Positions 1-64,000 of a DNA stretch of 64,000 nucleotides are shown here, one piece after another. Below the pieces are notes generated by a model. The model was not told where the DNA came from, searched no databases, and saw only the letters and a program-made list of their open reading frames with translations. The position numbers were made by a program, and so were the translations under genes. The stretch comes from Sphaerolaimus hirsutus (lineage: Eukaryota > Nematoda > Chromadorea > Monhysterida > Sphaerolaimidae), in NCBI GenBank assembly GCA_964036195.1, contig OZ038457.1:19619147-19683146 (forward strand), given 5' to 3'. The first letter of the stretch is position 1, and each line of letters begins with the position of its first letter.

Positions 1-41
1 AACCCATCTGTTTTCGCAGCTTAGGTTCCATTTGCGAGAGA

Positions 42-3000
42 ATGTACCCCCTGAAGCCTTTGGCGCACCCGCCGGCCGATCTGAGACCCACTGTGCCCGG
101 GGTGTATCCCATGAAAAGTCTGCATGGCTGTGGTGAGCTCGTGACCAATGGGCCTCAGGTGTGTAAGCCTGGGCGCGCTTTTAGTTTGAGACAAGCGGTT
201 TTAGCCTTTCGAGCTGAGGCTCGTGCTTGTGTACATGCATACTGTATTACCTCGAATTATCCCCCCCTTGAATAAACCCCCTCGAATTAACCCCCTCAAA
301 ATAATAATAATATTATTTTTATTTGGGCTGGGGAAATAATAAACCTCCCCTCGAAATACCCCCCCCCCCCGGAATGATGTACAGGGTTGGTTTTATAAAA
401 ATCATTTGTATACAAATTGTATAAAAATTGTATAAAAATGTATTTTATTTTTATTTTATTCTTGTTTCATTTTATTTTATTTTATTCCAAATTAATAATA
501 AAATGGACCATTTTACAAAAATTTTACAGAAATTTTACAAAAAAATCAGAATATTGCATGCAAGGTCAGAAAAATGTGACTATTAGACCTAAACATGAAA
601 AACGTGTGACAAATTTTTACATTACTTTGCAAAAGTTGGATGCAGTAGGTATTGTTAGCTAGTTGCAAGTGTTAAGTTACAATTATCGATTAGAATGGTT
701 GCATTTTCAGTAGAAGGATTACTGGAGTGTGCTGGGCGCATTTGTAAAAAAACATGCAAAGTGTCAATTGTCATGACAAATGTAGTAAAGAGTCAATTGG
801 CATCTCAACTGTAAAGCAAAGTATAATTGTCATGACAAATGTCATGCACAGTGTAAATTATGTATCTGAATCTTATGTTTTGGTATCCAAACCTTATATT
901 TTGGTATCCAAATCTTATGTTTTTGTATCCAAATGTTCACATAAAATTTGGTTACAAAAGATAAGATTTGGATACAAAAGATAAGATTTGGATACAATTT
1001 GCTTTACAGTTTCCACTTTAATTTATATTTGTCATGACAATTGACACTTTACTTAACATTTTCATGAAAATTGACACTTTCCATTCCATTTCGTATGACA
1101 TTTTGACACTTTACATGGCTTAGGACTGCCCCAGCTCCGCGAATGAACAGGTTGAACTACGAACAACAGAAAAAAATTTTTACAAAAATATGAATTTTTA
1201 TACAATTTTTACAAAAATATGAATTTGTATACAATTTTACAAAAATTTTACAAAAATTCGAATTTTTATACAATTTTTATTTTTATTTTGAAATTTTCCA
1301 TTTTATTTTATTTTATTTTATTCTTCAATTTTCCATTTTTTATTATTTTATTTTTATTCTTTTCTGAGATTTTGCCAACCCTGATCATGTATGCAATGTA
1401 CATGATGTATTTATTACTGCTAACTTGCATTGCAGCTACACATAGACTAGTTTGTGTAACTGTCTACGTTTTTATGTTCAAATATATCCTGTTGGGACAC
1501 ATTTATTACCTGTTTTGGGTACGCAAATGCCAACTATTTACTACGATCCTTACGAAATTTTCTGACGAAGTAAAAAAAACCCTCGAATTAATCCTCTTCA
1601 AATTTTGCTGGCGAAATAATAAACCCGTGTCCTTTTTACAAAAATATGAATTTGTATTTGTCCTAAGTGAAATAAAATTAGACCCTGGTGTAATACTGCC
1701 TGTCCACTCTCACCACCATCCAGGTGCCTTTCAACTGCGGCACTACCAACACTAGCGCTCCTGCAGCCGTTCCAACTTCAACAACGAACGATGCGAGCCC
1801 TGAATTGGAGTGCTGCCAACAATCGTCCGATCCATACCCCACTCACGATTTGGACGCCGCCCTCAGCGCAGTCAGGTCTATGACTGCGCGTTTGAATAAA
1901 CTTCAAAGGGGTGCCGCTGGAGATGGACATAGGAACGTTTATTGTCCCGTTCCTATCAAGGGAGAGGTTGTGCCGTGCGAGGTATTTCAGACTGGTGGAT
2001 TCAAAGCGCTGGTGCGTTTGAAATATTGTCGTCGTGGTGCGCACCACTACAACAAGATGCCGCAAACGAGGCAAAATACCACAGACCAGGTGTCTCCAAT
2101 GGGGGGGGGGGGTTACCCCCAAACCGCCCAGCTATCTATCTATCCCAGAGGCCGCTCAGCTATCTATCTATCCCGGAGGCAAAATTTTGGGCTACTACCC
2201 CCTGACCCCCCCCCCCAAATCGTCCAGCTATTTACCTATCTGGAGCGATTTTTGAGAAACTATACCCCAATTTTCGCTCAAAATCCCTGTTTTTCATACC
2301 TTTTTTATAGATTTTCACCTCCAAAATCACTAGTTCATGCGTCTAACTGCCTATGTTCAGCTATTTTTAGTGCTATATGTTCTTGTATACCCATTTTGAG
2401 CTATTTTACACCTACTTTTAGCGATCTTTCTCCCTTTTCTTCCTTCTATGCCCCGAAAAAGCCTATATATCGAACCACCACAACCCCCCCCCCCCAGAAA
2501 ATTTATCAGCTATCTATCCCTGCGGAGGAGCGATTTGCTATCTATCCAACCACTCGGAGGGTCAAAATTCAAGATACCCCTGCCACAGACTCCAAGATTT
2601 CAAAAGTTGAGTTAAGCACGGAAACGGTATCCTAAATTTTACAACGTCACTGCCCCTTTTCAAGAATCACATTTTGACATTTTTGGGACAATTAGGAGCA
2701 AGTTTCAAAAAAATCAGCAAGAAGTCAACATTTTTTGGTAAAAACTATTAAAAAAATGTTAAATAATCTAGGACGCCGACTTCTAAAAGTCGACACTTAA
2801 GCTCCGCCTACCCAGTCAAAATCGTCTCATTCGAACACGATCACAATCGGCATCCGTGGCGACAGCGACAACTCTGCCGCGTGGCTGCCCGCGTTTTTGG
2901 CTGTTTTGAAGGATCGCCTTGGCGGTCGTTTGCAAGTGCGCAGCTACACCCATAGCTCAATGGGAGGTTGGCTGTTTTTATTTGAGCTTTAATTAAAAAA

Positions 3001-4102
3001 TACTGAGAAACGCATTTAAATGCATAGATTTTAATTTGACGCAGACGCGCGGGTTCTCTGCGACGCGTTGGCCCCCTTCAAAGATTGTGCTAATGACGTC
3101 GCTCTCCAAATTGATGTTATTTTCAACAGGGGTTAGTTGGCGGCCTTAAAAAAAGTCAAGTCTTACCTAATTGGGTGAAGACAACCCTGTGTACGCACAC
3201 GTACGGATGACACATGATTTTTACACGGATTGTTTTTCTCAAATTATGGTACATCAAAAGGCATCAAATTTGGTAGCAATTCGCATGGATTTTGAAAGCA
3301 GTAACTAAGAAGATGTAACGGCTGAATATATATTTTACAGGCATGACTGATTCATGCATTCCTTCATTTTATCTACTATTTACAAAATCACTTCTCACAA
3401 CAAAGTCGAATCTTCAGGCGGCCCGCTGTGTGTCGATTACAACGGCATTCGGACGGTCGGTGTGGGTGCGCTGCGCACTTTGGCACTGCTGGCTGGCTTG
3501 TTGCCAGAAGTGGAAAGTGTTCTGGACAAGACAATCAAGGTTGGATCGTATTTTGTGCATTTGTATTACGACTAGATTGTGTGGCTTAAAAGTTTATAAG
3601 GTGCCGCTAAATGTTTTTTTTGTTTTATATTGGTGTATTTTAAACACTTGACAAAAAAATACGTCCTCATCTTGACCAAATCCCTATCAAATTGTGTGAC
3701 GAAAAACCCTGAGGGGCCAATTCGACATTATACTGTATTCAACATTTCTCAGTGAATGCAAACACCTAAATATGTAACTGATATGAAAAAGCTACCTAAA
3801 TATGAAACTCCAGCATTGGCCCCACACACAATGTGCAAATTTTATTTTCTGCAAATTTTCCCAGGCTCGCAACGGGCTGTCTTTAGACGAGTGCTTCGCT
3901 TTGGCCTGTGACTTTGCCACAGCTGGTGGATCTGCTGGGCATGCAGGACAAATTGGCGCGCTTTTTGGGCCCAGCAAACAGTGCAAGTCGGTTCTTGTCT
4001 TTAAAAAATTCTTTTTTAATCGACTCAATTCAATTGCCGCAATGCAGGTTCGCTTGCGGCAACAAGCCGAACATGGTTGACATTCTGTTGCTGACACAAT
4101 GA
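42..4102 (+). CDS. AIMP2: AIMP2-like (p38) multisynthetase-complex scaffold protein, left copy
   Basis: Scaffold subunit of the cytosolic multi-aminoacyl-tRNA synthetase complex (family knowledge). I build seven exons: 42-158, 1724-2011, 2816-2966, 3045-3131, 3418-3539, 3865-3990, 4048-4102; the joins of the first five are phase-consistent. The N-terminus (MYPLKPL, then VYPMKSLHG) resembles the AIMP2 start. Exon 2 has a heptad-like segment (DLDAALSAVRSMTARLNKLQ), exon 3 a thioredoxin-like YTHSSM motif, and exons 5-7 a GST-C-like part ending FACGNKPNMVDILLLTQ. About 315 residues, against 320 in human. Oddity: exon 6 starts in one frame (ARNGLSLDECFALACDF) and ends in another (LVDLLGMQDKLARFLG), so the exon sum is one base over a multiple of three. 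Convergent with the GTPase gene, 383 bp away. Confidence 0.72.
735..1135. repeat. TGTCA/TGTAAA word array with TATCCAAATCTTAT units
   Basis: Dense short words CATGACAAATGT, AGTGTCAATTG and TATCCAAATCTTATGTTTT, in both orientations, in AIMP2 intron 1. Ends GGACTGCCCCAGC as in the CAGTCCC foldback family. The same TATCCAAATCTTAT words recur at 61270-61300 and 63962-64000. Confidence 0.6.
2087..2582. mobile_element. hAT-like element with CTATCTAT words, in AIMP2 intron 2 (left arm only)
   Basis: Ends CAGGTGTCTCC... and ...GATACCCCTG lie between direct copies of CCACAGAC (2079-2086 and 2583-2590). The interior repeats CAGCTATCTATCTATCC and long G/C runs. The right arm has no counterpart; its corresponding intron carries a different foldback element at 57935-58098. 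Confidence 0.75.
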
Positions 4103-4485
4103 ATTGTTTCAGAGCTGCTGTCACGAATTTAGGCGTTTTTGTTGTTTATTATTTATTGATTGTTGAAATAGCATTTTTTTTTTGTTTAGAGGAAGACATT
4201 CTGGAGGCTTTCACCCATTGATTCGAATGAATCACAAGTCATAAAAATGTATGGTTCTGTACAAACCGGAGTAAAAAACGTGCCGAATTTCCTCTAAATA
4301 CCCCCCTTGAATAAACCCCCCCTCGAAACCCCCTTCCCCCTCCCGTCAAAATTTCCACTCGGAAAAATAAACCCCTGGGGTTATTTAGAGGAAATACGGT
4401 AAATATATCTCTTGTTTTCTGTGTTTCATTGCACAGAAAGCTCGTGCCATCAGTCATGACTGCCAGAAATGTTGGAACATTTTTT

Positions 4486-7400
4486 TCATTTGCAACATCC
4501 TTTCTTCTTTGGCGGGGCTATGTCAAGCTTGAGCGCCTCCTCTAGATGTTGGTCCTCGCGTTCTTGCAGGTGCCTGCGTTGGGGTGGGGTCACAATTACA
4601 CATAGTACATGTAGCGCCATGTCTGGGGTGCAATTCTGCATCTTGTCAAGTAGTATTATATGTGACAATAAATTAACTTATTTGTGATTTGTCAATACAT
4701 ACATTTGACAATACAGGTCCCACTCTCAGACCCTGTAAAATGTCACTTTTGACATGACATTTGACATTTCACAGTTCATTTTCCATGACTTTTGACACTT
4801 TGCATGACATTTGACATTTTACAGAGTCTGGGAGTGTCCCCAGCTCGTGACAATTGAACAACCATAGCGCACTCACACGGCCATGGCTCGCATGCACTCT
4901 GGCACGCCGTGTCCGCTGCACGCGCTCGTCTCGAAGAACAGGCAGCCGTAGCTGTCGGCCAGCTTGGACCCGTCGTCGCTGGTCACCGCCCTGGTGCAGC
5001 TGTCGCCGGGCGTGGCGCCGCCCTCGAGGATGTCCACCTTGTTGCCCACCAGGCACAGCACGCAGCCCGACTCGACGCCCTCCTGTTGTTGAGGGGGTGG
5101 GGGGTTGCGCGATTTCAATTAGATCTCGCACTATTCAAGTTGCCTAGTTATGTCTAGTGCCACATTTCAGACGACTGTTACAAAAATCGGCTTTAGCTGT
5201 CAGGTGGAAACGTTGAAGGCTGAAGACCTGTCCTATTATCATTTTACAGTAAATTTGAAAATATGCGCGCTTTTCATTTGATGCTGCATTTTGGGTATTG
5301 TCCACCCGCACCGGTGGACATCTTCCTACACCAGTGGACAATGCTGTCGATATCTGGGGCGCCACTGACCATGACATTGTTCATCCAGTTGCGCACGTTG
5401 ATGAACGACAGCTCGGAGGTGACGTCGTACATGAGCACCACGCCGTCGGCCTTGCGGAAGTACTGCTTGGTGATGCTCCGGAACCTGGCGCCGCGTTTTA
5501 GTCATGAAATAGGCTATTTGAGGCAAATATTTGGTATAGTCGGGAGTAGTGATGGAAAAAGCGCCAGGCTTTTAGCGCCAAGCGCCAAAAGCGCCATGGC
5601 GCTTTTCCGGTCCACGGCGCCAAGCGCCAATGGCGCCAGAGCGTTTTAGCGCCAAGCGCCAAAAGCGCCATGGCGCTTTTCTGGACCACGGCGCCAAGCG
5701 CCAATGGCGCCAGGAAGCTATAGCGCCAAGCGCCAATGGCACCAGCGCCAAAATAAAAACGCTTCTTATTATGCAGCACGATGTCCCAAACAGCCCCATC
5801 CCGAAAAATTTTTTCCAGCTACCGTATTACCTCGAAATACCCCCAGGGGGTTTATTATTTCGCCAGCAAAATTCGAGGGGGGATAATCCGAGGGGGGGGG
5901 GTTATTCAAGGGGGTTAATTCGAGGTAATACGGTATCTACCCAACCTCCGCGAGAGTCAAAATCAAGGGGGTTGGATTGGGTAGATACACTCATTTTCGG
6001 TAGGAGTGTATCTCAAGGGGGGAGTATTATTTCTCCAGCACACTCAGACCTGGGTGAATTTCAAGGGGTAAATACGACGTGGTAAATTTCGAGGGGGTAA
6101 ATTGAAAAAGACCCACCTTGATTAACACCCACTCGAATAACACCCACTTGAGTAACTTCCCTCCAAAACTTACTGACGAAATGATAACTCACTGGGGTCT
6201 TATTCGAGGATATACGGTAGCTAGAATTGTGAGTAAATGAGGAGCAATTTTGGACAACCTACCTATGCAACATTTCGATGTTTTTAGGGTACTCACAGTG
6301 ATCAAATGCAAATTTAACAGGGCTTGGGAACAAAAATTTTGTCAGGTGCAAGAAATCGTTAAGTCCACTTGTTTAGTAGACTTCTTCCTGGATTTTTTTA
6401 AATTATGGTCGGCGCTTTTTTGGCGCCATTTAACATGCTGGCGCCAGGCGCCAATGGCGCCACCAGAAAATGGTGCCAAGCGCCAAAAGCGCCATGGCGC
6501 TTTCTCAGATCCCGGCGCCAAGCGCCAATGGCGCCAGAGCATTTTAGCGCCAAGTGCCAAAAGCGCCATGGCGCTTTTTGCTTTGGCGCTAGCGCCAGGC
6601 GCCAGCGCCATGGCGCTTTTCCATCACTAGTCGGGAGCATTCCCGCACCCTGTAAACTGTCAAATGTCAAGCAAAGTGTCAAAAGTCATGTACAATGCAA
6701 AAGGCATTTTACATGACTTCATAATTTGAATGACATTCTACAGAGTCTATGAATGGCACCCCAACCCCTCGCGCACCTTTCCTGTCCCGCAGTGTCCCAC
6801 AGCTGCAGCGCGACCACCCTATCACCCACCCTGATGCTTTTCACCGTGAAGTCGACGCCGATGGTCGCACTGAATGTGGGTTTGAACGTGTTGTGGCAGA
6901 ATCTATGCAAGAAGCAGGTCTTGCCCACGCCCGAGTCGCCCACGAAGACCACCTTGAATATGCGGTCGGGGTCCGTGTCGCCCACGAACTGCGTATGGGT
7001 GTCTGCGGTTAAAAGCCTTTAATTCTGACAGTGCACATCCCATACCAGGGCCAATGCAAAACCCTGTAAAATGTAAAATGCCATGTAAAATATAAAATTT
7101 CAATAAAATGTTGTATCAAAAATCATGTAAAATGTCATGAAAGCTGTCAAAACATCAATAATAAAAAAACTTGACATTTTACAGTACTGTTGACACTTTG
7201 GAGGACATTTGACAGGGTTTGGGACTGGCACCAGATTTATTTACAAAGTAAGGCGGGTCCAATTGAATTCGACTCCATGCATGCCACTCAACCAACCCCC
7301 TCATCATTATCATCGGTAGCCGCATACTCGGGCGTGCCCAGTCCCAATCCATAGGCCCCGGCGCCGCTGCCGCCGCGCTGCATGGCGCTCTGCTGGTTGC

Positions 7401-10400
7401 CGCGCGGCTCGGCCGTCAGGCCGGCCAGCTCGTCCGCTAGGGAGGCGCCCCCGCCGCCCAGCATGGAGCCTGGGGGGGGGGGTTGAGTGGGGGTGGTATT
7501 TTATGTGAAGTGGTGCGGTTGGCATGAGGGGATGAGTCGAAAAGCGAGGATCATTTTCATTCAGTGATTTATTTGAAGTTTATAAGTTTTTTTCGTCACC
7601 TGACTTATCGATGATAACTGCTTGTCGCCAACTACTTACCAAAGTTGACTACTTATCACACCACATATTTATAAATATCGAACTTAACTTGAGCATATTA
7701 CTCATAACTTATCACACTTCTTGTCACTTATCTAGATTAATACTTGCGGAAGTGCCCCCCAAAGATTCACCTGCGGGTGGAAGTTGCGCTTCGCGTGCAG
7801 CATTCACCCTCTCCACTTCCTCGTCATACATCGCGTCGTCGCCCAGCATGCTGCAAGTTAAAATACAACCAAATAGTTTAATTACACACAGCGATTGATG
7901 CGGCAGCATTATTGGTTTCATTTGTCAATTGAATTTTGAATTGAAAGTGTTAAAAATGTAAATTATCGGGTGGGCGCGCCAGCGCCATCCCTCGCTGCCG
8001 AGGGAGGGCGCAAGCGACCCACCCATAATATGGTCAGACACACCTATATTTAATGTGAACTTATTCAAATGAAATATCTGAATTATTCAAAATATTAAAA
8101 ACCTTTTTTGACAATCAATCAATTTGAAAACTGCCGTCAACTGACACACGTCAATTATAGTGTAAATACCTATAGGCATACACAATCACTCAAACTCCAA
8201 CCCCCACCCACCCATTTCCATTCTGCAAATCATCATCCAGTCCATACGGATTGCCACCAGCATTGGCCAACCCGCCCTGGTGCTGCAGCACGTCGTCCCT
8301 ATCCATCAGCATCTGGCTGCTGTCCTTCTTGGCGCCCGGCACCGACTGCGAATGGCTGCTGTACGTTTGGATGGGTGGCGGCACAGCTGTGAATACTTCG
8401 TCACGCTCGTCTTGTAGTTTGATGTTTTGCTGTCTGGGTTTTTTTGGGGTGGATTTGGTGGCGCGGTGGTGACTTGTGGGCACTGTGTTGGATAGATATG
8501 GATATGCATTTCTATTGATGTATTTACCTTTGTGGGTTGTGTTGTAAACATCTATTTTCGACATAAAATGATTTATTACACAGTATAATTGTTACACCTG
8601 AATGTGAATGCTATGTTTGATGGGTTTTTATTGAACATAGCAGACATTTAATAACAACGGCTGCACATGTGCCCTGGCCGGCTGTGCAAGCTAGCATGCC
8701 GTAAATCCTTTAATAAGACCCCAGGGGAGTTATTATTTCGTCAGCAATAAGTAAGGGGGAGTTATTCAAAGGGGGATGTTATTGAAGTTATTCTTTCCAC
8801 TTTATTCTTTAGTTCCACTTTATTCATTGTATGAATGCATTGCATCAACCATGTAATCCAGGTATTTCACATTTTAACAACAACCAAAACAAGGTATTCA
8901 TGCTAAAATTTGTGTCCATCGGCATCTGAATCATTCAAATACACATTGTGGATACACATACCAAATACCTAGAGGGGGAGTTATTCAAGGCGGTGGGTTA
9001 TTTTTTTCCTCAGCTGGCCAACAGGGGGGGGGGGTTATTCAAAGGGGAGGTCTTATTCAAGGATATACGGTGAATACAAATACACCCCCAAACACAAACA
9101 CCCACACACAAACACCCACCTCAAATGGTCAATAGTCTTCACAAATCCCTCCCTCTCATTGGCCACATTCTCAGTGACCCTCAACGCATTCTGCGCCTTG
9201 GCCCTCTTCTCCAACTTGGTCACCTGTTTCAGTTTGTCCAACTGCGTCCTACTGTCGTCGTGTTCGCGCCGCAGCACGTCCAGTTCCAGTTGCATTTGCA
9301 TGCGTTGACGTTCGAATGCCGCTCGCTCCTGGGTGGGGGGGGGGTATTTGAGGGTGAATGAATGGATTGAATCTTTGTGAGGTGGCGGTAGTTCGCGAGT
9401 TTAAGGACAAGTAGCAGGAAACTATCGTAAAGTACCGTATATCTTTGCATAAGCCCCCCCCCCTCGAATAACTTCCCCTTAAAAAACTTCCCCCTCGAAT
9501 AACTCCCCCCTCAAAAATAACTCCCCTGGTGGCAGTCCCAAGCCCTGTAAAGTGTAAAGTAAAGTGTCAAATGTAAAGTCAAATGCAATTGCAATGCAAT
9601 GTAAAGTCAATTGTCATGCAAAGTTCAGTAATAAAATCTTTTATTTTTGTTTTGATTGACACTTTACTTTGCATTTGACTTTACATTTGACACTTTACTT
9701 TACACTTTACAGGGCTTGGGACTGCCCCCAGACGTCTTATTCGAGGATATACGGTATAAGTAAATTAATGACTGACAAGTCGTGATACTGTAACTTTTAA
9801 GTGATAATTAAATACCGTATTACCTCGAATTATCCCCCTTGAATTAACCCCCTCCCCTCGAATCAACCCCCCTCAATTTTGCTGGCGAAATAATAACCCC
9901 CCATGGGGGTATTTCGAGGTAATACGTTACCTTCATTCACACATTCGCTAGTTGCTTTATTTACCACTTATAATTTTGTCTGCCAGTTATCACTTTTCTT
10001 GTCACTTGTCAATAACGATGGCAAACCCTCCAAAAAAAAGTATTTAAATTTTTAAGTGTTTTTTCCAAAATGAATTTTCGAATTTTCGAATTTTTCCTGA
10101 CATTAATTTTCGAATTTCGAATTTAATTTTCGAATTTTTGAATTTTCGAATCTTTTTTGGCAATTTTCGAATTTTTTGGGCTATTTTTTGAATTTTTTCA
10201 AATAATTTTCGAATTTTTTGGAAAAATATTGAATCTGAAGCTTTTAACACAGAATTGGGACTGTTTTGGAAGTGGGTGACACACTGAGTGTACTCAGTGC
10301 ATACAGTGCTGACTTCACAAGATACGGGTACTTCTCAAACCAATACTCGAAACCACTCTTATACTCCAGTGACATTACACCTTACAATGAAATCTACCAT

Positions 10401-13400
10401 ACCCCATCTGAATAAAAGGACAAACATTACATTTTTTTAATTATATTTATCTAATTGCTTTGATAAATATGATGAATTTATTTTAATTTTGGTTCTTTTA
10501 TTCAGATGGGATATGGTAGATTTCAATGTAAGGTGTTATGTGGCTGGAGTATCTCTTTGATCACATCCCTTTTACTTATAAATATGTGCAGTTCCTTTGG
10601 GCAGTCCCAGACACCTGTAAAACGCTCTGTGAAATGTCAAGTGTTATGCACATTGTCTAAAGTCATGGAAATGCTGTGGAAAATTTCAAATATGTTAGCC
10701 ATTTTCAAGGGCATTTTCATAACTTTTGACACTTGCAAGACATTTCACATTATACATTTCAACGTTTTTGGACGTTTTTTTGTTTTGTTTCGCTTTTTCA
10801 TACGCACCGCGTATCATTTGTCGTTTTATTTTGCACGTTGAACCTATGAGTGCGTTTTTTTTGCCTTGAATTCCTTAAAAAATTTGAAAAGTATTTTCGA
10901 ATTTTCGAATTTTTGAATTTTCGAATTTTTTGAAAAATAAATCGATTTTTAAGTGTTTTTTCTAGGGGTGAAATAAAAATTCGAAAATTCCGAAAAAATT
11001 CGAAAATTCGAAAATGTTTTCGAATTTTTGAATCTTTTTTTGCCATCGTTACTTGTCAACTTGCGGAATTAGCATCAGGATGCAAATTCAATTGACTCTC
11101 CTGATTTGTCAATTAGTTCAAACTCACAGCTGCCACTTCTTGTTTCTCCTGCTCGCTCATGTGCGCAGTGTCTTTCAGCGAGCCAAGCTGCTTTTCTAGC
11201 TACAATGTGGTTGTTTTTGTCGAAAAAAGTCTTATTCGGGTCTATGAAAGTGGCTAAAATTGCAGCATCTCACAGTGGTTTGTTTCCGAATAATTTCCTG
11301 CATCTCGTCGTCCTTGGCTGCGAGCGCCCGTTCCAATTGCTCCCTTTCCCGCTGTGCTTTTTGCCGTTCCTGAGCCCAGGTTTTATTCGAATATAGGTTG
11401 ATTGGTTGATGATGTAGGACTACGATTAGGGAACGAGTGTTGCGGGGCCATAGTTCAAATAAAGGGCGCTCGAGTATGGAGTTGTAATGGAATGGCACCA
11501 TGGCGCTGGCGCTGGCGCCATGTGGGGGCGTTAAAGAGCGCCGCGCCATGGCGCCATTGGCACTTTTCGATCACTGGACGCAAATAAGAGGACGGATTTG
11601 TGCATGTTCTGGCACCATTTCGTGGAGTTTCTCGCATCTTAGACGTCAACTCACATTATACCATTATAAAATTTGGTACCAGGGCACATATTTTTCAACA
11701 CAACTTGTCAGATATGAATCAACCCTAAAAAAACTCCACCTCAATGGCCACTTTCTCCTTCTCCGCCTTCAATTGCTGCTCCATTTCCTCATACAACTTA
11801 TTCACTTGTTCGTCATGTGTTTGCGTCCTTTCGTGCAGCGCATTTTCCAAAGTGGTAGTTTCGTTCTTTTTGCGTCGCAGCTCCCCAGAAATGTCGGATA
11901 GGAACGATTCGAAGTGGGTCAGGAGTTCCGGGTCGTCATGACGCAGTTTGGTCCAGAGAGATTGGACCGAGGGTTGTCTGATTTTGTGGATGTTTGTATT
12001 TTGGTGTTACTGTGGAGAATGAGCTATTGGCGCCTTTTCGGAGCATTTTTTTATGGCAGCATATTGGCCCGGAAATAAGGTACAGTGACATTATTCCCTC
12101 GAAATATCCCCAGGTCTGAGTGAGCTGGCAAAAGATAAACGCCTGGGAGTTTTTTGAGTAAATATTGTGTTTACTGTTCAAAATATGTATTTAATGTAAA
12201 TATTGAATCGAATGTGACATTTGCAATTCAAACAATTTATAGTAGGTAGATTCAATCAACTACTAGTTAATCAAAGCAGTTAATGTGCTTTCCTTTGAAG
12301 CCCTGCATCATTTTCTTGACTCGAAACTTGACAGATTGAGAATTTACAGAACATACTCGGCGAAAACGTCGACAGCACCGATACTGTGCATTAGGTCATC
12401 GAATTGCTCCTTATCTGCTGCCGGGTCTTCCACTTTCTGCAAGTGACACGAGCAAGTAGCATTTTCCAATTAAAGTACCTCCTATCGACACCCAATTTAC
12501 ATTCATATAATTTTTTTAAATGTATACCTAGTTAAATATAAATAGAATTCATGCAACGCTCTGCTTTGCAGAAAACTGTCAGAAAATCGCTATTTTTATT
12601 TCATTCAAACCACCATTTGACTGAACCTGGAAATGACATGACAGTCGTAATTCAGTATTTATTTAACTACTGCCATTTAAGATGTAGGTACCTTTCTCAC
12701 TATTGGACTGTCAAATTCAGACAACTTACCATATTGGCAGTTTCAATTTCTTGCGCCAAATTCGCCGGCTCAGCGGTAATCGTCTCAGCTCGTAAACCAA
12801 GAAAAGCGCCTGGATTCAAATTCAAATAATGGACAGTTGTCAATCTCTTTTAATAGAAATCACTGACAAACCAAAGCCGTTGACAAATTCCTCCATAGTG
12901 AGGTAACCATTTTTGTCCTGGTCGAGCGAGTCGAAAACTTCTTCAAGTTGGTCAGCCGTCAAACCGGGGAGTTCATCCTTCAAAAATGGACAAATTCATT
13001 CAAGTGTTTCATGGAGGGCGTTAAAAACATCACAATGTGCCTACACACACTAGTTTTCCTCGTGACTTCGTGGGAAAAAAACTGTAGTTTTTCAAATGCA
13101 GATTAATCAACACGGTTGAATGATTTTATTTAATTTTAATGTGAATTTGAATTTATGAAACTTAAAATTTGAAAACTACCACATAGCATACAATAAGAGT
13201 AGGCTGTATGTCGCCATGTCGCCATTTCAGTTTTCACAGGAGTAACGGTAAGAACTAGTGTGTGTAGGTAGGGCCCATGCACCAACCCTCAACTTTTGCA
13301 TATCAGTCTTGATAATAAAACCCTTGTCATCCCCATCACACAGCGCAAACATTTCTTTGGCTTTCTGCACGGCCACCTGCCCCATTTGCGACTGGTCGAA

Positions 13401-13418
13401 ACTCGGTGCGGCTTCCAT
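4486..13418 (-). CDS. CRACR2A: EF-hand / coiled-coil / Rab GTPase of the CRACR2A-Rab44 type, left copy
   Basis: Large Rab-like GTPase; vertebrate relatives bind Ca2+ through EF-hands and act in vesicle traffic and store-operated Ca2+ entry. Fifteen exons on the minus strand: 13287-13418, 12872-12977, 12730-12809, 12357-12436, 11740-11977, 11274-11369, 11128-11199, 9120-9328, 8212-8433, 7771-7850, 7297-7469, 6777-6988, 5370-5484, 4877-5082, 4486-4573. They total 2109 nt (702 aa). EF loops lie at residues 28-39 and 63-74, coiled coil at about 133-338, a proline/serine/glycine-rich linker to about 496, then a Rab domain with [20 protein letters not shown] and ETSA, ending KKKGCCK for prenylation. 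Every exon has the same length as in the right copy, so this copy is intact. Introns carry hAT insertions at 5547-6629 and 10013-11051 that the other copy lacks. Confidence 0.88.
5547..6629. mobile_element. hAT-like element with GCGCCA words, in the GTPase intron 12 (left arm only)
   Basis: TIRs TAGTGATGGAAAA / TTTTCCATCACTA are flanked by the 8-bp TSD GTCGGGAG (5539-5546 and 6630-6637). Both flanks are arrays of GCGCCAAGCGCCAA and the perfect palindrome GCGCCATGGCGC. The middle (5820-6225) holds a nested CCGTATT...AATACGG element. The right arm has the empty site near 53960. Confidence 0.85.
9533..9727. repeat. CAGTCCCAAGCCCTGTAAA foldback element
   Basis: GGCAGTCCCAAGCCCTGTAA ... and its exact reverse complement, with GTCAAATG and GTAAAGTGT words in between. 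Related copies: 4722-4843, 6640-6765, 7058-7235, 10604-10770, 16033-16154, 17455-17600, 23748-23907, 25330-25435, 27814-27993, 46259-46606, 47526-47646, 51136-51280, 53333-53528, 53815-53955, 61163-61290 and 63885 to the window end. Confidence 0.7.
10013..11051. mobile_element. hAT-like element with TTCGAA words, in the GTPase intron 7 (left arm only)
   Basis: TIRs TAACGATGGCAAA / TTTGCCATCGTTA are flanked by CTTGTCAA (10005-10012 and 11052-11059). The flanks (10040-10245, 10860-11040) are arrays of AATTTTCGAATTTT. The middle holds a foldback with arms at about 10389 and 10530 and a CCTGTAAAA-type element at 10604-10770. The right arm near 51050 is empty, with a single TTGACAA. Confidence 0.8.
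13040..13267. repeat. Foldback element with CACACACTAGTT ends, distinct interior, in GTPase intron 1
   Basis: CCTACACACACTAGTTTTCC ... GAACTAGTGTGTGTAGG. The ends match the TAGTTGAC family, but the interior (CGTGACTTCGTGGG, later TACAGCCTACTCT) is different. Counterpart at 48407-48631. Confidence 0.7.
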
Positions 13419-13714
13419 TTTATTTTCCTCAATCCAATTCCTCAACGTGGGCCGAGAACCAATTTGTCGGTCAAAAAATCCTTAATCTCAGCCGTGAGAA
13501 TGTGTCCATAAATCGCCAAGATCATGGAAATACGACGTGGCGGCGGCGCGGCACGGTAGAATTAAGACGAACTAAGCAGTTCGATCGCTGGCGCGGCTTG
13601 ATTTGCTTAGCAAAAAGGGATGGTTGACTACAGTTGTGAAAGTGGCGTATGCATCTAATTTTACCCGAAATACCAGTCTGGGTATTTATACTTAATTTTA
13701 TTCTTTCTTTGGGC

Positions 13715-13956
13715 CCACACAAACTAGTTGACAACGGAAGTAAATGTCAACTGAATGTCAACTAAATACCACCAGAGAATTTAATAATTGGAAAAAGCAA
13801 TAAAAAACTAAACTAATTTTCACTTAACAGAAACAATGATACTTAGGTAAGTGTCACAATATAAAATTGATAATTCTGTATCACATAGGAAAGCTTTTAA
13901 TCGCATAATTAACCAAAATAGTGACACAAATTTTGATGTCAACTAGTGTGTGTGGG
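13715..13956. repeat. Foldback element with CACACAAACTAGTTGACA ends
   Basis: Opens GGCCCACACAAACTAGTTGA and closes ATGTCAACTAGTGTGTGTGG; the interior has CATAGGAAAGCTTTTAATCG. Counterpart at about 47728-47956 in the other arm; related copies at 20254-20449 and 43483-43681. Confidence 0.7.
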
Positions 13957-14032
13957 GTCTTCCTTACTGTTGATGATACCCATGTTATTTACTTTGGGAT
14001 GCAGATACTCCATATTGTGGTGACTGTACACC

Positions 14033-16000
14033 TAGGGTGTCAAATTTCCGTTTCTGTTTTCTGTTTCCGCCTTTCCGCAGGAAAATTTTTTACCTTTCCG
14101 TTTTCCGTTTTCCGGCAGCTGAAAAATTTTTACCTTTCCGTTTTCCGTTTTCCGGCAGCCGAAAAAATTTTACCTTTCCGTTTTCCGTTTTCCGGCAGCT
14201 GAAAATTTTTTACCTTTCCGTTTCCGTTTTTCCGGCCCATTTTTCCGTTTTCCGGCTGAAAAATTTTTACCTTACCGTTTCCGTTTTACCAGGCCATTTT
14301 TCCATTTTCAGGCTCGATTTTCAGTTTTCTGGCATTTTTCCATTGTTTTTCCAATCTGTATTTATCTTCAATTGGCTCATCCCATTGTGTTGTTTTTGTC
14401 TCTCGGAGCAGCATTGACAACTGGGATTTCAGAGTCAGTGAAACAGGTGCTGTGAACCCAATTGGGTCATATGCTGACACCAATAATTTATTCAAGTTTT
14501 GTCTGGTTGGTGTTGTGATGCTGTCAATTTGCAATTTTGGTGTTGATATTGCCAGCATGTCCGTTTGGTGATTTTATTTCATGCCCATTACTGCGACAAT
14601 TTTATTCACCTTTGGACTCCTGTCGTTTTTTTGCTATTTCATTCATGACTGATCTGGAGTTTGACAGCCATTCCCTCATGTTCATAGAACATTGGTTAAA
14701 TAAAGCTTTGACTTTGTAATATAGTTCTAAAGCTTCAACTTCATTCGTGACACTCATGATGAAGTTATCAATGTAAATGTTGTTTATTATCATCGCCAAC
14801 TGGTTTTGTTCCCCTTCATTTTCTTCATATTCATTCATGTTGTTTATTGTCACATTGGAATGGTATTTTATGACTGCTCCCAAAATTGCTGGGCTGCAGA
14901 CAGGTCCAAACAGTACGCGTTTAAAAAGAAGTACTATTAAGTTATTTTCAGTTACTGGTTTTGAGTCATCTTTCAGCCAGAAAAATCGTGTGTAGTCTCT
15001 AGCTTGGTCATGCAATCCTATTTGCAAAAATGCCTTTTCAATATTGGCAATGAATGCTAGATTGCCTGCCCTGAACCTCAGGAGTAGGCCCAGTGCTAAT
15101 GGTGTTGTAATTGGTCCTCTAAAAAGGCACTCGTTGAAACTGGGCTTACCTGACAACCCATTGTACACAATTCTGCATGATGTCGATTTGCCCAGTGTGA
15201 TAACTGGCTGGTGTGGCAGGTAATGAATCCCCTTGTTGTCTGTTTTGTCATCACAGATCTCGATTATTCCCTTTTCTAGTTGGTCATCCAAAACTTTCTG
15301 GTATTGTTTGAATAAGTTTGGATCTTTGTTGAATCTTCTTATCAGTGATTTAAACTGCACCAAGGCTTCTGCTTTTCCCGTGGGCAGGTCACTGATACTC
15401 TCTTTATACTGCCAGTCAATATAGTATTGTTTGTTGTTGTTGTTGAATTTTATGCTATTTATTATCATCTCCTCTGCAATGTTGTCATCAATTGCATAGG
15501 GGTCATCAGTGATTCCCACTGCTTCTAGACTGTGAAATTGTCGTAGCGTTTCCTTTCCTATGGCCACTATGGCTACTTTTTGATGATTTTTTGTTGGTTC
15601 AGTTAAGCTTGAACTACAAGTGAAGTTACAGGCATGATCCATAGTTGCAGAATGTACAGCTACCACAATCAAAGCCAAACAGGCAAACCTGCATGCAGGT
15701 TTTCTTTCTGCAAATTTGTCTATTACAAGTGCTAATTTCACTTTATTTTTTTCCGTTTCCGTGAAAATTTTGCTTTCCGTTTTCCGTTTTCCGGCATTTC
15801 ATTTTTCCGTTTTCCGTTTTCCGGCCGACAATTTTTTTTTACCTTTCCGTTTTCCGTTGAGTGAAATTTTTTTACCTTTCCGTTTTCCGTTTTCCGGCAG
15901 AAATTTTTTGTTTACCTTTCCGTTTTCCGTTTTCCGTAAAGTGAACAAATTTTACCTTTCCGTTTTCCGTTTTCCATAAAAAAAAATTTTTGACACCCTA
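14033..16000. mobile_element. hAT-like element, TTTCCG word array, carrying a Bel-Pao pol fragment
   Basis: TIRs TAGGGTGTCAAA / TTTGACACCCTA are flanked by an 8-bp TSD TGTACACC (14025-14032 and 16001-16008). The other arm has the empty site near 47650. Both ends (14033-14345 and 15745-16000) are dense arrays of TTTCCGTTTTCCGG-type words; the middle is retrotransposon pol sequence. Length 1968 bp. Confidence 0.85.
14286..15741 (-). pseudogene. Bel-Pao retrotransposon pol fragment (reverse transcriptase), broken
   Basis: A long minus-strand frame (14602-15741) carries the Bel-Pao signature order YLPHQPVITLGKS, RIVYNGLSGKPSFNECLFRGP, then IEKAFLQIGLHDQ, then NIYIDN. A second frame (14286-14558) continues with AYDPIGFTAPV, so there is at least one frame break between them. 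The catalytic aspartate expected just before IEKAFLQ is N, and there is no gag, protease, RNase H, integrase or LTR. It is a dead fragment embedded in the hAT element. Confidence 0.85.
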
Positions 16001-16368
16001 TGTACACCCAAGATTTTTTTGTACATTTTGCATTCACCTGGGGCCAGTGTCACACCCTGTAGAAAGTCCTGTAAAACTTTATAAAAATTTTTCACTGGAT
16101 TGATTTGAAATTTTACATGACATTTTACAGGGTGCAGATTGGCCTCCATAGATACTATATTTGGTTAAACAATTCCCACAAAGGAATTTGTCTTCCATCA
16201 CACTTTTTGAGGGGTAACTATTAAAGGGAGCTTATTCAAGGGGGCAAGTATTGCCTATTCAAAATTTTCAAGCATGTTTCATCAACTGATTTCGCAAAAT
16301 ATGCTTTATTAATAAAATAACACACCACTTTTGTTCAAATTGGATGCAACAAACTTATTGTACACCTT

Positions 16369-16600
16369 AAGGGGTAAATTATTCGAGAGGAAATTATTCA
16401 GTAGCAGACATCATTCAAGGTGGGGAATTGTTTGATCAAATATACTTTATTTGCTTGAATAGTCCCCCCTTGAATAATTCCCCCTTAAGGGGTAAATTAT
16501 TTGAAAGGAAATTATTCAGTAGCAGACATCATTCAAGGTGGGGAATTGTTTGATCAAATATACTTTATTTGCTTGAATAGTCCCCCCTCAAATAATTGCC
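16369..16600. repeat. Tandem duplication of about 117 bp (left arm)
   Basis: TTAAGGGGTAAATTATT through GAATAGTCCCCCC occurs at 16369 and again at about 16486, inside a CCGTATT-type element next to the 14033-16000 hAT insertion. The other arm (47220-47520) is shorter. Confidence 0.7.
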
Positions 16601-17591
16601 CCTTACGAAATTTGATCAATTTGTTGTCCCCAATTTGAAAAAATGACACATTATTCTGTTAATTAAGCATATTTCATGAAATGAGTTGAAAGAAACATGC
16701 TTGAAATTTTCGATGAAATAATTATTCCCCCTCGAATAATCCCCCCTTCCAAACGTCTGATGAAATAATAATTCCCCAGGCGGGTGATTATTCAAGCAAA
16801 TACGGTAGTAATTCACTGTTTACAATATACTCTGCACTTAACATCTGCATTAATTTTAAATTTAAAAACAATGACGTCATAATGTAGTGTCGCCCAGAAA
16901 AATGTATAGCGTGCGGTCCACCAAGTAAAGTTATTTTCAAAACTTCAATTGTTTACATAAATTCACACTGAACAAAGGTAAAAGTTTTTTTACGTTTACA
17001 TTTTCCAAAAACGCTGGCATTTTCACAACTGTGCGGCCGCGACCATTTTTATCGTAGGTAGGTGGATTTGCGTCAGCCCTTGCAGCGATTACCTATAGCG
17101 GGGGCATAAAATGTGTGCAGGTGTTTTGAATGCCCATCGTGTGCACTACGAATGGGTTATATTATTGCTGGATAAACATTGTGCACATACATAACAGCCG
17201 GCGGCGCGACATGCTACACATTTTACAGCTTTTACACTACGCGGAACAGCCAGGCATAAAATTTTCAGGACTGTAAACAATAGTAAAGGCATGCAAACTG
17301 CGAATCTCATGGGAAAAAAATCGAACATTGATAAGATCAACACGCAGACGCGCTCGGGATCTAAGTCTCCCACTCTCTCTCCCCCCCCCCCCTACATATC
17401 AACCCTACCACGTTTCCACATATTTAAATACAACAAACAGAGACCACCGTAAAGGTGCCAGTCCCAAACCCCGTAAAATGTCAAATGTCAAGCAAGGTGT
17501 CAAAAGTCATGTAAAATGCCCTGCAAGATGGTAACAGAAGTTGTCATTTTTCAGGGCATTTTACATTACTTTTGACACTTTGCACGACATT

Positions 17592-17756
17592 GGCCCCACA
17601 CACGCTAGTTGACATCGACACCAAAAATGTCAACTGGTGCCGATCCCGATTCAAAGCTTGCTGACGAGTGTACGAACGACGTTCAAACGCTATCTTTGAA
17701 TTAGGAACGGAACCAGTTGACATTTGGTGTCGATGTCAACTAGTGTGTGTGGGGCC
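17592..17756. repeat. TAGTTGAC foldback MITE
   Basis: Near-perfect palindrome: GGCCCCACACACGCTAGTTG inward, then GACACCAAA...TGTCAACTGG, with the reverse complement on the other side. The same element is at 46309-46466 in the other arm. Confidence 0.75.
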
Positions 17757-18660
17757 ATTGACATTTTGCACGACATTTGACATTTTACAGGGTCTGGGCC
17801 CACGATGCACTGTAAATATAGAGCAATACTTAACTGAATCCATGCAATGCAAGCGGTGCGTGCGCACACAGCAGAAGCCGACTGAATAAACAGATCGAAG
17901 CTCGCTTAGCACTGTGTGAAGCGAAGGGACGCTACCTACACAGATTTTTCCGTTCTTAGCGGTCTGGGGTTGGATTTAATTGACCCGACACGCTTTTTCG
18001 ACGGGTCGACTTGTCGTTGTGTGAAATTTTATATTCATTCACATGTTCACATGACCATTCAGATTTTCCGCGCAATCATCCTTATGGAGCAGGGACCGAA
18101 TCTACTACCAATACCGAAACCACAAATTTTCCAGCCCATTTTCCAAATGTCCATAAGACTCATTAGTAAGACCATTTATAAATGCAAAAGTTGTTCCATT
18201 CCATTTTAACCACTTCCCTCCCACTGATAACCGGTGACTAAGCAAAAAACTAGTGGTCAAACCAGGATGGATAGCTATTTGGTTCACTCTATTTCATTAA
18301 CACTGCTTGAGGTTATACATAAATGAAACAATATTTGATATAATGAAATATTTGATTCGTTTATTAACAGTTGTCGCAATTTGATAAAAAAACATCAATT
18401 AAAAGATCATTTGATACTGATTGCCACTTTCTATCGAATCACAAAACCGATCATCAAAACTAATATCGCAATTGCTGCATTTGGCTTTTTTAAATAAAAC
18501 TACGTGTAAACATGTCAAACAAATATGAGCACATAAAATACCCAAGAAATAAAAACGCGTTTCAGGCAAATATGGGTATTACACATTCAGTACAGGATGA
18601 ATGAAAAAAGTCAAAAGTAATATAACTTTAGAAGATCGATGAAAATGCATGCCGATATTG

Positions 18661-18822
18661 GGCGCCCACCCGCTAGTTGACATTGACACCAAATGTCAAC
18701 TGGTGCCGATCCCGATTCAAAGTTTGCGGATGAGCCGACGATCGATGTTCAAACGCAAGCTTTGAATTGGGAATGGAACCAGTTGATATTTGGTGTCGAT
18801 GTCAACTAGCGTGTGTGGGGCC
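18661..18822. repeat. TAGTTGAC foldback MITE
   Basis: Same family as 17592-17756, ending TCAACTAGCGTGTGTGGGGC; matched by 45219-45378 in the other arm. Confidence 0.75.
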
Positions 18823-19411
18823 AATAACAACCAACCAAACAGTTAGGATGGGAATCGGTGCGGTGACTTTTCCCACCCTACTCAGTCAGACATCACCTAA
18901 AATTGATCAATATATTTATTGGCAGATATGTATACAAATAAATTCAGACTTTGTACAAGCTTAATGAAGAAACGTTTTTAGTCGTTTTCTCGTTAAAAAT
19001 CAGATTACCTACCGAGTTTTCAACATATTTTGGCCCTCACAGGATGGGATAGCATGTCTTAACGAAATTATTTTTGTAGGTTGGGGCAGACGGGTAGTGC
19101 TAATCAGGGTGCCTACTCAGTTAGGTCTTTTTGGCACCAAAATCCAGAAAAATGTACTTGACCAATTAATTGAGTTACCCAGAAATGAACCACATTCAGT
19201 TCCATTGCGTAAAATCATTAGCATTGATAGAAATGACTTATGAAATCGTGTGAACAATAGGCCTCTGCCTCTGATTTTGGCTTACCAGCTACGATAGCAA
19301 TTGAAAATTTCCCCCAAAAGGAAACTAATTATACGCTGTCCCCGACCACCCCAGCCCAGAAACACAAAAGACAAAACAAAAACACATCACTCTCAAAATA
19401 TGGACATAATT

Positions 19412-21374
19412 TCATTTAGCCACATCGGCGCTCATCGGATCGGCGGGCACCTGCATCTGCTGCTGTTCCAGCGTCACGTCGTTGCTGTCGTTCGCGTGCA
19501 TCGCACTTGGCTCCTTGCCAACGTAGCTGTCCGACGGGTGAGGCGGGTCGCGCGGAGGCGACGTCATTGCTGCGATTTTTTGGGGAGATTTCAAATGTGA
19601 AAATCATTTGAGCACCTTTGGAAGTGGTTTGAGACGTCGGAAGGGTATGGCGATAGAGAAAAACAATATGAAAACAGCTGAATGTGAAAAAATCTGTTAT
19701 CCGCTGAAAAAAACAGACTTTCGAGCATAGGTTGAAAAATCCCAAATGCACCCCATCTAAACACCCCCTCTCCCAAGTGTACCCCATCTAAACACCCCCC
19801 ATCCAAACACCCAGCCCAGCCAACGCAAAGCATGCGAGCGCCGTTTGCTGAGTAAATCGTCGGTGGCGAAATGGAACGGCTGCACTTTTGTGGGCGTCCA
19901 GGCGGCTTTCGCGTGGCCGGACAGCGAGCGCCCGCTTGCAGACGAGTCTGGCCGTGGTGCGGGGGGCACCTGAGCGACAATCACGTCACGATCGTAGAGA
20001 ATTTAACACAATGGTGGGTAGGGTTCAAACGGGATCGCGATCCCGATTCCAAAATCTCGATTCCGAGAGCCTAATCCCGATCCCGAAAAAATGCAAATCC
20101 GATACCGATCCAGTGGCCCCAATCCCGATCCCGAAATCGGAAAAAGCCAATCCCGTTTAAACCCCAATGGTGGGTTGTTGATGCGCAAACACTTTACAGT
20201 AATCACTTAGAACAGTTTTTTTTGCAAATGGATACCTACCGTACCGCCCATTGGGTCCACACACGCTAGTTGACATCGCAAATTCGTGTCAACTCAATGT
20301 CAACTAAATAACACAAAAAGTTTCTAGAAAGTATCACACTTGACAGAACCAATGTAAATTCAGTGCCATGATGTAAAACAAACTATGATCTATCAGATAG
20401 GAAAGTTGAAATCACATAATTAACTATAATTTAGTTGGCGTGTGTGGCGCCAATCACACAGATTCTCACTTTGGTTGTTGCTGCGGTCTCCTTTTTGTGG
20501 TGCCGCTCCACGGATGCCGACCGTTTGGAAAGTCGCGCGTCGGTGGCGAACTGCGGCGCGGCGCTGCGCGTCAACGGCCGGCGCGACTGCGACGAGCAAG
20601 TGGTATATTGTATACATAAATGGCGGCCCACACACTAGTTAACACACGTGTGTCAACTGCTGTGTCAACTCAGATTTCAGTTTCATGTGTCGCAGAGCGG
20701 TCTCCAAATGGACATGCGGCAACGTTAAAAAGTAAATATCACGGCAAGTGCATTGGAAGATCCCACTGCGACACGTGAAGCGAAAATCTGAGTTGACACA
20801 GACCGATTGAGACACATGTGTCAACTAGTGTGTGGGCCGCCATTGAATACAGCATCATCACTGCAAGGCAACAGGATATTCAATCGACAAACTTTAGTAT
20901 CCGCATGGGCTTCCCACCTTAATTTCCTTCTGTTCCGTCACATGGGGCTTCGAGGTGGTCTGCAGGCGGCGGTAAAGCCGCTCGTGCACACTCGGCACTT
21001 TGCCAGCTGCGTTTGTAAATATAGGCGAGTGCACTGAGTGGGCCGACAAACGACGCCCGAAAAGCACACCAACCAGGCTTATTCTCTTTCATCTCGCCGC
21101 CAGCTTTCGACTTCACAGGCGCCGCAGTCGAACGTGCTTCAGTGCGCCCTGGGGGCGCCTTAGCACCAGGCTTGTCAACGGGCGCCGGCGCCTGAAACGT
21201 GCCCGCCGTGTCGTCCCTATCCACGGAGCGGCCGCGCGCGCCGCCGCAGCGAGTTCGTGGGCAGGTGCAGCGGGTTGCCCGCCGCCGCGGGCGCTTTCTT
21301 GGCGCCCGCGTCGGATTTGGGGGGACCCGGGGCGGGCGGCTTGCTTGGGGGATTGTTGGCTTGGGAGGCCACTC
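19412..21374 (-). CDS. TPX2: TPX2-like gene, 3' exons only (left copy, cut by the assembly gap)
   Basis: Five minus-strand exons match exons 9-13 of the complete gene at 34805-44628: 21074-21374, 20918-21006, 20470-20586, 19825-19969 and 19412-19569 (stop). The remaining exons would lie in or beyond the N run beginning at 21509. The exon at 21074-21374 is 301 nt against 300 in the other copy: one extra G in the run around 21235 shifts the frame in the RRARGRSVD segment. It may be a GC-rich sequencing error or a real allele defect. The other exons keep their lengths. Motifs retained include FATDARLSKR and FHFATDDLLSKR. Confidence 0.75.
20019..20166. mobile_element. 148-bp hAT-like MITE with ATCCCG words (left copy)
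   Basis: Starts TAGGGTTCAAACGGGATCG and ends GGGATT...CCCGTTTAAACCCCA between direct copies of ATGGTGGG (20011-20018, 20167-20174). The interior alternates GATCCCGAT and related words. It lies in TPX2 intron 11 and is present in both arms, so it predates their split. Confidence 0.8.
20622..20841. repeat. Foldback element with CACACACTAGTTAACACA ends
   Basis: Opens GGCCCACACACTAGTTAACA and closes TGTCAACTAGTGTGTGGGCC; the interior has TTTCATGTGTCGCAGAG on one side and its complement on the other. Its other-arm copy (about 41281-41468) was hit by the hAT element at 41469. Confidence 0.7.
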
Positions 21375-21508
21375 CTGGGAATGATGGGACTGGGTTACCG
21401 GCTTTGCTCCAATAATACCCCCTTCGTGAACAATCCCCTCGCTGTTGGGCGAGTGAGGAAAAAATACCCCCTTTAGGACAGACATATGAAAAAGTTTTTG
21501 TCTCCAAC

Positions 21509-21708
21509 NNNNNNNNNNNNNNNNNNNNNNNNNNNNNNNNNNNNNNNNNNNNNNNNNNNNNNNNNNNNNNNNNNNNNNNNNNNNNNNNNNNNNNNNNNNN
21601 NNNNNNNNNNNNNNNNNNNNNNNNNNNNNNNNNNNNNNNNNNNNNNNNNNNNNNNNNNNNNNNNNNNNNNNNNNNNNNNNNNNNNNNNNNNNNNNNNNNN
21701 NNNNNNNN
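21509..21708. other. Assembly gap of exactly 200 N
   Basis: A run of 200 undetermined bases. It starts where the left inverted arm stops: the base before it still matches 40618 in reverse complement. A round 200-N block is typical of a scaffolding placeholder, so the true distance and orientation across it are unproven. Confidence 0.99.
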
Positions 21709-21985
21709 TGTAAAATCCAAAAATAATTCATTTTTACCATTAGCTAACTGTTCTGACAGTAGCTTTTAGCTGGCCATTTGGTTATTTTATGTTTCTGTTT
21801 GCAATCTAACTGCTATGAACTAGGGTTGGGACATGATATTCACATGTGATCATGCTTGTGATATTTATTTTTTATGCAAGTGCAATTTAGCAGAAACATA
21901 AAATAACCAAATGGCCAGCTAAAAGCTACTGTCAGAACAGTTAGCTACTAGTACAAATGAATAATTTTTGGATTTTACATGACCA
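21709..21985. repeat. Foldback with arms of about 90 bp beside the assembly gap
   Basis: TGTAAAATCCAAAAATAATTCAT...CAAATGGTTATTTTATGTTTCTG and its reverse complement at 21893-21985, around a spacer with TCACATGTGATCATG. A hairpin this strong may have ended the contig. Confidence 0.75.
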
Positions 21986-22014
21986 CACTTGTGATATGTG
22001 CTAAAAAGTACACT

Positions 22015-23190
22015 TTTGTATGACAGCACCCTTTCAAAGTGTGTTTAATAAAAAATGGAGACATACAAATGAAAGAGCATGATAAAATAACCTAAGAATA
22101 TAATGGAAACTTTTTTCATAAAACTTCATCTGAGTCTTCAGAGTGGGATTGTCCGTGATCGTGACATCTGCGTTGTTGATCATTTCAAACTGCTGTGGTA
22201 AAAAAGTGCAGACCTACTTTTTGGATTTTATTTTTTTATCATAAACTATGCAATTGAGCACAGTTTTTGTGAAAAAAGCTAAGCTCTCAATTCAGAACAA
22301 AAAACTTGGTGCCATTTTCAAAATTTCAGCCACAATTTTCAGTGAGAAAAAAAATCTGATGAAGTTTGTTTGTATGGGGCAATTAATCTCCAAAACTATA
22401 TCAATAAAAATCCAAAATATCAAATTGATAGATGATGTCAAGCAAAAGTTTTGAATTTCCAAAGAAACGTCTGGAAAAAAGATGATTTTTGACTTCAATC
22501 AATTTTTTTTGTAGGAAGATGGCATTTCCAGATATATGTATGGAAAGAAATTCTTAGTTTCTATGTACGAAGATTCCAAATGCAGCATAAAAATGGGGCT
22601 CAGAATTTTTTATGTGAAAAGTGAATTTTTGTATGGAAGCACCCTTCCAAATTATGTTTGAGAAAAAATGGAGATATACAAATGAAAGAACATGTAAAAA
22701 AACCCTAAGTTTATGATGAAAACTTTTTTCATACAACTTCATCTGAGTCTTCAGAGTGGGCTTGTCTGCGGTGGTGAGACGGGTGTCGGGCTGTTTCAAA
22801 CTGTTGTGGCAAAAATTGGCAGACCTACTTTTTCTATTTTATTTTTGTAAAATAAACTATGCAATTGGGCACAGTTTTTGCAAAAAAAAGCTAAGCTCTC
22901 AATCACAAACTGAAAATTTGATGCCATTTTCAAAATTTCAGCCATCATTTTCGTTGAGAAAAAAACATTTGATGAAACTAGTTTGTATGGGCCAATTAAT
23001 CTCCACAACTTTCTTAATAAAAATACAAAATATTATATTGATAGATAAAGTCAAACAAAAGTTATGAATTTCCAAAAAACAGCCTGAAAAATGGTGACTT
23101 TTGACTTTGATCAATTTTTTCAGTAGGAAGATGACATTTCCGGATATATGCATGGAAGGAAATTTTAAGTTTCTAGTTATGGAGATTCCA
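22015..23190. repeat. Tandem pair of diverged units of about 610 bp
   Basis: The segment from AGCACCCTT...AAAAAATGGAGA to TTTCCRGATATATG...GGAA is repeated (about 22021-22560 and 22634-23175). Conserved blocks include AACTTCATCTGAGTCTTCAGAG and TTCAAAATTTCAGCC. Stop codons break every frame; I see no gene. Confidence 0.7.
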
Positions 23191-23999
23191 AAACCATGAA
23201 AAAAAACGCAAAAAATTTTTTTGTAACAGGAACAAAATAGGCATGTTTGGTTCTTAGACGAAGCGAGTCTTAAGATGTCCAGAGAGTAGATCACCCGAAG
23301 AAGTCCATTTTCACTGCGAAAACTCTCCAGCCATCCGCGCGCCGCAAAGAGCGCAACTACATTCACCTGTTTGCGCACAATTCCCTAACTGTCAACGTCA
23401 TACAGTTCAGGACAATTGTTTGCCAAGCAACCGTTAAACCCCCCCCCCCCCCCACAAAGCCACACGCAGCGGAAAATATGTGCGCGCGCGCCAGTTGAAA
23501 TTGGGCCATTACTGTGCAAATATGGGCAGTGCACTAAAATGGATGTGAGCCCCCGATTTTCATGCGACTATTTTTTTCTGTGCAGTGTGGATTCCTAGTG
23601 TAGTTTTATGGATTTGAATTGATTTGAGAAATCATGGTATATAAATATGTCACGGTATATTTTTTACACAGGGTAGTGTTTGGGAAAAACGTGAGCATTG
23701 AGCTCTTGTATCGATGAGCATAGTTCTCGGGTGCAGAGACACCTGGTGCAAATCCCAAGCCCTGTAACGTGTAATGTAAACTGTGAAATGTCATGTAAAA
23801 TGTCCATCAAAGCAAAAAAGAAAAAGATTTTTACTACTGAACTTTGCATGACGTTTGTTTGACACTTTACTTCACACTTTTTCAGGGTCTGAGACTGTCC
23901 TCTGTCCATTTGTTGGCTTGGAATCGTTGAAATATACTGCTATATTCAGGTGAATGAATACTAGGTACCGTAAATTCTACCCGTAAAGTCCCCGGGGGA

Positions 24000-24410
24000 G
24001 TTATTTTTTTGTCAGAATTTTTCGAGGGGGGACTTATTCGAGGGGGGAGTTAATCGAGGGGAGAAGTTTTTTTTTGTCAGAATATTAGGTACATTGCATG
24101 ATCAATAAATTGTATGAATGGGGTTAAATTCATGTATGAATCCATTTTTAATGCAATGGAATCAATGCTGGTGAACATCAGCTGCAAAATAATACATTCA
24201 TTTTAATGTACACATACATTTACAGCGTTTTTATACATGTACGCCGTTCCTACCCAAAAAGCAGGGTAGAGTTTATCGAGGGGGATATTATTATTTCCCC
24301 AGGCAGCTAACAGGGGGGAGTTATTCGAGGGGGGGGGGTTATTCGAGAGGGGGACTTATTCGAGGGGGGGTTATTCGAGAGGGGGACTTATTCGAGGATT
24401 TACGGTATTT
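24000..24410. repeat. CCGTAAATTCTACCCG...GAGGATTTACGGTA element
   Basis: Arrays of GGGGGAGTTATTCGAGG words with GTCAGAATTTTTCGAGG spacers; the same superfamily as the CCGTATT elements. Confidence 0.6.
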
Positions 24411-24424
24411 ACTGTTTATGTATA

Positions 24425-24660
24425 CTCGGCGTACATGATACTCTGCCCTCGCACTGATTTATGTCTCGTGTTGGAAGCGTGCCAATGATCGTTAAATCAT
24501 GCGATTTCCGTAAAAAGATGAAAAAAATCATCGATGTTATATGTTAATGAATAACACTATAACAACAATCAATTTTGTCATCTTTTTATGAAACTTGCAT
24601 GCGTTAACCATCGTTGGCACACTTCCAGCTGGAACCACGCATGCAAGGTGTAAAGTAAGC
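24425..24660. repeat. Dispersed foldback repeat (TTGGAAGCGTGCCAATGAT)
   Basis: Nearly identical to 58987-59224. It contains an inverted pair, TTGGAAGCGTGCCAATGAT and CATCGTTGGCACACTTCCAG. Partial copies at 25990-26110 and 38325-38400. The left arm lacks the 58987 copy beside AIMP2 exon 1. Confidence 0.6.
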
Positions 24661-25164
24661 GGAGTATATTGTAGTTTTTTTGTGGTAAGTTCATTCAACT
24701 ACTGCAGTATGCAGTCATTCAAAAAATCTCATTGAATCTTATTGCACCCTATTGAACCCTCGCAACAAGGTGAGGTGAACCTACATAGTTATAAAAACCT
24801 ATATCGGACTAACACTTTATTTTTAGGGATATGATGATGATTTTGCAATTATAAAGAGTTTAAGATTTTTAACTACCGACAGTTTTGCTTAATTCTTAAA
24901 GCGTAGCATTCTGCGTATACATACACACAACGCGCCAAAAAACACAGAAATCAAACACGCAAAACCGCGACAAAACAACCACCAAACGCGACGACCCAAT
25001 CAGAAAAAAAACCCAGCCCCAAAGCGCCCAGACATCGAGCAGCCAATAGCACCGAATAAAAACCAAGCCAAAGGGCCACCCTGGGCCATCACAGCACACA
25101 CCACCTCCCAAACACATCAGCCAGCGGTAGCGCGGCCACACCGACACCGACGCCGACAGCAGCA

Positions 25165-26709
25165 ATGGGCGAGCCCTCGGTGGACCCGAACATGGCGTCG
25201 ATGCCCGCCTCGGGCGGCAGCTCGTCGCACACTATCTCCAATCCGACCGAGAGTCGCATGGCTTTCAAGGTTGGGTTAGGTTGAGAGGGCTTGGGGCAAT
25301 GGAACGCGAGAAATCGATCAACTTCCTGGGGCAGTCCCGCACCCTGTAAAGTCGTGTCTTGAATGTCATGCAAAATGTCAGTAATAAAATCTTTTCGTTT
25401 TTACTTTATTGACACTCTGCATGACTCCACGCTGCGCCATTCAATCACTACTAGTCGCTCTAAAATAAGGCACGAAACATTACCCTCTAAATAGCCAAAT
25501 TTCGGGACGAGCTGGCGGAAAAATAAGCCCCCTGAGTTAGACGAAATACGGTATTTAAACACACCCACACCCGAATCCAATTCCCCAAACGTAACAACCA
25601 CCTCAGGTGAAAACGTCCGACAACGCCCTGTACAAGGTGAACCCCGTGTTCGGCTTCGTCGAGCCCGGCTCGCAGGCGTCCGTCGAGGTGACCCGCTCCG
25701 ACGGGCCCGCCAAGGACGACAAGCTGATCATCCAGCTCGCGCCCACCACCCCCGACTGCGCCGATCCCAAAGTGAGTTTAGTGGAGCCGGGTGGGGGGGG
25801 GGGTTGAAACGTGGTGTAAAAACGTCGATGTATTGAACGTCGAAGAACCGGCAGCGTTGCTCTGTAGCTACTTGTACTATTTCGTATATAACCGTATTTC
25901 CTCCCAGGGGGTTTATTTTTTCAAAGTGAGAATTTTGAGGGCGGTGGGGTTTAACGAGGGGGGGTATACCTGAGTGACGTGACACCATCCACGCGTAGTT
26001 ATCAGTGCCTCGCGTTGGAAGTGCGCCAACGATTATTAACGCATGCTAGTTTCGTGAACAACGTAAAGTCACTGATCTATGTAATGCATTAACGGTTATG
26101 TAAATATTTTAAAACGTTAGTGATGGTAATAAATCCGTAGCGCAATCTATTTGACCTCTCGAATTGAATCAGCTTTCTCTACAAGCCCAGCCCGCTCCCT
26201 CAACACAGCAAAGTTGTTAAAACCGTATTTACGTTTACTCGATAAATATTTACGGATACTCGAGTACTGTGTAAATACGTTTACATTTCTCCCTGAAAAA
26301 AATACCGGTACTCACTTTCTCGCGTACTTTTTGAAAGTATGCGAGTACAGTAAACGTATTTCAAAAAGGCTATTTTATAGGATTTTTCAAGGCATAAAGG
26401 AAACAGAGAAAAGCTCAAAATATCCAAAATAGCATAAAAAGAGGCAAAAAAATTAACTAGTGAATTTGATCGTGAAAAAGTTCCAAAATTAGTGAGTGAA
26501 AATTGGGGCAAAATTTCTCAAATACCCACTTTTACGTTTTCCACCGACAAATGTAATATATTCACGTTTACTCATGAGTTAAAATAAATACTTATTGTTT
26601 AAGTTTACTTTCGAAAAAGTTCAGTACTTTTAACAACTCTGCAACGCAGGAGCCGTTCTCCGCGGGCGGCACGTTCCCCGAGCTGCCGGTGGCCCTGTCG
26701 GCCGCCTAA
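25165..26709 (+). CDS. Small MSP-domain (sperm-specific class P-like) protein
   Basis: Three exons: 25165-25269, 25607-25771 and 26650-26709, all phase 0, giving 109 residues. The order GGSSSHTISN, then AFKVKTSDNALYKVNPVFGF, then EPGSQASVEVTR, then KDDKLIIQLAP, then a short tail ending VALSAA matches nematode SSP-type single MSP domains, an immunoglobulin-like fold used in sperm motility or VAP-like binding. An in-frame upstream stretch (SGSAATPTPTPTAA) is open, so the start could lie further 5'. Third positions are strongly GC-biased, unlike the flanks. An AATAAA lies at 26958-26963. A hAT element fills the end of intron 2 and abuts exon 3. It could instead be the tail of a longer VAP-like gene. 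Confidence 0.75.
26209..26641. mobile_element. hAT-like element abutting exon 3 of the MSP-domain gene
   Basis: Ends CAAAGTTGTTAAAA / TTTTAACAACTCTG; flanks CAACACAG (26201-26208) and CAACGCAG (26642-26649), an 8-bp TSD with one mismatch. The interior has ACGTTTACTC words. The right-hand TSD ends in the AG immediately before exon 3. Confidence 0.78.
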
Positions 26710-26957
26710 GCGACAATTCGACCGCGTGCGCCCACATTTTTTGGGCCCATTTTTGGTGCCTATTTCGTGGCGCCGCGCACCCTCTACACTCGCAACTTGT
26801 GATATTGACTGCAATATGTGATGACACCTTCAAATCTCTAGTCTGGTGACGCGCGCCCGCCGTTCTGACCCGGCCACGGTGAAAAAAAACTATTGTGGCC
26901 ACTTTTTTTTGTGCCACTAGATCGACTTGTTTGACTAGCTTTCCAGACGACGATTAA

Positions 26958-26963
26958 AATAAA
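26958..26963 (+). terminator. Polyadenylation signal AATAAA of the MSP-domain gene
   Basis: First AATAAA after the stop codon, about 250 nt downstream on the coding strand. Confidence 0.5.
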
Positions 26964-27014
26964 TTTGCAACCACTGATTTCATGTGTTGAATGAACGAGA
27001 TTAGTGTGCAATTG

Positions 27015-27245
27015 CCGTATTTGCTTGAATAGTTCCTCCTTGAATAAATCCCCCTGTTAAGACAAGTGGGGAGGTAATAATCCCCCCTTTACAAAAATGA
27101 CTCGTTGTGTTGATAAAGCATATTCCGTGAAATAAACATGGTTGAAATTTTCGACAAAAAAATGATCCTTCCCTTGAATAATCCCGCCACCTCAAAAACG
27201 ACGAAATAATAATTCCCCGGGGAAATTATTCAAGCAAATACGGTA
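27015..27245. repeat. GCCGTATTTGCTTGAATAG...CAAGCAAATACGGTA element
   Basis: Palindromic ends with AATAATTCCCC words; between the MSP-domain gene and the pmt-1-like gene. Other members of the family: 245-372, 4279-4400, 5820-5940, 9434-9756, 24000-24410, 30515-30597, 54235-54640, 55380-55485 and 58595-58985. Confidence 0.65.
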
Positions 27246-27463
27246 GTAACATGCTAGTGATGAAAAAAAAGAGCAGTAAAACAGTAGAACCGATATTTCA
27301 ACGAGAGTAAGACAACAGACAGCGGATGCGGTGCCGAATTCAAGGGCTACTTACGTGTCCACGGACGCATCGATAATTTTCCAACGAGAAGTAAAACACA
27401 AAAATAAAATAAAAAAAATCTCAAAAAAAATTATGAAAATCTACGCACATAAATATATCTCAT

Positions 27464-30400
27464 CTAAAAATGTCGACTACGTTCGCTCGAAAATGTACGC
27501 AACCATTTCGCCCGTTCCATCAGATGGGCATTTTCTCTGCAGCGTCCATCCAGCGAAAGCCTGGGCGATTTGAGCACCATTTTTTCCGGAAAAAAATCGA
27601 GCCCTGTAAAAATCACCTCGCTTCCAGCTTCACAATTAACATCCCAATTGTTGCTTTCGGAGCGGAGCAAAATTAGCTGTTTCTTTCCGTCGCCGTCATC
27701 GAATAAACTCTGCAAAAATCTCATATAGAGAAACTTAAGTTGAGCATTAAGTTGAACTTCAATTATATTTATTTTTTTCTCACCAATATAGAGGGCGTGA
27801 CGTCATCAGGGGGCACTCATAGACCCTGTAAAGAGCACCGTCAAATGTCAAATGTCATGCAAAGTGTCAAAAGTCATAGAAAATGCCCTGCAAAATGGCA
27901 ACCATTTCGCAGGGAATTTTCCATGACTTATGACACTTTGCATGACATTTGACATTTCACAGGGCTCTTTATAGGTTCTGAGAGTGACACCTGGACACAT
28001 GTTCAGTGCACAGACAATTCTCGGAGCCATAGCAGCCAGTGGGATTGGGTAGTCGCATGACTTTCTGCATAATGTTGTGGATGTTCATAAAATATATAGA
28101 AAAGAAAGAAGACGAATACTAAGCACTCAGTAGACGGATAGAGTAAAAATGCTGGATGGACTTATTCCAATAAAATTAATTTCCTAATTATCACTAGGAT
28201 TGGTGCGGGTGTCTTTTTTTATCAACTGCTCAAAACATTTTTTTCCAAAAACGGCTCAGAGGATTTTACACGTTTTCCAACCCTATTAGCCGTCCCGATA
28301 GGTTGGATACGGATAAACAGTGAACATCTGTTTGGAATTTGAAAACCCAAAATGATATTTGCAAGAACAAAATCACTAAAAACGGAGCTTTGATGACCGA
28401 CCTTAGCTGACATACCCCAAAACGAAACACGAGAAAAATCAAACGTCTCACAAATCTGGCAGGAAGACAGCGCGCACTTTCTTATCCTTCACTTCATTCA
28501 TACTTTTGACGGCGCACCGGTACAGGAAGGCGTCGGTCTCGGCGCACACCACCATGCCGTTCCTGGCCTAGGTGCCCATGTGGTGCTGGTGTGGAAAATA
28601 TAGATGGACAAATACTGGTGGACCTGATTAATAACAGACTGAACTTGATTTAGTTATTTATGATTACTTAAATCTAGTGACTCGGTTACTATTTTTTAAT
28701 ACACGATACTATTGCTATTTATATTTTAAAATCTCCGGAATAGCCCAACAAATGAGTTTTTAAGCCAATGAAATGTGTCCAATGAAATTGTTATCTCAGT
28801 CTAAGCATATTTTTTAGTATCTCACTAGTCCAGAATTGCAAATTATATCACCCGACACTACAAGGAATACAAGAGGTACTAGCATTTGCTATTTGAAATG
28901 GGTCAATCCTTTGATGGGCGTTCTTGTTGTGGATTACCATCAGCACGCCGTCATCCGCTGCACTTGCATCCTGTCAATAGAAAAATGGCGTATAGCATGT
29001 GTGGCGGTACGCTGTGAGCGGGCAATGCACACGTAGGCCTAGTAGTCATCTAAACCCATTGCTCATCTTGACCCACTGCTCATCTATTCCTACCCGTTGC
29101 TCAAATAATGCGCCTAATTGGGGGCCGTAGATGAGCAGGGACACATGCTCGTGCACACACAGTTATTTATGTCTTCATGTGCCAAAAATGTCAGCGTTGA
29201 AATTCAACAAAATATAGCGCCAAATTTTTCCACCGATTTTTCAGAAAATGCAAGGTGATAGACATGCCGACCTGTTTCACAGCATCAATTACCACCTTGG
29301 TCCTTTGCAGCACTTCAGAACTGGCCATTGCCGAGTCAAACTTTGATTGAGCCTCAATTTGCATTGTAGCGCTTTCAGGTATGACAACGTCTTTCAAATA
29401 ACTAGCATCAGTAGCGGGTGGCGATTTTCCGCCGCAGAGACAAGGCACTTTCTGCACCAGCATGTGAATTTGGCGCCAATTCCCTTCCACCTGTGTTGAC
29501 GATATCGATATTGACGAAATTTAAGTTCAACATTACATAACGGCAGTGGTATTCTAGATTTTGACCCTCCGGGGGGTTGGGTGGGTAGCTAAGCGCCCTG
29601 CGGGATAGATAGGATTCTGGGCGGTTTGGAGGGGGGTATGGTAACTTAGCCACAAAGAGAAGTGATGTAAAAAAGTGTCACCGAGGCTGGCGCTAGCGCC
29701 AAAGCGAAACGGTGATGGAGTTTTTGGCGCCTGGCGCCAAAGCTAGGAGCTTGCTCATCTGTACATCACTACCGAAGAGTCACCGGGCGCTCATCACTTC
29801 TATCACAAACCGACCTCAATATAAGTAGTCACTGATTTCGCCCACAGTAATTTGAACCTGAAGCATTGCGCATCTGTATCTGGCTGACTGCTCAGCTGAT
29901 TTGAGCACATTCGGCTGAGCAAATGGAGATACAGCGATTTGGGCCGGTAAAATGTCGGATTTTCGGGGCTAAGCTGCATTGTGGTCCGTTGAGCTGTAAA
30001 TTGATTTGAATGGTAGATTTAAGTGTGGGGAAATTCGAAAATAAAAGCTATTAACACTGGGGGTCATGTCCGCACCCTCGGGTGCGCGAGACAAAAACTT
30101 GTCAAGTGTCATGTAAAATGTCAGCTTACTATCATTCATTTGTCATGAATTTTCAGTGAATTTTGTCTGGCATTTTCCATCTTTTTGAAAAGGAGTTGAT
30201 GGCCGTTTACAGGGCGGTTTGGAGTTATGTTCAGTAGCCGATTCGGCTCCCGTCGGAGATTGTGCGACACAAATTTATGGCCCATTTACATATTGAGTTT
30301 GACGGGTCGCCCAAATTCCATTATCTTTGACGTGCCTACACACGCTAGTTTTGATCGAGATTTTGAAAACTCATAAACAAGCTTTGAACGCATTTGAGTT

Positions 30401-33400
30401 CACTGGAATGAGGTGACTGTCAACTAGTTGACGGAAACGAAAAACATACTCATACATGTAAATGAAAAACAACAAAAACAAAAACTGAGTGATTTTTTTT
30501 CATTTCCCTCAACTGCCGTATTTCCTCGATACACCCCCCTCAAAATTCACACTCTGAAACAATCACCCCAAGGGGGTATTTCGAGGAAATACGGTAGTTG
30601 GCAGTCACCTCATTCCAGCAAACTCAAATGCGTTCAAAGCTGGTTTCATGTGTGCGTGTCGCGTGTGTGAGGCTGCCAGAGTTGCAAAAACGTATTTACG
30701 TTTACCCGAAATACCCGGTTATTCGGGTATTTATACTTACGTTTACGTTTACGTTTTCATAAAATACCGTTACGTTTTGTTACGTTTTACTGACCGAAAT
30801 ACCCGGGTACCAGAGAAAACGTAAAAAACGTTGTGAGACCAAAAAATTTTCAGCAAAATGCAACTTCCGCCAAAAATTTCCGACAACTTAAAAAATTTTG
30901 CGCGCCAGCGCACACTTTTCCTCCACAGAAGCCGTATTTTCAAAATAGGTATATTCAATATTCAAATTACTCTATATTTCGACCCCACCTGCAGTGCAGA
31001 GTAAAATATTATGTATCATTTCCCAAACTCGAATTGTGCCAAATGCTTATAAAAGTCAGCAGATGCTGTTATTTAGTGGCTTTCGTGAATTGATTTTGTC
31101 CTATTTGAAGATCAAATGTTGAAAGAACTCAATGAATCGTCATAACATCATGTTTTTGTGAGATAACACTTGGGAAAACGTTGACAGAACGTTAAAAATT
31201 GATTGAAAAACTGGCGAAAAAATAGAAGGGTAGCTTCCAACAGACGGCGTCTCCATAATAGAAAGTTGGTGAAAAATAGAAAGGCACCCTTCTATTAGAT
31301 GAAATATGGTAATCATTTTTTTACGTTTACGTTTTATTTTACGTTTTCCCAGGTATTTTAAAAATACCTTACGTTTTAGTATTTATACTTTCATTTTGGA
31401 AAAGGTATTTACGTTTGCGTTTACGTTTTCCAAAAATACCAGTATTTGACCAACTCTGGAGGCTGCTGTTTGCGTTAACAGCGTTTGCACGGGCTATGGG
31501 CCAATTTCTCTTACCACGCCGCGAAACCTAGAATTCAAATTTCTGCTGAACATAACTCAGTAGAATCGTTTGCAGAGGAGAAGCTGAACAAAATGTAGCC
31601 AAATTGAATTTGCGAATTCAAAGCCACACAATTGAGTTTCACTAACTGGAAGACGTGCTGCATGACTCCCGGATGTGCAAAAATCCATTGGGTCGGAGCC
31701 ACCTCAACGCATTTGACAAAAACTGTACAGTTTCGGTGTCGTTCAGGTACATCATCAGCCAGTTGGTGAACATGATGTCCACGCTGGAAATGCATATTAC
31801 CTAAAGTATATCCTAGAATAACCCCCCCATGTTACCTGACTGTGGAAATAATAACTCCCCCCTCTCTGGGTGGGAACAGCGTCCATGTATAAAAAAGTTG
31901 TATGATGTGTTCATTCAAAAGTACCGTATTTACTCGAATAATTCCCCCGGGGAATTATTTTTTCCTCAGACATTTTTGAGGGGGGAACTATTCAAGGGGG
32001 GAATTATTCAAGTGGGGGAATTATTATTTCCTCAAAATTTTCAGGTATATTTTCATCACACTACATACACATGTACATCCAATTTCCATTGGTAATGCAC
32101 ATTCCATTGCATCTTTCGAATTCGATGAATCAGTCCAGGCACAGCTTTTTTGCTTGGTTTCATTTCATCGATTGTTTTTTTAAATAAATGTGCATCATCT
32201 ATCCTCTCATTTGGGTGGGGGATTATTCAAGTGGGGGTATTATTTTTTCCTCACTCGTCTAGCAGGGGGGAATTATTCGAGGGGGGGATTATTCAAGTGG
32301 GGGGAATTATTCGAGTAAATACGGTATGTATTATTTTGCTGTTGATGGCCACTAGCATTGATGTCATTGCATGAATTAAGGAATTTCTAATCTGATTTAC
32401 AGGTTTATGCCACCCCATTCAGAGAATATATTGATAATGCATTTTACTTAATATTCCGACGAAAAAAATAACTCCTCCCCTCGAATGACTCCCCAGTGAA
32501 AAGATTGTGACAAAAAGTAACTCCCCTGGGGACTTACTCGAGGATATACGGTACATGTAAAAATCACGTCATCCGACACAGTATTCAAGTGGCAAGTGAC
32601 TTAAATTTACATAAATAAGTGAGTGTTTTCATTTGTGAATTTGTCCCTTTACTAATATAAATACAAATATTTACAGCTTACAGTTTTCCCTATTAGGATA
32701 CTTGTCAAACGGCGACTTCGCACGGGACCAAGCGCCAGTATATACCGATGAACAAACGACCAGTTAAATGTTTCGACATGTCAAAAAAATTGCAATGTCC
32801 AGAGCATGTCATACATAAAAAACGTCGCCTCACCTTTCTTCAGGGACAGTCAAATGGACAGCATCGCTCAAAATGTATTTGACATTTTCGTTGCCCGAAT
32901 GAATCTCCCTGTTTTTCTCCAGAAACGACTCTATAAAATCGACCGCTGTGACCGTGCGCGCGCCCGCAGCCACGAATGCGGATGTGAAACGTCTGAGTGA
33001 TAAATTCAGGATTTTACCGTTATTCGTGTTTTTAGTGATTTCTTTTTATCAAGGGTTGTGGAGAGAAAATGATCTAAAGCTGTAGTAACCAACAGAAGCA
33101 TTTTAAGTGCTTTTGCCAAGATGAATTTTTGTGTCTTCATACAAAACAAACAAACAAAAACCCTATCGCACTCTTACGCTAAAAAATGTGAATGTTTACC
33201 GACAAACCAAGTGCCAATTCCGCGTAAGTAAACGAGTAACAAGAATGCTCTCATGCCGCATGACAAGCCATGAGATATTACATGATTTGAATCATGTGGC
33301 AGCTGAACTGTACTTTCATTTTATTTTCAAATCTACTTGTGTCTAAAATGTTTACTTGCCACCTCAATTACCACTTACAACTTTACTTATCACTTACACC

Positions 33401-34143
33401 TTTTCACGTCACCTGTCAACTTGCAGAATTGGTGTGCTCAAAAACAGACCCAATTCCAGCGCCGACGTCCAGCACGTCCAGGTCGACCACTGGCGGCATG
33501 CTGCTCAAAATGTCCCATTTGTCGCCTGAAAACATTCTACACATTGCATTCATTCATTGATTTTGAGTTGATCCTCAGGGTGCAATTCCAGCTTGATACA
33601 CAAAAATGTGTCTTAAAGTGAACAGTACTAGAATGTCAAATTTCCGTTTTCCTTTCCGCAGGCATTTTTTTTCCGTTTTCCGGCAAGTGCAAATTTTATT
33701 CCGTTTCCGCAGGCAAAATTCTTTCCGTTTTCCGCAGGCAAATTTTTTTCCGTTTTCATGCAAGTGCAAAAATCATCCGTTTCCGTTTTCCGGCAAGTGC
33801 AAAAAAATTCCGTGTCCGTTTTCCGTAAAAAGTTTTGTTGACACCCTAAACACTTTCCTAATTTAAACGATGCTTTTTCATCATTTTACAGGTTTTAGTG
33901 TACACACTGGGAAGTTGCAACAGCAAATATGCCACAAACCCAATTAAAAAGACATTAGCGCACGGGACACGTATAGAACACCGTAAAACTTCACAACGGC
34001 GTTAAACGGTACCATGCCCCGCCCCTCTAACCTTCAGTGAGCGCGGCGGCGTGCTCGTTGAGCATCATGGACGTGACGTCGGGCTTGTGCGAGTGCCGCG
34101 CCCAGTACGACTGCAACTCGACGCGACTGTCGCCCGCCGCCAT
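27464..34143 (-). CDS. pmt-1: Phosphoethanolamine N-methyltransferase, PMT-1 type
   Basis: SAM-dependent enzyme that methylates phosphoethanolamine on the way to phosphocholine. Exons: 34032-34143 (ATG), 33450-33525, 32834-32992, 31647-31783, 29815-29993, 29272-29490, 28938-28970, 28452-28567, probably one unlocated exon, then 27464-27709 with the stop. SAM motif I is VLDVGAGIGRFT; then AVDFIESFLEKN, a SDAVHL motif, FTNWLMMYL, WLRPNGFLHIRESC and NPTFYR, all typical of the family. NWRQIHMLVQKVP marks the linker to the vestigial second domain. Phases join perfectly through exon 8, which ends in phase 2, whereas the last exon starts in phase 0; a missing exon (candidate around 28000-28064) would resolve this. 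Assignment of the final exon is the weakest part. Intron 4 holds a 782-bp hAT element. Confidence 0.82.
27814..27993. repeat. CCTGTAAA/TGTCAAATG foldback element
   Basis: AGACCCTGTAAAG...GTCAAATGTCATGCAAAGTG on one side and CACTTTGCATGACATTTGAC...GGTTCTGAGAGTG on the other; palindromic around AAATGGCAACCATTT at about 27893-27907. Confidence 0.65.
30677..31458. mobile_element. hAT-like element with ACGTAAA/TTTACGT words, in pmt-1-like intron 4
   Basis: TIRs CAGAGTTG / CAACTCTG with perfect TSD GAGGCTGC (30669-30676 and 31459-31466). Both ends are arrays of ACGTTTACGTTTT and AAATACCCGG words. The middle third (about 30830-31300) is not repetitive. Length 782 bp. Confidence 0.85.
31923..32325. 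repeat. TACCGTATTTACTCGAATAA...GTAAATACGGTA element
   Basis: TIRs TACCGTATTTACTCGAATAA and TTATTCGAGTAAATACGGTA, with TTCCCCC / GGGGGAA words inside each end. The terminal TA fits a TA target duplication of a Tc1/mariner-type MITE (inference). It lies in pmt-1-like intron 3. Confidence 0.65.
33630..33848. mobile_element. Decayed TTTCCG-word hAT-like copy in pmt-1-like intron 1
   Basis: Begins TAGAATGTCAAATTTCCG and ends GTTGACACCCTA, matching the ends of the elements at 14033 and 37744 with one altered TIR. The interior is a TTCCGTTTTCCGG array. Flanks share only a partial duplication (AACA), so it is older or truncated. Confidence 0.6.
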
Positions 34144-34804
34144 GCTTCTTGCTTGTTAAATCGACTGCGAAAAGCGACCAATTGTGGAAATGAACGGAAA
34201 AGCGTCTGGTTTTGTACAAAGGACCGAAATCAATGGCAATTCACCGGCCGGCACGCAAAGGCCGCTGGTTTTTGACTTTTGCCGCGCGGCCGCTCGCAAA
34301 TAGCGTGGTATCGCGTTTCTCCATCAGCGAAACATTTACGGTGAAAAAGCGCCGTTATCAGGCGACCTCGGAACTGTTTTACCACATGTTTTACTTTCTG
34401 CGTACCAAATTGTACTTTCGGAAAGGTTTCGTAAATGGCCTTTAGGCTCAGGAAATAACGAGCGGGAATGCGACCGGTGATATTTTACTTGCCGGGAAAA
34501 AAATGTCATTTGAACGGTCAGTTATCAGGGTGTGAGCTAAATGATTAGTGTATAAGTTGTCTATGAGCTGTTACAGAACTTTTTTCATGTGTGTCGTCAG
34601 TAAAACTGTTTGTGTGACTTGATTCGTCAATGACGTACATACGATCCGTGCCACACGAAGCAATAAACCGGAGATTTTCGCACGACTGTCGCCGTAAAAA
34701 TTTAAAATTCTCGTAATTTTGAAAAGAAGCTTACAATTCGCAGTTTGTGTTCATTAACAGTTGGATTACATATACAAAAATCTAATCGCAGAGTTGGGCG
34801 AAAA
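34144..34804. promoter_or_regulatory. Shared intergenic region between divergent pmt-1-like and TPX2-like genes
   Basis: Only 661 bp separate the two start codons, which face away from each other. The segment holds GC-rich islands (around 34250-34310) and AT-rich stretches, and no dispersed repeat that I recognise, unlike nearly every other non-coding stretch here. It must contain both 5' UTRs and both promoters. No TATA box or defined site is claimed. Confidence 0.5.
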
Positions 34805-37800
34805 ATGTCGCAAAACGTCGACCCGAATTACGAGGCGCACGCGCCGAAATTTTACGACTTCAACAACATGGACGATGATCCGAACATGTCGGGCGATTCG
34901 TGGTTTGAACGGAGAGCCGAAAAATGTTAGCATTTCGTCGTTTAAAACGCTTTTACGGTTTGATTAAAGTGTGACTTTTTGCAGTGGAGACGTTCGAGAT
35001 GCCGGCATACGATCCGGACCAAGATGATTTTAACAAAGAAAACGAGGGTATGTGTAGGGTTCAAACGATATATCGTATTGAATATCGGATATCGACCATT
35101 TTTTAATATCGAATATCGATATCGAAAATTTTGAAAAAATATCGAATATCGACCATTTTTTCGATATATCGAATCTGTATTGTGTCCCCAAATTTACTTT
35201 TCATTTTCATTTTGAGATGTTTATGGTTGATCTGATGTGCTTATAGTATTGTATTTGATGAGTAAAAGTACAGTATTTATAATGTCATTGTTGTTGGAGT
35301 GCTAAATTTGAAGCCAGAAAATGCTGATATACTTTTTTTGCAACATGCCCTTAAGCAATTAGGTTAGGATGAACTGTAATATCTACCAATTGTTATTTGT
35401 CTGATACACTTTGATTCATCATGTTTTTCTTCTATTTTCTACCATTGAGTGATGTAAAGCTTGTTAAAATCACTTGTACCATTCAAATTTCAGTAAAGAG
35501 ATGATTAAACATGTGTGCAACCACATGAAAATACAATATGCCACTTGAAATATGCCGTGCTATACCAAAAGCATATCGCAATATCGAATATCGAAAATAT
35601 CGAAATATCGACCATTTTTCAATATCGAATATCGAATATCGATATCGAGGTTCCATATCGTACCGATATCGAATATCGAGTTTCAGAAAAAAATATCGAT
35701 TATCGATATCAAAAAGTCATATCGTTTGAACCCTAGGTATGTGTAAATATTTATATTTGAACTAAATACATGTATATAGGGCATTTAGTGCACTGTGCGC
35801 CGCAAGTAGTAATTACGTTATGTTCCCTTTATGTGGTATTTTCGGTGCTGTTTCTGGTCGATTTTGTATCCTCAATAGTATCCTTAAACAATCCCCAAAC
35901 ACTTAAACGCAATAAAAATGAGAAGCATTACCGAATTTTCGAGTAAATGGTCGGCCCCATTTGCTGTATTTTTCCGGCATTTTGATAATTCCGCTTTTGT
36001 AAATCCTAAATGATAGAAATTCAAAATAATTCATGTCTGTAGACTCGAGTGTGTTTTAAGCTGGCTTATACGTTTTCCATTTGGTTTTTCGAAATTTCAA
36101 TAATAAACTAGTGTGTGTACGCACAATACCACAATGTCCCCCGCACAGGCGCCCACTCCCCATCTCCCACCGCAGCCCTAGACCCACCCCCAGACGGTCT
36201 ACTTTCAGAGGCGGAGTTGGTGCACTCGGTGCTGCAGCAGCCCACCGCGGACAAGGTGCCACCCAAACCCATGGCCGGCGACGGCAGCGCGCTGGACCAG
36301 GGCCAAGACGATGGCGCGCACTCGTCCCCGGCGAAAAGTGGCATCGATTATGATTATACTAGTGAATCGGTTGGTTTGGGTTGGGTCTGTGCCGGTGCGC
36401 ATGTAAACTCGGTGCGCATGTGACCATGTAGGCTAAGTTTTCCGAATTTTCCCATCACACTGATATTTTATAAGTAAATCGGTCCTCATACTGTCAATTC
36501 TCTACAAAATACACCGGATGGCGTGCCCGTCATATCAGCGATTTCTATACATGTATGTATGTATCAGTCGTATATGTATGTATATTTACGTACATATTAA
36601 CGATTTCTGGCGCCAGTGCTGTGACGCCATTCTGTCACCATGTAAGTAAAATACCCCCGTTAACCGTACGGAGTAAACAAACACCTCAAAAATCCTGCTA
36701 TGGCCCTCCGAGGACCGGGTTTGCATGTGCGTCGGGTTTACATGCGCACTGGATTTGGGCCGATGGGTTTGGGCGACATTTTCAGTGGGGTCTGGATGGG
36801 AGTGGTATTTGAAAACCTTCCGATTACCTGAAACTACTAGTCGATTGGGACCGTATACAGTTGAATATGACAGTGTAGCATTCCGCAAAAAAGCCCATTC
36901 CGCATTTTTGCCCATCCCGCAAATTATGTGACCCATCCCGCAAATGTGCCCATTCCGCAAACAGGTGATGCAACTTGCGGGATGGGTCACATAATTTGCG
37001 GGATGGGCAAAAATGCGGAATGGGCTTTTTTGCAGAATGGGCCCTTGCCGTTGAATATATCTATCATTAATTTACATGTAATAAAATTTGTACTAGTTGA
37101 ACACCTTACTAGTTGACATTGATTTCTACCCAACTTTAGTAAAATGTTAAGAATGTTTCCTTACTTCTTCTCCAGTAAATGTTTAGAATTGCAATTGATA
37201 AACCTTTTTCCCATTTCGCACAACCATAAAAGGTACTGCTGTCGACATTTGAACATTGCAAATGCATAAAATCCCATCACTTTCAGGAAGCAGACACAGT
37301 GGAGTCAGTCAAAAAACCTCCCTCCAATCCACCATCCCCAACCAATCACGACACAATTTCCATTGACGCCGAAACTCCGCCCCAAACCGCCACTGAAGCG
37401 GTCACTTCGGATCAAGATGGTTCGCAACCGACTGCGCAGAGTGAAAAGGCTCCTCTAGCTGAGGTACAGTTGGCTGACGCTGTGAAACCTGTCAAGCCGC
37501 CCGTGCCTGCGGCCGGGGCTCAGCGCCAGCAGAGAAGTGGTCCTGTGTGCGTGCATTTTTCTGTTTTTCTTTTGCCGTTTTGTTTCAGTTAGCGTCTCGT
37601 AGGTTTGCAAGGAAATAAGGTTAAGATACATAGATATTCGAAATGAAAGAGTGCTTTAAATCAGATTTTGAGAAATGCTGTTTTCTGTTGGCAATATCTA
37701 CATATTTAAAAAATTTATAGTCCAGTGATTTTAGACTTTGCATTAGGGTGTCAAATTTCCGTTTCCGTAGGCAAATTTTTTCCGTTTTCCGGCTGCTAAA

Positions 37801-40800
37801 ATTTTTTTTTCTGTTTTCCGGCAACTTTTTTTCCGTTTCCGTTTTTCCGGCTCATTTTCCATTTTCCAGCTAAATTTTCAGTTTTTCCGCCTTTTTTCCG
37901 TTTTCCGCCTCAATTTCCAGTTTTTCCGCCTTTTTTTCATTTTCCGCCTCAATTTTTTATTTTTCCACCTCATTTTACCTTTTTCTGGCTCAACTTTCTG
38001 TTTTCTGATCAGCCAAACTGGTAAAAATTCATGCAGATTGTCAATGATGTAAAAAAATTCTGTTTCCAGCAAAATTACTGCAAATTTTTTCCACTTCCAG
38101 CAAAATTTCAGCAAATTTTATCCGTTTTCCGTGCAAATTTGATTTTTCCATTTCCGTTTTTCCGGCCTCTTTTTCCGTTTTCCGGCCGCTGAAATTTTTT
38201 TTCCGTTTCCGTTTTCCGCCAAGTGCAAAATTTTTCCGTTCCGTTTTCCAGCCGCTGAAAATTTTTTTCCGTTTCTGTCTTCCGTAAAAAATTTTTTTTT
38301 AACACCCTACTTTGCATGCATGGTTCACATTGGAAGCGTGCCAATGCCAATGACGCACGCAATTTACTAAAAAAAATTATAAAGTTCATTGCTGTAATAA
38401 CAAGCAAGTGCAGACTATCAAGTCTGTCGAGTTTCTCTAAAGACCATTTCTCTACATTTTTCCAACTCCACCCATCTGCACATCCGCACATCCCACACCT
38501 CAGTCTGGGCACCCGAGTGAAAGCGATGGTAGCGAACTCCGTGCCGGGGCCGGTGACCCGCGCGCGCGCCGCCGCCGTCACTGAAGAGCAGGACAAGCGG
38601 CCGGCCAAGCCGCGCCGGTCCGCCCTGCCCGACTTCAGCAAGATGAACGACAAGGCGAAGCAAGTCAGCCCCGCCGGCGGGTAGGTGTATACTTATTTAT
38701 TTTTTTGTATTTGGGTTGGTATGGTAGGAGACGATTTCGCTAGATTTTCAAACTTTTCAAGGATTCATGTCCAACATTGATGGCAGGGGTTTCCAGGATT
38801 TTGGCCCTCGCGGGGGCTGGATAGATAGCAATTCGCTCCTCCGGAAGGATAGATAGCTGAAAAATTTTCTGGGGGGGGGGCTTATATAGGTTTTTTTCAA
38901 TGTTAAGAATGCAGAAAGGGGTAAAAATCGCTAAGAATCAGTTAAAAGTAGCCAAAACTAGGTATAAAATGGCTAAAAATAGGTATATAACCATGTATAA
39001 ACTATAAAACTATAAAAAGGTGCGAAAATTGGTGATTTTGAGCGAAAATTGGGGCAAAATTTCTCAAAAACCACTCCAGATAGATAGATAGATAGCTGAG
39101 CGATTTGGGGGGGGGGGTCTTTGGAGGTATTGGAGGCAGCCCCCAGCCACCCCTAGGAGACCCCTGATTGATGGTTCCCGATTTCCATCGGAATCTGCTT
39201 GCATTGTATTGGTGCACAAATAATTGTATGCGTGCGTAAATACAACTTTTGATGCGGCAATGTCCAGTCAAACAACATTCGTAGCTACTTTTATCTGCTG
39301 ATTTATAAAAAGACATGTTCGATCACCACATAGCCCCACTCGTGCAGGGGTTCTGAAGACCGCGGCCGCAACAGAACCACAAAGCAAACAGCTACAAGCG
39401 CGCAGAACAAAGCACCCGTGGCTAACCTCAGGAACAGGGCTGGTTTGTTTTTAGCCTGGAGCGTGTTTCGGGCCTTGTCACCGGAAATGACAAATAATTT
39501 TGACGACTAAAATTGATAAGTCTTGAAGTTTTGAACTCATTGAGTTTCTCGGTATAAATAATATCGAGTTGATGGATAGTTCACCCTGGTAAACTCAACG
39601 TATTTTAATGGGTTTATCGGTCTTGAAATTTCTGTTTGTCAACATAAGCTAGTTGACGCGCTGTCATTGATGGTGAGTTGTCAATTGAATTTTATTAACT
39701 TGAAAGTAAGTCAAAACGAAACTTATCAAACTTGCTAAATAGACGATTTTGACACACTTTCAATTTCAACTTAAAAGTCAGTTGACAACCGGCATCACTT
39801 CATGTCGCATTAATTAATGTGTCGCACATGGACACGCTCCAATCCCCTTCCAGGCTCGGTCTCGCGCGACAGCGACAAAGACAAAGACAAAGCGGCCAAC
39901 CCGCAGCACCTGCCTACGCACTCTATGCGGCGCGCGCGCAGTCGCTCTGTGGACATCGCCGACGACAAAAGTTCCGGCAAGAATGAGCAGACTAAGAAAA
40001 CGGTGGGCGTGGTTTAGATGGATTTACAGTTAGAGATAACGGAAGTGTAATGGTTCATGTGAATATCAAACTTTTGCACAAAGGAAGGATCCTTAAATAA
40101 ATACATCCGTGTTCACTTTTTTTTAATGACTGGTTCCAACAGGTTTGATAATTATTGTTAACATTCAAATATTTCCACTTAAATAGATCTCCAGCAGGGG
40201 CTCGATCCTTGACAACCCTTTTCCTGATCCTTGATATTTAGCTTTTCCTTGACAAACTCCTGATCACCTATCAAAGTGAATTTGCACGTGCACCATGCAG
40301 GACGTGCGTCAGCGGGCGCCCTCTCCAGCGAGCGTGCGCCAGCGCCAGCCAAGTGGCGGCGAGCCGCACAAGTGGGGCGTCCGCTATGGTCGGTTAGATG
40401 AATGTCGCGGCGCACTGGTGAAATGCATGTACTGTATCTGTTTGAAAATTTCCTCTGGGGGGGGGGGTTCAAGGGGGGGAATTTTTCAGGGGGTGCATGA
40501 TTTCGTCAAATTTTTTTGGTCCATTTTCGTCACTTTTGTTTCTAATAAATCATTTAGTGAAATGCGGAAAATGGAATGCTTTATTATTTAAATAATAACA
40601 TGCCATTTTTGTGCAAATTGGAAGCAAAAACGTTTTCATATATCTGTCCTAAAGGGGAATTTTTCCTCGAACGTCCAACAGTGATGGAATTGTTCAAGAG
40701 GGGGTATTATTCGAGCAAATACAGTAACTCGGTCCCATCATTCGCAGGTGTGGCCTCTCAAGCCAACAACCCGCCGAGCAAACCGCCCGCCCCGGGTCCT

Positions 40801-43800
40801 CCCAAACTCGACGCGGGCGCCAAGAAAGCGCCCGCGGCGGCGGGCAACCCGCTGCACCTGCCCACGAACTCCCTGCGGCGCGCGCGCGGCCGCTCCGTGG
40901 ATAGGGACGACACGGCGGGCACGTTTCAGGCGCCGGCGCCCCTTGACAAGCCTGGTGCTAAGGCGCCCCCAGGGCGCACTGAAGCACGTTCGACTGCGGC
41001 GACTGTGAAGTCGAAAGCTGGCGGCGAGATGAAAGGGAATAAGCCTGGTTGGTGTGCTTTTCGGGCATCGTTTGTCGGCCCACTCAGTGCACTCGCCTAT
41101 ATTTATAAACGCAGCTGGCAAAGTGCCGAGTGTGCACGAGCGGCTTTACCGCCGCCTGCAGACCACCTCGAAGCCCCATGCGACGGAACAGAAGGAAATT
41201 AAGGTGGAAGCCCATGCGGATACTAAAGTTTGTCGATTGAATATCCTGTTGCATTGCAGTGATGATGCTGTATTCAATGGCGACCCACATACTAGTTGAC
41301 ACATGTGTCTCAATTGGTCTGTCAACTCAGATTTTCGCTTCACGTGTCGCAGAGGGATCTTCCAATGCACTTGCCGTGATATTTACTTTTCAACGTTGCG
41401 CCATGTGCATTTGGAGACACATGAAACTGAAATCTGAGTTGACACACGTGTGTTAACTAGTGTGTGGGTAGGGTTCAAACGATATATCGTATCGAATATC
41501 GGATATCGACCATTTTTTAATATCGAATATCGATATCGAAAATTTTGAAAAATATGGAATATCGAATATCGACATTGAAAATTTTGAAAAAATATCGAAT
41601 ATCGAAAATTTTGATAAAATATCGAATATCGACCATATTTTCGATATATCGAACCTGTATAATGTCCTTAATTGAGTTATTATTTTTGTTTTGAGATATT
41701 TGTGATTAATTTGATTTGCTTATAGTATCTAAGTTGATGAGTAAAAGTAAAGTATTTAATGTTATCTTTGTTGGAGTGCTTACTCCACATTTCTTGTATT
41801 TGGTTTGGCCACATACCTACTGAACTACCTACCTCATATTTGAAGCCAGAAAATGCTGATATGCTGCTTTTTTGCAACATGCCCTTAAACAATTGGGTTA
41901 TAAGTATGAATTGTTGTATCTACCAATTTTTGTTTGTCTGATACAATTTGATTTGTCATGTTTTTTCTTCCATTTTTTCATTCTGACCATTGTAAACCTT
42001 GTTAAAATCAATTGTACTTTTCAGTAAAGAGATAATCAACCATGTTTGCAACCATATGAAAATACAACATGCTGCTTGAAATATGCCTTGCTATACCAAA
42101 AGCTAAATATCGAATATCGAAAATATCGAAATATCGATATCAAATATCGACCATTTTTTAGTATCGAATATCGATATCGAGGGTCCATATTGTATCGAAT
42201 ATCGATATCGAAAATTTTGAAAAACTATCGAATATTTTGAAAAAATATCGAATATCGATATCGAAAATTTTGAAAAAATATCGAATATCGATATCGAAAA
42301 GTGATATCGTTTGAACCCTATGTGTGGGTCGCCATTTATGTATACAATATACCAGAGTTGTACAAATACTGGTATTTTTGGAAAACGTAAACGTAAATAC
42401 CTTTTCCAAATCAAAAGTATAAATACTAAAACGTAAGGTATTTTTTAAATACCTGGGAAAACGTAAAATAAAACGTAAACGTAAAAATTTTATCAAGTGC
42501 TTCCACTGTGAGAGGACATAAAAAGCCATGTTTTTACAACATTACGGTTGTTCTTATGATCTCCACCCACATTATCTGCTTTTATTTTATCTAGAGGGAT
42601 GAAAAATAGTGAATTTTTGGAGGAATGAAAAATGAGACAGTGATGCTGTGATTATCACCACCTGGTTTTGGGATGTCACTGTGATGACATGTTGTTTTGT
42701 TGCATCGTGCATTTATTGTCGTCATCACCAAACTCATTCATTGACAGTTCAGTATGCAATTTATTTTGAAGACATTTGATTGATGGGTAAAACCAGCGTG
42801 CACCAAATTAGCATTCACAGAACGATCACATAGACTGCGCAATGAACACCCACCTCAATTCAGTTCTAATATTTTCCATACCTAAATGGTATTTTTTGTG
42901 TACATATTTACATAGGTGAGTGTTGCGGAGTGCGAACAGAAAGCATTATGTCTAATGTCTATTCGCGGGGGGTTGTGGCGGGGGGTTGTGAAGCTTTTTT
43001 AAAGTTGACATTTTACTTAGTCGATGGTTTGAAAATACTTAAATTACTTTAAAAGTATACGTTGAACTTAATACAATGCTTACAAATTGTGATATAGTTA
43101 TTCATTTGGGACCTTTTACACATTGTTTGAAAGTGCATTTCTGAGAATAAGCTATTAAATGTTTTCTTAAATAACGTTTTTTACGTTTTCTGTGGTACCC
43201 GGGTATTTTGGCCAGGAAAACGTAACAAAACGTAATGGTATTTTTTGAAAACGTAAACGTAAGTATAAATACCCGAATAACCAGGTATTTCGGGTAAACG
43301 TAAATACGTTTTTCCAACTCTGCAATATACCACTTGCTCGTCGCAGTCGCGCCGGCCGTTGACGCGCAGCGCCGCGCCGCAGTTTGCCACCGACGCGCGA
43401 CTTTCCAAACGGTCGGCATCCGTGGAGCGGCACCACAAAAAGGAGACCACAGCAACAACCAAAGTGAGAATCTGGGTTATTGGCACCACACACGCCAACT
43501 AAATTATAGTTTATTATGTGATTTCAACTTTCCTATCTGATAGATCATAGTTTGTTGTACATCATGGTACTGAATTTTCATTGGTTCTGTCAAGTGTGAT
43601 ACTTTCTAGAAACTTTTTGTGTTATTTAGTTGACATTGAGTTGACACGAATTTGCGATGTCAACTAGCGTGTGTGGACCCAATGGGCGGTACGGTAGGTA
43701 TCCATTTGCAAAAAAAACTGTTCTAAGTGATTACTGTAAAGTGTTTGCGCATCAACAACCCACCATTGGGGTTTAAACGGGATTGGCTTTTTCCGATTTC

Positions 43801-44628
43801 GGGATCGGGATTGGGGCCACTGGATCGGTATCGGATTTGCATTTTTTCGGGATCGGGATAAGGCTCTCGGAACCGAGATTTTGGAATCGGGATCGCGATC
43901 CCGTTTGAACCCTACCCACCATTGTGTTAAATTCTCTACGATCGTGACGTGATTGTCGCTCAGGTGCCCCCCGCGCCGCGGCCAGACTCGTCTGCAAGCG
44001 GGCGCTCGCTGTCGGGCCACGCGAAAGCCGCCTGGACGCCCACGAAGGTGCAGCCGTTCCATTTCGCCACCGACGATTTACTCAGCAAACGGCGCTCACA
44101 TGCTTTGCGTTGGCTTGGGGGGTGTTTAGATAGGGTGCATTTGGGAGGGGGGTGTTTAGATGGGGTGCATTCGGGAGGGGGGGTGTTTAGATGGGGTGCA
44201 TTCGGGAGGGGGGTGTTTAGATGGGGTGCATTCGGGAGGGGGGTGTTTAGATGGGGTGCATTTGGGAGGGGGGTGTTTAGATGGGGTGCATTTGGGATTT
44301 TTCAACCTATTCTCGAAATTCTGTTTTTTTTATCAGCGGATAACAGATTTTTTCACATTCAGCTGTTTTCATATTGTTTTTCTCTATCGCCATACCATTC
44401 CGACGTCTCAAACCACTTCCAAAGGTGCTCAAATGATTTTCACATTTGAAATCTCCCCAAAAAATCGCAGCAATGACGTCGCCTCCGCGCGACCCGCCTC
44501 ACCCGTCGGACAGCTACGTTGGCAAGGAGCCAAGTGCGATGCACGCGAACGACAGCAACGATGTGACGCTGGAACAGCAGCAGATGCAGGTGCCCGCCGA
44601 TCCGATGAGCGCCGATGTGGCTAAATGA
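34805..44628 (+). CDS. TPX2: TPX2-like spindle assembly factor / Aurora A activator (complete copy)
   Basis: Thirteen exons: 34805-34925, 34985-35047, 36149-36369, 37287-37546, 38504-38680, 39348-39442, 39854-40002, 40301-40388, 40748-41047, 41115-41203, 43347-43463, 43964-44108, 44471-44628. All joins are phase-consistent; 660 residues against 747 in human. Residues 1-40 carry the Aurora-A-binding signature: Y9...APKFYDF, then DSWFERRAE at 31-39. The middle is low-complexity, rich in S, P, K and A; the later part has two TPX2-type FATD-x-LSKR segments (exons 11 and 12). Family role: activates Aurora A and nucleates spindle microtubules. Odd points: exons 7 and 9 each encode an NP-x-HLPT-x-S-x-RRAR-x-RSVD motif, and no C-terminal kinesin-5-binding region is evident. 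Exon 9 onward lies in the right inverted arm. Introns hold five hAT insertions larger than 350 bp. Confidence 0.85.
35055..35735. mobile_element. hAT-like element with ATATCG words at the 5' splice site of TPX2 intron 2
   Basis: TIRs TAGGGTTCAAACGATAT / ATATCGTTTGAACCCTA with perfect TSD GGTATGTG (35047-35054 and 35736-35743). Ends are arrays of ATATCGAATATCG; the centre (35190-35560) is single-copy-like and is shared with the element at 41469. Confidence 0.88.
36878..37046. repeat. CCCATCCCGCAA foldback in TPX2 intron 3
   Basis: TTCCGCAAAAAAGCCCATTCCGCATTTTTGCCC... and its reverse complement closing at GCAGAATGGGC. Words GCCCATTCCGC and CCCATCCCGCAA repeat in the arms. Confidence 0.7.
37744..38309. 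mobile_element. hAT-like element with TTTCCG words in TPX2 intron 4
   Basis: Starts TAGGGTGTCAAATTTCCG, ends AACACCCTA; TSD CTTTGCAT (37736-37743 and 38310-38317). Nearly the whole 566 bp is TTTTCCG-TTTTCCGGC word array. Long frames on its minus strand are by-products of the array. Confidence 0.85.
38784..39166. mobile_element. hAT-like element with ATAGATAG words in TPX2 intron 5
   Basis: Ends CAGGGGTTTCC / GGAGACCCCTG between perfect TSD copies ATTGATGG (38776-38783 and 39167-39174). The interior includes GGATAGATAGC near both ends and AAAATCGCTAAGAAT-type words. Related to the element at 2087-2582; a fragment lies near 29545-29645. Confidence 0.8.
41469..42320. mobile_element. hAT-like element with ATATCG words in TPX2 intron 10 (right arm only)
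   Basis: TIRs TAGGGTTCAAACGATAT / ATATCGTTTGAACCCTA with TSD TGTGTGGG (41461-41468 and 42321-42328). It landed in the end of a TAGTTGAC foldback element. The left arm near 20835 is empty. Confidence 0.88.
42353..43322. mobile_element. hAT-like element with ACGTAAA words next to TPX2 exon 11 (right arm only)
   Basis: TIRs CAGAGTTG / CAACTCTG with TSD CAATATAC (42345-42352 and 43323-43330). Ends are arrays of AAACGTAAACGTAAA and AAATACC words. The insertion is 24 bp from exon 11. The left arm near 20605 has one GTATATTG. Confidence 0.88.
43767..43914. mobile_element. 148-bp hAT-like MITE with ATCCCG words (right copy)
   Basis: Same element and insertion site as 20019-20166, inverted; TSD CCCACCAT at 43759-43766 and 43915-43922. 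Confidence 0.8.
44112..44300 (+). repeat. Minisatellite of about 31 bp in TPX2 intron 12 (right arm, expanded)
   Basis: About six tandem units of GGTGTTTAGATGGGGTGCAT followed by TYGGGAGGGG. The left arm (19741-19815) has about two degenerate units, so the array length differs between arms. It starts next to the exon 12 donor. Confidence 0.8.
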
Positions 44629-45218
44629 AATTATGTCCATATTTTGAGAGTGATGTGTTTTTGTTTTGTCTTTTGTGTTTCTGGGTTGGGGTGGTCGGGG
44701 ACAGCGTATAATTAGTTTCCTTTTGGGGGAAATTTTCAATTGCTATCGTAGCTGGTAAGCCAAAATCAGAGGCAGAGGCCTATTGTTCACACGATTTCAT
44801 AAGTCATTTCTATCGATGCTAATGATTTTCCGCAATGGAACTGAATGTGGTTCATTTCTGGGTAACTCAATTAATTGGTCAAGTACATTTTTCTGGATTT
44901 TGGTGCCAAAAAGACCTAACTGAGTAGGCACCCTGATTAGCACTACCCGTCTGCCCCAACCTACAAAAATAATTTCTTTTAGACAAACTATCCCATCCTG
45001 TGAAGGCCAAAATATGTTGAAAACTCGGTAGGTAATCTGATTTTTACGAGAAAACGACTAAAAACGTTTCTTTATTAAGCTTGTACAAAGTCTGAATTTA
45101 TTTGTATACATATCTGCCAATAAATATATTGATCAATTTTAGGTGATGTCTGACTGTGGGTAGGGTGGGAAAAATTACCGCACCGATTCCCATCCTAACT
45201 GTTTGGTTGGTTGTTATT

Positions 45219-45378
45219 GGCCCCACACACGCTAGTTGACATCGACACCAAATATCAACTGGTTCCATTCCCAATTCAAAGCTTGCGTTTGAACATCGAT
45301 CGTCGGCTCATCAGCAAGCTTTGAATCGGGATCGGCACCAGTTGACATTTGGTGTCGATGTCAACTAGCGTGTGTGGG
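45219..45378. repeat. TAGTTGAC foldback MITE
   Basis: Other-arm copy of 18661-18822, with the same terminal CACACACGCTAGTTGACA and a palindromic interior. Confidence 0.75.
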
Positions 45379-46308
45379 CCCAATATCGGCATGCATTTTC
45401 ATCGATCTTCTGAAGTTATATTACTTTTGACTTCCTTCATTCATCCTGTACTGAATGTGTAATACCCATATTTGCTTGAAACGCGTTTTTATTTTTTGGG
45501 TATTTTATGTGCTCATATTTGTTTGACATGTTTACACGTAGTTTTATTTGAAAAAGCCAAATGCAGCAATTGCGATATTAGTTTTGATGATCGGTTTTGT
45601 GATTCGATAGAAAGTGGCAATCAGTATCAGATGATCTTTTAATTGATTTTTTTATCAAATTGCGACAACTGTTAATAAACGAATCAAATATTTCATTATA
45701 TCAAATATCGTTTCATTTATGTGTAACCACAAGCAATGTTAATGAAATAGAGTGAACCAAATAGCTATCCAGCAGGTTTGACCACTAGTTTTTTTGCTTA
45801 GTCACCGGTTTTCAGTGGGTGGGAAGTGGTTAAAATGGAATGGAACAACTTTTGCATTTATAAATGGTCTTACTAATGAATCTTATGGACATTTGAAAAA
45901 TGGGCTGGAAAATTTGTGGTTTCGGTATTGGTGTCTGGTTCCGGTTTTGGTAGTAGATTCGGTCCCTGCTCCATAAGGATGATTGCGCGGAAAATCTGAA
46001 TGGTCATGTGAACATGTGAATGAATATAAAATTTCACACAACGACAAGTCGACCCGTCGAAAAAGCGTGTCGGGTCAATTAAATCCAACCCCAGACCGCG
46101 AAGAACGGAAAAATCTGTGTAGGTAGCGTCCCTTCGCTTCACACAGTGCTAAGCGAGCTTCGATCTGTTTATTCAGTCGGCTTCTGCTGTGTGCGCACGC
46201 ACCGCTTGCATTGCATGGATTCAGTTAAGTATGGCTCTATATTTACAGTGCATCGTGGGCCCAGACCCTGTAAAATGTCAAATGTCGTGCAAAGTGTCAA
46301 ATGGCCCT

Positions 46309-46466
46309 AGATACACACACTAGTTGACATCGACACCAAATGTCAACTGGTTCCGTTCCTAATTCAAAGATAGCGTTTGAACGTCGTTCGTACACTCGTC
46401 AGCAAGCTTTGAATCGGGATCGGCACCTGTTGACATTCGGTGTCGATGTCAACTAGCGTGTATGGA
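46309..46466. repeat. TAGTTGAC foldback MITE
   Basis: Other-arm copy of 17592-17756; inserted within a TGTCAAA-type foldback, which it splits into 46259-46305 and 46470-46606. Confidence 0.7.
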
Positions 46467-48260
46467 GCTAATGTTGTGCAAAGTGTCAAAAGTCATGTAA
46501 AATGCCCTGAAAGATGGCAACCTGTTGCCATCTTGCAGGGCATTTTACATGACTTTTGACACTTTGCTTGACATTTGACATTTTACGGGGTTTGGGACTG
46601 GCACCGTTACGGTGGTCTCTGTTGTAAATATGTGGAAACGTGGTAGGGTTGATATGTAGGGGGGGGGGCGGTGGGAGACTTAGATCTCGAGCGCGTCTGC
46701 GTGTTGATCTAATCAATGTTCGATTTTTTTCCATGTGATTCGCAGTTTGCATGCCTTTACTATTGTTTACAGCCCTGAAAATTTTATGCCTGGCTGTTCC
46801 GCGTAGTGTAAAAGCTGTAAAATGTGTAGCATGTCGCGCCACCGGCTGTTATGTATGTGCACAATGTTTATCCAGCAATAATATAACCCATTCGTAGTGC
46901 ACACGATGGGCATTCAAAACACCTGCACACATTTCATGCCCCCGCTATAGGTAATCGCTGCAAGGGCTGACGCAAATCCACCGACCTACGATAAAAATGG
47001 TCGCGGCCGCACAGTTGTGAAAATGCCAGCGTTTTTGGAAAATGTAAACGTAAAAATTTTTTTACCTTTGTTCAGTGTGAACAATTGAAGTTTTGAAAAT
47101 AACTTTACTTGATGGACCGCACGCTATACATTTTTCTGGACGACACACTCCCTTATGACGTCATTGTTTATAAAATAAAAAATCGATGCAAATGTAAAGT
47201 GCAGAGTATATTGTAAACAGTGAATTACTATATTTGATCAAACAATTCCCCACCTTGAATGATGTCCCCTACTGAATAAATTCCTCTTGAATAATTAACC
47301 CCCTTTAGATGTACCATAAGTTTGTTCTCCAATTTGAACAAAAGTGGTGTGTTCTTTTTTTATAAAGCATATTCAGTGAAATTAATTGATGAAACATGCT
47401 TGAAAGTTTTGGAAAGTTAATACCTGCCCTTAAATAAGCTCCATTTAATATTTTCCTCTCAAAAAAGTCTGGAAGTGCAATTCCTTTGTGAGAATTGTTT
47501 GACCAAATACAGTATCTATGGGGGCCAATCATGCACCCTGTAAAATGTCATGTAAAATTATCCAGTGAAATTTTTTTAATATAATTTTACAGGACTTTTT
47601 ATAGGGTGTGACACTGGACCCAGGTGAATGCAAAATGTACAAAAAATTATGTGTGTACAGTCACCACAATATGGAGTATCTACATACCAAAGTAAAGAAC
47701 ACGGGTATCATCATCAGTAAGAAAGACCCGCACACACTAGTTGACATAATGATTCATGTAAACTAAATTTTGGTTTATTATGAGCTTAAACTTTCCTATG
47801 TGATATGCATAGCATAGTGTTTTTTTATATCGTGACACTTAAGTTTTATTGTTTCAGTGAAAATTGTTTTGTGCTATTTAGCTGACATTCAGTTGACATT
47901 TATTTACTTACGATATCAACGATGTTTTAGGTTCGTTTTAGTGGTGTATGGGCCCAAAGTGTCAACACGTACTTAAATAAAATATACATAAGTATAAATA
48001 CCCAAATAGTATTGCGGGTATAAGTAATTGCGTACACTTTCACAACTGTAGTCAACCATCCCTTTTTGCTAAGCAAATCAAGCCGCGCCAGCGATCGAAC
48101 TGCTTAGTTCGTCTTAATTCTACCGTGCCGCGCCGCCGCCACGTCGCATTTCCATGATCTTGACGATTTATGGACACATTCTCACGGCTGAGATTAAGGA
48201 TTTTTTGACCGACAAATTGGTTCTCGGCCCACATTGAGGAATTGGATTAAGGAAAATAAA

Positions 48261-51200
48261 ATGGAAGCCGCACCGAGTTTCGACCAGTCGCAAATGGGGC
48301 AGGTGGCCGTGCAGAAAGCCAAAGAAATGTTTGCGCTGTGTGATGGGGATGATAAGGGTTTTATTATCAAGACTGATATGCAAAAGTTGAGGGTTGGTGC
48401 ATTGGCCCTACACACACTAGTTCTTACCGTGACTTCTGTGAAAACTGAAATGGCGACATACAGCCTACTCTACTCTTATTGTATGCTATGTCGTAGTTTT
48501 CAAATTTAAACTTTAATTAATTCAAATTCACATTTAAATTAAATAAAATTATTCAACCGTGTTGATTAATATGCATTTGAAAAACTACAGTTTTCCCACG
48601 AAGTCACGACGAAAACTAGTGTGTGTAGGCACATTGTGATGTTTTTTTACGCCCTCCACGAAACACTTGAATGAATTTGTCCATTTTTGAAGGATGAACT
48701 TCCCGGTTTGACGGCTGACCAACTTGAAGAAGTTTTCGACTCGCTCGACCAGGACAAAAATGGTTACCTCACTATGGAGGAATTTGTCAACGGCTTTGGT
48801 TTGTCAGTGATTTCTATTAAAAGGGATTGACAACTGTCCATAATTTGAATTCGAATCCAGGCGCTTTTCTTGGTTTACGAGCTGAGACGATTACCGCTGA
48901 GCCGGCGAATTTGGCGCAAGAAATTGAAACTGCCAATATGGTAAGTTGTCTGAATGTGACAGTCCAATAGTGAGAAAGGTATAATACCTACATTTTAAAT
49001 GGCAGTAGTTAAATAAATACTAAATTACGACTGTCATGTCATTTTCAGGTTCAGCCAAATGGTGGTTTGAATGAAATAAAAATAGCGATTTTCTGACAGT
49101 TTTCTGCAAAGCAGAGCGTTGCATGAATTCTATTTATATTTAACTAGGTATACATTTAAAAAAATTGTATGAATGTAAATTGGGTGTCGATAGGAGGTAC
49201 TTTAATAGGAAAATACTACTTCCTTGTGTCACTTGCAGAAAGTGGAAGACCCGGCAGCAGATAAGGAGCAATTCGATGACCTAATGCACAGTATCGGTGC
49301 TGTCGACGTTTTCGCCGAGTATGTTCTGTGAATTCTCAATCTGTCAAGTTTCGAGTCAATAAAATAATGCAGGGCTTCAAAGGAAAGCACATTAACTGCT
49401 TTGATTAACTAGAAGTTGATTGAATCTACCTACTAGAAATTGTTTGAATTGCAAATGTCACATTCGATTCAATATTTTGAAGTACCGTATTACCTCGAAT
49501 TAACCCCCCCTTGAATTAACCCCCCCCTCGAAATACCCCCCCTAAATTTCGGCTGAGGAAATAATAAACCCCCCCCTCGAAATACCCCCCCTAAAACTGA
49601 GTGTAACGTGAACGTACATGACAAATACCGCAGTTTGTGTTCTGTACAATGCAGAACACACGTTAAAACTGATGATTAAGTGACGTTATGGAAGGGTTTT
49701 TGTGTATATACAGTTATAGATGCCTATAAACACACATACATCTATGTAATTGTTCGATTTTTCTACGTCTGCGTATGGGGAATTTTCGCAAATTTCTGGC
49801 GAAATAATAGACCCCCCCTCGAATAACCCCCCCCCCCCTCGAATTATCCCCCCCTAAAATTTTGCTGGCGAAATAATAAACCCCCTGGGGGTATTTCGAG
49901 GTAATACGGTACATATTTTGAACAGTAAACACAATATTTACTCGAAATACCCCCAGGCGTTTATTTTTTGCCAGCTCACTCAGACCTGGGGATATTTCGA
50001 GGGAATAATGTAACTGTATTATACCTTATTTCCGGGCCAATATGCTGCCATAAAAAATGCCTCCGAAAAGGCACCAATAGCTCATTCTCCACAGTAACAC
50101 CAAAATACAAACATCCACAAAATCAGACAACCCTCGGTCCAATCTCTCTGGACCAAACTGCGTCATGACGACCCGGAACTCCTGACCCACTTCGAATCGT
50201 TCCTATCCGACATTTCTGGGGAGCTGCGACGCAAAAAGAACGAAACTACCACTTTGGAAAATGCACTGCACGAAAGGACGCAAACGCATGACGAACAAGT
50301 GAATAAGTTGTATGAGGAAATGGAGCAGCAATTGAAGGCGGAGAAAGAGAAAGTGGCCATTGAGGTGGAGTTTTTTAGGGTTGATTTATGTCTGACATGT
50401 TGTGTTGAAAAATATGTGCCCTGGTCTCAAATTTAATTAGGTAACGTATAGTGTGGGACAGACGTCTAAAACGCGTTCAACTCCATGAAATGGTGCCAGA
50501 ACATGCACAAATCCGTCCTCTTGTTTGCGTCCAGTGATCGAAAAGCTTGAAGTGCCAATGGCGCCATGGTGCGGCGCTCTTTAACGCCCCCACATGGCGC
50601 CAGCGCCATGGTGCCATTCCATTACAACTCCATACTCGAGCGCCCTTTATTTGAACTCTGGCCCCGCAACACTCGTTCCCTAATCGTTGTCCTACATCAT
50701 CAACCAATCAACCTATATTCGAATAAAACCTGGGCTCAGGAACGGCAAAAAGCACAGCGAGAAAGGGAGCAATTGGAACGGGCGCTCGCAGCCAAGGACG
50801 ACGAGATGCAGGAAATTATCCGGAAACAAACCACTGTGAGATGCTGCAATTTTTGCCACTTTCATAGTCCTGTAGAAGACTTTTTTCTCGACAAAAACAA
50901 CCGCATTGTAGCTGGAAAAGCAGCTTGGCTCGCTGAAAGACACTGCGCACATGAGCGAACAGGAGAAACAAGAAGTGGCAGCTGTGAGTTTGAACTAATT
51001 GACAGATCAGTAGAGTCAATTGAATTTGCATCCTGATGTTATTCCGCAAGTTGACAACTGGCAGACAAAATTATAAGTGGTAAATAAAGCAACTAGCGAA
51101 TGTGTGAATGAAGGTAACGTATTACCTCGAAATACAGTAAAAGTAAAGTAAAGTGTCAATCAAAACAAAAAGAAAATATTTTATTACTGAACTTTGCATG

Positions 51201-54200
51201 CCAATTGACTTTACATTGCATTGCAATTGCATTTGAGTTTACATTTGACATTTTACAGGGCTTGGGACTGCCACCAGGGGAGTTATTTTTGAGGGGGGGG
51301 GCTTATTCAAAGATATACGATACTTGTCCTTAAACTCGCGAACTACCGCCACCTCACAAAGAATCAATCCATTCACCCCCCCCCCCCCACCCAGGAGCGA
51401 GCGGCATTCGAACGTCAACGCATGCAAATGCAACTGGAACTGGACGTGCTGCGGCGCGAACACGACGACAGTAGGACGCAGTTGGACAAACTGAAACAGG
51501 TGACCAAGTTGGAGAAGAGGGCCAAGGCGCAGAATGCGTTGAGGGTCACTGAGAATGTGGCCAATGAGAGGGAGGGATTTGTGAAGACTATTGACCATTT
51601 GAGGTGGGTGTTTGTGTTTGGGGGTGGATTTGTTTTTTATTTTTGTTAGCTTGCACAGCCGGCCAGGCGACATGTGCAGCCGGTGTTATTCAATGTGTGT
51701 TCTGTTTAATAAAAAGCCATCAAACATGGCATTCATATTCAGGTGTAACAATTATAGTGTGTAATAAAACATTTTATTACAAAAATACATGTTTACAACA
51801 CAATCCACATATTTACATCAATAGAAATGCATATCCATATTAGTATTGAAAAAATCTCTGCGAGATTTATATTTTTAAAATCCCAGAAAATATATAATTT
51901 TCTAAATTTTTTATGTTTTCTTAGAGATTTATTTAGAGAGATCTAAGAGATATAATTTGTTTTTTTTGTTTTTGAGATTTTCTGGGATTTTTAACAATAT
52001 CAGAAAATCTCTCAAATTCTGATATTTATATTTATTTATACATTTTCAGGTTTTGTGAGAGAGATTTAATTATATTTTATTCTTGAGGGATTTTCTGACA
52101 TTATATGTAATTATATTTGCCAAAAATTGATGATTTTTTCAATGCATATCCATATCTAGCCAACACAGTGCCCACAAGTCACCACACCACCAAATCCACC
52201 CCAAAAAACCCAGACAGCAAAACATCAAACTACAAGACGAGCGTGACGAAGTATTCACGGCCGTGCCGCCGCCCATCCAAACGTACAGCAGCCATTCGCA
52301 GTCGGTGCCGGGCTCCAAGAAGGACAGCAGCCAGATGCTGATGGATAGGGACGACGTGCTGCAGCACCAGGGCGGGTTGGCCAATGCTGGTGGCAATCCG
52401 TATGGACTGGATGATGATTTGCAGAATGGAAATGGGTGGGTGGGTGGTGGAGTTTGAGTGATTGTCTATGCCTATAGGTATTCACACAATAATTGACGTG
52501 TGTCGGTTGATGGCAGTTTTCAAATTGATTGATTGTCAAAAAAGGTTTTTAATATTTTCAATAATTCAGATATTTCATTTGAATAAGTTCACATTAAATA
52601 TAATTTACATTTTTACCCTTTCAATTCAAAATTCAATTGACAAATGAAACCAATATTGCTGCCGCATCAATCGCTGTGTGTAATTAAAACCATTTGGTTG
52701 TATTTTAACTTTCAGCATGCTGGGCGACGACGCGATGTATGACGAGGAAGTGGAGAGGGTGAATGCTGCACGCGAAGCACAACTTCCACCCGCAGGTGAA
52801 TCTCTTGAGGGCACTTCCGCAAGTATTTATCTAGATAGTTGACAAGAAGTGTGATAAGTTATGAGTAATATGATCAAGTTAAGTTCGATATTTATAAGTA
52901 TGTGGTGTGATAAGTAGTCAACTTTGGTAAGTAGTTGGTGACAAGCAGTTATCATCGATAAGTCAGGTGACGAAAAAAACTTATAAACTTCAAATACATC
53001 GCTGAATGACAATGATCCTCGCTTTTTCACTCATCCCCTCATCCCAACCGCACCACTTCACATAAAATACCACCCCCACTCAACCCCCCCCCCCCAGGCT
53101 CCATGCTGGGCGGCGGGGGCGCCTCCCTAGCGGACGAGCTGGCCGGCCTGACGGCCGAGCCGCGCGGCAACCAGCAGAGCGCCATGCAGCGCGGCGGCAG
53201 CGGCGCTGGGGCCTATGGATTGGGACTGGGCACGCCAGAGTATGCGGCTACGGATGATAATGATGAGGGGGTGGGTTGAGTGGCATGTATGGGGTCAAAT
53301 TCAATTGGACCCGCCTTGCTTTGTAAATAAATCTGGTGCCAGTCCCATGTCATGTAGAATGTCAAATATCATGCAAAGTGTCAACAGTACTGTAAAATGT
53401 CAAGTTTTTGTTATTACTGATGTTTTGACATTTTTCATGACATTTTACAATGATTTTTGACACAACATGAAATTTACTATTTTTCAGGGTATTTTACATT
53501 TTACAGGGTTTGGGATTGGCCCCTGGTACGTGACGTGCACTGTCAGAATTACAGCCTTTTAAGTGCATACACCCATACGCAGTTCGTTGGCGACACGGAC
53601 CCGGACCGCATATTCAAGGTGGTCTTCGTGGGCGATTCGGGCGTGGGCAAGACCTGCTTCTTGCATAGATTCTGCCACAACACGTTCAAACCCACATTCA
53701 GTGCGACCATCGGCGTCGACTTCACGGTGAAAAGCATCAGGGTGGGTGATAGGGTGGTCGCGCTGCAGCTGTGGGACACTGCGGGACAGGAAAGGTGCGC
53801 GCGGGGTTGGGATGCCATTCACAGACACTGTAAAACGTCATGCAACGTGTCAAGAGTCATGTAAAATGCCCTGTAAAATGGCAAACTTGTTTACAGGACA
53901 TTTTACATGACTATTGACACAATGCATGACATTTGACAGTATCCGAGAGTGCTCCCGGGTTGATCCTAATATTTGCCTGTAGCCCTAGTTGAACACAAAA
54001 ACGAGGCGCCAGGTTCCGGAGCATCACCAAGCAGTACTTCCGCAAGGCCGACGGCGTGGTGCTCATGTACGACGTCACCTCCGAGCTGTCGTTCATCAAC
54101 GTGCGCAACTGGATGAACAATGTTATGGTTAGTGGCGCCCCAGATATCGACAGCATTGTCCACTGGTGTAGGAAGATGTCCACCAGTGAGGGTGGACAAT

Positions 54201-55292
54201 CCCCAAAATGCACCTTCAAATGAAAAGCGCGCATACCGCAAATCCTTGAATAAGACCCCCCTCGAATAACCCCCCCCCCCTGTTGGCAAGGTAAGGTAAA
54301 AACTCCCCCTTTGAATAACTCCCCCCTCCCGAATAACTCCCCCCTCCCGAATAACTCCCCATGTGTATGAAAAGGATACAATACAAATTACATAAGAATA
54401 CTAGCCAATGGCAGTGACAGCAGACAAATACATGATGTGTATGTAGCGTATATATTTTTTAATAAAAATATTTTTGTTGTGTACAGTTTAAAACCTGAAT
54501 AACATGAGTTGACAGACTGCATCTGCAATGATTTGAGTCAAAGTTTTCTGAGGAAAAAATAACTCCGCTTCGAATAAGCGCCCCCTCAAAAACATCTGAC
54601 GAAAAATAACTCCCCTGGAGTCTTATTCGAGGACTAAGGGTATTTTAAAATTTGCGGTAAAATGTAAATAGGACAGGTCTTCCGCATTCAACGCTTCAAA
54701 CTGACAGCTAAACGTTTTTTTTTGAAAAAATCGTCTCAAATGTGGCACTAGACACGCTACTTAACTAGTGGAAGATTTAATCGCGCACCCCCCCCCCAAC
54801 AACAGGAGGGCGTCGAGTCGGGCTGCGTGCTGTGCCTGGTGGGCAACAAGGTGGACATCCTCGAGGGCGGCGCCACGCCCGGCGACAGCTGCACCAGGGC
54901 GGTGACCAGCGACGACGGGTCCAAGCTGGCCGACAGCTACGGCTGCCTGTTCTTCGAGACGAGCGCGTGCAGCGGACACGGCGTGCCAGAGTGCATGCGA
55001 GCCATGGCCGTGTTAGTGGGCGCAGTCAATTGGGGTCGATGCTTCACTTGTCACAAGCTACTTGTCACTTGTCACATGTTGACTTGTCATTTGGCAAATC
55101 ACAAATACCGAAGTGAACTTATTGTTACGCATTCCACAAGTGCATAATTGCACTCAAGACATGGCGCATTTCTTACTTTGTTTTGTGACCCCACCCATAC
55201 CCAGGCACCTGCAAGAACGCGAGGACCAACATTTAGAAGAGGCGCTCAAGCTCGATTTAGCCCCACCAAAGAAGAAAGGATGTTGCAAATGA
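48261..55292 (+). CDS. CRACR2A: EF-hand / coiled-coil / Rab GTPase of the CRACR2A-Rab44 type, right copy
   Basis: Same architecture as the minus-strand copy at 4486-13418. Exons: 48261-48392, 48693-48798, 48861-48940, 49239-49318, 50127-50364, 50740-50835, 50912-50983, 51395-51603, 52214-52435, 52716-52795, 53098-53270, 53583-53794, 54013-54127, 54806-55011, 55205-55292; 702 residues. EF loop 2 (residues 63-74, D-x-D-x-N-G...E-E) is canonical. EF loop 1 (28-39) has K at position 5 and D at position 12, so Ca2+ binding there may be weak or altered. Few residue differences from the other copy (for example DLAPP against DIAPP near the C-terminus). The gene starts at the first ATG after the upstream repeats; an upstream in-frame extension lacks ATG. 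AATAAA at 55600-55605. Confidence 0.9.
49484..49912. repeat. TACCGTATTACCTCGAATTA...GGTAATACGGTA element
   Basis: TIRs TACCGTATTACCTCGAA / TTCGAGGTAATACGGTA with TAACCCCCCC words; in the GTPase intron 4, right arm. The left arm has only a remnant near 12100. Confidence 0.65.
51841..52144. mobile_element. Word-array insertion with GAGATTT words in the GTPase intron 8 (right arm only)
   Basis: Begins after a GCATATCCATAT copy (51828-51839) with ATTGAAAAAATC and ends GATTTTTTCAAT before a second copy at 52145-52156. The left arm has the stretch once (near 8495). The interior is built of AGAGATTT / AAATCTCT words. The target duplication is longer than 8 bp, so it is not a typical hAT event. Confidence 0.55.
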
Positions 55293-55599
55293 AAAAAAAA
55301 TGTTTGAACATTTCTGGCAGTGATTACTGATGGCACGAGCTTTCTGTGCAATGAAACACAGAAAACAAGAGATATATTTACCGTATTTTCTCGAAATACC
55401 CCCAGGGGTTTTTTCCGAGTGAAAATTTTGAGGGGGAGGTATTTCGAGGGGGGAGGGGGTGTATTTCGAATAAATACGGCACGCTTTACTCCGGTTTGTA
55501 CAGAAACATACATTTTTCTGACTTGTGATTCATTCGAATCAATGGGTGAAAGCCTCCAGAATGTCTTCCTCTAACCAAAAAAATGCTATTTCAACAATC

Positions 55600-55605
55600 A
55601 ATAAA
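55600..55605 (+). terminator. Polyadenylation signal AATAAA of the GTPase gene (right copy)
   Basis: AATAAA about 310 nt after the stop, conserved on the minus strand of the left copy near 4150-4165. Confidence 0.5.
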
Positions 55606-55680
55606 TAATAAACAACAAAACGCCTAAATTCGTGACAGCAGCTCAGAAACAATTCATTGTGTCAGCAACAGAATGTCAAC

Positions 55681-56472
55681 CAGAGTTGTTAAAATACCGG
55701 TATTTTTGGAAAGTGTAAGTGTAAGTGTAAATACACTTTCCAAATTTTGAGTATGGATACCAAAAGTGTAAGGTATTTTAAAAATACCTAGGAAAGTGTA
55801 AAAAAAGTGTAAGTGTAAAAAAATTTTTTAGAAAGAGCTCTCACTGTTGAGCATTATAATACACCACTGTTTTCACCTTTAGATCAATATATTTGTCATT
55901 TTTATGCATCATTTCACATTTTACTGCCTTTTATGAAACATTTCAGACTGTAGCAAATACTGTAGTGGTATGTAGTTCACTAATAATGGCACTTTTTCAG
56001 TGTTGATATTTACTGATTAAGCAATGCAATACACACTGCTTAAATGCAAGATTGGACATGCAGCAAATGTCAATGCAAAAGCCAGTTGACTTTGTGTCCA
56101 GCTGGTGAATTTCCATTGATCTTGTCCTTTTTACAAAAGTATGATGAAACTATAGAATACCATGAGTACTGATCAAAGGTTGGAGATCAAAGGCCAGTTT
56201 GTACATTTGCCATATTTTCTACATTCAATGCATAACTGCATGTGTGCACTGTGCAGTTATTTTTTGTACATGACCCTATTTTATGCTTTTTCAAAAGCAT
56301 AAAACAGGGCCATCTGAAAGAAAAAAATACACTTTCTGTACCCGGGTATTTTGCTCAGGAAAGTGTAAAAAAAGTGTATGGGTATTTTATGAAAGTGTAA
56401 GTGTAAGTGTAAATATAAATACCCATTTACCCGGGTATTTCGGGTAAGTGTAAATACACTTTCGCAACTCTG
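55681..56472. mobile_element. hAT-like element with AGTGTAA words inside the last AIMP2 coding exon (right arm only)
   Basis: TIRs CAGAGTTG / CAACTCTG with TSD ATGTCAAC (55673-55680 and 56473-56480). Ends are arrays of AAGTGTAAGTGTAA, a word differing from the ACGTAAA sister elements although the TIR is the same. The left arm at 4073-4090 is uninterrupted coding sequence. Confidence 0.9.
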
Positions 56473-57934
56473 ATGTCAACCATGTTCGGCTTGTTGCCGC
56501 AAGCGAACCTGCAGTGCGGCAATTGAATTGAGTCGATTAAAAAAAGAATTTTTTAAAGACAATAACCGACTTGCACTGTTTGCTGGGCCCAAAAAGCGCG
56601 CCAATTTGTTCTGGATGCCCAGCAGATCCACCAGCTGTGGCAAAGTCACAGGCCAAAGCGAAGCACTCATCCAAAGACAGCCCGTTGCGAGCCTGGGAAA
56701 ATTTGCAGAAAATAAAATTTGCACATTGTGTGTGGGGCCAATGCTGGAGTTTCATATTTAGCTTTTTCATATCAGTTTCATATTTAGGTGTTTGCATTCA
56801 ATGAGAAACTGAGAAATGTTGAATACAGTATAATGTCGAATTGGCCGACAGGGTTTTTCGTCACACAATTTGATAGGGATTTGGTCAAGATGTGGACGTA
56901 TTTTTTGTCAAGTGTTTAAAATACACCAATATAAAACAAAAATAAGACCCATTTAGCGGCACCTTATAAACTTTTTAAGCCACACAATCTAGTCCTAATA
57001 CAAATGCACAAAATACGATCCAACCTTGATTGGCTTGTCCAGAACACTTTCTACTTCTGGCAACAAGCCAGCCAGCAGCGCCAAAGTGCGCAGCGCACCC
57101 ACACCGACCGTCCGAATGCCGTTGTGATCGACACACAGCAGGCCGCCTGAAGATTCGACTTTGTTGTGAGAAGTGATTTTGTAAATAGTAGATAAAATGA
57201 AGGAATGCATGAATCAGTCATGCATGTAGAATATATATTCAGCCGTTACATCTTCTTAGTTACTGCTTTCAAAATGCCAAGCGAATATTTGTTGCCTTTT
57301 GAAGTACCCATAATTTGGAAAAAATCCGTGTAAAAAAGAAGTATGTGTGCTTACACTTAATTTTTACAGTGTGTCTACACCTAAGAACAGACTTGTTGTA
57401 AGTCTGCCGAGCCGACTAACCCCTGTTGAAAATAACATCAATTTGGAGAGCTACTTCGTAGCGCAATCTTTGAAAGGAGCCAACGCGTCGCAGAGAACCC
57501 GCGCGTCTGCGTCAAATTAAAATCCATACATTTCTCAGTATTTTTTAATTAAAAATCAAGTAAAAACACCCAACCTCCCATAGAGCTATGGGTGTAGCTG
57601 CGCACTTGCAAACGACCGCCAAGGCAAACGGCCATAAATGCGGGAAGCCAAGCGGCAGAGTTGTCGCTGTCGCCGCTGAGGCTGATTGTGATCGTGTTCG
57701 AATGAGACGATTTTGTCTGGGTGGGTGGAGCTTAGGTTTCCTTTTTAGCGATTATTGCAGCCTTTACTTCTAAAAAAACGAAAACGAAAAATCGATTTCG
57801 AGAAAATTTTATTTTTAATTTCATTTCCAATTGTCAGCTAGTGATGCATGTCCAATGGGCGCGCTCGCTGATCATCGTAAAGTTCCAAATGTTGATTATA
57901 AAGTGTCAAATTAGTGACAAATGTGTGGTGCGAA

Positions 57935-58098
57935 TTGGCCCCACACACGCTAGTTGACATTGACACAAATGTCAACTGGTTCCGATCACAATTCAATGCT
58001 TGCTGGCGAGCCAACAATCGACCTTCAAATACAAGCTTGGAATTGGGACCGGAACCAGTTGACATTTGTGTCAATGTCAACTAGCGTGTGTGGGGCCA
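57935..58098. repeat. TAGTTGAC foldback MITE in AIMP2 intron 2 (right arm only)
   Basis: GGCCCCACACACGCTAGTTG... to its reverse complement, with the GACACAAATGTCAACTGG core. No counterpart in the left AIMP2 intron. Confidence 0.75.
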
Positions 58099-58986
58099 TT
58101 CCAGATGAAATTTCCGCGCTCAACTTAATTTTCGAGTTACCGACTTTTAGAACTGGACAGCTCACCGGCGGCATTTTGTTGTACTGTTGCGCACAACGAC
58201 GACAATATTTCCAAACGCACCAGCGCCTTGAACCCGCCAGTCTGAAACACCTCGCACGGCACAACCTCTCCCTTGATCGGAACGGGACAATAAACATTCC
58301 TATGTCCATTTTCAGCGGCACCCCTTTGAAGTTTATTCAGACGCGCAGTCATGGATCTGACCGCGCTGAGGGCGGCGTCTAAATCGTGAGTGGGTATGGA
58401 TCGGACGATTGTTGGCTGCACTCCAATTCAGGGCTCGCATCATTCGTTGTTGAAGTTGGAACGGCTGCAGGAGCGCTGGTTTTGGTAGTGACGCAGTTGG
58501 AAGACACCTGGATGGTGGTGAGAGTGGACAGGCAGTATTACACCAGGTTCTAATTTTATTTCACTTAGGATGAATACAAATTCATATTTTTTTAAAAAGG
58601 ACGCGGGTTTATTTTTTCGCCAGCAAAATTTGAAGAGGATTAATTCGAGGTTTCTTCATTTCGTCAGAAAATTTCGTAAGGATCGTAGTAAATAGTTGGC
58701 ATTTGCGTACCCAAAACAGCTAATAAATGTGTCCAAACAGGATATAAATATTTGAACATAAGAACGTAGACAGCTACACAAACTAGTCTATGTGTAGCTG
58801 CAATGCAAGTTAGCAGTAATAAATACATCATGTACATTGCATACATGATGTACATCATTCCGGGGGGGGGGGGTATTTCGAGGGGAGGTTTATCATTTCC
58901 CCAGCCCAAATAATGATATAATTATTTTGAGGGGGTTAATTCGAGGGGGGTTAATTCAAGGGGGGATGATTCGAGGTAACACAGTA

Positions 58987-59224
58987 CACTCGGCGTACGT
59001 GATACTCTGCCCTCGCACTGATTTATGTCTCGTGTTGGAAGCGTGCCAATGATTATTAAATCATGCGATTTCCGTAAAAATATGAAAAAAATTCATTGAT
59101 GTGAATATGTTAATGAATAACATTATAACAACAATCAATTTTGTCATCTTTTTATGAAACTCGGACGCGTTAACCATCGTTGGCACACTTCCAGCGGGAA
59201 CCAAGCGTGCAGGGTGTAAAGTAA
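58987..59224. repeat. Dispersed foldback repeat, right-arm copy
   Basis: Matches 24425-24660 almost base for base (CACTCGGCGTACGTGATACT to GTGTAAAGTAACCGGAGTAT). It lies just inside AIMP2 intron 1 of the right copy and is absent from the left copy. Confidence 0.6.
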
Positions 59225-59839
59225 CCGGAGTATATGCATGTACACAAGCACCAGCCTCAGCTCGAGAAGCTAAAACCGCTTGTCTCAAACTAAAACCGCG
59301 CCCAGGCTTACACACCTGAGGCCCATTTGTCACGAGCGCACCACATGCATGCAGACTCTTCATGGGATACACCCCGGGCACAGTGGGACTCAGATCGGCC
59401 GGCGGGTGCGCCAAAGGCTTCAGGGGGTACATTCTCTCGCAAATGGAACCTATGCTGCGAAAACAGATGGGTTTGTGATGTTACAAAATGGCGATTCGTT
59501 GGTCATACATTTTACCGAAAGGCAAGGGGTTGTCAGGAACTTGAATGTTGAATTCAAGAAACGCTAGAAAAATCGACGTTAAGATGTATGTTTGTTGATA
59601 TGGCATGGCAACTTTTGATTTCATGAAGACGCTCACAAACAAGAAAATTCACGACCAAAAAGTAAAAAAGTTAAATGACCAGTACCGGAATGAGAACGCA
59701 AAAAAGCTAACAAACAAAAAAGTGCATTACAGTTGAATAATGCTGTACTGATAACAACCACGACGTAAAATAGTGACATAAAATTTTAAAAGCACCAAAG
59801 GAATATTCAGACCCGGCGACAAACAACGTTTGGCAAATG

Positions 59840-60503
59840 AAGGGTGTGCTTCTAAAAGTTCTGATCTACAAATTTTTCAAATTTGAGTTAGACCATTTTT
59901 GGGGTCCCCATAAACATGTGCTTCAAAAAAATATATAATATGTGGGGGGTGCAAAATTCAATTTTGAGATTTGGGGGGTCGAAAAAAGCAAAAAAATCGC
60001 AAAATACGGTTTTTGAAATTTTAAAAGTACCGATCTACAAGCCTTTTCAGCTTTTGTGTCTTTAAAAGTACCGATCTACACACTTTTTTAAAAAATTTTC
60101 TTTTAAATGTACCGATCTGCACATTATTTTTTGTGCTTCTAAAAGTACCGATGTCAGATCGGCGTCTGATTCAGCAAAAACTCATTTTGTGCTTTTTTAT
60201 TATGGGTAAAAGTACCGATCTACAGCTGTCTGATTTTGCGCTTTAAAAAATATCGATCTACATGCTATTACCAATTTGTTCCTTGAAATGTACTGTACTA
60301 CAAAAATATAATTCACTAAATTTTTTTATAGCTAGTGTTATGTGTATAATCAATGATTATACCCATGCATGTGGATACCCAACAATATGGCCGAAATAGC
60401 CATACCCAATACCCATGTATGGGTATTGCATACTCCAAACTTTCAATTGCGATTATCTCAAAATCGATTTTTTGTAGATCGGTACTTTTAGAAGCACACC
60501 CTT
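59840..60503. mobile_element. Word-array element with TACCGATCTACA words
   Basis: Long TIRs AAGGGTGTGCTTCTAAAAGT / ACTTTTAGAAGCACACCCTT with flanking CAAATG copies (59834-59839, 60504-60509). About eight interspersed copies of AAAAGTACCGATCTACA fill the interior. The flank duplication looks like 6 bp, so the superfamily is uncertain. Confidence 0.6.
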
Positions 60504-60614
60504 CAAATGCAACAGAAAAGAGATTCCACCACGCGAACCAGTACAAATTATTAGCACATGAGAGATTTGCAACACATCAAATTTTCACATTACTCATCTG
60601 CATCGCGGTCGATC

Positions 60615-61120
60615 TCAGATTCGACTTTTTTTGTAGTCGTCAACAGCGAGTTGCTCCTCTTTGACTTTCTCGGCTTTTTTACGGGCATCTTCGTTTCGGG
60701 CCTGAGTGAAAGCTCTATAATGTGAAATGAGTTGGAAAAAAAAGTTCTGAATAGAAAAATGCTTGATTTTCCCTTGAAAGATGAAATTTATAGGTATTTA
60801 GATACTTAAATACTTACGAGCTTCGGTTACCGATAGTTTTAGTTAATCGACGGTGAACTATGCGCGAACCACCTTCAAAAAAGTGTAAAAACACTTTTAA
60901 AAAATGACCCGAAAAACATCTCAAACAAGAATGCAAGTACTGATAAATACCAACTGACCTGCATCCTAACGACCATTATCAGACGGTCACATTTTTTCAG
61001 CACATCAGTCAACTCATCAAACTCATCATCATCATCACTTTCACTATCACCTTCACTGTGTTTTGAATCAATTTTCAGGGTTCGTTCACGCAGAGCCATC
61101 ATGAAATCCGACATCAGAAT
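60615..61120 (-). CDS. Candidate 3' exons downstream of the helicase exon, unassigned
   Basis: Three open segments on the helicase strand have plausible splice sites. 60959-61120 encodes an acidic stretch (DSESDDDDEFDELTDVLKKC) between cag and gtcagt. 60818-60872 ends at a gtaagt donor. 60615-60714 encodes ARNEDARKKAEKVKEEQL and ends in TGA. The last two join in phase; the join to the first does not fit. They may be the C-terminus of the helicase gene or a separate gene. I recognise no domain. Confidence 0.35.
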
Positions 61121-61662
61121 CTGATTAGGGGGGGGGGGGTTGTAAAGCATCGACCAGGTGCCACTCCCAGACCCTGTAAAATGTCATGCGTCATGTAAAA
61201 GACCCTGTAAAATGTTATGTGTAAAAGACCCTGTTAAGTGTCAAATATCATGTAAAAGACACTGTAGAGTTTCATGTGTATCCAAATCTTATTTTATCGT
61301 ATCCAGGGTAAAATTCTTCCCGCTGGATTCGGAATATTCGATTTGTTGGACCATTTTGAATATGTTTTGAAGTGGTTTGAAATTTTGTTGTCGAGCACAT
61401 TTACACCTTTCTTTTTCTACCTGCAAATAACCATATGAAATTGTCAATTACTATTGTGTGTTGTCATTATACACGCATTTTCAAACAAAACCATACTTCA
61501 AATTAAAATGATTCAAAATGATTTTCCATTTACCTATGATAACAAAACGATAAAATTTCAGAATTATTTTAAATAAAATTCTTAAATTTTAGTGTTTTTC
61601 CCGCTGCATGAATCCAAATGGCAACAGTAACCATCTCAAAAATAGCAGCACAGACGACTTAC

Positions 61663-61869
61663 CCTGTCTCTGGGTCCTAGCAATTTCATTGGAGACCACA
61701 TTGTACACCACGATGAGGCTGCACTGATTAATGTCGAGGCCCTCCTCAGCCACCGAAGTAGCCACCAGAATCTTGGCTTGACCTCGCCTGAACATGGCCA
61801 AATTCCGCAGCATGGCGCTCGTGTTCGCGCTGGGGGCGGAGTCTAGCGTCGTCGACGTCGATCGGGTAC
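61663..61869 (-). CDS. RIG-I/Dicer-type DExH helicase, exon with motif V and degenerate motif VI
   Basis: One 207-nt exon between an acceptor (acaag before GTACCC) and a donor (gtaagt). It encodes FRRGQAKILVATSVAEEGLDI, then NQCSLIVVYNVVSNEIARTQRQ. The VATSVAEEGLDI block and the following NEIA-x-x-Q stretch are typical of the second RecA domain of RIG-I-like and Dicer-related helicases, which sense or process double-stranded RNA. The usual Q-x-RGR-x-R of motif VI would continue in the next exon, which I could not place. The DExD/H exons would lie further upstream on the minus strand, at higher coordinates and possibly past the window. Confidence 0.72.
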
Positions 61870-62012
61870 CTTGTTTTAGAATGTAAATAAGTAAAAGCAC
61901 GGCAAAAGAGAGGTGGCAAACGGTACGGTAAGTATTTTGCGGTAAACGGAAAATACATGTTCAATTTTGAGGCAAACGCTACGCCACAGTAAATTTCTAC
62001 AACTGCTTGCAA

Positions 62013-63540
62013 TGACCATTCTCTTCTAATTTTCCATAAGGTGCCAGTGATTGGCTGTTTTTCACTGGAAATTAAATATGTAGCGCAATAAATGCTGAGT
62101 TCATTTCCATATCGTAAAACAGTTGGATGTCACATCGATATTTGAAATATCTCATTATTAAAAGTTTTCTACAGCCGTCGCAAATTCATATGCCGAACCA
62201 AACGAACCCAACAAAGTTGGTGTCATTTGTAGTTACGCTTTTTATTTATCATATTTTCATGTGCCTTGCGCTAATGACTCCTGGTTGTTAACGTCATGTG
62301 TGAACAAGCGCATACACATCTCACAATGGTGAATCCCAAACATTTTGAATAAAAATATGAGGTTTTGGTTTGCTGCACGAGATGTAGCGATGGATTGCCA
62401 AGCGCATTATTTAGTACACAGTTGAGAATTTGGCAAACTCAAAAATCTGTGTTTAACACATTTGAATTTGCCAGAATGAATTATTGTTGATCGTTGCCAA
62501 CCTTAGTTAGCAGACTGCTCATTCTGGTAAACTCAAACGTGTTCAAAACAGATTTTCAGTTTTCCCAGATTTCGGCGGTATAGTCTAGCAGCGCACATTG
62601 ACACCATAGCGCTGTAACCACATGAGACCACCAAAATGCACCATGGCACGGAGCCATTGGCGCTACACACGCTAGTTGACATCGATTCCAGCGTCAAGTC
62701 AGAGTCAACTCCATTTTAGTTGACACAACCTATTTCTTAGTTGACATTAAATGTACTGCGTACGTTTTAAGCCATATTTTCAGTAGTTAGGAAGTCTTGT
62801 AATGCAGAAATGTCAACTGACAAAATCTTTTTTCAGAAACGAGTTGACCCAGTTTTCTACAAGGATTTTTGCATGATTTCAATGATCCCATGTTATCGAG
62901 AATAATTTTTAGCTCTGTATGAAACTTTATTCTGGCCAATCATGTGATCTATTGATGAATTAAAAATTATTTTCATTTCCTATATTAGATATTTTTCATT
63001 CTTTACATGTGTTATTTATAGTCAATCTGACAATTGTTTGATGTATTATGAATGTCTGTGAGTTTTTTATTACCAACTAGAAGTGTGAATAAATTTAGTT
63101 GCAAGATTGAAAAATGTTTCTTTTAAAAGTGAAATTTATTTTTCTTTGAACGAAATTTGTAGATATCACTTTGCAAATAGTACCAACAGAAAGGCGATCA
63201 GAAGACGAACACAGCAGTATTTTTTATGAAAGAGTTCGGTGATGAAAATGAAAAATGATTTTTTCAAATGATCACAAAAAAACATTTTTTTTTAAATTTG
63301 AAACAACTTACATATGTGATACATACTTTCATTGATACACTAGATATATGGAAACATGTTACAGTTAAATTTTCAGAAAACAAGCAAAAATTCAATTTTT
63401 CCATGATCAATTTGTCAGATCAAAAAATAGATGTCCTTAGTTGACACAGACATCTTCATCATATGTGTCAACTGAAACATTATACATACAAATTGATCAT
63501 TTGACATTAATTGTGAAAATGCAATGTCAATTCATGCATC
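62013..63540. other. AT-rich stretch without a recognised gene
   Basis: A CACACACGCTAGTTGACA end of the foldback family lies at 62660, and TAGTTGACA/TGTCAACT words recur to about 63475, so much of 62660-63480 may be one enlarged, decayed foldback. No exon seen. Confidence 0.45.
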
Positions 63541-63547
63541 TCTCCAG

Positions 63548-63855
63548 TTCAACCATGGCACCCTTCCTTCGCCCTCCATCCATTCTCTAACTCGTTCACG
63601 CACAGCTCTTGCACCACAAATGGCATCAGCGGCGACACCATCACATTGGTCAGTTCGCTGTATCTTGGACAGGTTATCCACTGCAGCCCACCAATCCAGC
63701 TGTAGTAGTTGACATTTTTAATAATCATAAATGTGTTCAACAGAAACATCAGCAAAAACAAGAAGAAGTAATCTTACAGTGCGGTTGCAAAGGCTTGGGT
63801 GATCGGGCACACCTTGTAATGGTTCCCTTTCATTTCCCTCCCCGTCAAAATAATC
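63548..63855 (-). CDS. Candidate coding exons of an unassigned minus-strand gene
   Basis: Two segments join in phase across a small intron (donor gtaagat at 63777, acceptor ctacag after 63700). They encode LTGREMKGNHYKVCPITQAFATAL and then WIGGLQWITC...LTNVMVSPLMPFVVQELCVNE. Codons in the second part mostly end in G or C, as in the confirmed exons. The SPLMPFVVQEL stretch looks like the helical anticodon-binding region of class I aminoacyl-tRNA synthetases, but that resemblance is weak. It could also belong to the helicase gene on the same strand. Confidence 0.3.
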
Positions 63856-64000
63856 AGCAATAGTTGAGCTGTGGGAAACTTCCCAAGCCCAAGCCCAAGC
63901 CCAGTAAAGTGTGAAGTAAAGTGTCAAATGCAAAGTCAAATGTTATGTAAAGTGTCAATTGTGTATCCAAATCTTATTGTTTGTATCCAAATTTATTTGT

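Follow-up and report, generated by a model that had tools for sequence, protein, structure and literature searches.

The 64-kb window (the whole stretch of DNA analysed here, from the nematode Sphaerolaimus hirsutus) contains 14 delimited hAT or hAT-like elements with 8-bp target-site duplications (TSDs), short terminal inverted repeats (TIRs) and repeated short words (Table 1). Thirteen of these had been listed in an initial annotation, and all thirteen are present, with TSDs matching at 8/8 positions in 12 and at 7/8 in the element at 26209; together with the additional element at 43767, the TSD is exact in 13/14. The TIRs, including CAGAGTTG, TAGGGTTCAAACG, TAGGGTGTCAAA, TAGTGATGGAAAA and TAACGATGGCAAA, are short as described, with matches at 8-14 of 14 bases, the weakest pair being that of 2087.

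Table 1. Positions, ends and words of the elements delimited in the 64-kb window
Position	Assignment	TIR (matching bases)	Word (number; strands)	TSD (matching bases)	Remarks
2087..2582	hAT-like	weak, tied score (8/14)	CTATCTAT (6; single strand)	CCACAGAC (8/8)	
5547..6629	hAT-like	TAGTGATGGAAAA (13/14)	GCGCCA (42)	GTCGGGAG (8/8)	at least 158 matching pieces across the genome
10013..11051	hAT	TAACGATGGCAAA	TTCGAA	CTTGTCAA (8/8)	empty site in other arm
14033..16000	hAT	TAGGGTGTCAAA	TTTCCG (36; 36:0), both ends	TGTACACC (8/8)	empty site
20019..20166	hAT	TAGGGTTCAAACGG/TGGGGTTTAAACGG	ATCCCG	ATGGTGGG (8/8)	
26209..26641	hAT-like	CAAAGTTG/CAGAGTTG (13/14)	ACGTAAA (few)	(7/8)	
30677..31458	hAT	CAGAGTTG	ACGTAA class	GAGGCTGC (8/8)	
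35055..35735	hAT	TAGGGTTCAAACG (14/14)	ATATCG class (29)	GGTATGTG (8/8)	
37744..38309	hAT	TAGGGTGTCAAA	TTTCCG (23; 23:0)	CTTTGCAT (8/8)	
38784..39166	hAT-like	CAGGGGTYTCC (11/14)	CTATCTAT (5; single strand)	ATTGATGG (8/8)	
41469..42320	hAT	TAGGGTTCAAACG (14/14)	ATATCG class (37)	TGTGTGGG (8/8)	empty site in other arm
42353..43322	hAT	CAGAGTTG	ACGTAA class	CAATATAC (8/8)	empty site
43767..43914	arm copy of 20019..20166			CCCACCAT (8/8)	absent from the initial annotation
55681..56472	hAT	CAGAGTTG	GTGTAA class	ATGTCAAC (8/8)	empty site

A coordinate-free search of the whole window for 8-bp TSDs combined with TIRs recovered 11/14 elements, together with two chance pairs inside GCGCCA arrays, and missed 2087, 26209 and 41469. 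For the word-bearing places near 29660-29771 and 33630-33850 the best TSD was only 6/8. Elsewhere in the genome, three further CAGAGTTG elements were examined, and all three have an exact 8-bp TSD. The window holds a large inverted duplication with two alignable arms. When the joined flanks of all 14 elements were tried against the opposite arm, a spanning unoccupied site was identified for five (10013, 14033, 41469, 42353 and 55681); of the nine elements without an empty site, five are located beyond the aligned arms (26209, 30677, 35055, 37744 and 38784) and two, 2087 and 5547, have joined flanks with no spanning match in the other arm. The remaining two, 20019 and 43767, are identical at 146/148 positions without gaps and represent a single insertion that both arms carry. 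The middle of 14033..16000 contains a retroelement-like open frame with a weak RVT_1 match under the curated cut-off, and TA-flanked elements of the same window likewise bear repeated words.

Transposase remains within the word families

The assignment to hAT transposons holds for several families, in which transposase remains lie inside elements. Genome-wide, 28 matches to the hAT C-terminal domain (PF05699) were identified, 21 of them bracketed by arrays of one word (a single word present at least three times on either flank, within 900 bp); among random window positions the same bracketing occurred at 60/4,106 outside elements and at 500/5,000 over the whole window. The matches fall in the TTTCCG, TTCGAA, ATATCG and ACGTAA families, including genomic elements with the TIR of 10013..11051; two of the 28 have no family assignment, and none was assigned to GCGCCA, CTATCTAT, ATCCCG, GTCCCG, GCGTAA or GTGTAA elements.

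A 6,006-bp CAGAGTTG element with the TSD CCTTGGCG contains an exon that matches PF05699 (4.9e-17); upstream of it lies a CxxC exon, recognised by eye and through similarity between copies. When ten exon pieces of this element were compared with Pfam, only the C-terminal one gave an informative match, and the middle exons gave none. The exons called BED-like here have no match to Pfam zf-BED; they are so named for their position and CxxC pair and, in a single element, for an HxxxxH spotted by eye in the exon that follows. Neither the GCG nor the GTG class yielded a complete transposase.

Distribution and orientation of the words

Within the window, word density in elements of the own family is 30-672 times that outside elements, which rules out ordinary microsatellites. 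In 13/14 cases the word count is higher than in any of 300 dinucleotide-shuffled versions of the element, and subterminal repeats occur at both ends of 13/14 elements; the exception in both respects is 26209, with two words observed and a shuffle maximum of two. The largest number of exact copies in one element is 72.

The elements and their TSDs largely stand as initially annotated, whereas interiors filled by the word and universally two-stranded arrays do not: the words occupy the outer regions, and 12/14 elements have none in their central fifth. Both orientations occur for ATATCG (23:6 and 29:8) and GCGCCA (30:12), and trivially for the palindrome TTCGAA. The claim mostly fails for ATCCCG (6:1), ACGTAAA is nearly one-stranded (8:1 and 7:1), and TTTCCG (36:0 and 23:0), AGTGTAA (12:0) and CTATCTAT (6:0 and 0:5) keep to a single strand through both ends. 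Since several arrays keep one direction across both ends, a foldback architecture (a long inverted repeat) does not fit.

Discrete word classes on shared TIRs

The CAGAGTTG elements carry ACGTAA, GCGTAA or GTGTAA set in a conserved framework. The proposal that the word diverges while the TIR stays is borne out by two TIR groups, in both of which three words occur, and 30677 and 42353 indeed share CAGAGTTG ends with 55681 while belonging to the ACGTAA and GTGTAA classes, respectively. Among NNGTAA words, 30677 has 13 of type AC and none of GC or GT, 42353 has 12 AC, one GT and one AT, and 55681 has 12 GT and none of AC, GC or AT. Between 30677 and 55681 the word columns, which were chosen from the GTG element and of which only 0-1 differ between two ACG elements, differ at 24/24 and the framework columns at 29/250 (Fisher p 4e-20). 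At the right end, GCG and GTG elements differ at 7/14 word and 7/120 framework columns, compared with 0/14 and 1/121 for two GTG copies.

Genome-wide, the CAGAGTTG group has 3,478 right ends with the exact framework and 3,843 left ends (pattern controls, 0), and in only 4/3,478 right ends is a first word of the ACG type followed by one of the GCG or GTG type. Among the matches listed, the two sites belong to the same class in 91/100 right ends (AC 37, GC 33, GT 21), and 2/100 combine GTG with GCG; per 100 left ends among the matches listed, GC occurs with GT in two and with AC in one. A single word occupies all four sampled sites in 51/59 left-right pairs, and the left and right first words are equal in 55/59 (mean 19.8 and maximum 33 in 10,000 shuffles). 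The word classes on shared TIRs are therefore discrete and nearly pure, with the framework conserved.

The TAGGGTTCAAACG TIR has 15,514 occurrences in the genome (reversed-pattern control, 8), and its group comprises three words, ATATCG, ATCCCG and GTCCCG. For a longer version of the pattern, the letters that follow in 100 ends among the matches listed are GGAT in 37, ATAT in 33, GGAC in 22 and others in 8. The TTTCCG group was considered as a third switching group and rejected: as judged by eye, 100 ends among the matches listed carry essentially one word, and the remainder are decayed or unrelated.

At the level of sequence, the transposase-related exon divides along with the word. In a tree of the BED-like exon with 14 rows, 4 ACG and 10 GCG copies are separated with support of 100/100; a partial copy with a GCG end, 70% identical to the ACG-type query across 30 residues, was left out, and no GTG-class exon was found among the 14 places examined. 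This tree has one split, and exon and word may merely share descent. Divergence of the exon between classes (0.29 changes per column, two stems) exceeds that of the framework (13/121), so that no single rate holds for both. The exon for the second part of the putative finger was located at only four places, all closely resembling the 6-kb type; the recognition residues are therefore not comparable between word classes.

Origin and significance of the word classes

Subterminal repeat arrays are a known feature of hAT transposons, and Tol2 combines a CAGAG-type TIR with word-rich ends. The arrays themselves are not new; new here is the concerted switching of the word, for which no description was found in the literature searched, as judged by titles and abstract openings.

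An interpretation of the words as transposase-binding repeats fits the published biology of Hermes, Herves, Ac and Tgf2, as given in the cited portions of the reports. The BED domain of Hermes, a housefly hAT element, reads AAGT, present in 17 and 14 copies; it resembles the present elements in the 8-bp target, the short TIR and the many repeats of a short motif near the tips, which in Hermes is 4 bp long and recognised by BED fingers, whereas the words here are longer, reach 72 copies and differ between sister classes on the same TIR (PMC10368747). The outer Hermes repeats need exact phasing and no binding was observed at the repeats of its right end (PMC10368747), and some maize Ds1 elements are described as moving without AAACGG; dense arrays thus need not all be bound. 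In maize Ac/Ds, the transposase binds AAACGG hexamers in the subterminal 200 bp, non-autonomous relatives share the hexamers and three are said to suffice (PMC3260210). CCGTTT, which is AAACGG read on the other strand, also occurs in the TTTCCG arrays (25 times in 14033..16000), but the portion of PMC3260210 cited describes no series of word classes like that found here. Herves similarly repeats a short motif, CGATTCAT, several times at both ends, sufficient for transposase binding, but it is one element with one motif and single-base variants (PMC3143072, in part). Tgf2 has 17 and 18 subterminal repeats, to whose binding an N-terminal finger contributes, and the cited part of PMC4890040 reports no concerted word replacement of the present kind. 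Among hAT-derived DNA-binding domains the motifs are diverse, and for four hAT proteins the motif agrees with the subterminal region of the element itself; the N-terminal hAT domains, including those of CGG-binding proteins derived from hAT elements, thus read distinct words that fit their own ends where tested, although in the cited part of PMC8097297 this concerns different species and domesticated genes rather than whole-array switches within one TIR group.

We propose, with a probability of about 0.68 for the explanation as a whole, that the window elements are mostly non-autonomous hAT transposons whose words serve as family addresses read by the transposase and are replaced when its specificity changes. 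The words would be subterminal repeats read in multiple copies by the N-terminal zinc finger, each word being the address of its family. When a transposase lineage shifts its DNA specificity, elements would keep the TIR and spacer framework and replace the word at nearly every site, as expected if the mobilising enzyme changed the word that it reads. On CAGAGTTG the switch would proceed one base at a time (ACGTAA, GCGTAA and GTGTAA), and on TAGGGTTCAAACG the steps would be larger (ATATCG, ATCCCG and GTCCCG). We infer the binding by the N-terminal domain, the specificity change as driver and the direction of the switch; an arms race is possible as the driver of word change.

The initial interpretation agrees with this in the hAT identity and in the change of word at a fixed TIR, but its runaway expansion or replication slippage was rejected as the main cause, although copies differ in how many exact words they carry (9-17 in seven TTCGAA and 22-37 in nine TTTCCG elements) and single word units are gained or lost in alignments: the pair 20019/43767 is gap-free and the spacers are alignable through the switch. 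Gap events are not in excess in the array columns of two families (1.03 vs 1.06 and 1.61 vs 2.68 per 100 bp), in a comparison biased by the selection of array columns through exact words. The variation in word number is also compatible with plain descent, in which each class is an ordinary subfamily from one founder whose array by chance contained that word, homogenised by slippage or conversion before the spread with no selection for a new word. The single split of the exon tree, the differences in framework between classes (for instance at ATACYGG and at the two bases after CAGAGTTG) and the class centres, which do not align, are in line with such an origin, which we nevertheless consider unlikely: the inter-word spacers are distinct and keep their order and most of their sequence where every word has changed, conversion or slippage would need stretches of about six bases, and the arrays lack an excess of gap events in the biased comparison above.

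Two further explanations appear weaker still. Improbable in our judgement is a host protein (a repressor, a domesticated hAT-derived BED protein or a methylation reader) that binds the words and drives the switch through the escape of site-changed elements. Six of eight Pfam zf-BED matches do lie within 22.6 kb of one contig, four of these six loci holding none of five hAT tips sought, but no link between this cluster and the words was found, and escape requires loss of the word rather than another pure word at the same places. Mutation bias, with GCG turned into GTG by deamination of methylated CpG and the classes as stages of decay, is very improbable: GCGTAA to GTGTAA is indeed a C to T change in CpG and a few mixed GC/GT ends exist, but deamination should also yield GCA and mosaics, pure classes dominate, and the ACG/GCG and ATAT/GGAT differences are not CpG decay.

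The way in which cut-and-paste transposons diverge into families unable to mobilise one another remains to be explained, and here one genome offers thousands of ends that fall into three word classes differing by a single base, rarely mixed and with the framework intact. We hold it about evenly balanced whether separate hAT families were born stepwise in this genome, specificity shifting, arrays of a dozen words being rewritten with tip and spacers kept, and cross-response being lost, independently in at least two TIR groups. On this reading, families with a common TIR would have ceased to respond to one another's transposase. The ends in this genome would make the coevolution of enzyme and site directly testable with short oligonucleotides and N-terminal domains, and the word classes would constitute a natural specificity series for a kind of DNA-binding domain that gene-transfer tools employ.

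Word-rich elements of the window

The window corresponds to G000:C13:19619147-19683146; the assembly as a whole comprises 762 contigs and 348 Mb. Within the window are gene pieces, among them two Ras-family GTPase frames (53454-53864 and 54752-55147), and an N run at about 21507-21740 (X in translations). Much of it is taken up, as assembled, by a large inverted duplication (1-21507 versus 40618-59473), whose arms consist of pieces about 86-96% identical with many insertion differences; between them, the arms provide a ready-made collection of occupied and unoccupied sites. All 13 hAT-like elements named in the initial annotation, referred to here by start position, proved to be real, and a fourteenth was found at 43767-43914. 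The 8-bp target site duplications (TSDs) ascribed to them are exact in 13 of the 14, 26209 matching at 7 of 8 bases. A coordinate-free search of the window recovered 11 of the 14 elements together with two chance pairs. Since the arms differ in insertions, the flanks of each element were joined and matched against the other arm, where a single-copy unoccupied target was found for five of the 14 (10013, 14033, 41469, 42353 and 55681).

Word counts exceeded those of all 300 dinucleotide shuffles in every element except 26209, and the words are not equally frequent outside elements, their density inside being 30-672 times that outside. The words do not fill the interiors, as had been proposed: they sit toward the ends, and the central fifth is empty in 12 of 14 elements and holds one word in each of the two 148-bp copies. 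Occurrence in both orientations was confirmed for ATATCG and GCGCCA, whereas TTTCCG, AGTGTAA and CTATCTAT arrays keep to one strand across both ends, and ACGTAAA arrays nearly so. The TAGGGTGTCAA ends among the matches listed are polar in this way too: starting at the tip, either TTTCCG or CGGAAA is read in most of them.

The affiliation to hAT was borne out by a domain search, which placed the hAT C-terminal dimerisation domain at 28 sites in the genome. At 21 of them, one and the same word occurs three or more times on each side within 900 bp (TTTCCG 10, TTCGAA 6, ATATCG 3, ACGTAA 2). Random window positions are bracketed in this way in 60 of 4,106 cases when drawn outside elements and in 500 of 5,000 when drawn from the entire window. 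The other seven are L018 (weaker bracketing, 2 + 7 copies, within a TAACGATGGCAA element with TSD), L011 (inside a 1,950-bp TAGGGTGTCAAA element with TSD), L014 (between ATATCG arrays, allowing for a nested GCGCCA element), L017 (ACGTAA words on a single side only), L008, L028 and L032. L008 lies within a 6,006-bp CAGAGTTG element (L036; TSD CCTTGGCG), in which only the C-terminal exon was informative in Pfam (PF05699, 4.9e-17); by eye, a CxxC pair is present in its first exon and HxxxxH in the next. Also by eye, TTTCCG and ATATCG elements have similar dimerisation domains, and ACGTAA elements are likewise similar to the 6-kb element in this domain.

Several other features were noted (table). 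The palindromic elements starting with CCGTAT have TA on both sides in three of four cases and are rich in a C-rich word, so word-rich ends are not confined to hAT-like elements. Stretches resembling the CCCTGTAAA...TTTACAG elements were seen by eye elsewhere in the window. A 398-aa open frame (14602-15798) within the TTTCCG element 14033-16000 has a weak reverse transcriptase likeness (E 0.014, below cut-off), which suggests a captured retroelement piece.

Coordinates of additional elements and loci in the window and elsewhere in the genome
Feature	Coordinates	Remark
Palindromic element, CCGTAT start	5822-5933	
Palindromic element, CCGTAT start	9435-9754	
Palindromic element, CCGTAT start	30516-30594	
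Palindromic element, CCGTAT start	49485-49909	
Short element CCCTGTAAA...TTTACAG	4731-4826	several TGTCA, both strands
Short element CCCTGTAAA...TTTACAG	9543-9714	several TGTCA, both strands
Repeat, ~170-180 bp	17581-17763	CACACGCTAGTTGACAT-like ends by eye
Repeat, ~170-180 bp	45212-45391	CACACGCTAGTTGACAT-like ends by eye
Repeat, ~170-180 bp	57931-58098	CACACGCTAGTTGACAT-like ends by eye
TIR and word combination	L037 367-3198	TAGGGTTGGGAA with ACCCGA
TIR and word combination	L017 1816-2646	CAACGATGG with AACTCA
zf-BED loci (L040-L047)	G000:C1:7466186-7488779 and 7679975; C6:14237406	
TTTCCG element in first exon of a 6-kb transposase relative	L081, G000:C6:2266400-2267700	TSD GTGGCGAG by eye

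Word classes on shared ends

Elements with the CAGAGTTG terminal inverted repeat (TIR) carry three word classes, ACGTAA, GCGTAA and GTGTAA (AC, GC and GT), on one framework of spacer columns. Elements 30677 and 42353 (ACGTAA) can be aligned with 55681 (GTGTAA) at both ends, for about 135 bp each. In 30677, all 24 ungapped word columns differ from 55681, as do 29 of 250 framework columns (Fisher p 4e-20), and in 42353 20 of 21 and 30 of 241 differ, the word columns having been chosen from the GTG element and thus biased toward difference; pairs of ACG elements show 0 to 1 differences at those same columns. At the right end, word and framework columns differ in 13/14 and 17/120 cases between ACG and GTG, 6/14 and 13/121 between ACG and GCG, 7/14 and 7/120 between GCG and GTG, and 0/14 and 1/121 between two GTG copies. 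GCGTAA is a single base from both ACGTAA and GTGTAA.

With the word places left free, the right-end pattern has 3,478 exact genome matches (reversed control 0) and the left-end pattern 3,843 (control 0). Among 100 matches listed for each, right ends (all on contig C1) are AC-AC 37, GC-GC 33, GT-GT 21 and other 9, two of these nine being GT with GC, and left ends are AC-AC 34, GC-GC 32, GT-GT 26 and other 8. A left partner lies at most 2.5 kb away for 59 of the 82 listed right ends within the range of the left list; among these listed pairs, one word occupies all four sites in 51 and first words are equal in 55; 10,000 shuffles averaged 19.8 such agreements and reached 33 at most. A genome-wide count of ACG-first right ends with a GCG or GTG second word gave four (GCG 3, GTG 1). 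When all NNGTAA were counted in seven elements, each held 12-15 of one type; the least pure was a GCG element, L078 (GC 12, GT 3, AT 3, AC 2, about 40 flank bases included).

A second group shares the 13-base TIR TAGGGTTCAAACG, with 15,514 genome occurrences (reversed control 8). At 20 distinct ends among the matches listed for 30 loci, the next letters are GGAT (11), GGAC (5) or ATAT (4), and a partner end with at least 7/8 TSD bases was found for nine. A longer pattern gave GGAT 37, ATAT 33, GGAC 22 and other 8 among 100 matches listed, counts that are not unbiased frequencies because its last letter excludes G. Adjacent end pairs among the matches listed are identical in 10 of 11 cases, all ATAT, the eleventh being GCAC with GGAC. 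In aligned ends CGATAT, CGGGAT and CGGGACC interchange while spacers such as a TTTTC run are kept; this alignment is gappier than that of the first group, which makes replacement at each individual site less certain than there.

Transposase exons and the origin of the word classes

First-exon queries gave at least 150 matches for the 6-kb element and at least 149 for L084. Fourteen places were taken with their upstream ends, plus L084 and L085. ACGTAA ends carry one exon type (L084, L085, L089 and L091, with the CAGTGTTG tip in two) and GCGTAA ends another (L086-L088, L090, L092, L093, L095 and L097-L099). Two further GCGTAA ends, L094 and L096, have exons too fragmentary for typing; across 30 residues, the piece from L096 shows 70% identity to the L084 query. 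In a tree of 14 rows, made without these two and with L089, L092 and L093 assigned to their class by a single upstream word, 4 ACG and 10 GCG exons are separated with support 100/100. A single split of this kind fits coevolution and plain shared descent alike.

L082 and L083 (G000:C1:12787288 and 12785638) are neighbours, each related to the 6-kb transposase in an open first exon; second-exon matches lie near (C1:12786560 and 12784430), and the 1.2 kb taken for each holds no word arrays. They are candidate domesticated copies. A 22.6-kb stretch of contig C1 holds six of the eight Pfam zf-BED matches and may represent a cluster of domesticated genes of hAT origin.

Replication slippage, previously suggested as a source of the arrays, is a poor explanation: the pair shared by the arms (20019 and 43767) has 2 differences in 148 positions and no gap, and arrays show no gap excess in a comparison of two families, for which exact words served to select the array columns. 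The number of words per element does differ between copies, from 9 to 17 (TTCGAA) and from 22 to 37 (TTTCCG). The N-terminal finger of hAT transposases is described as reading several copies of short subterminal repeats (PMC10368747, PMC3143072, PMC8097297, PMC4890040, PMC3260210). Because such repeats are called a defining hAT feature (PMC4890040), the arrays as such are of a known kind; the titles and abstract openings of the papers listed in literature searches mention no series of discrete and almost pure words sharing a TIR. What the analysis shows is the word classes and their purity, the TIR and framework that they share, and the split of the exons. In the simplest reading, each word would be a site read by the transposase. 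We infer both this binding and the cause and direction of the switch: once a transposase lineage changed its specificity, selection for mobilisation would have replaced the word all through its elements, while the tips and the framework would be kept.
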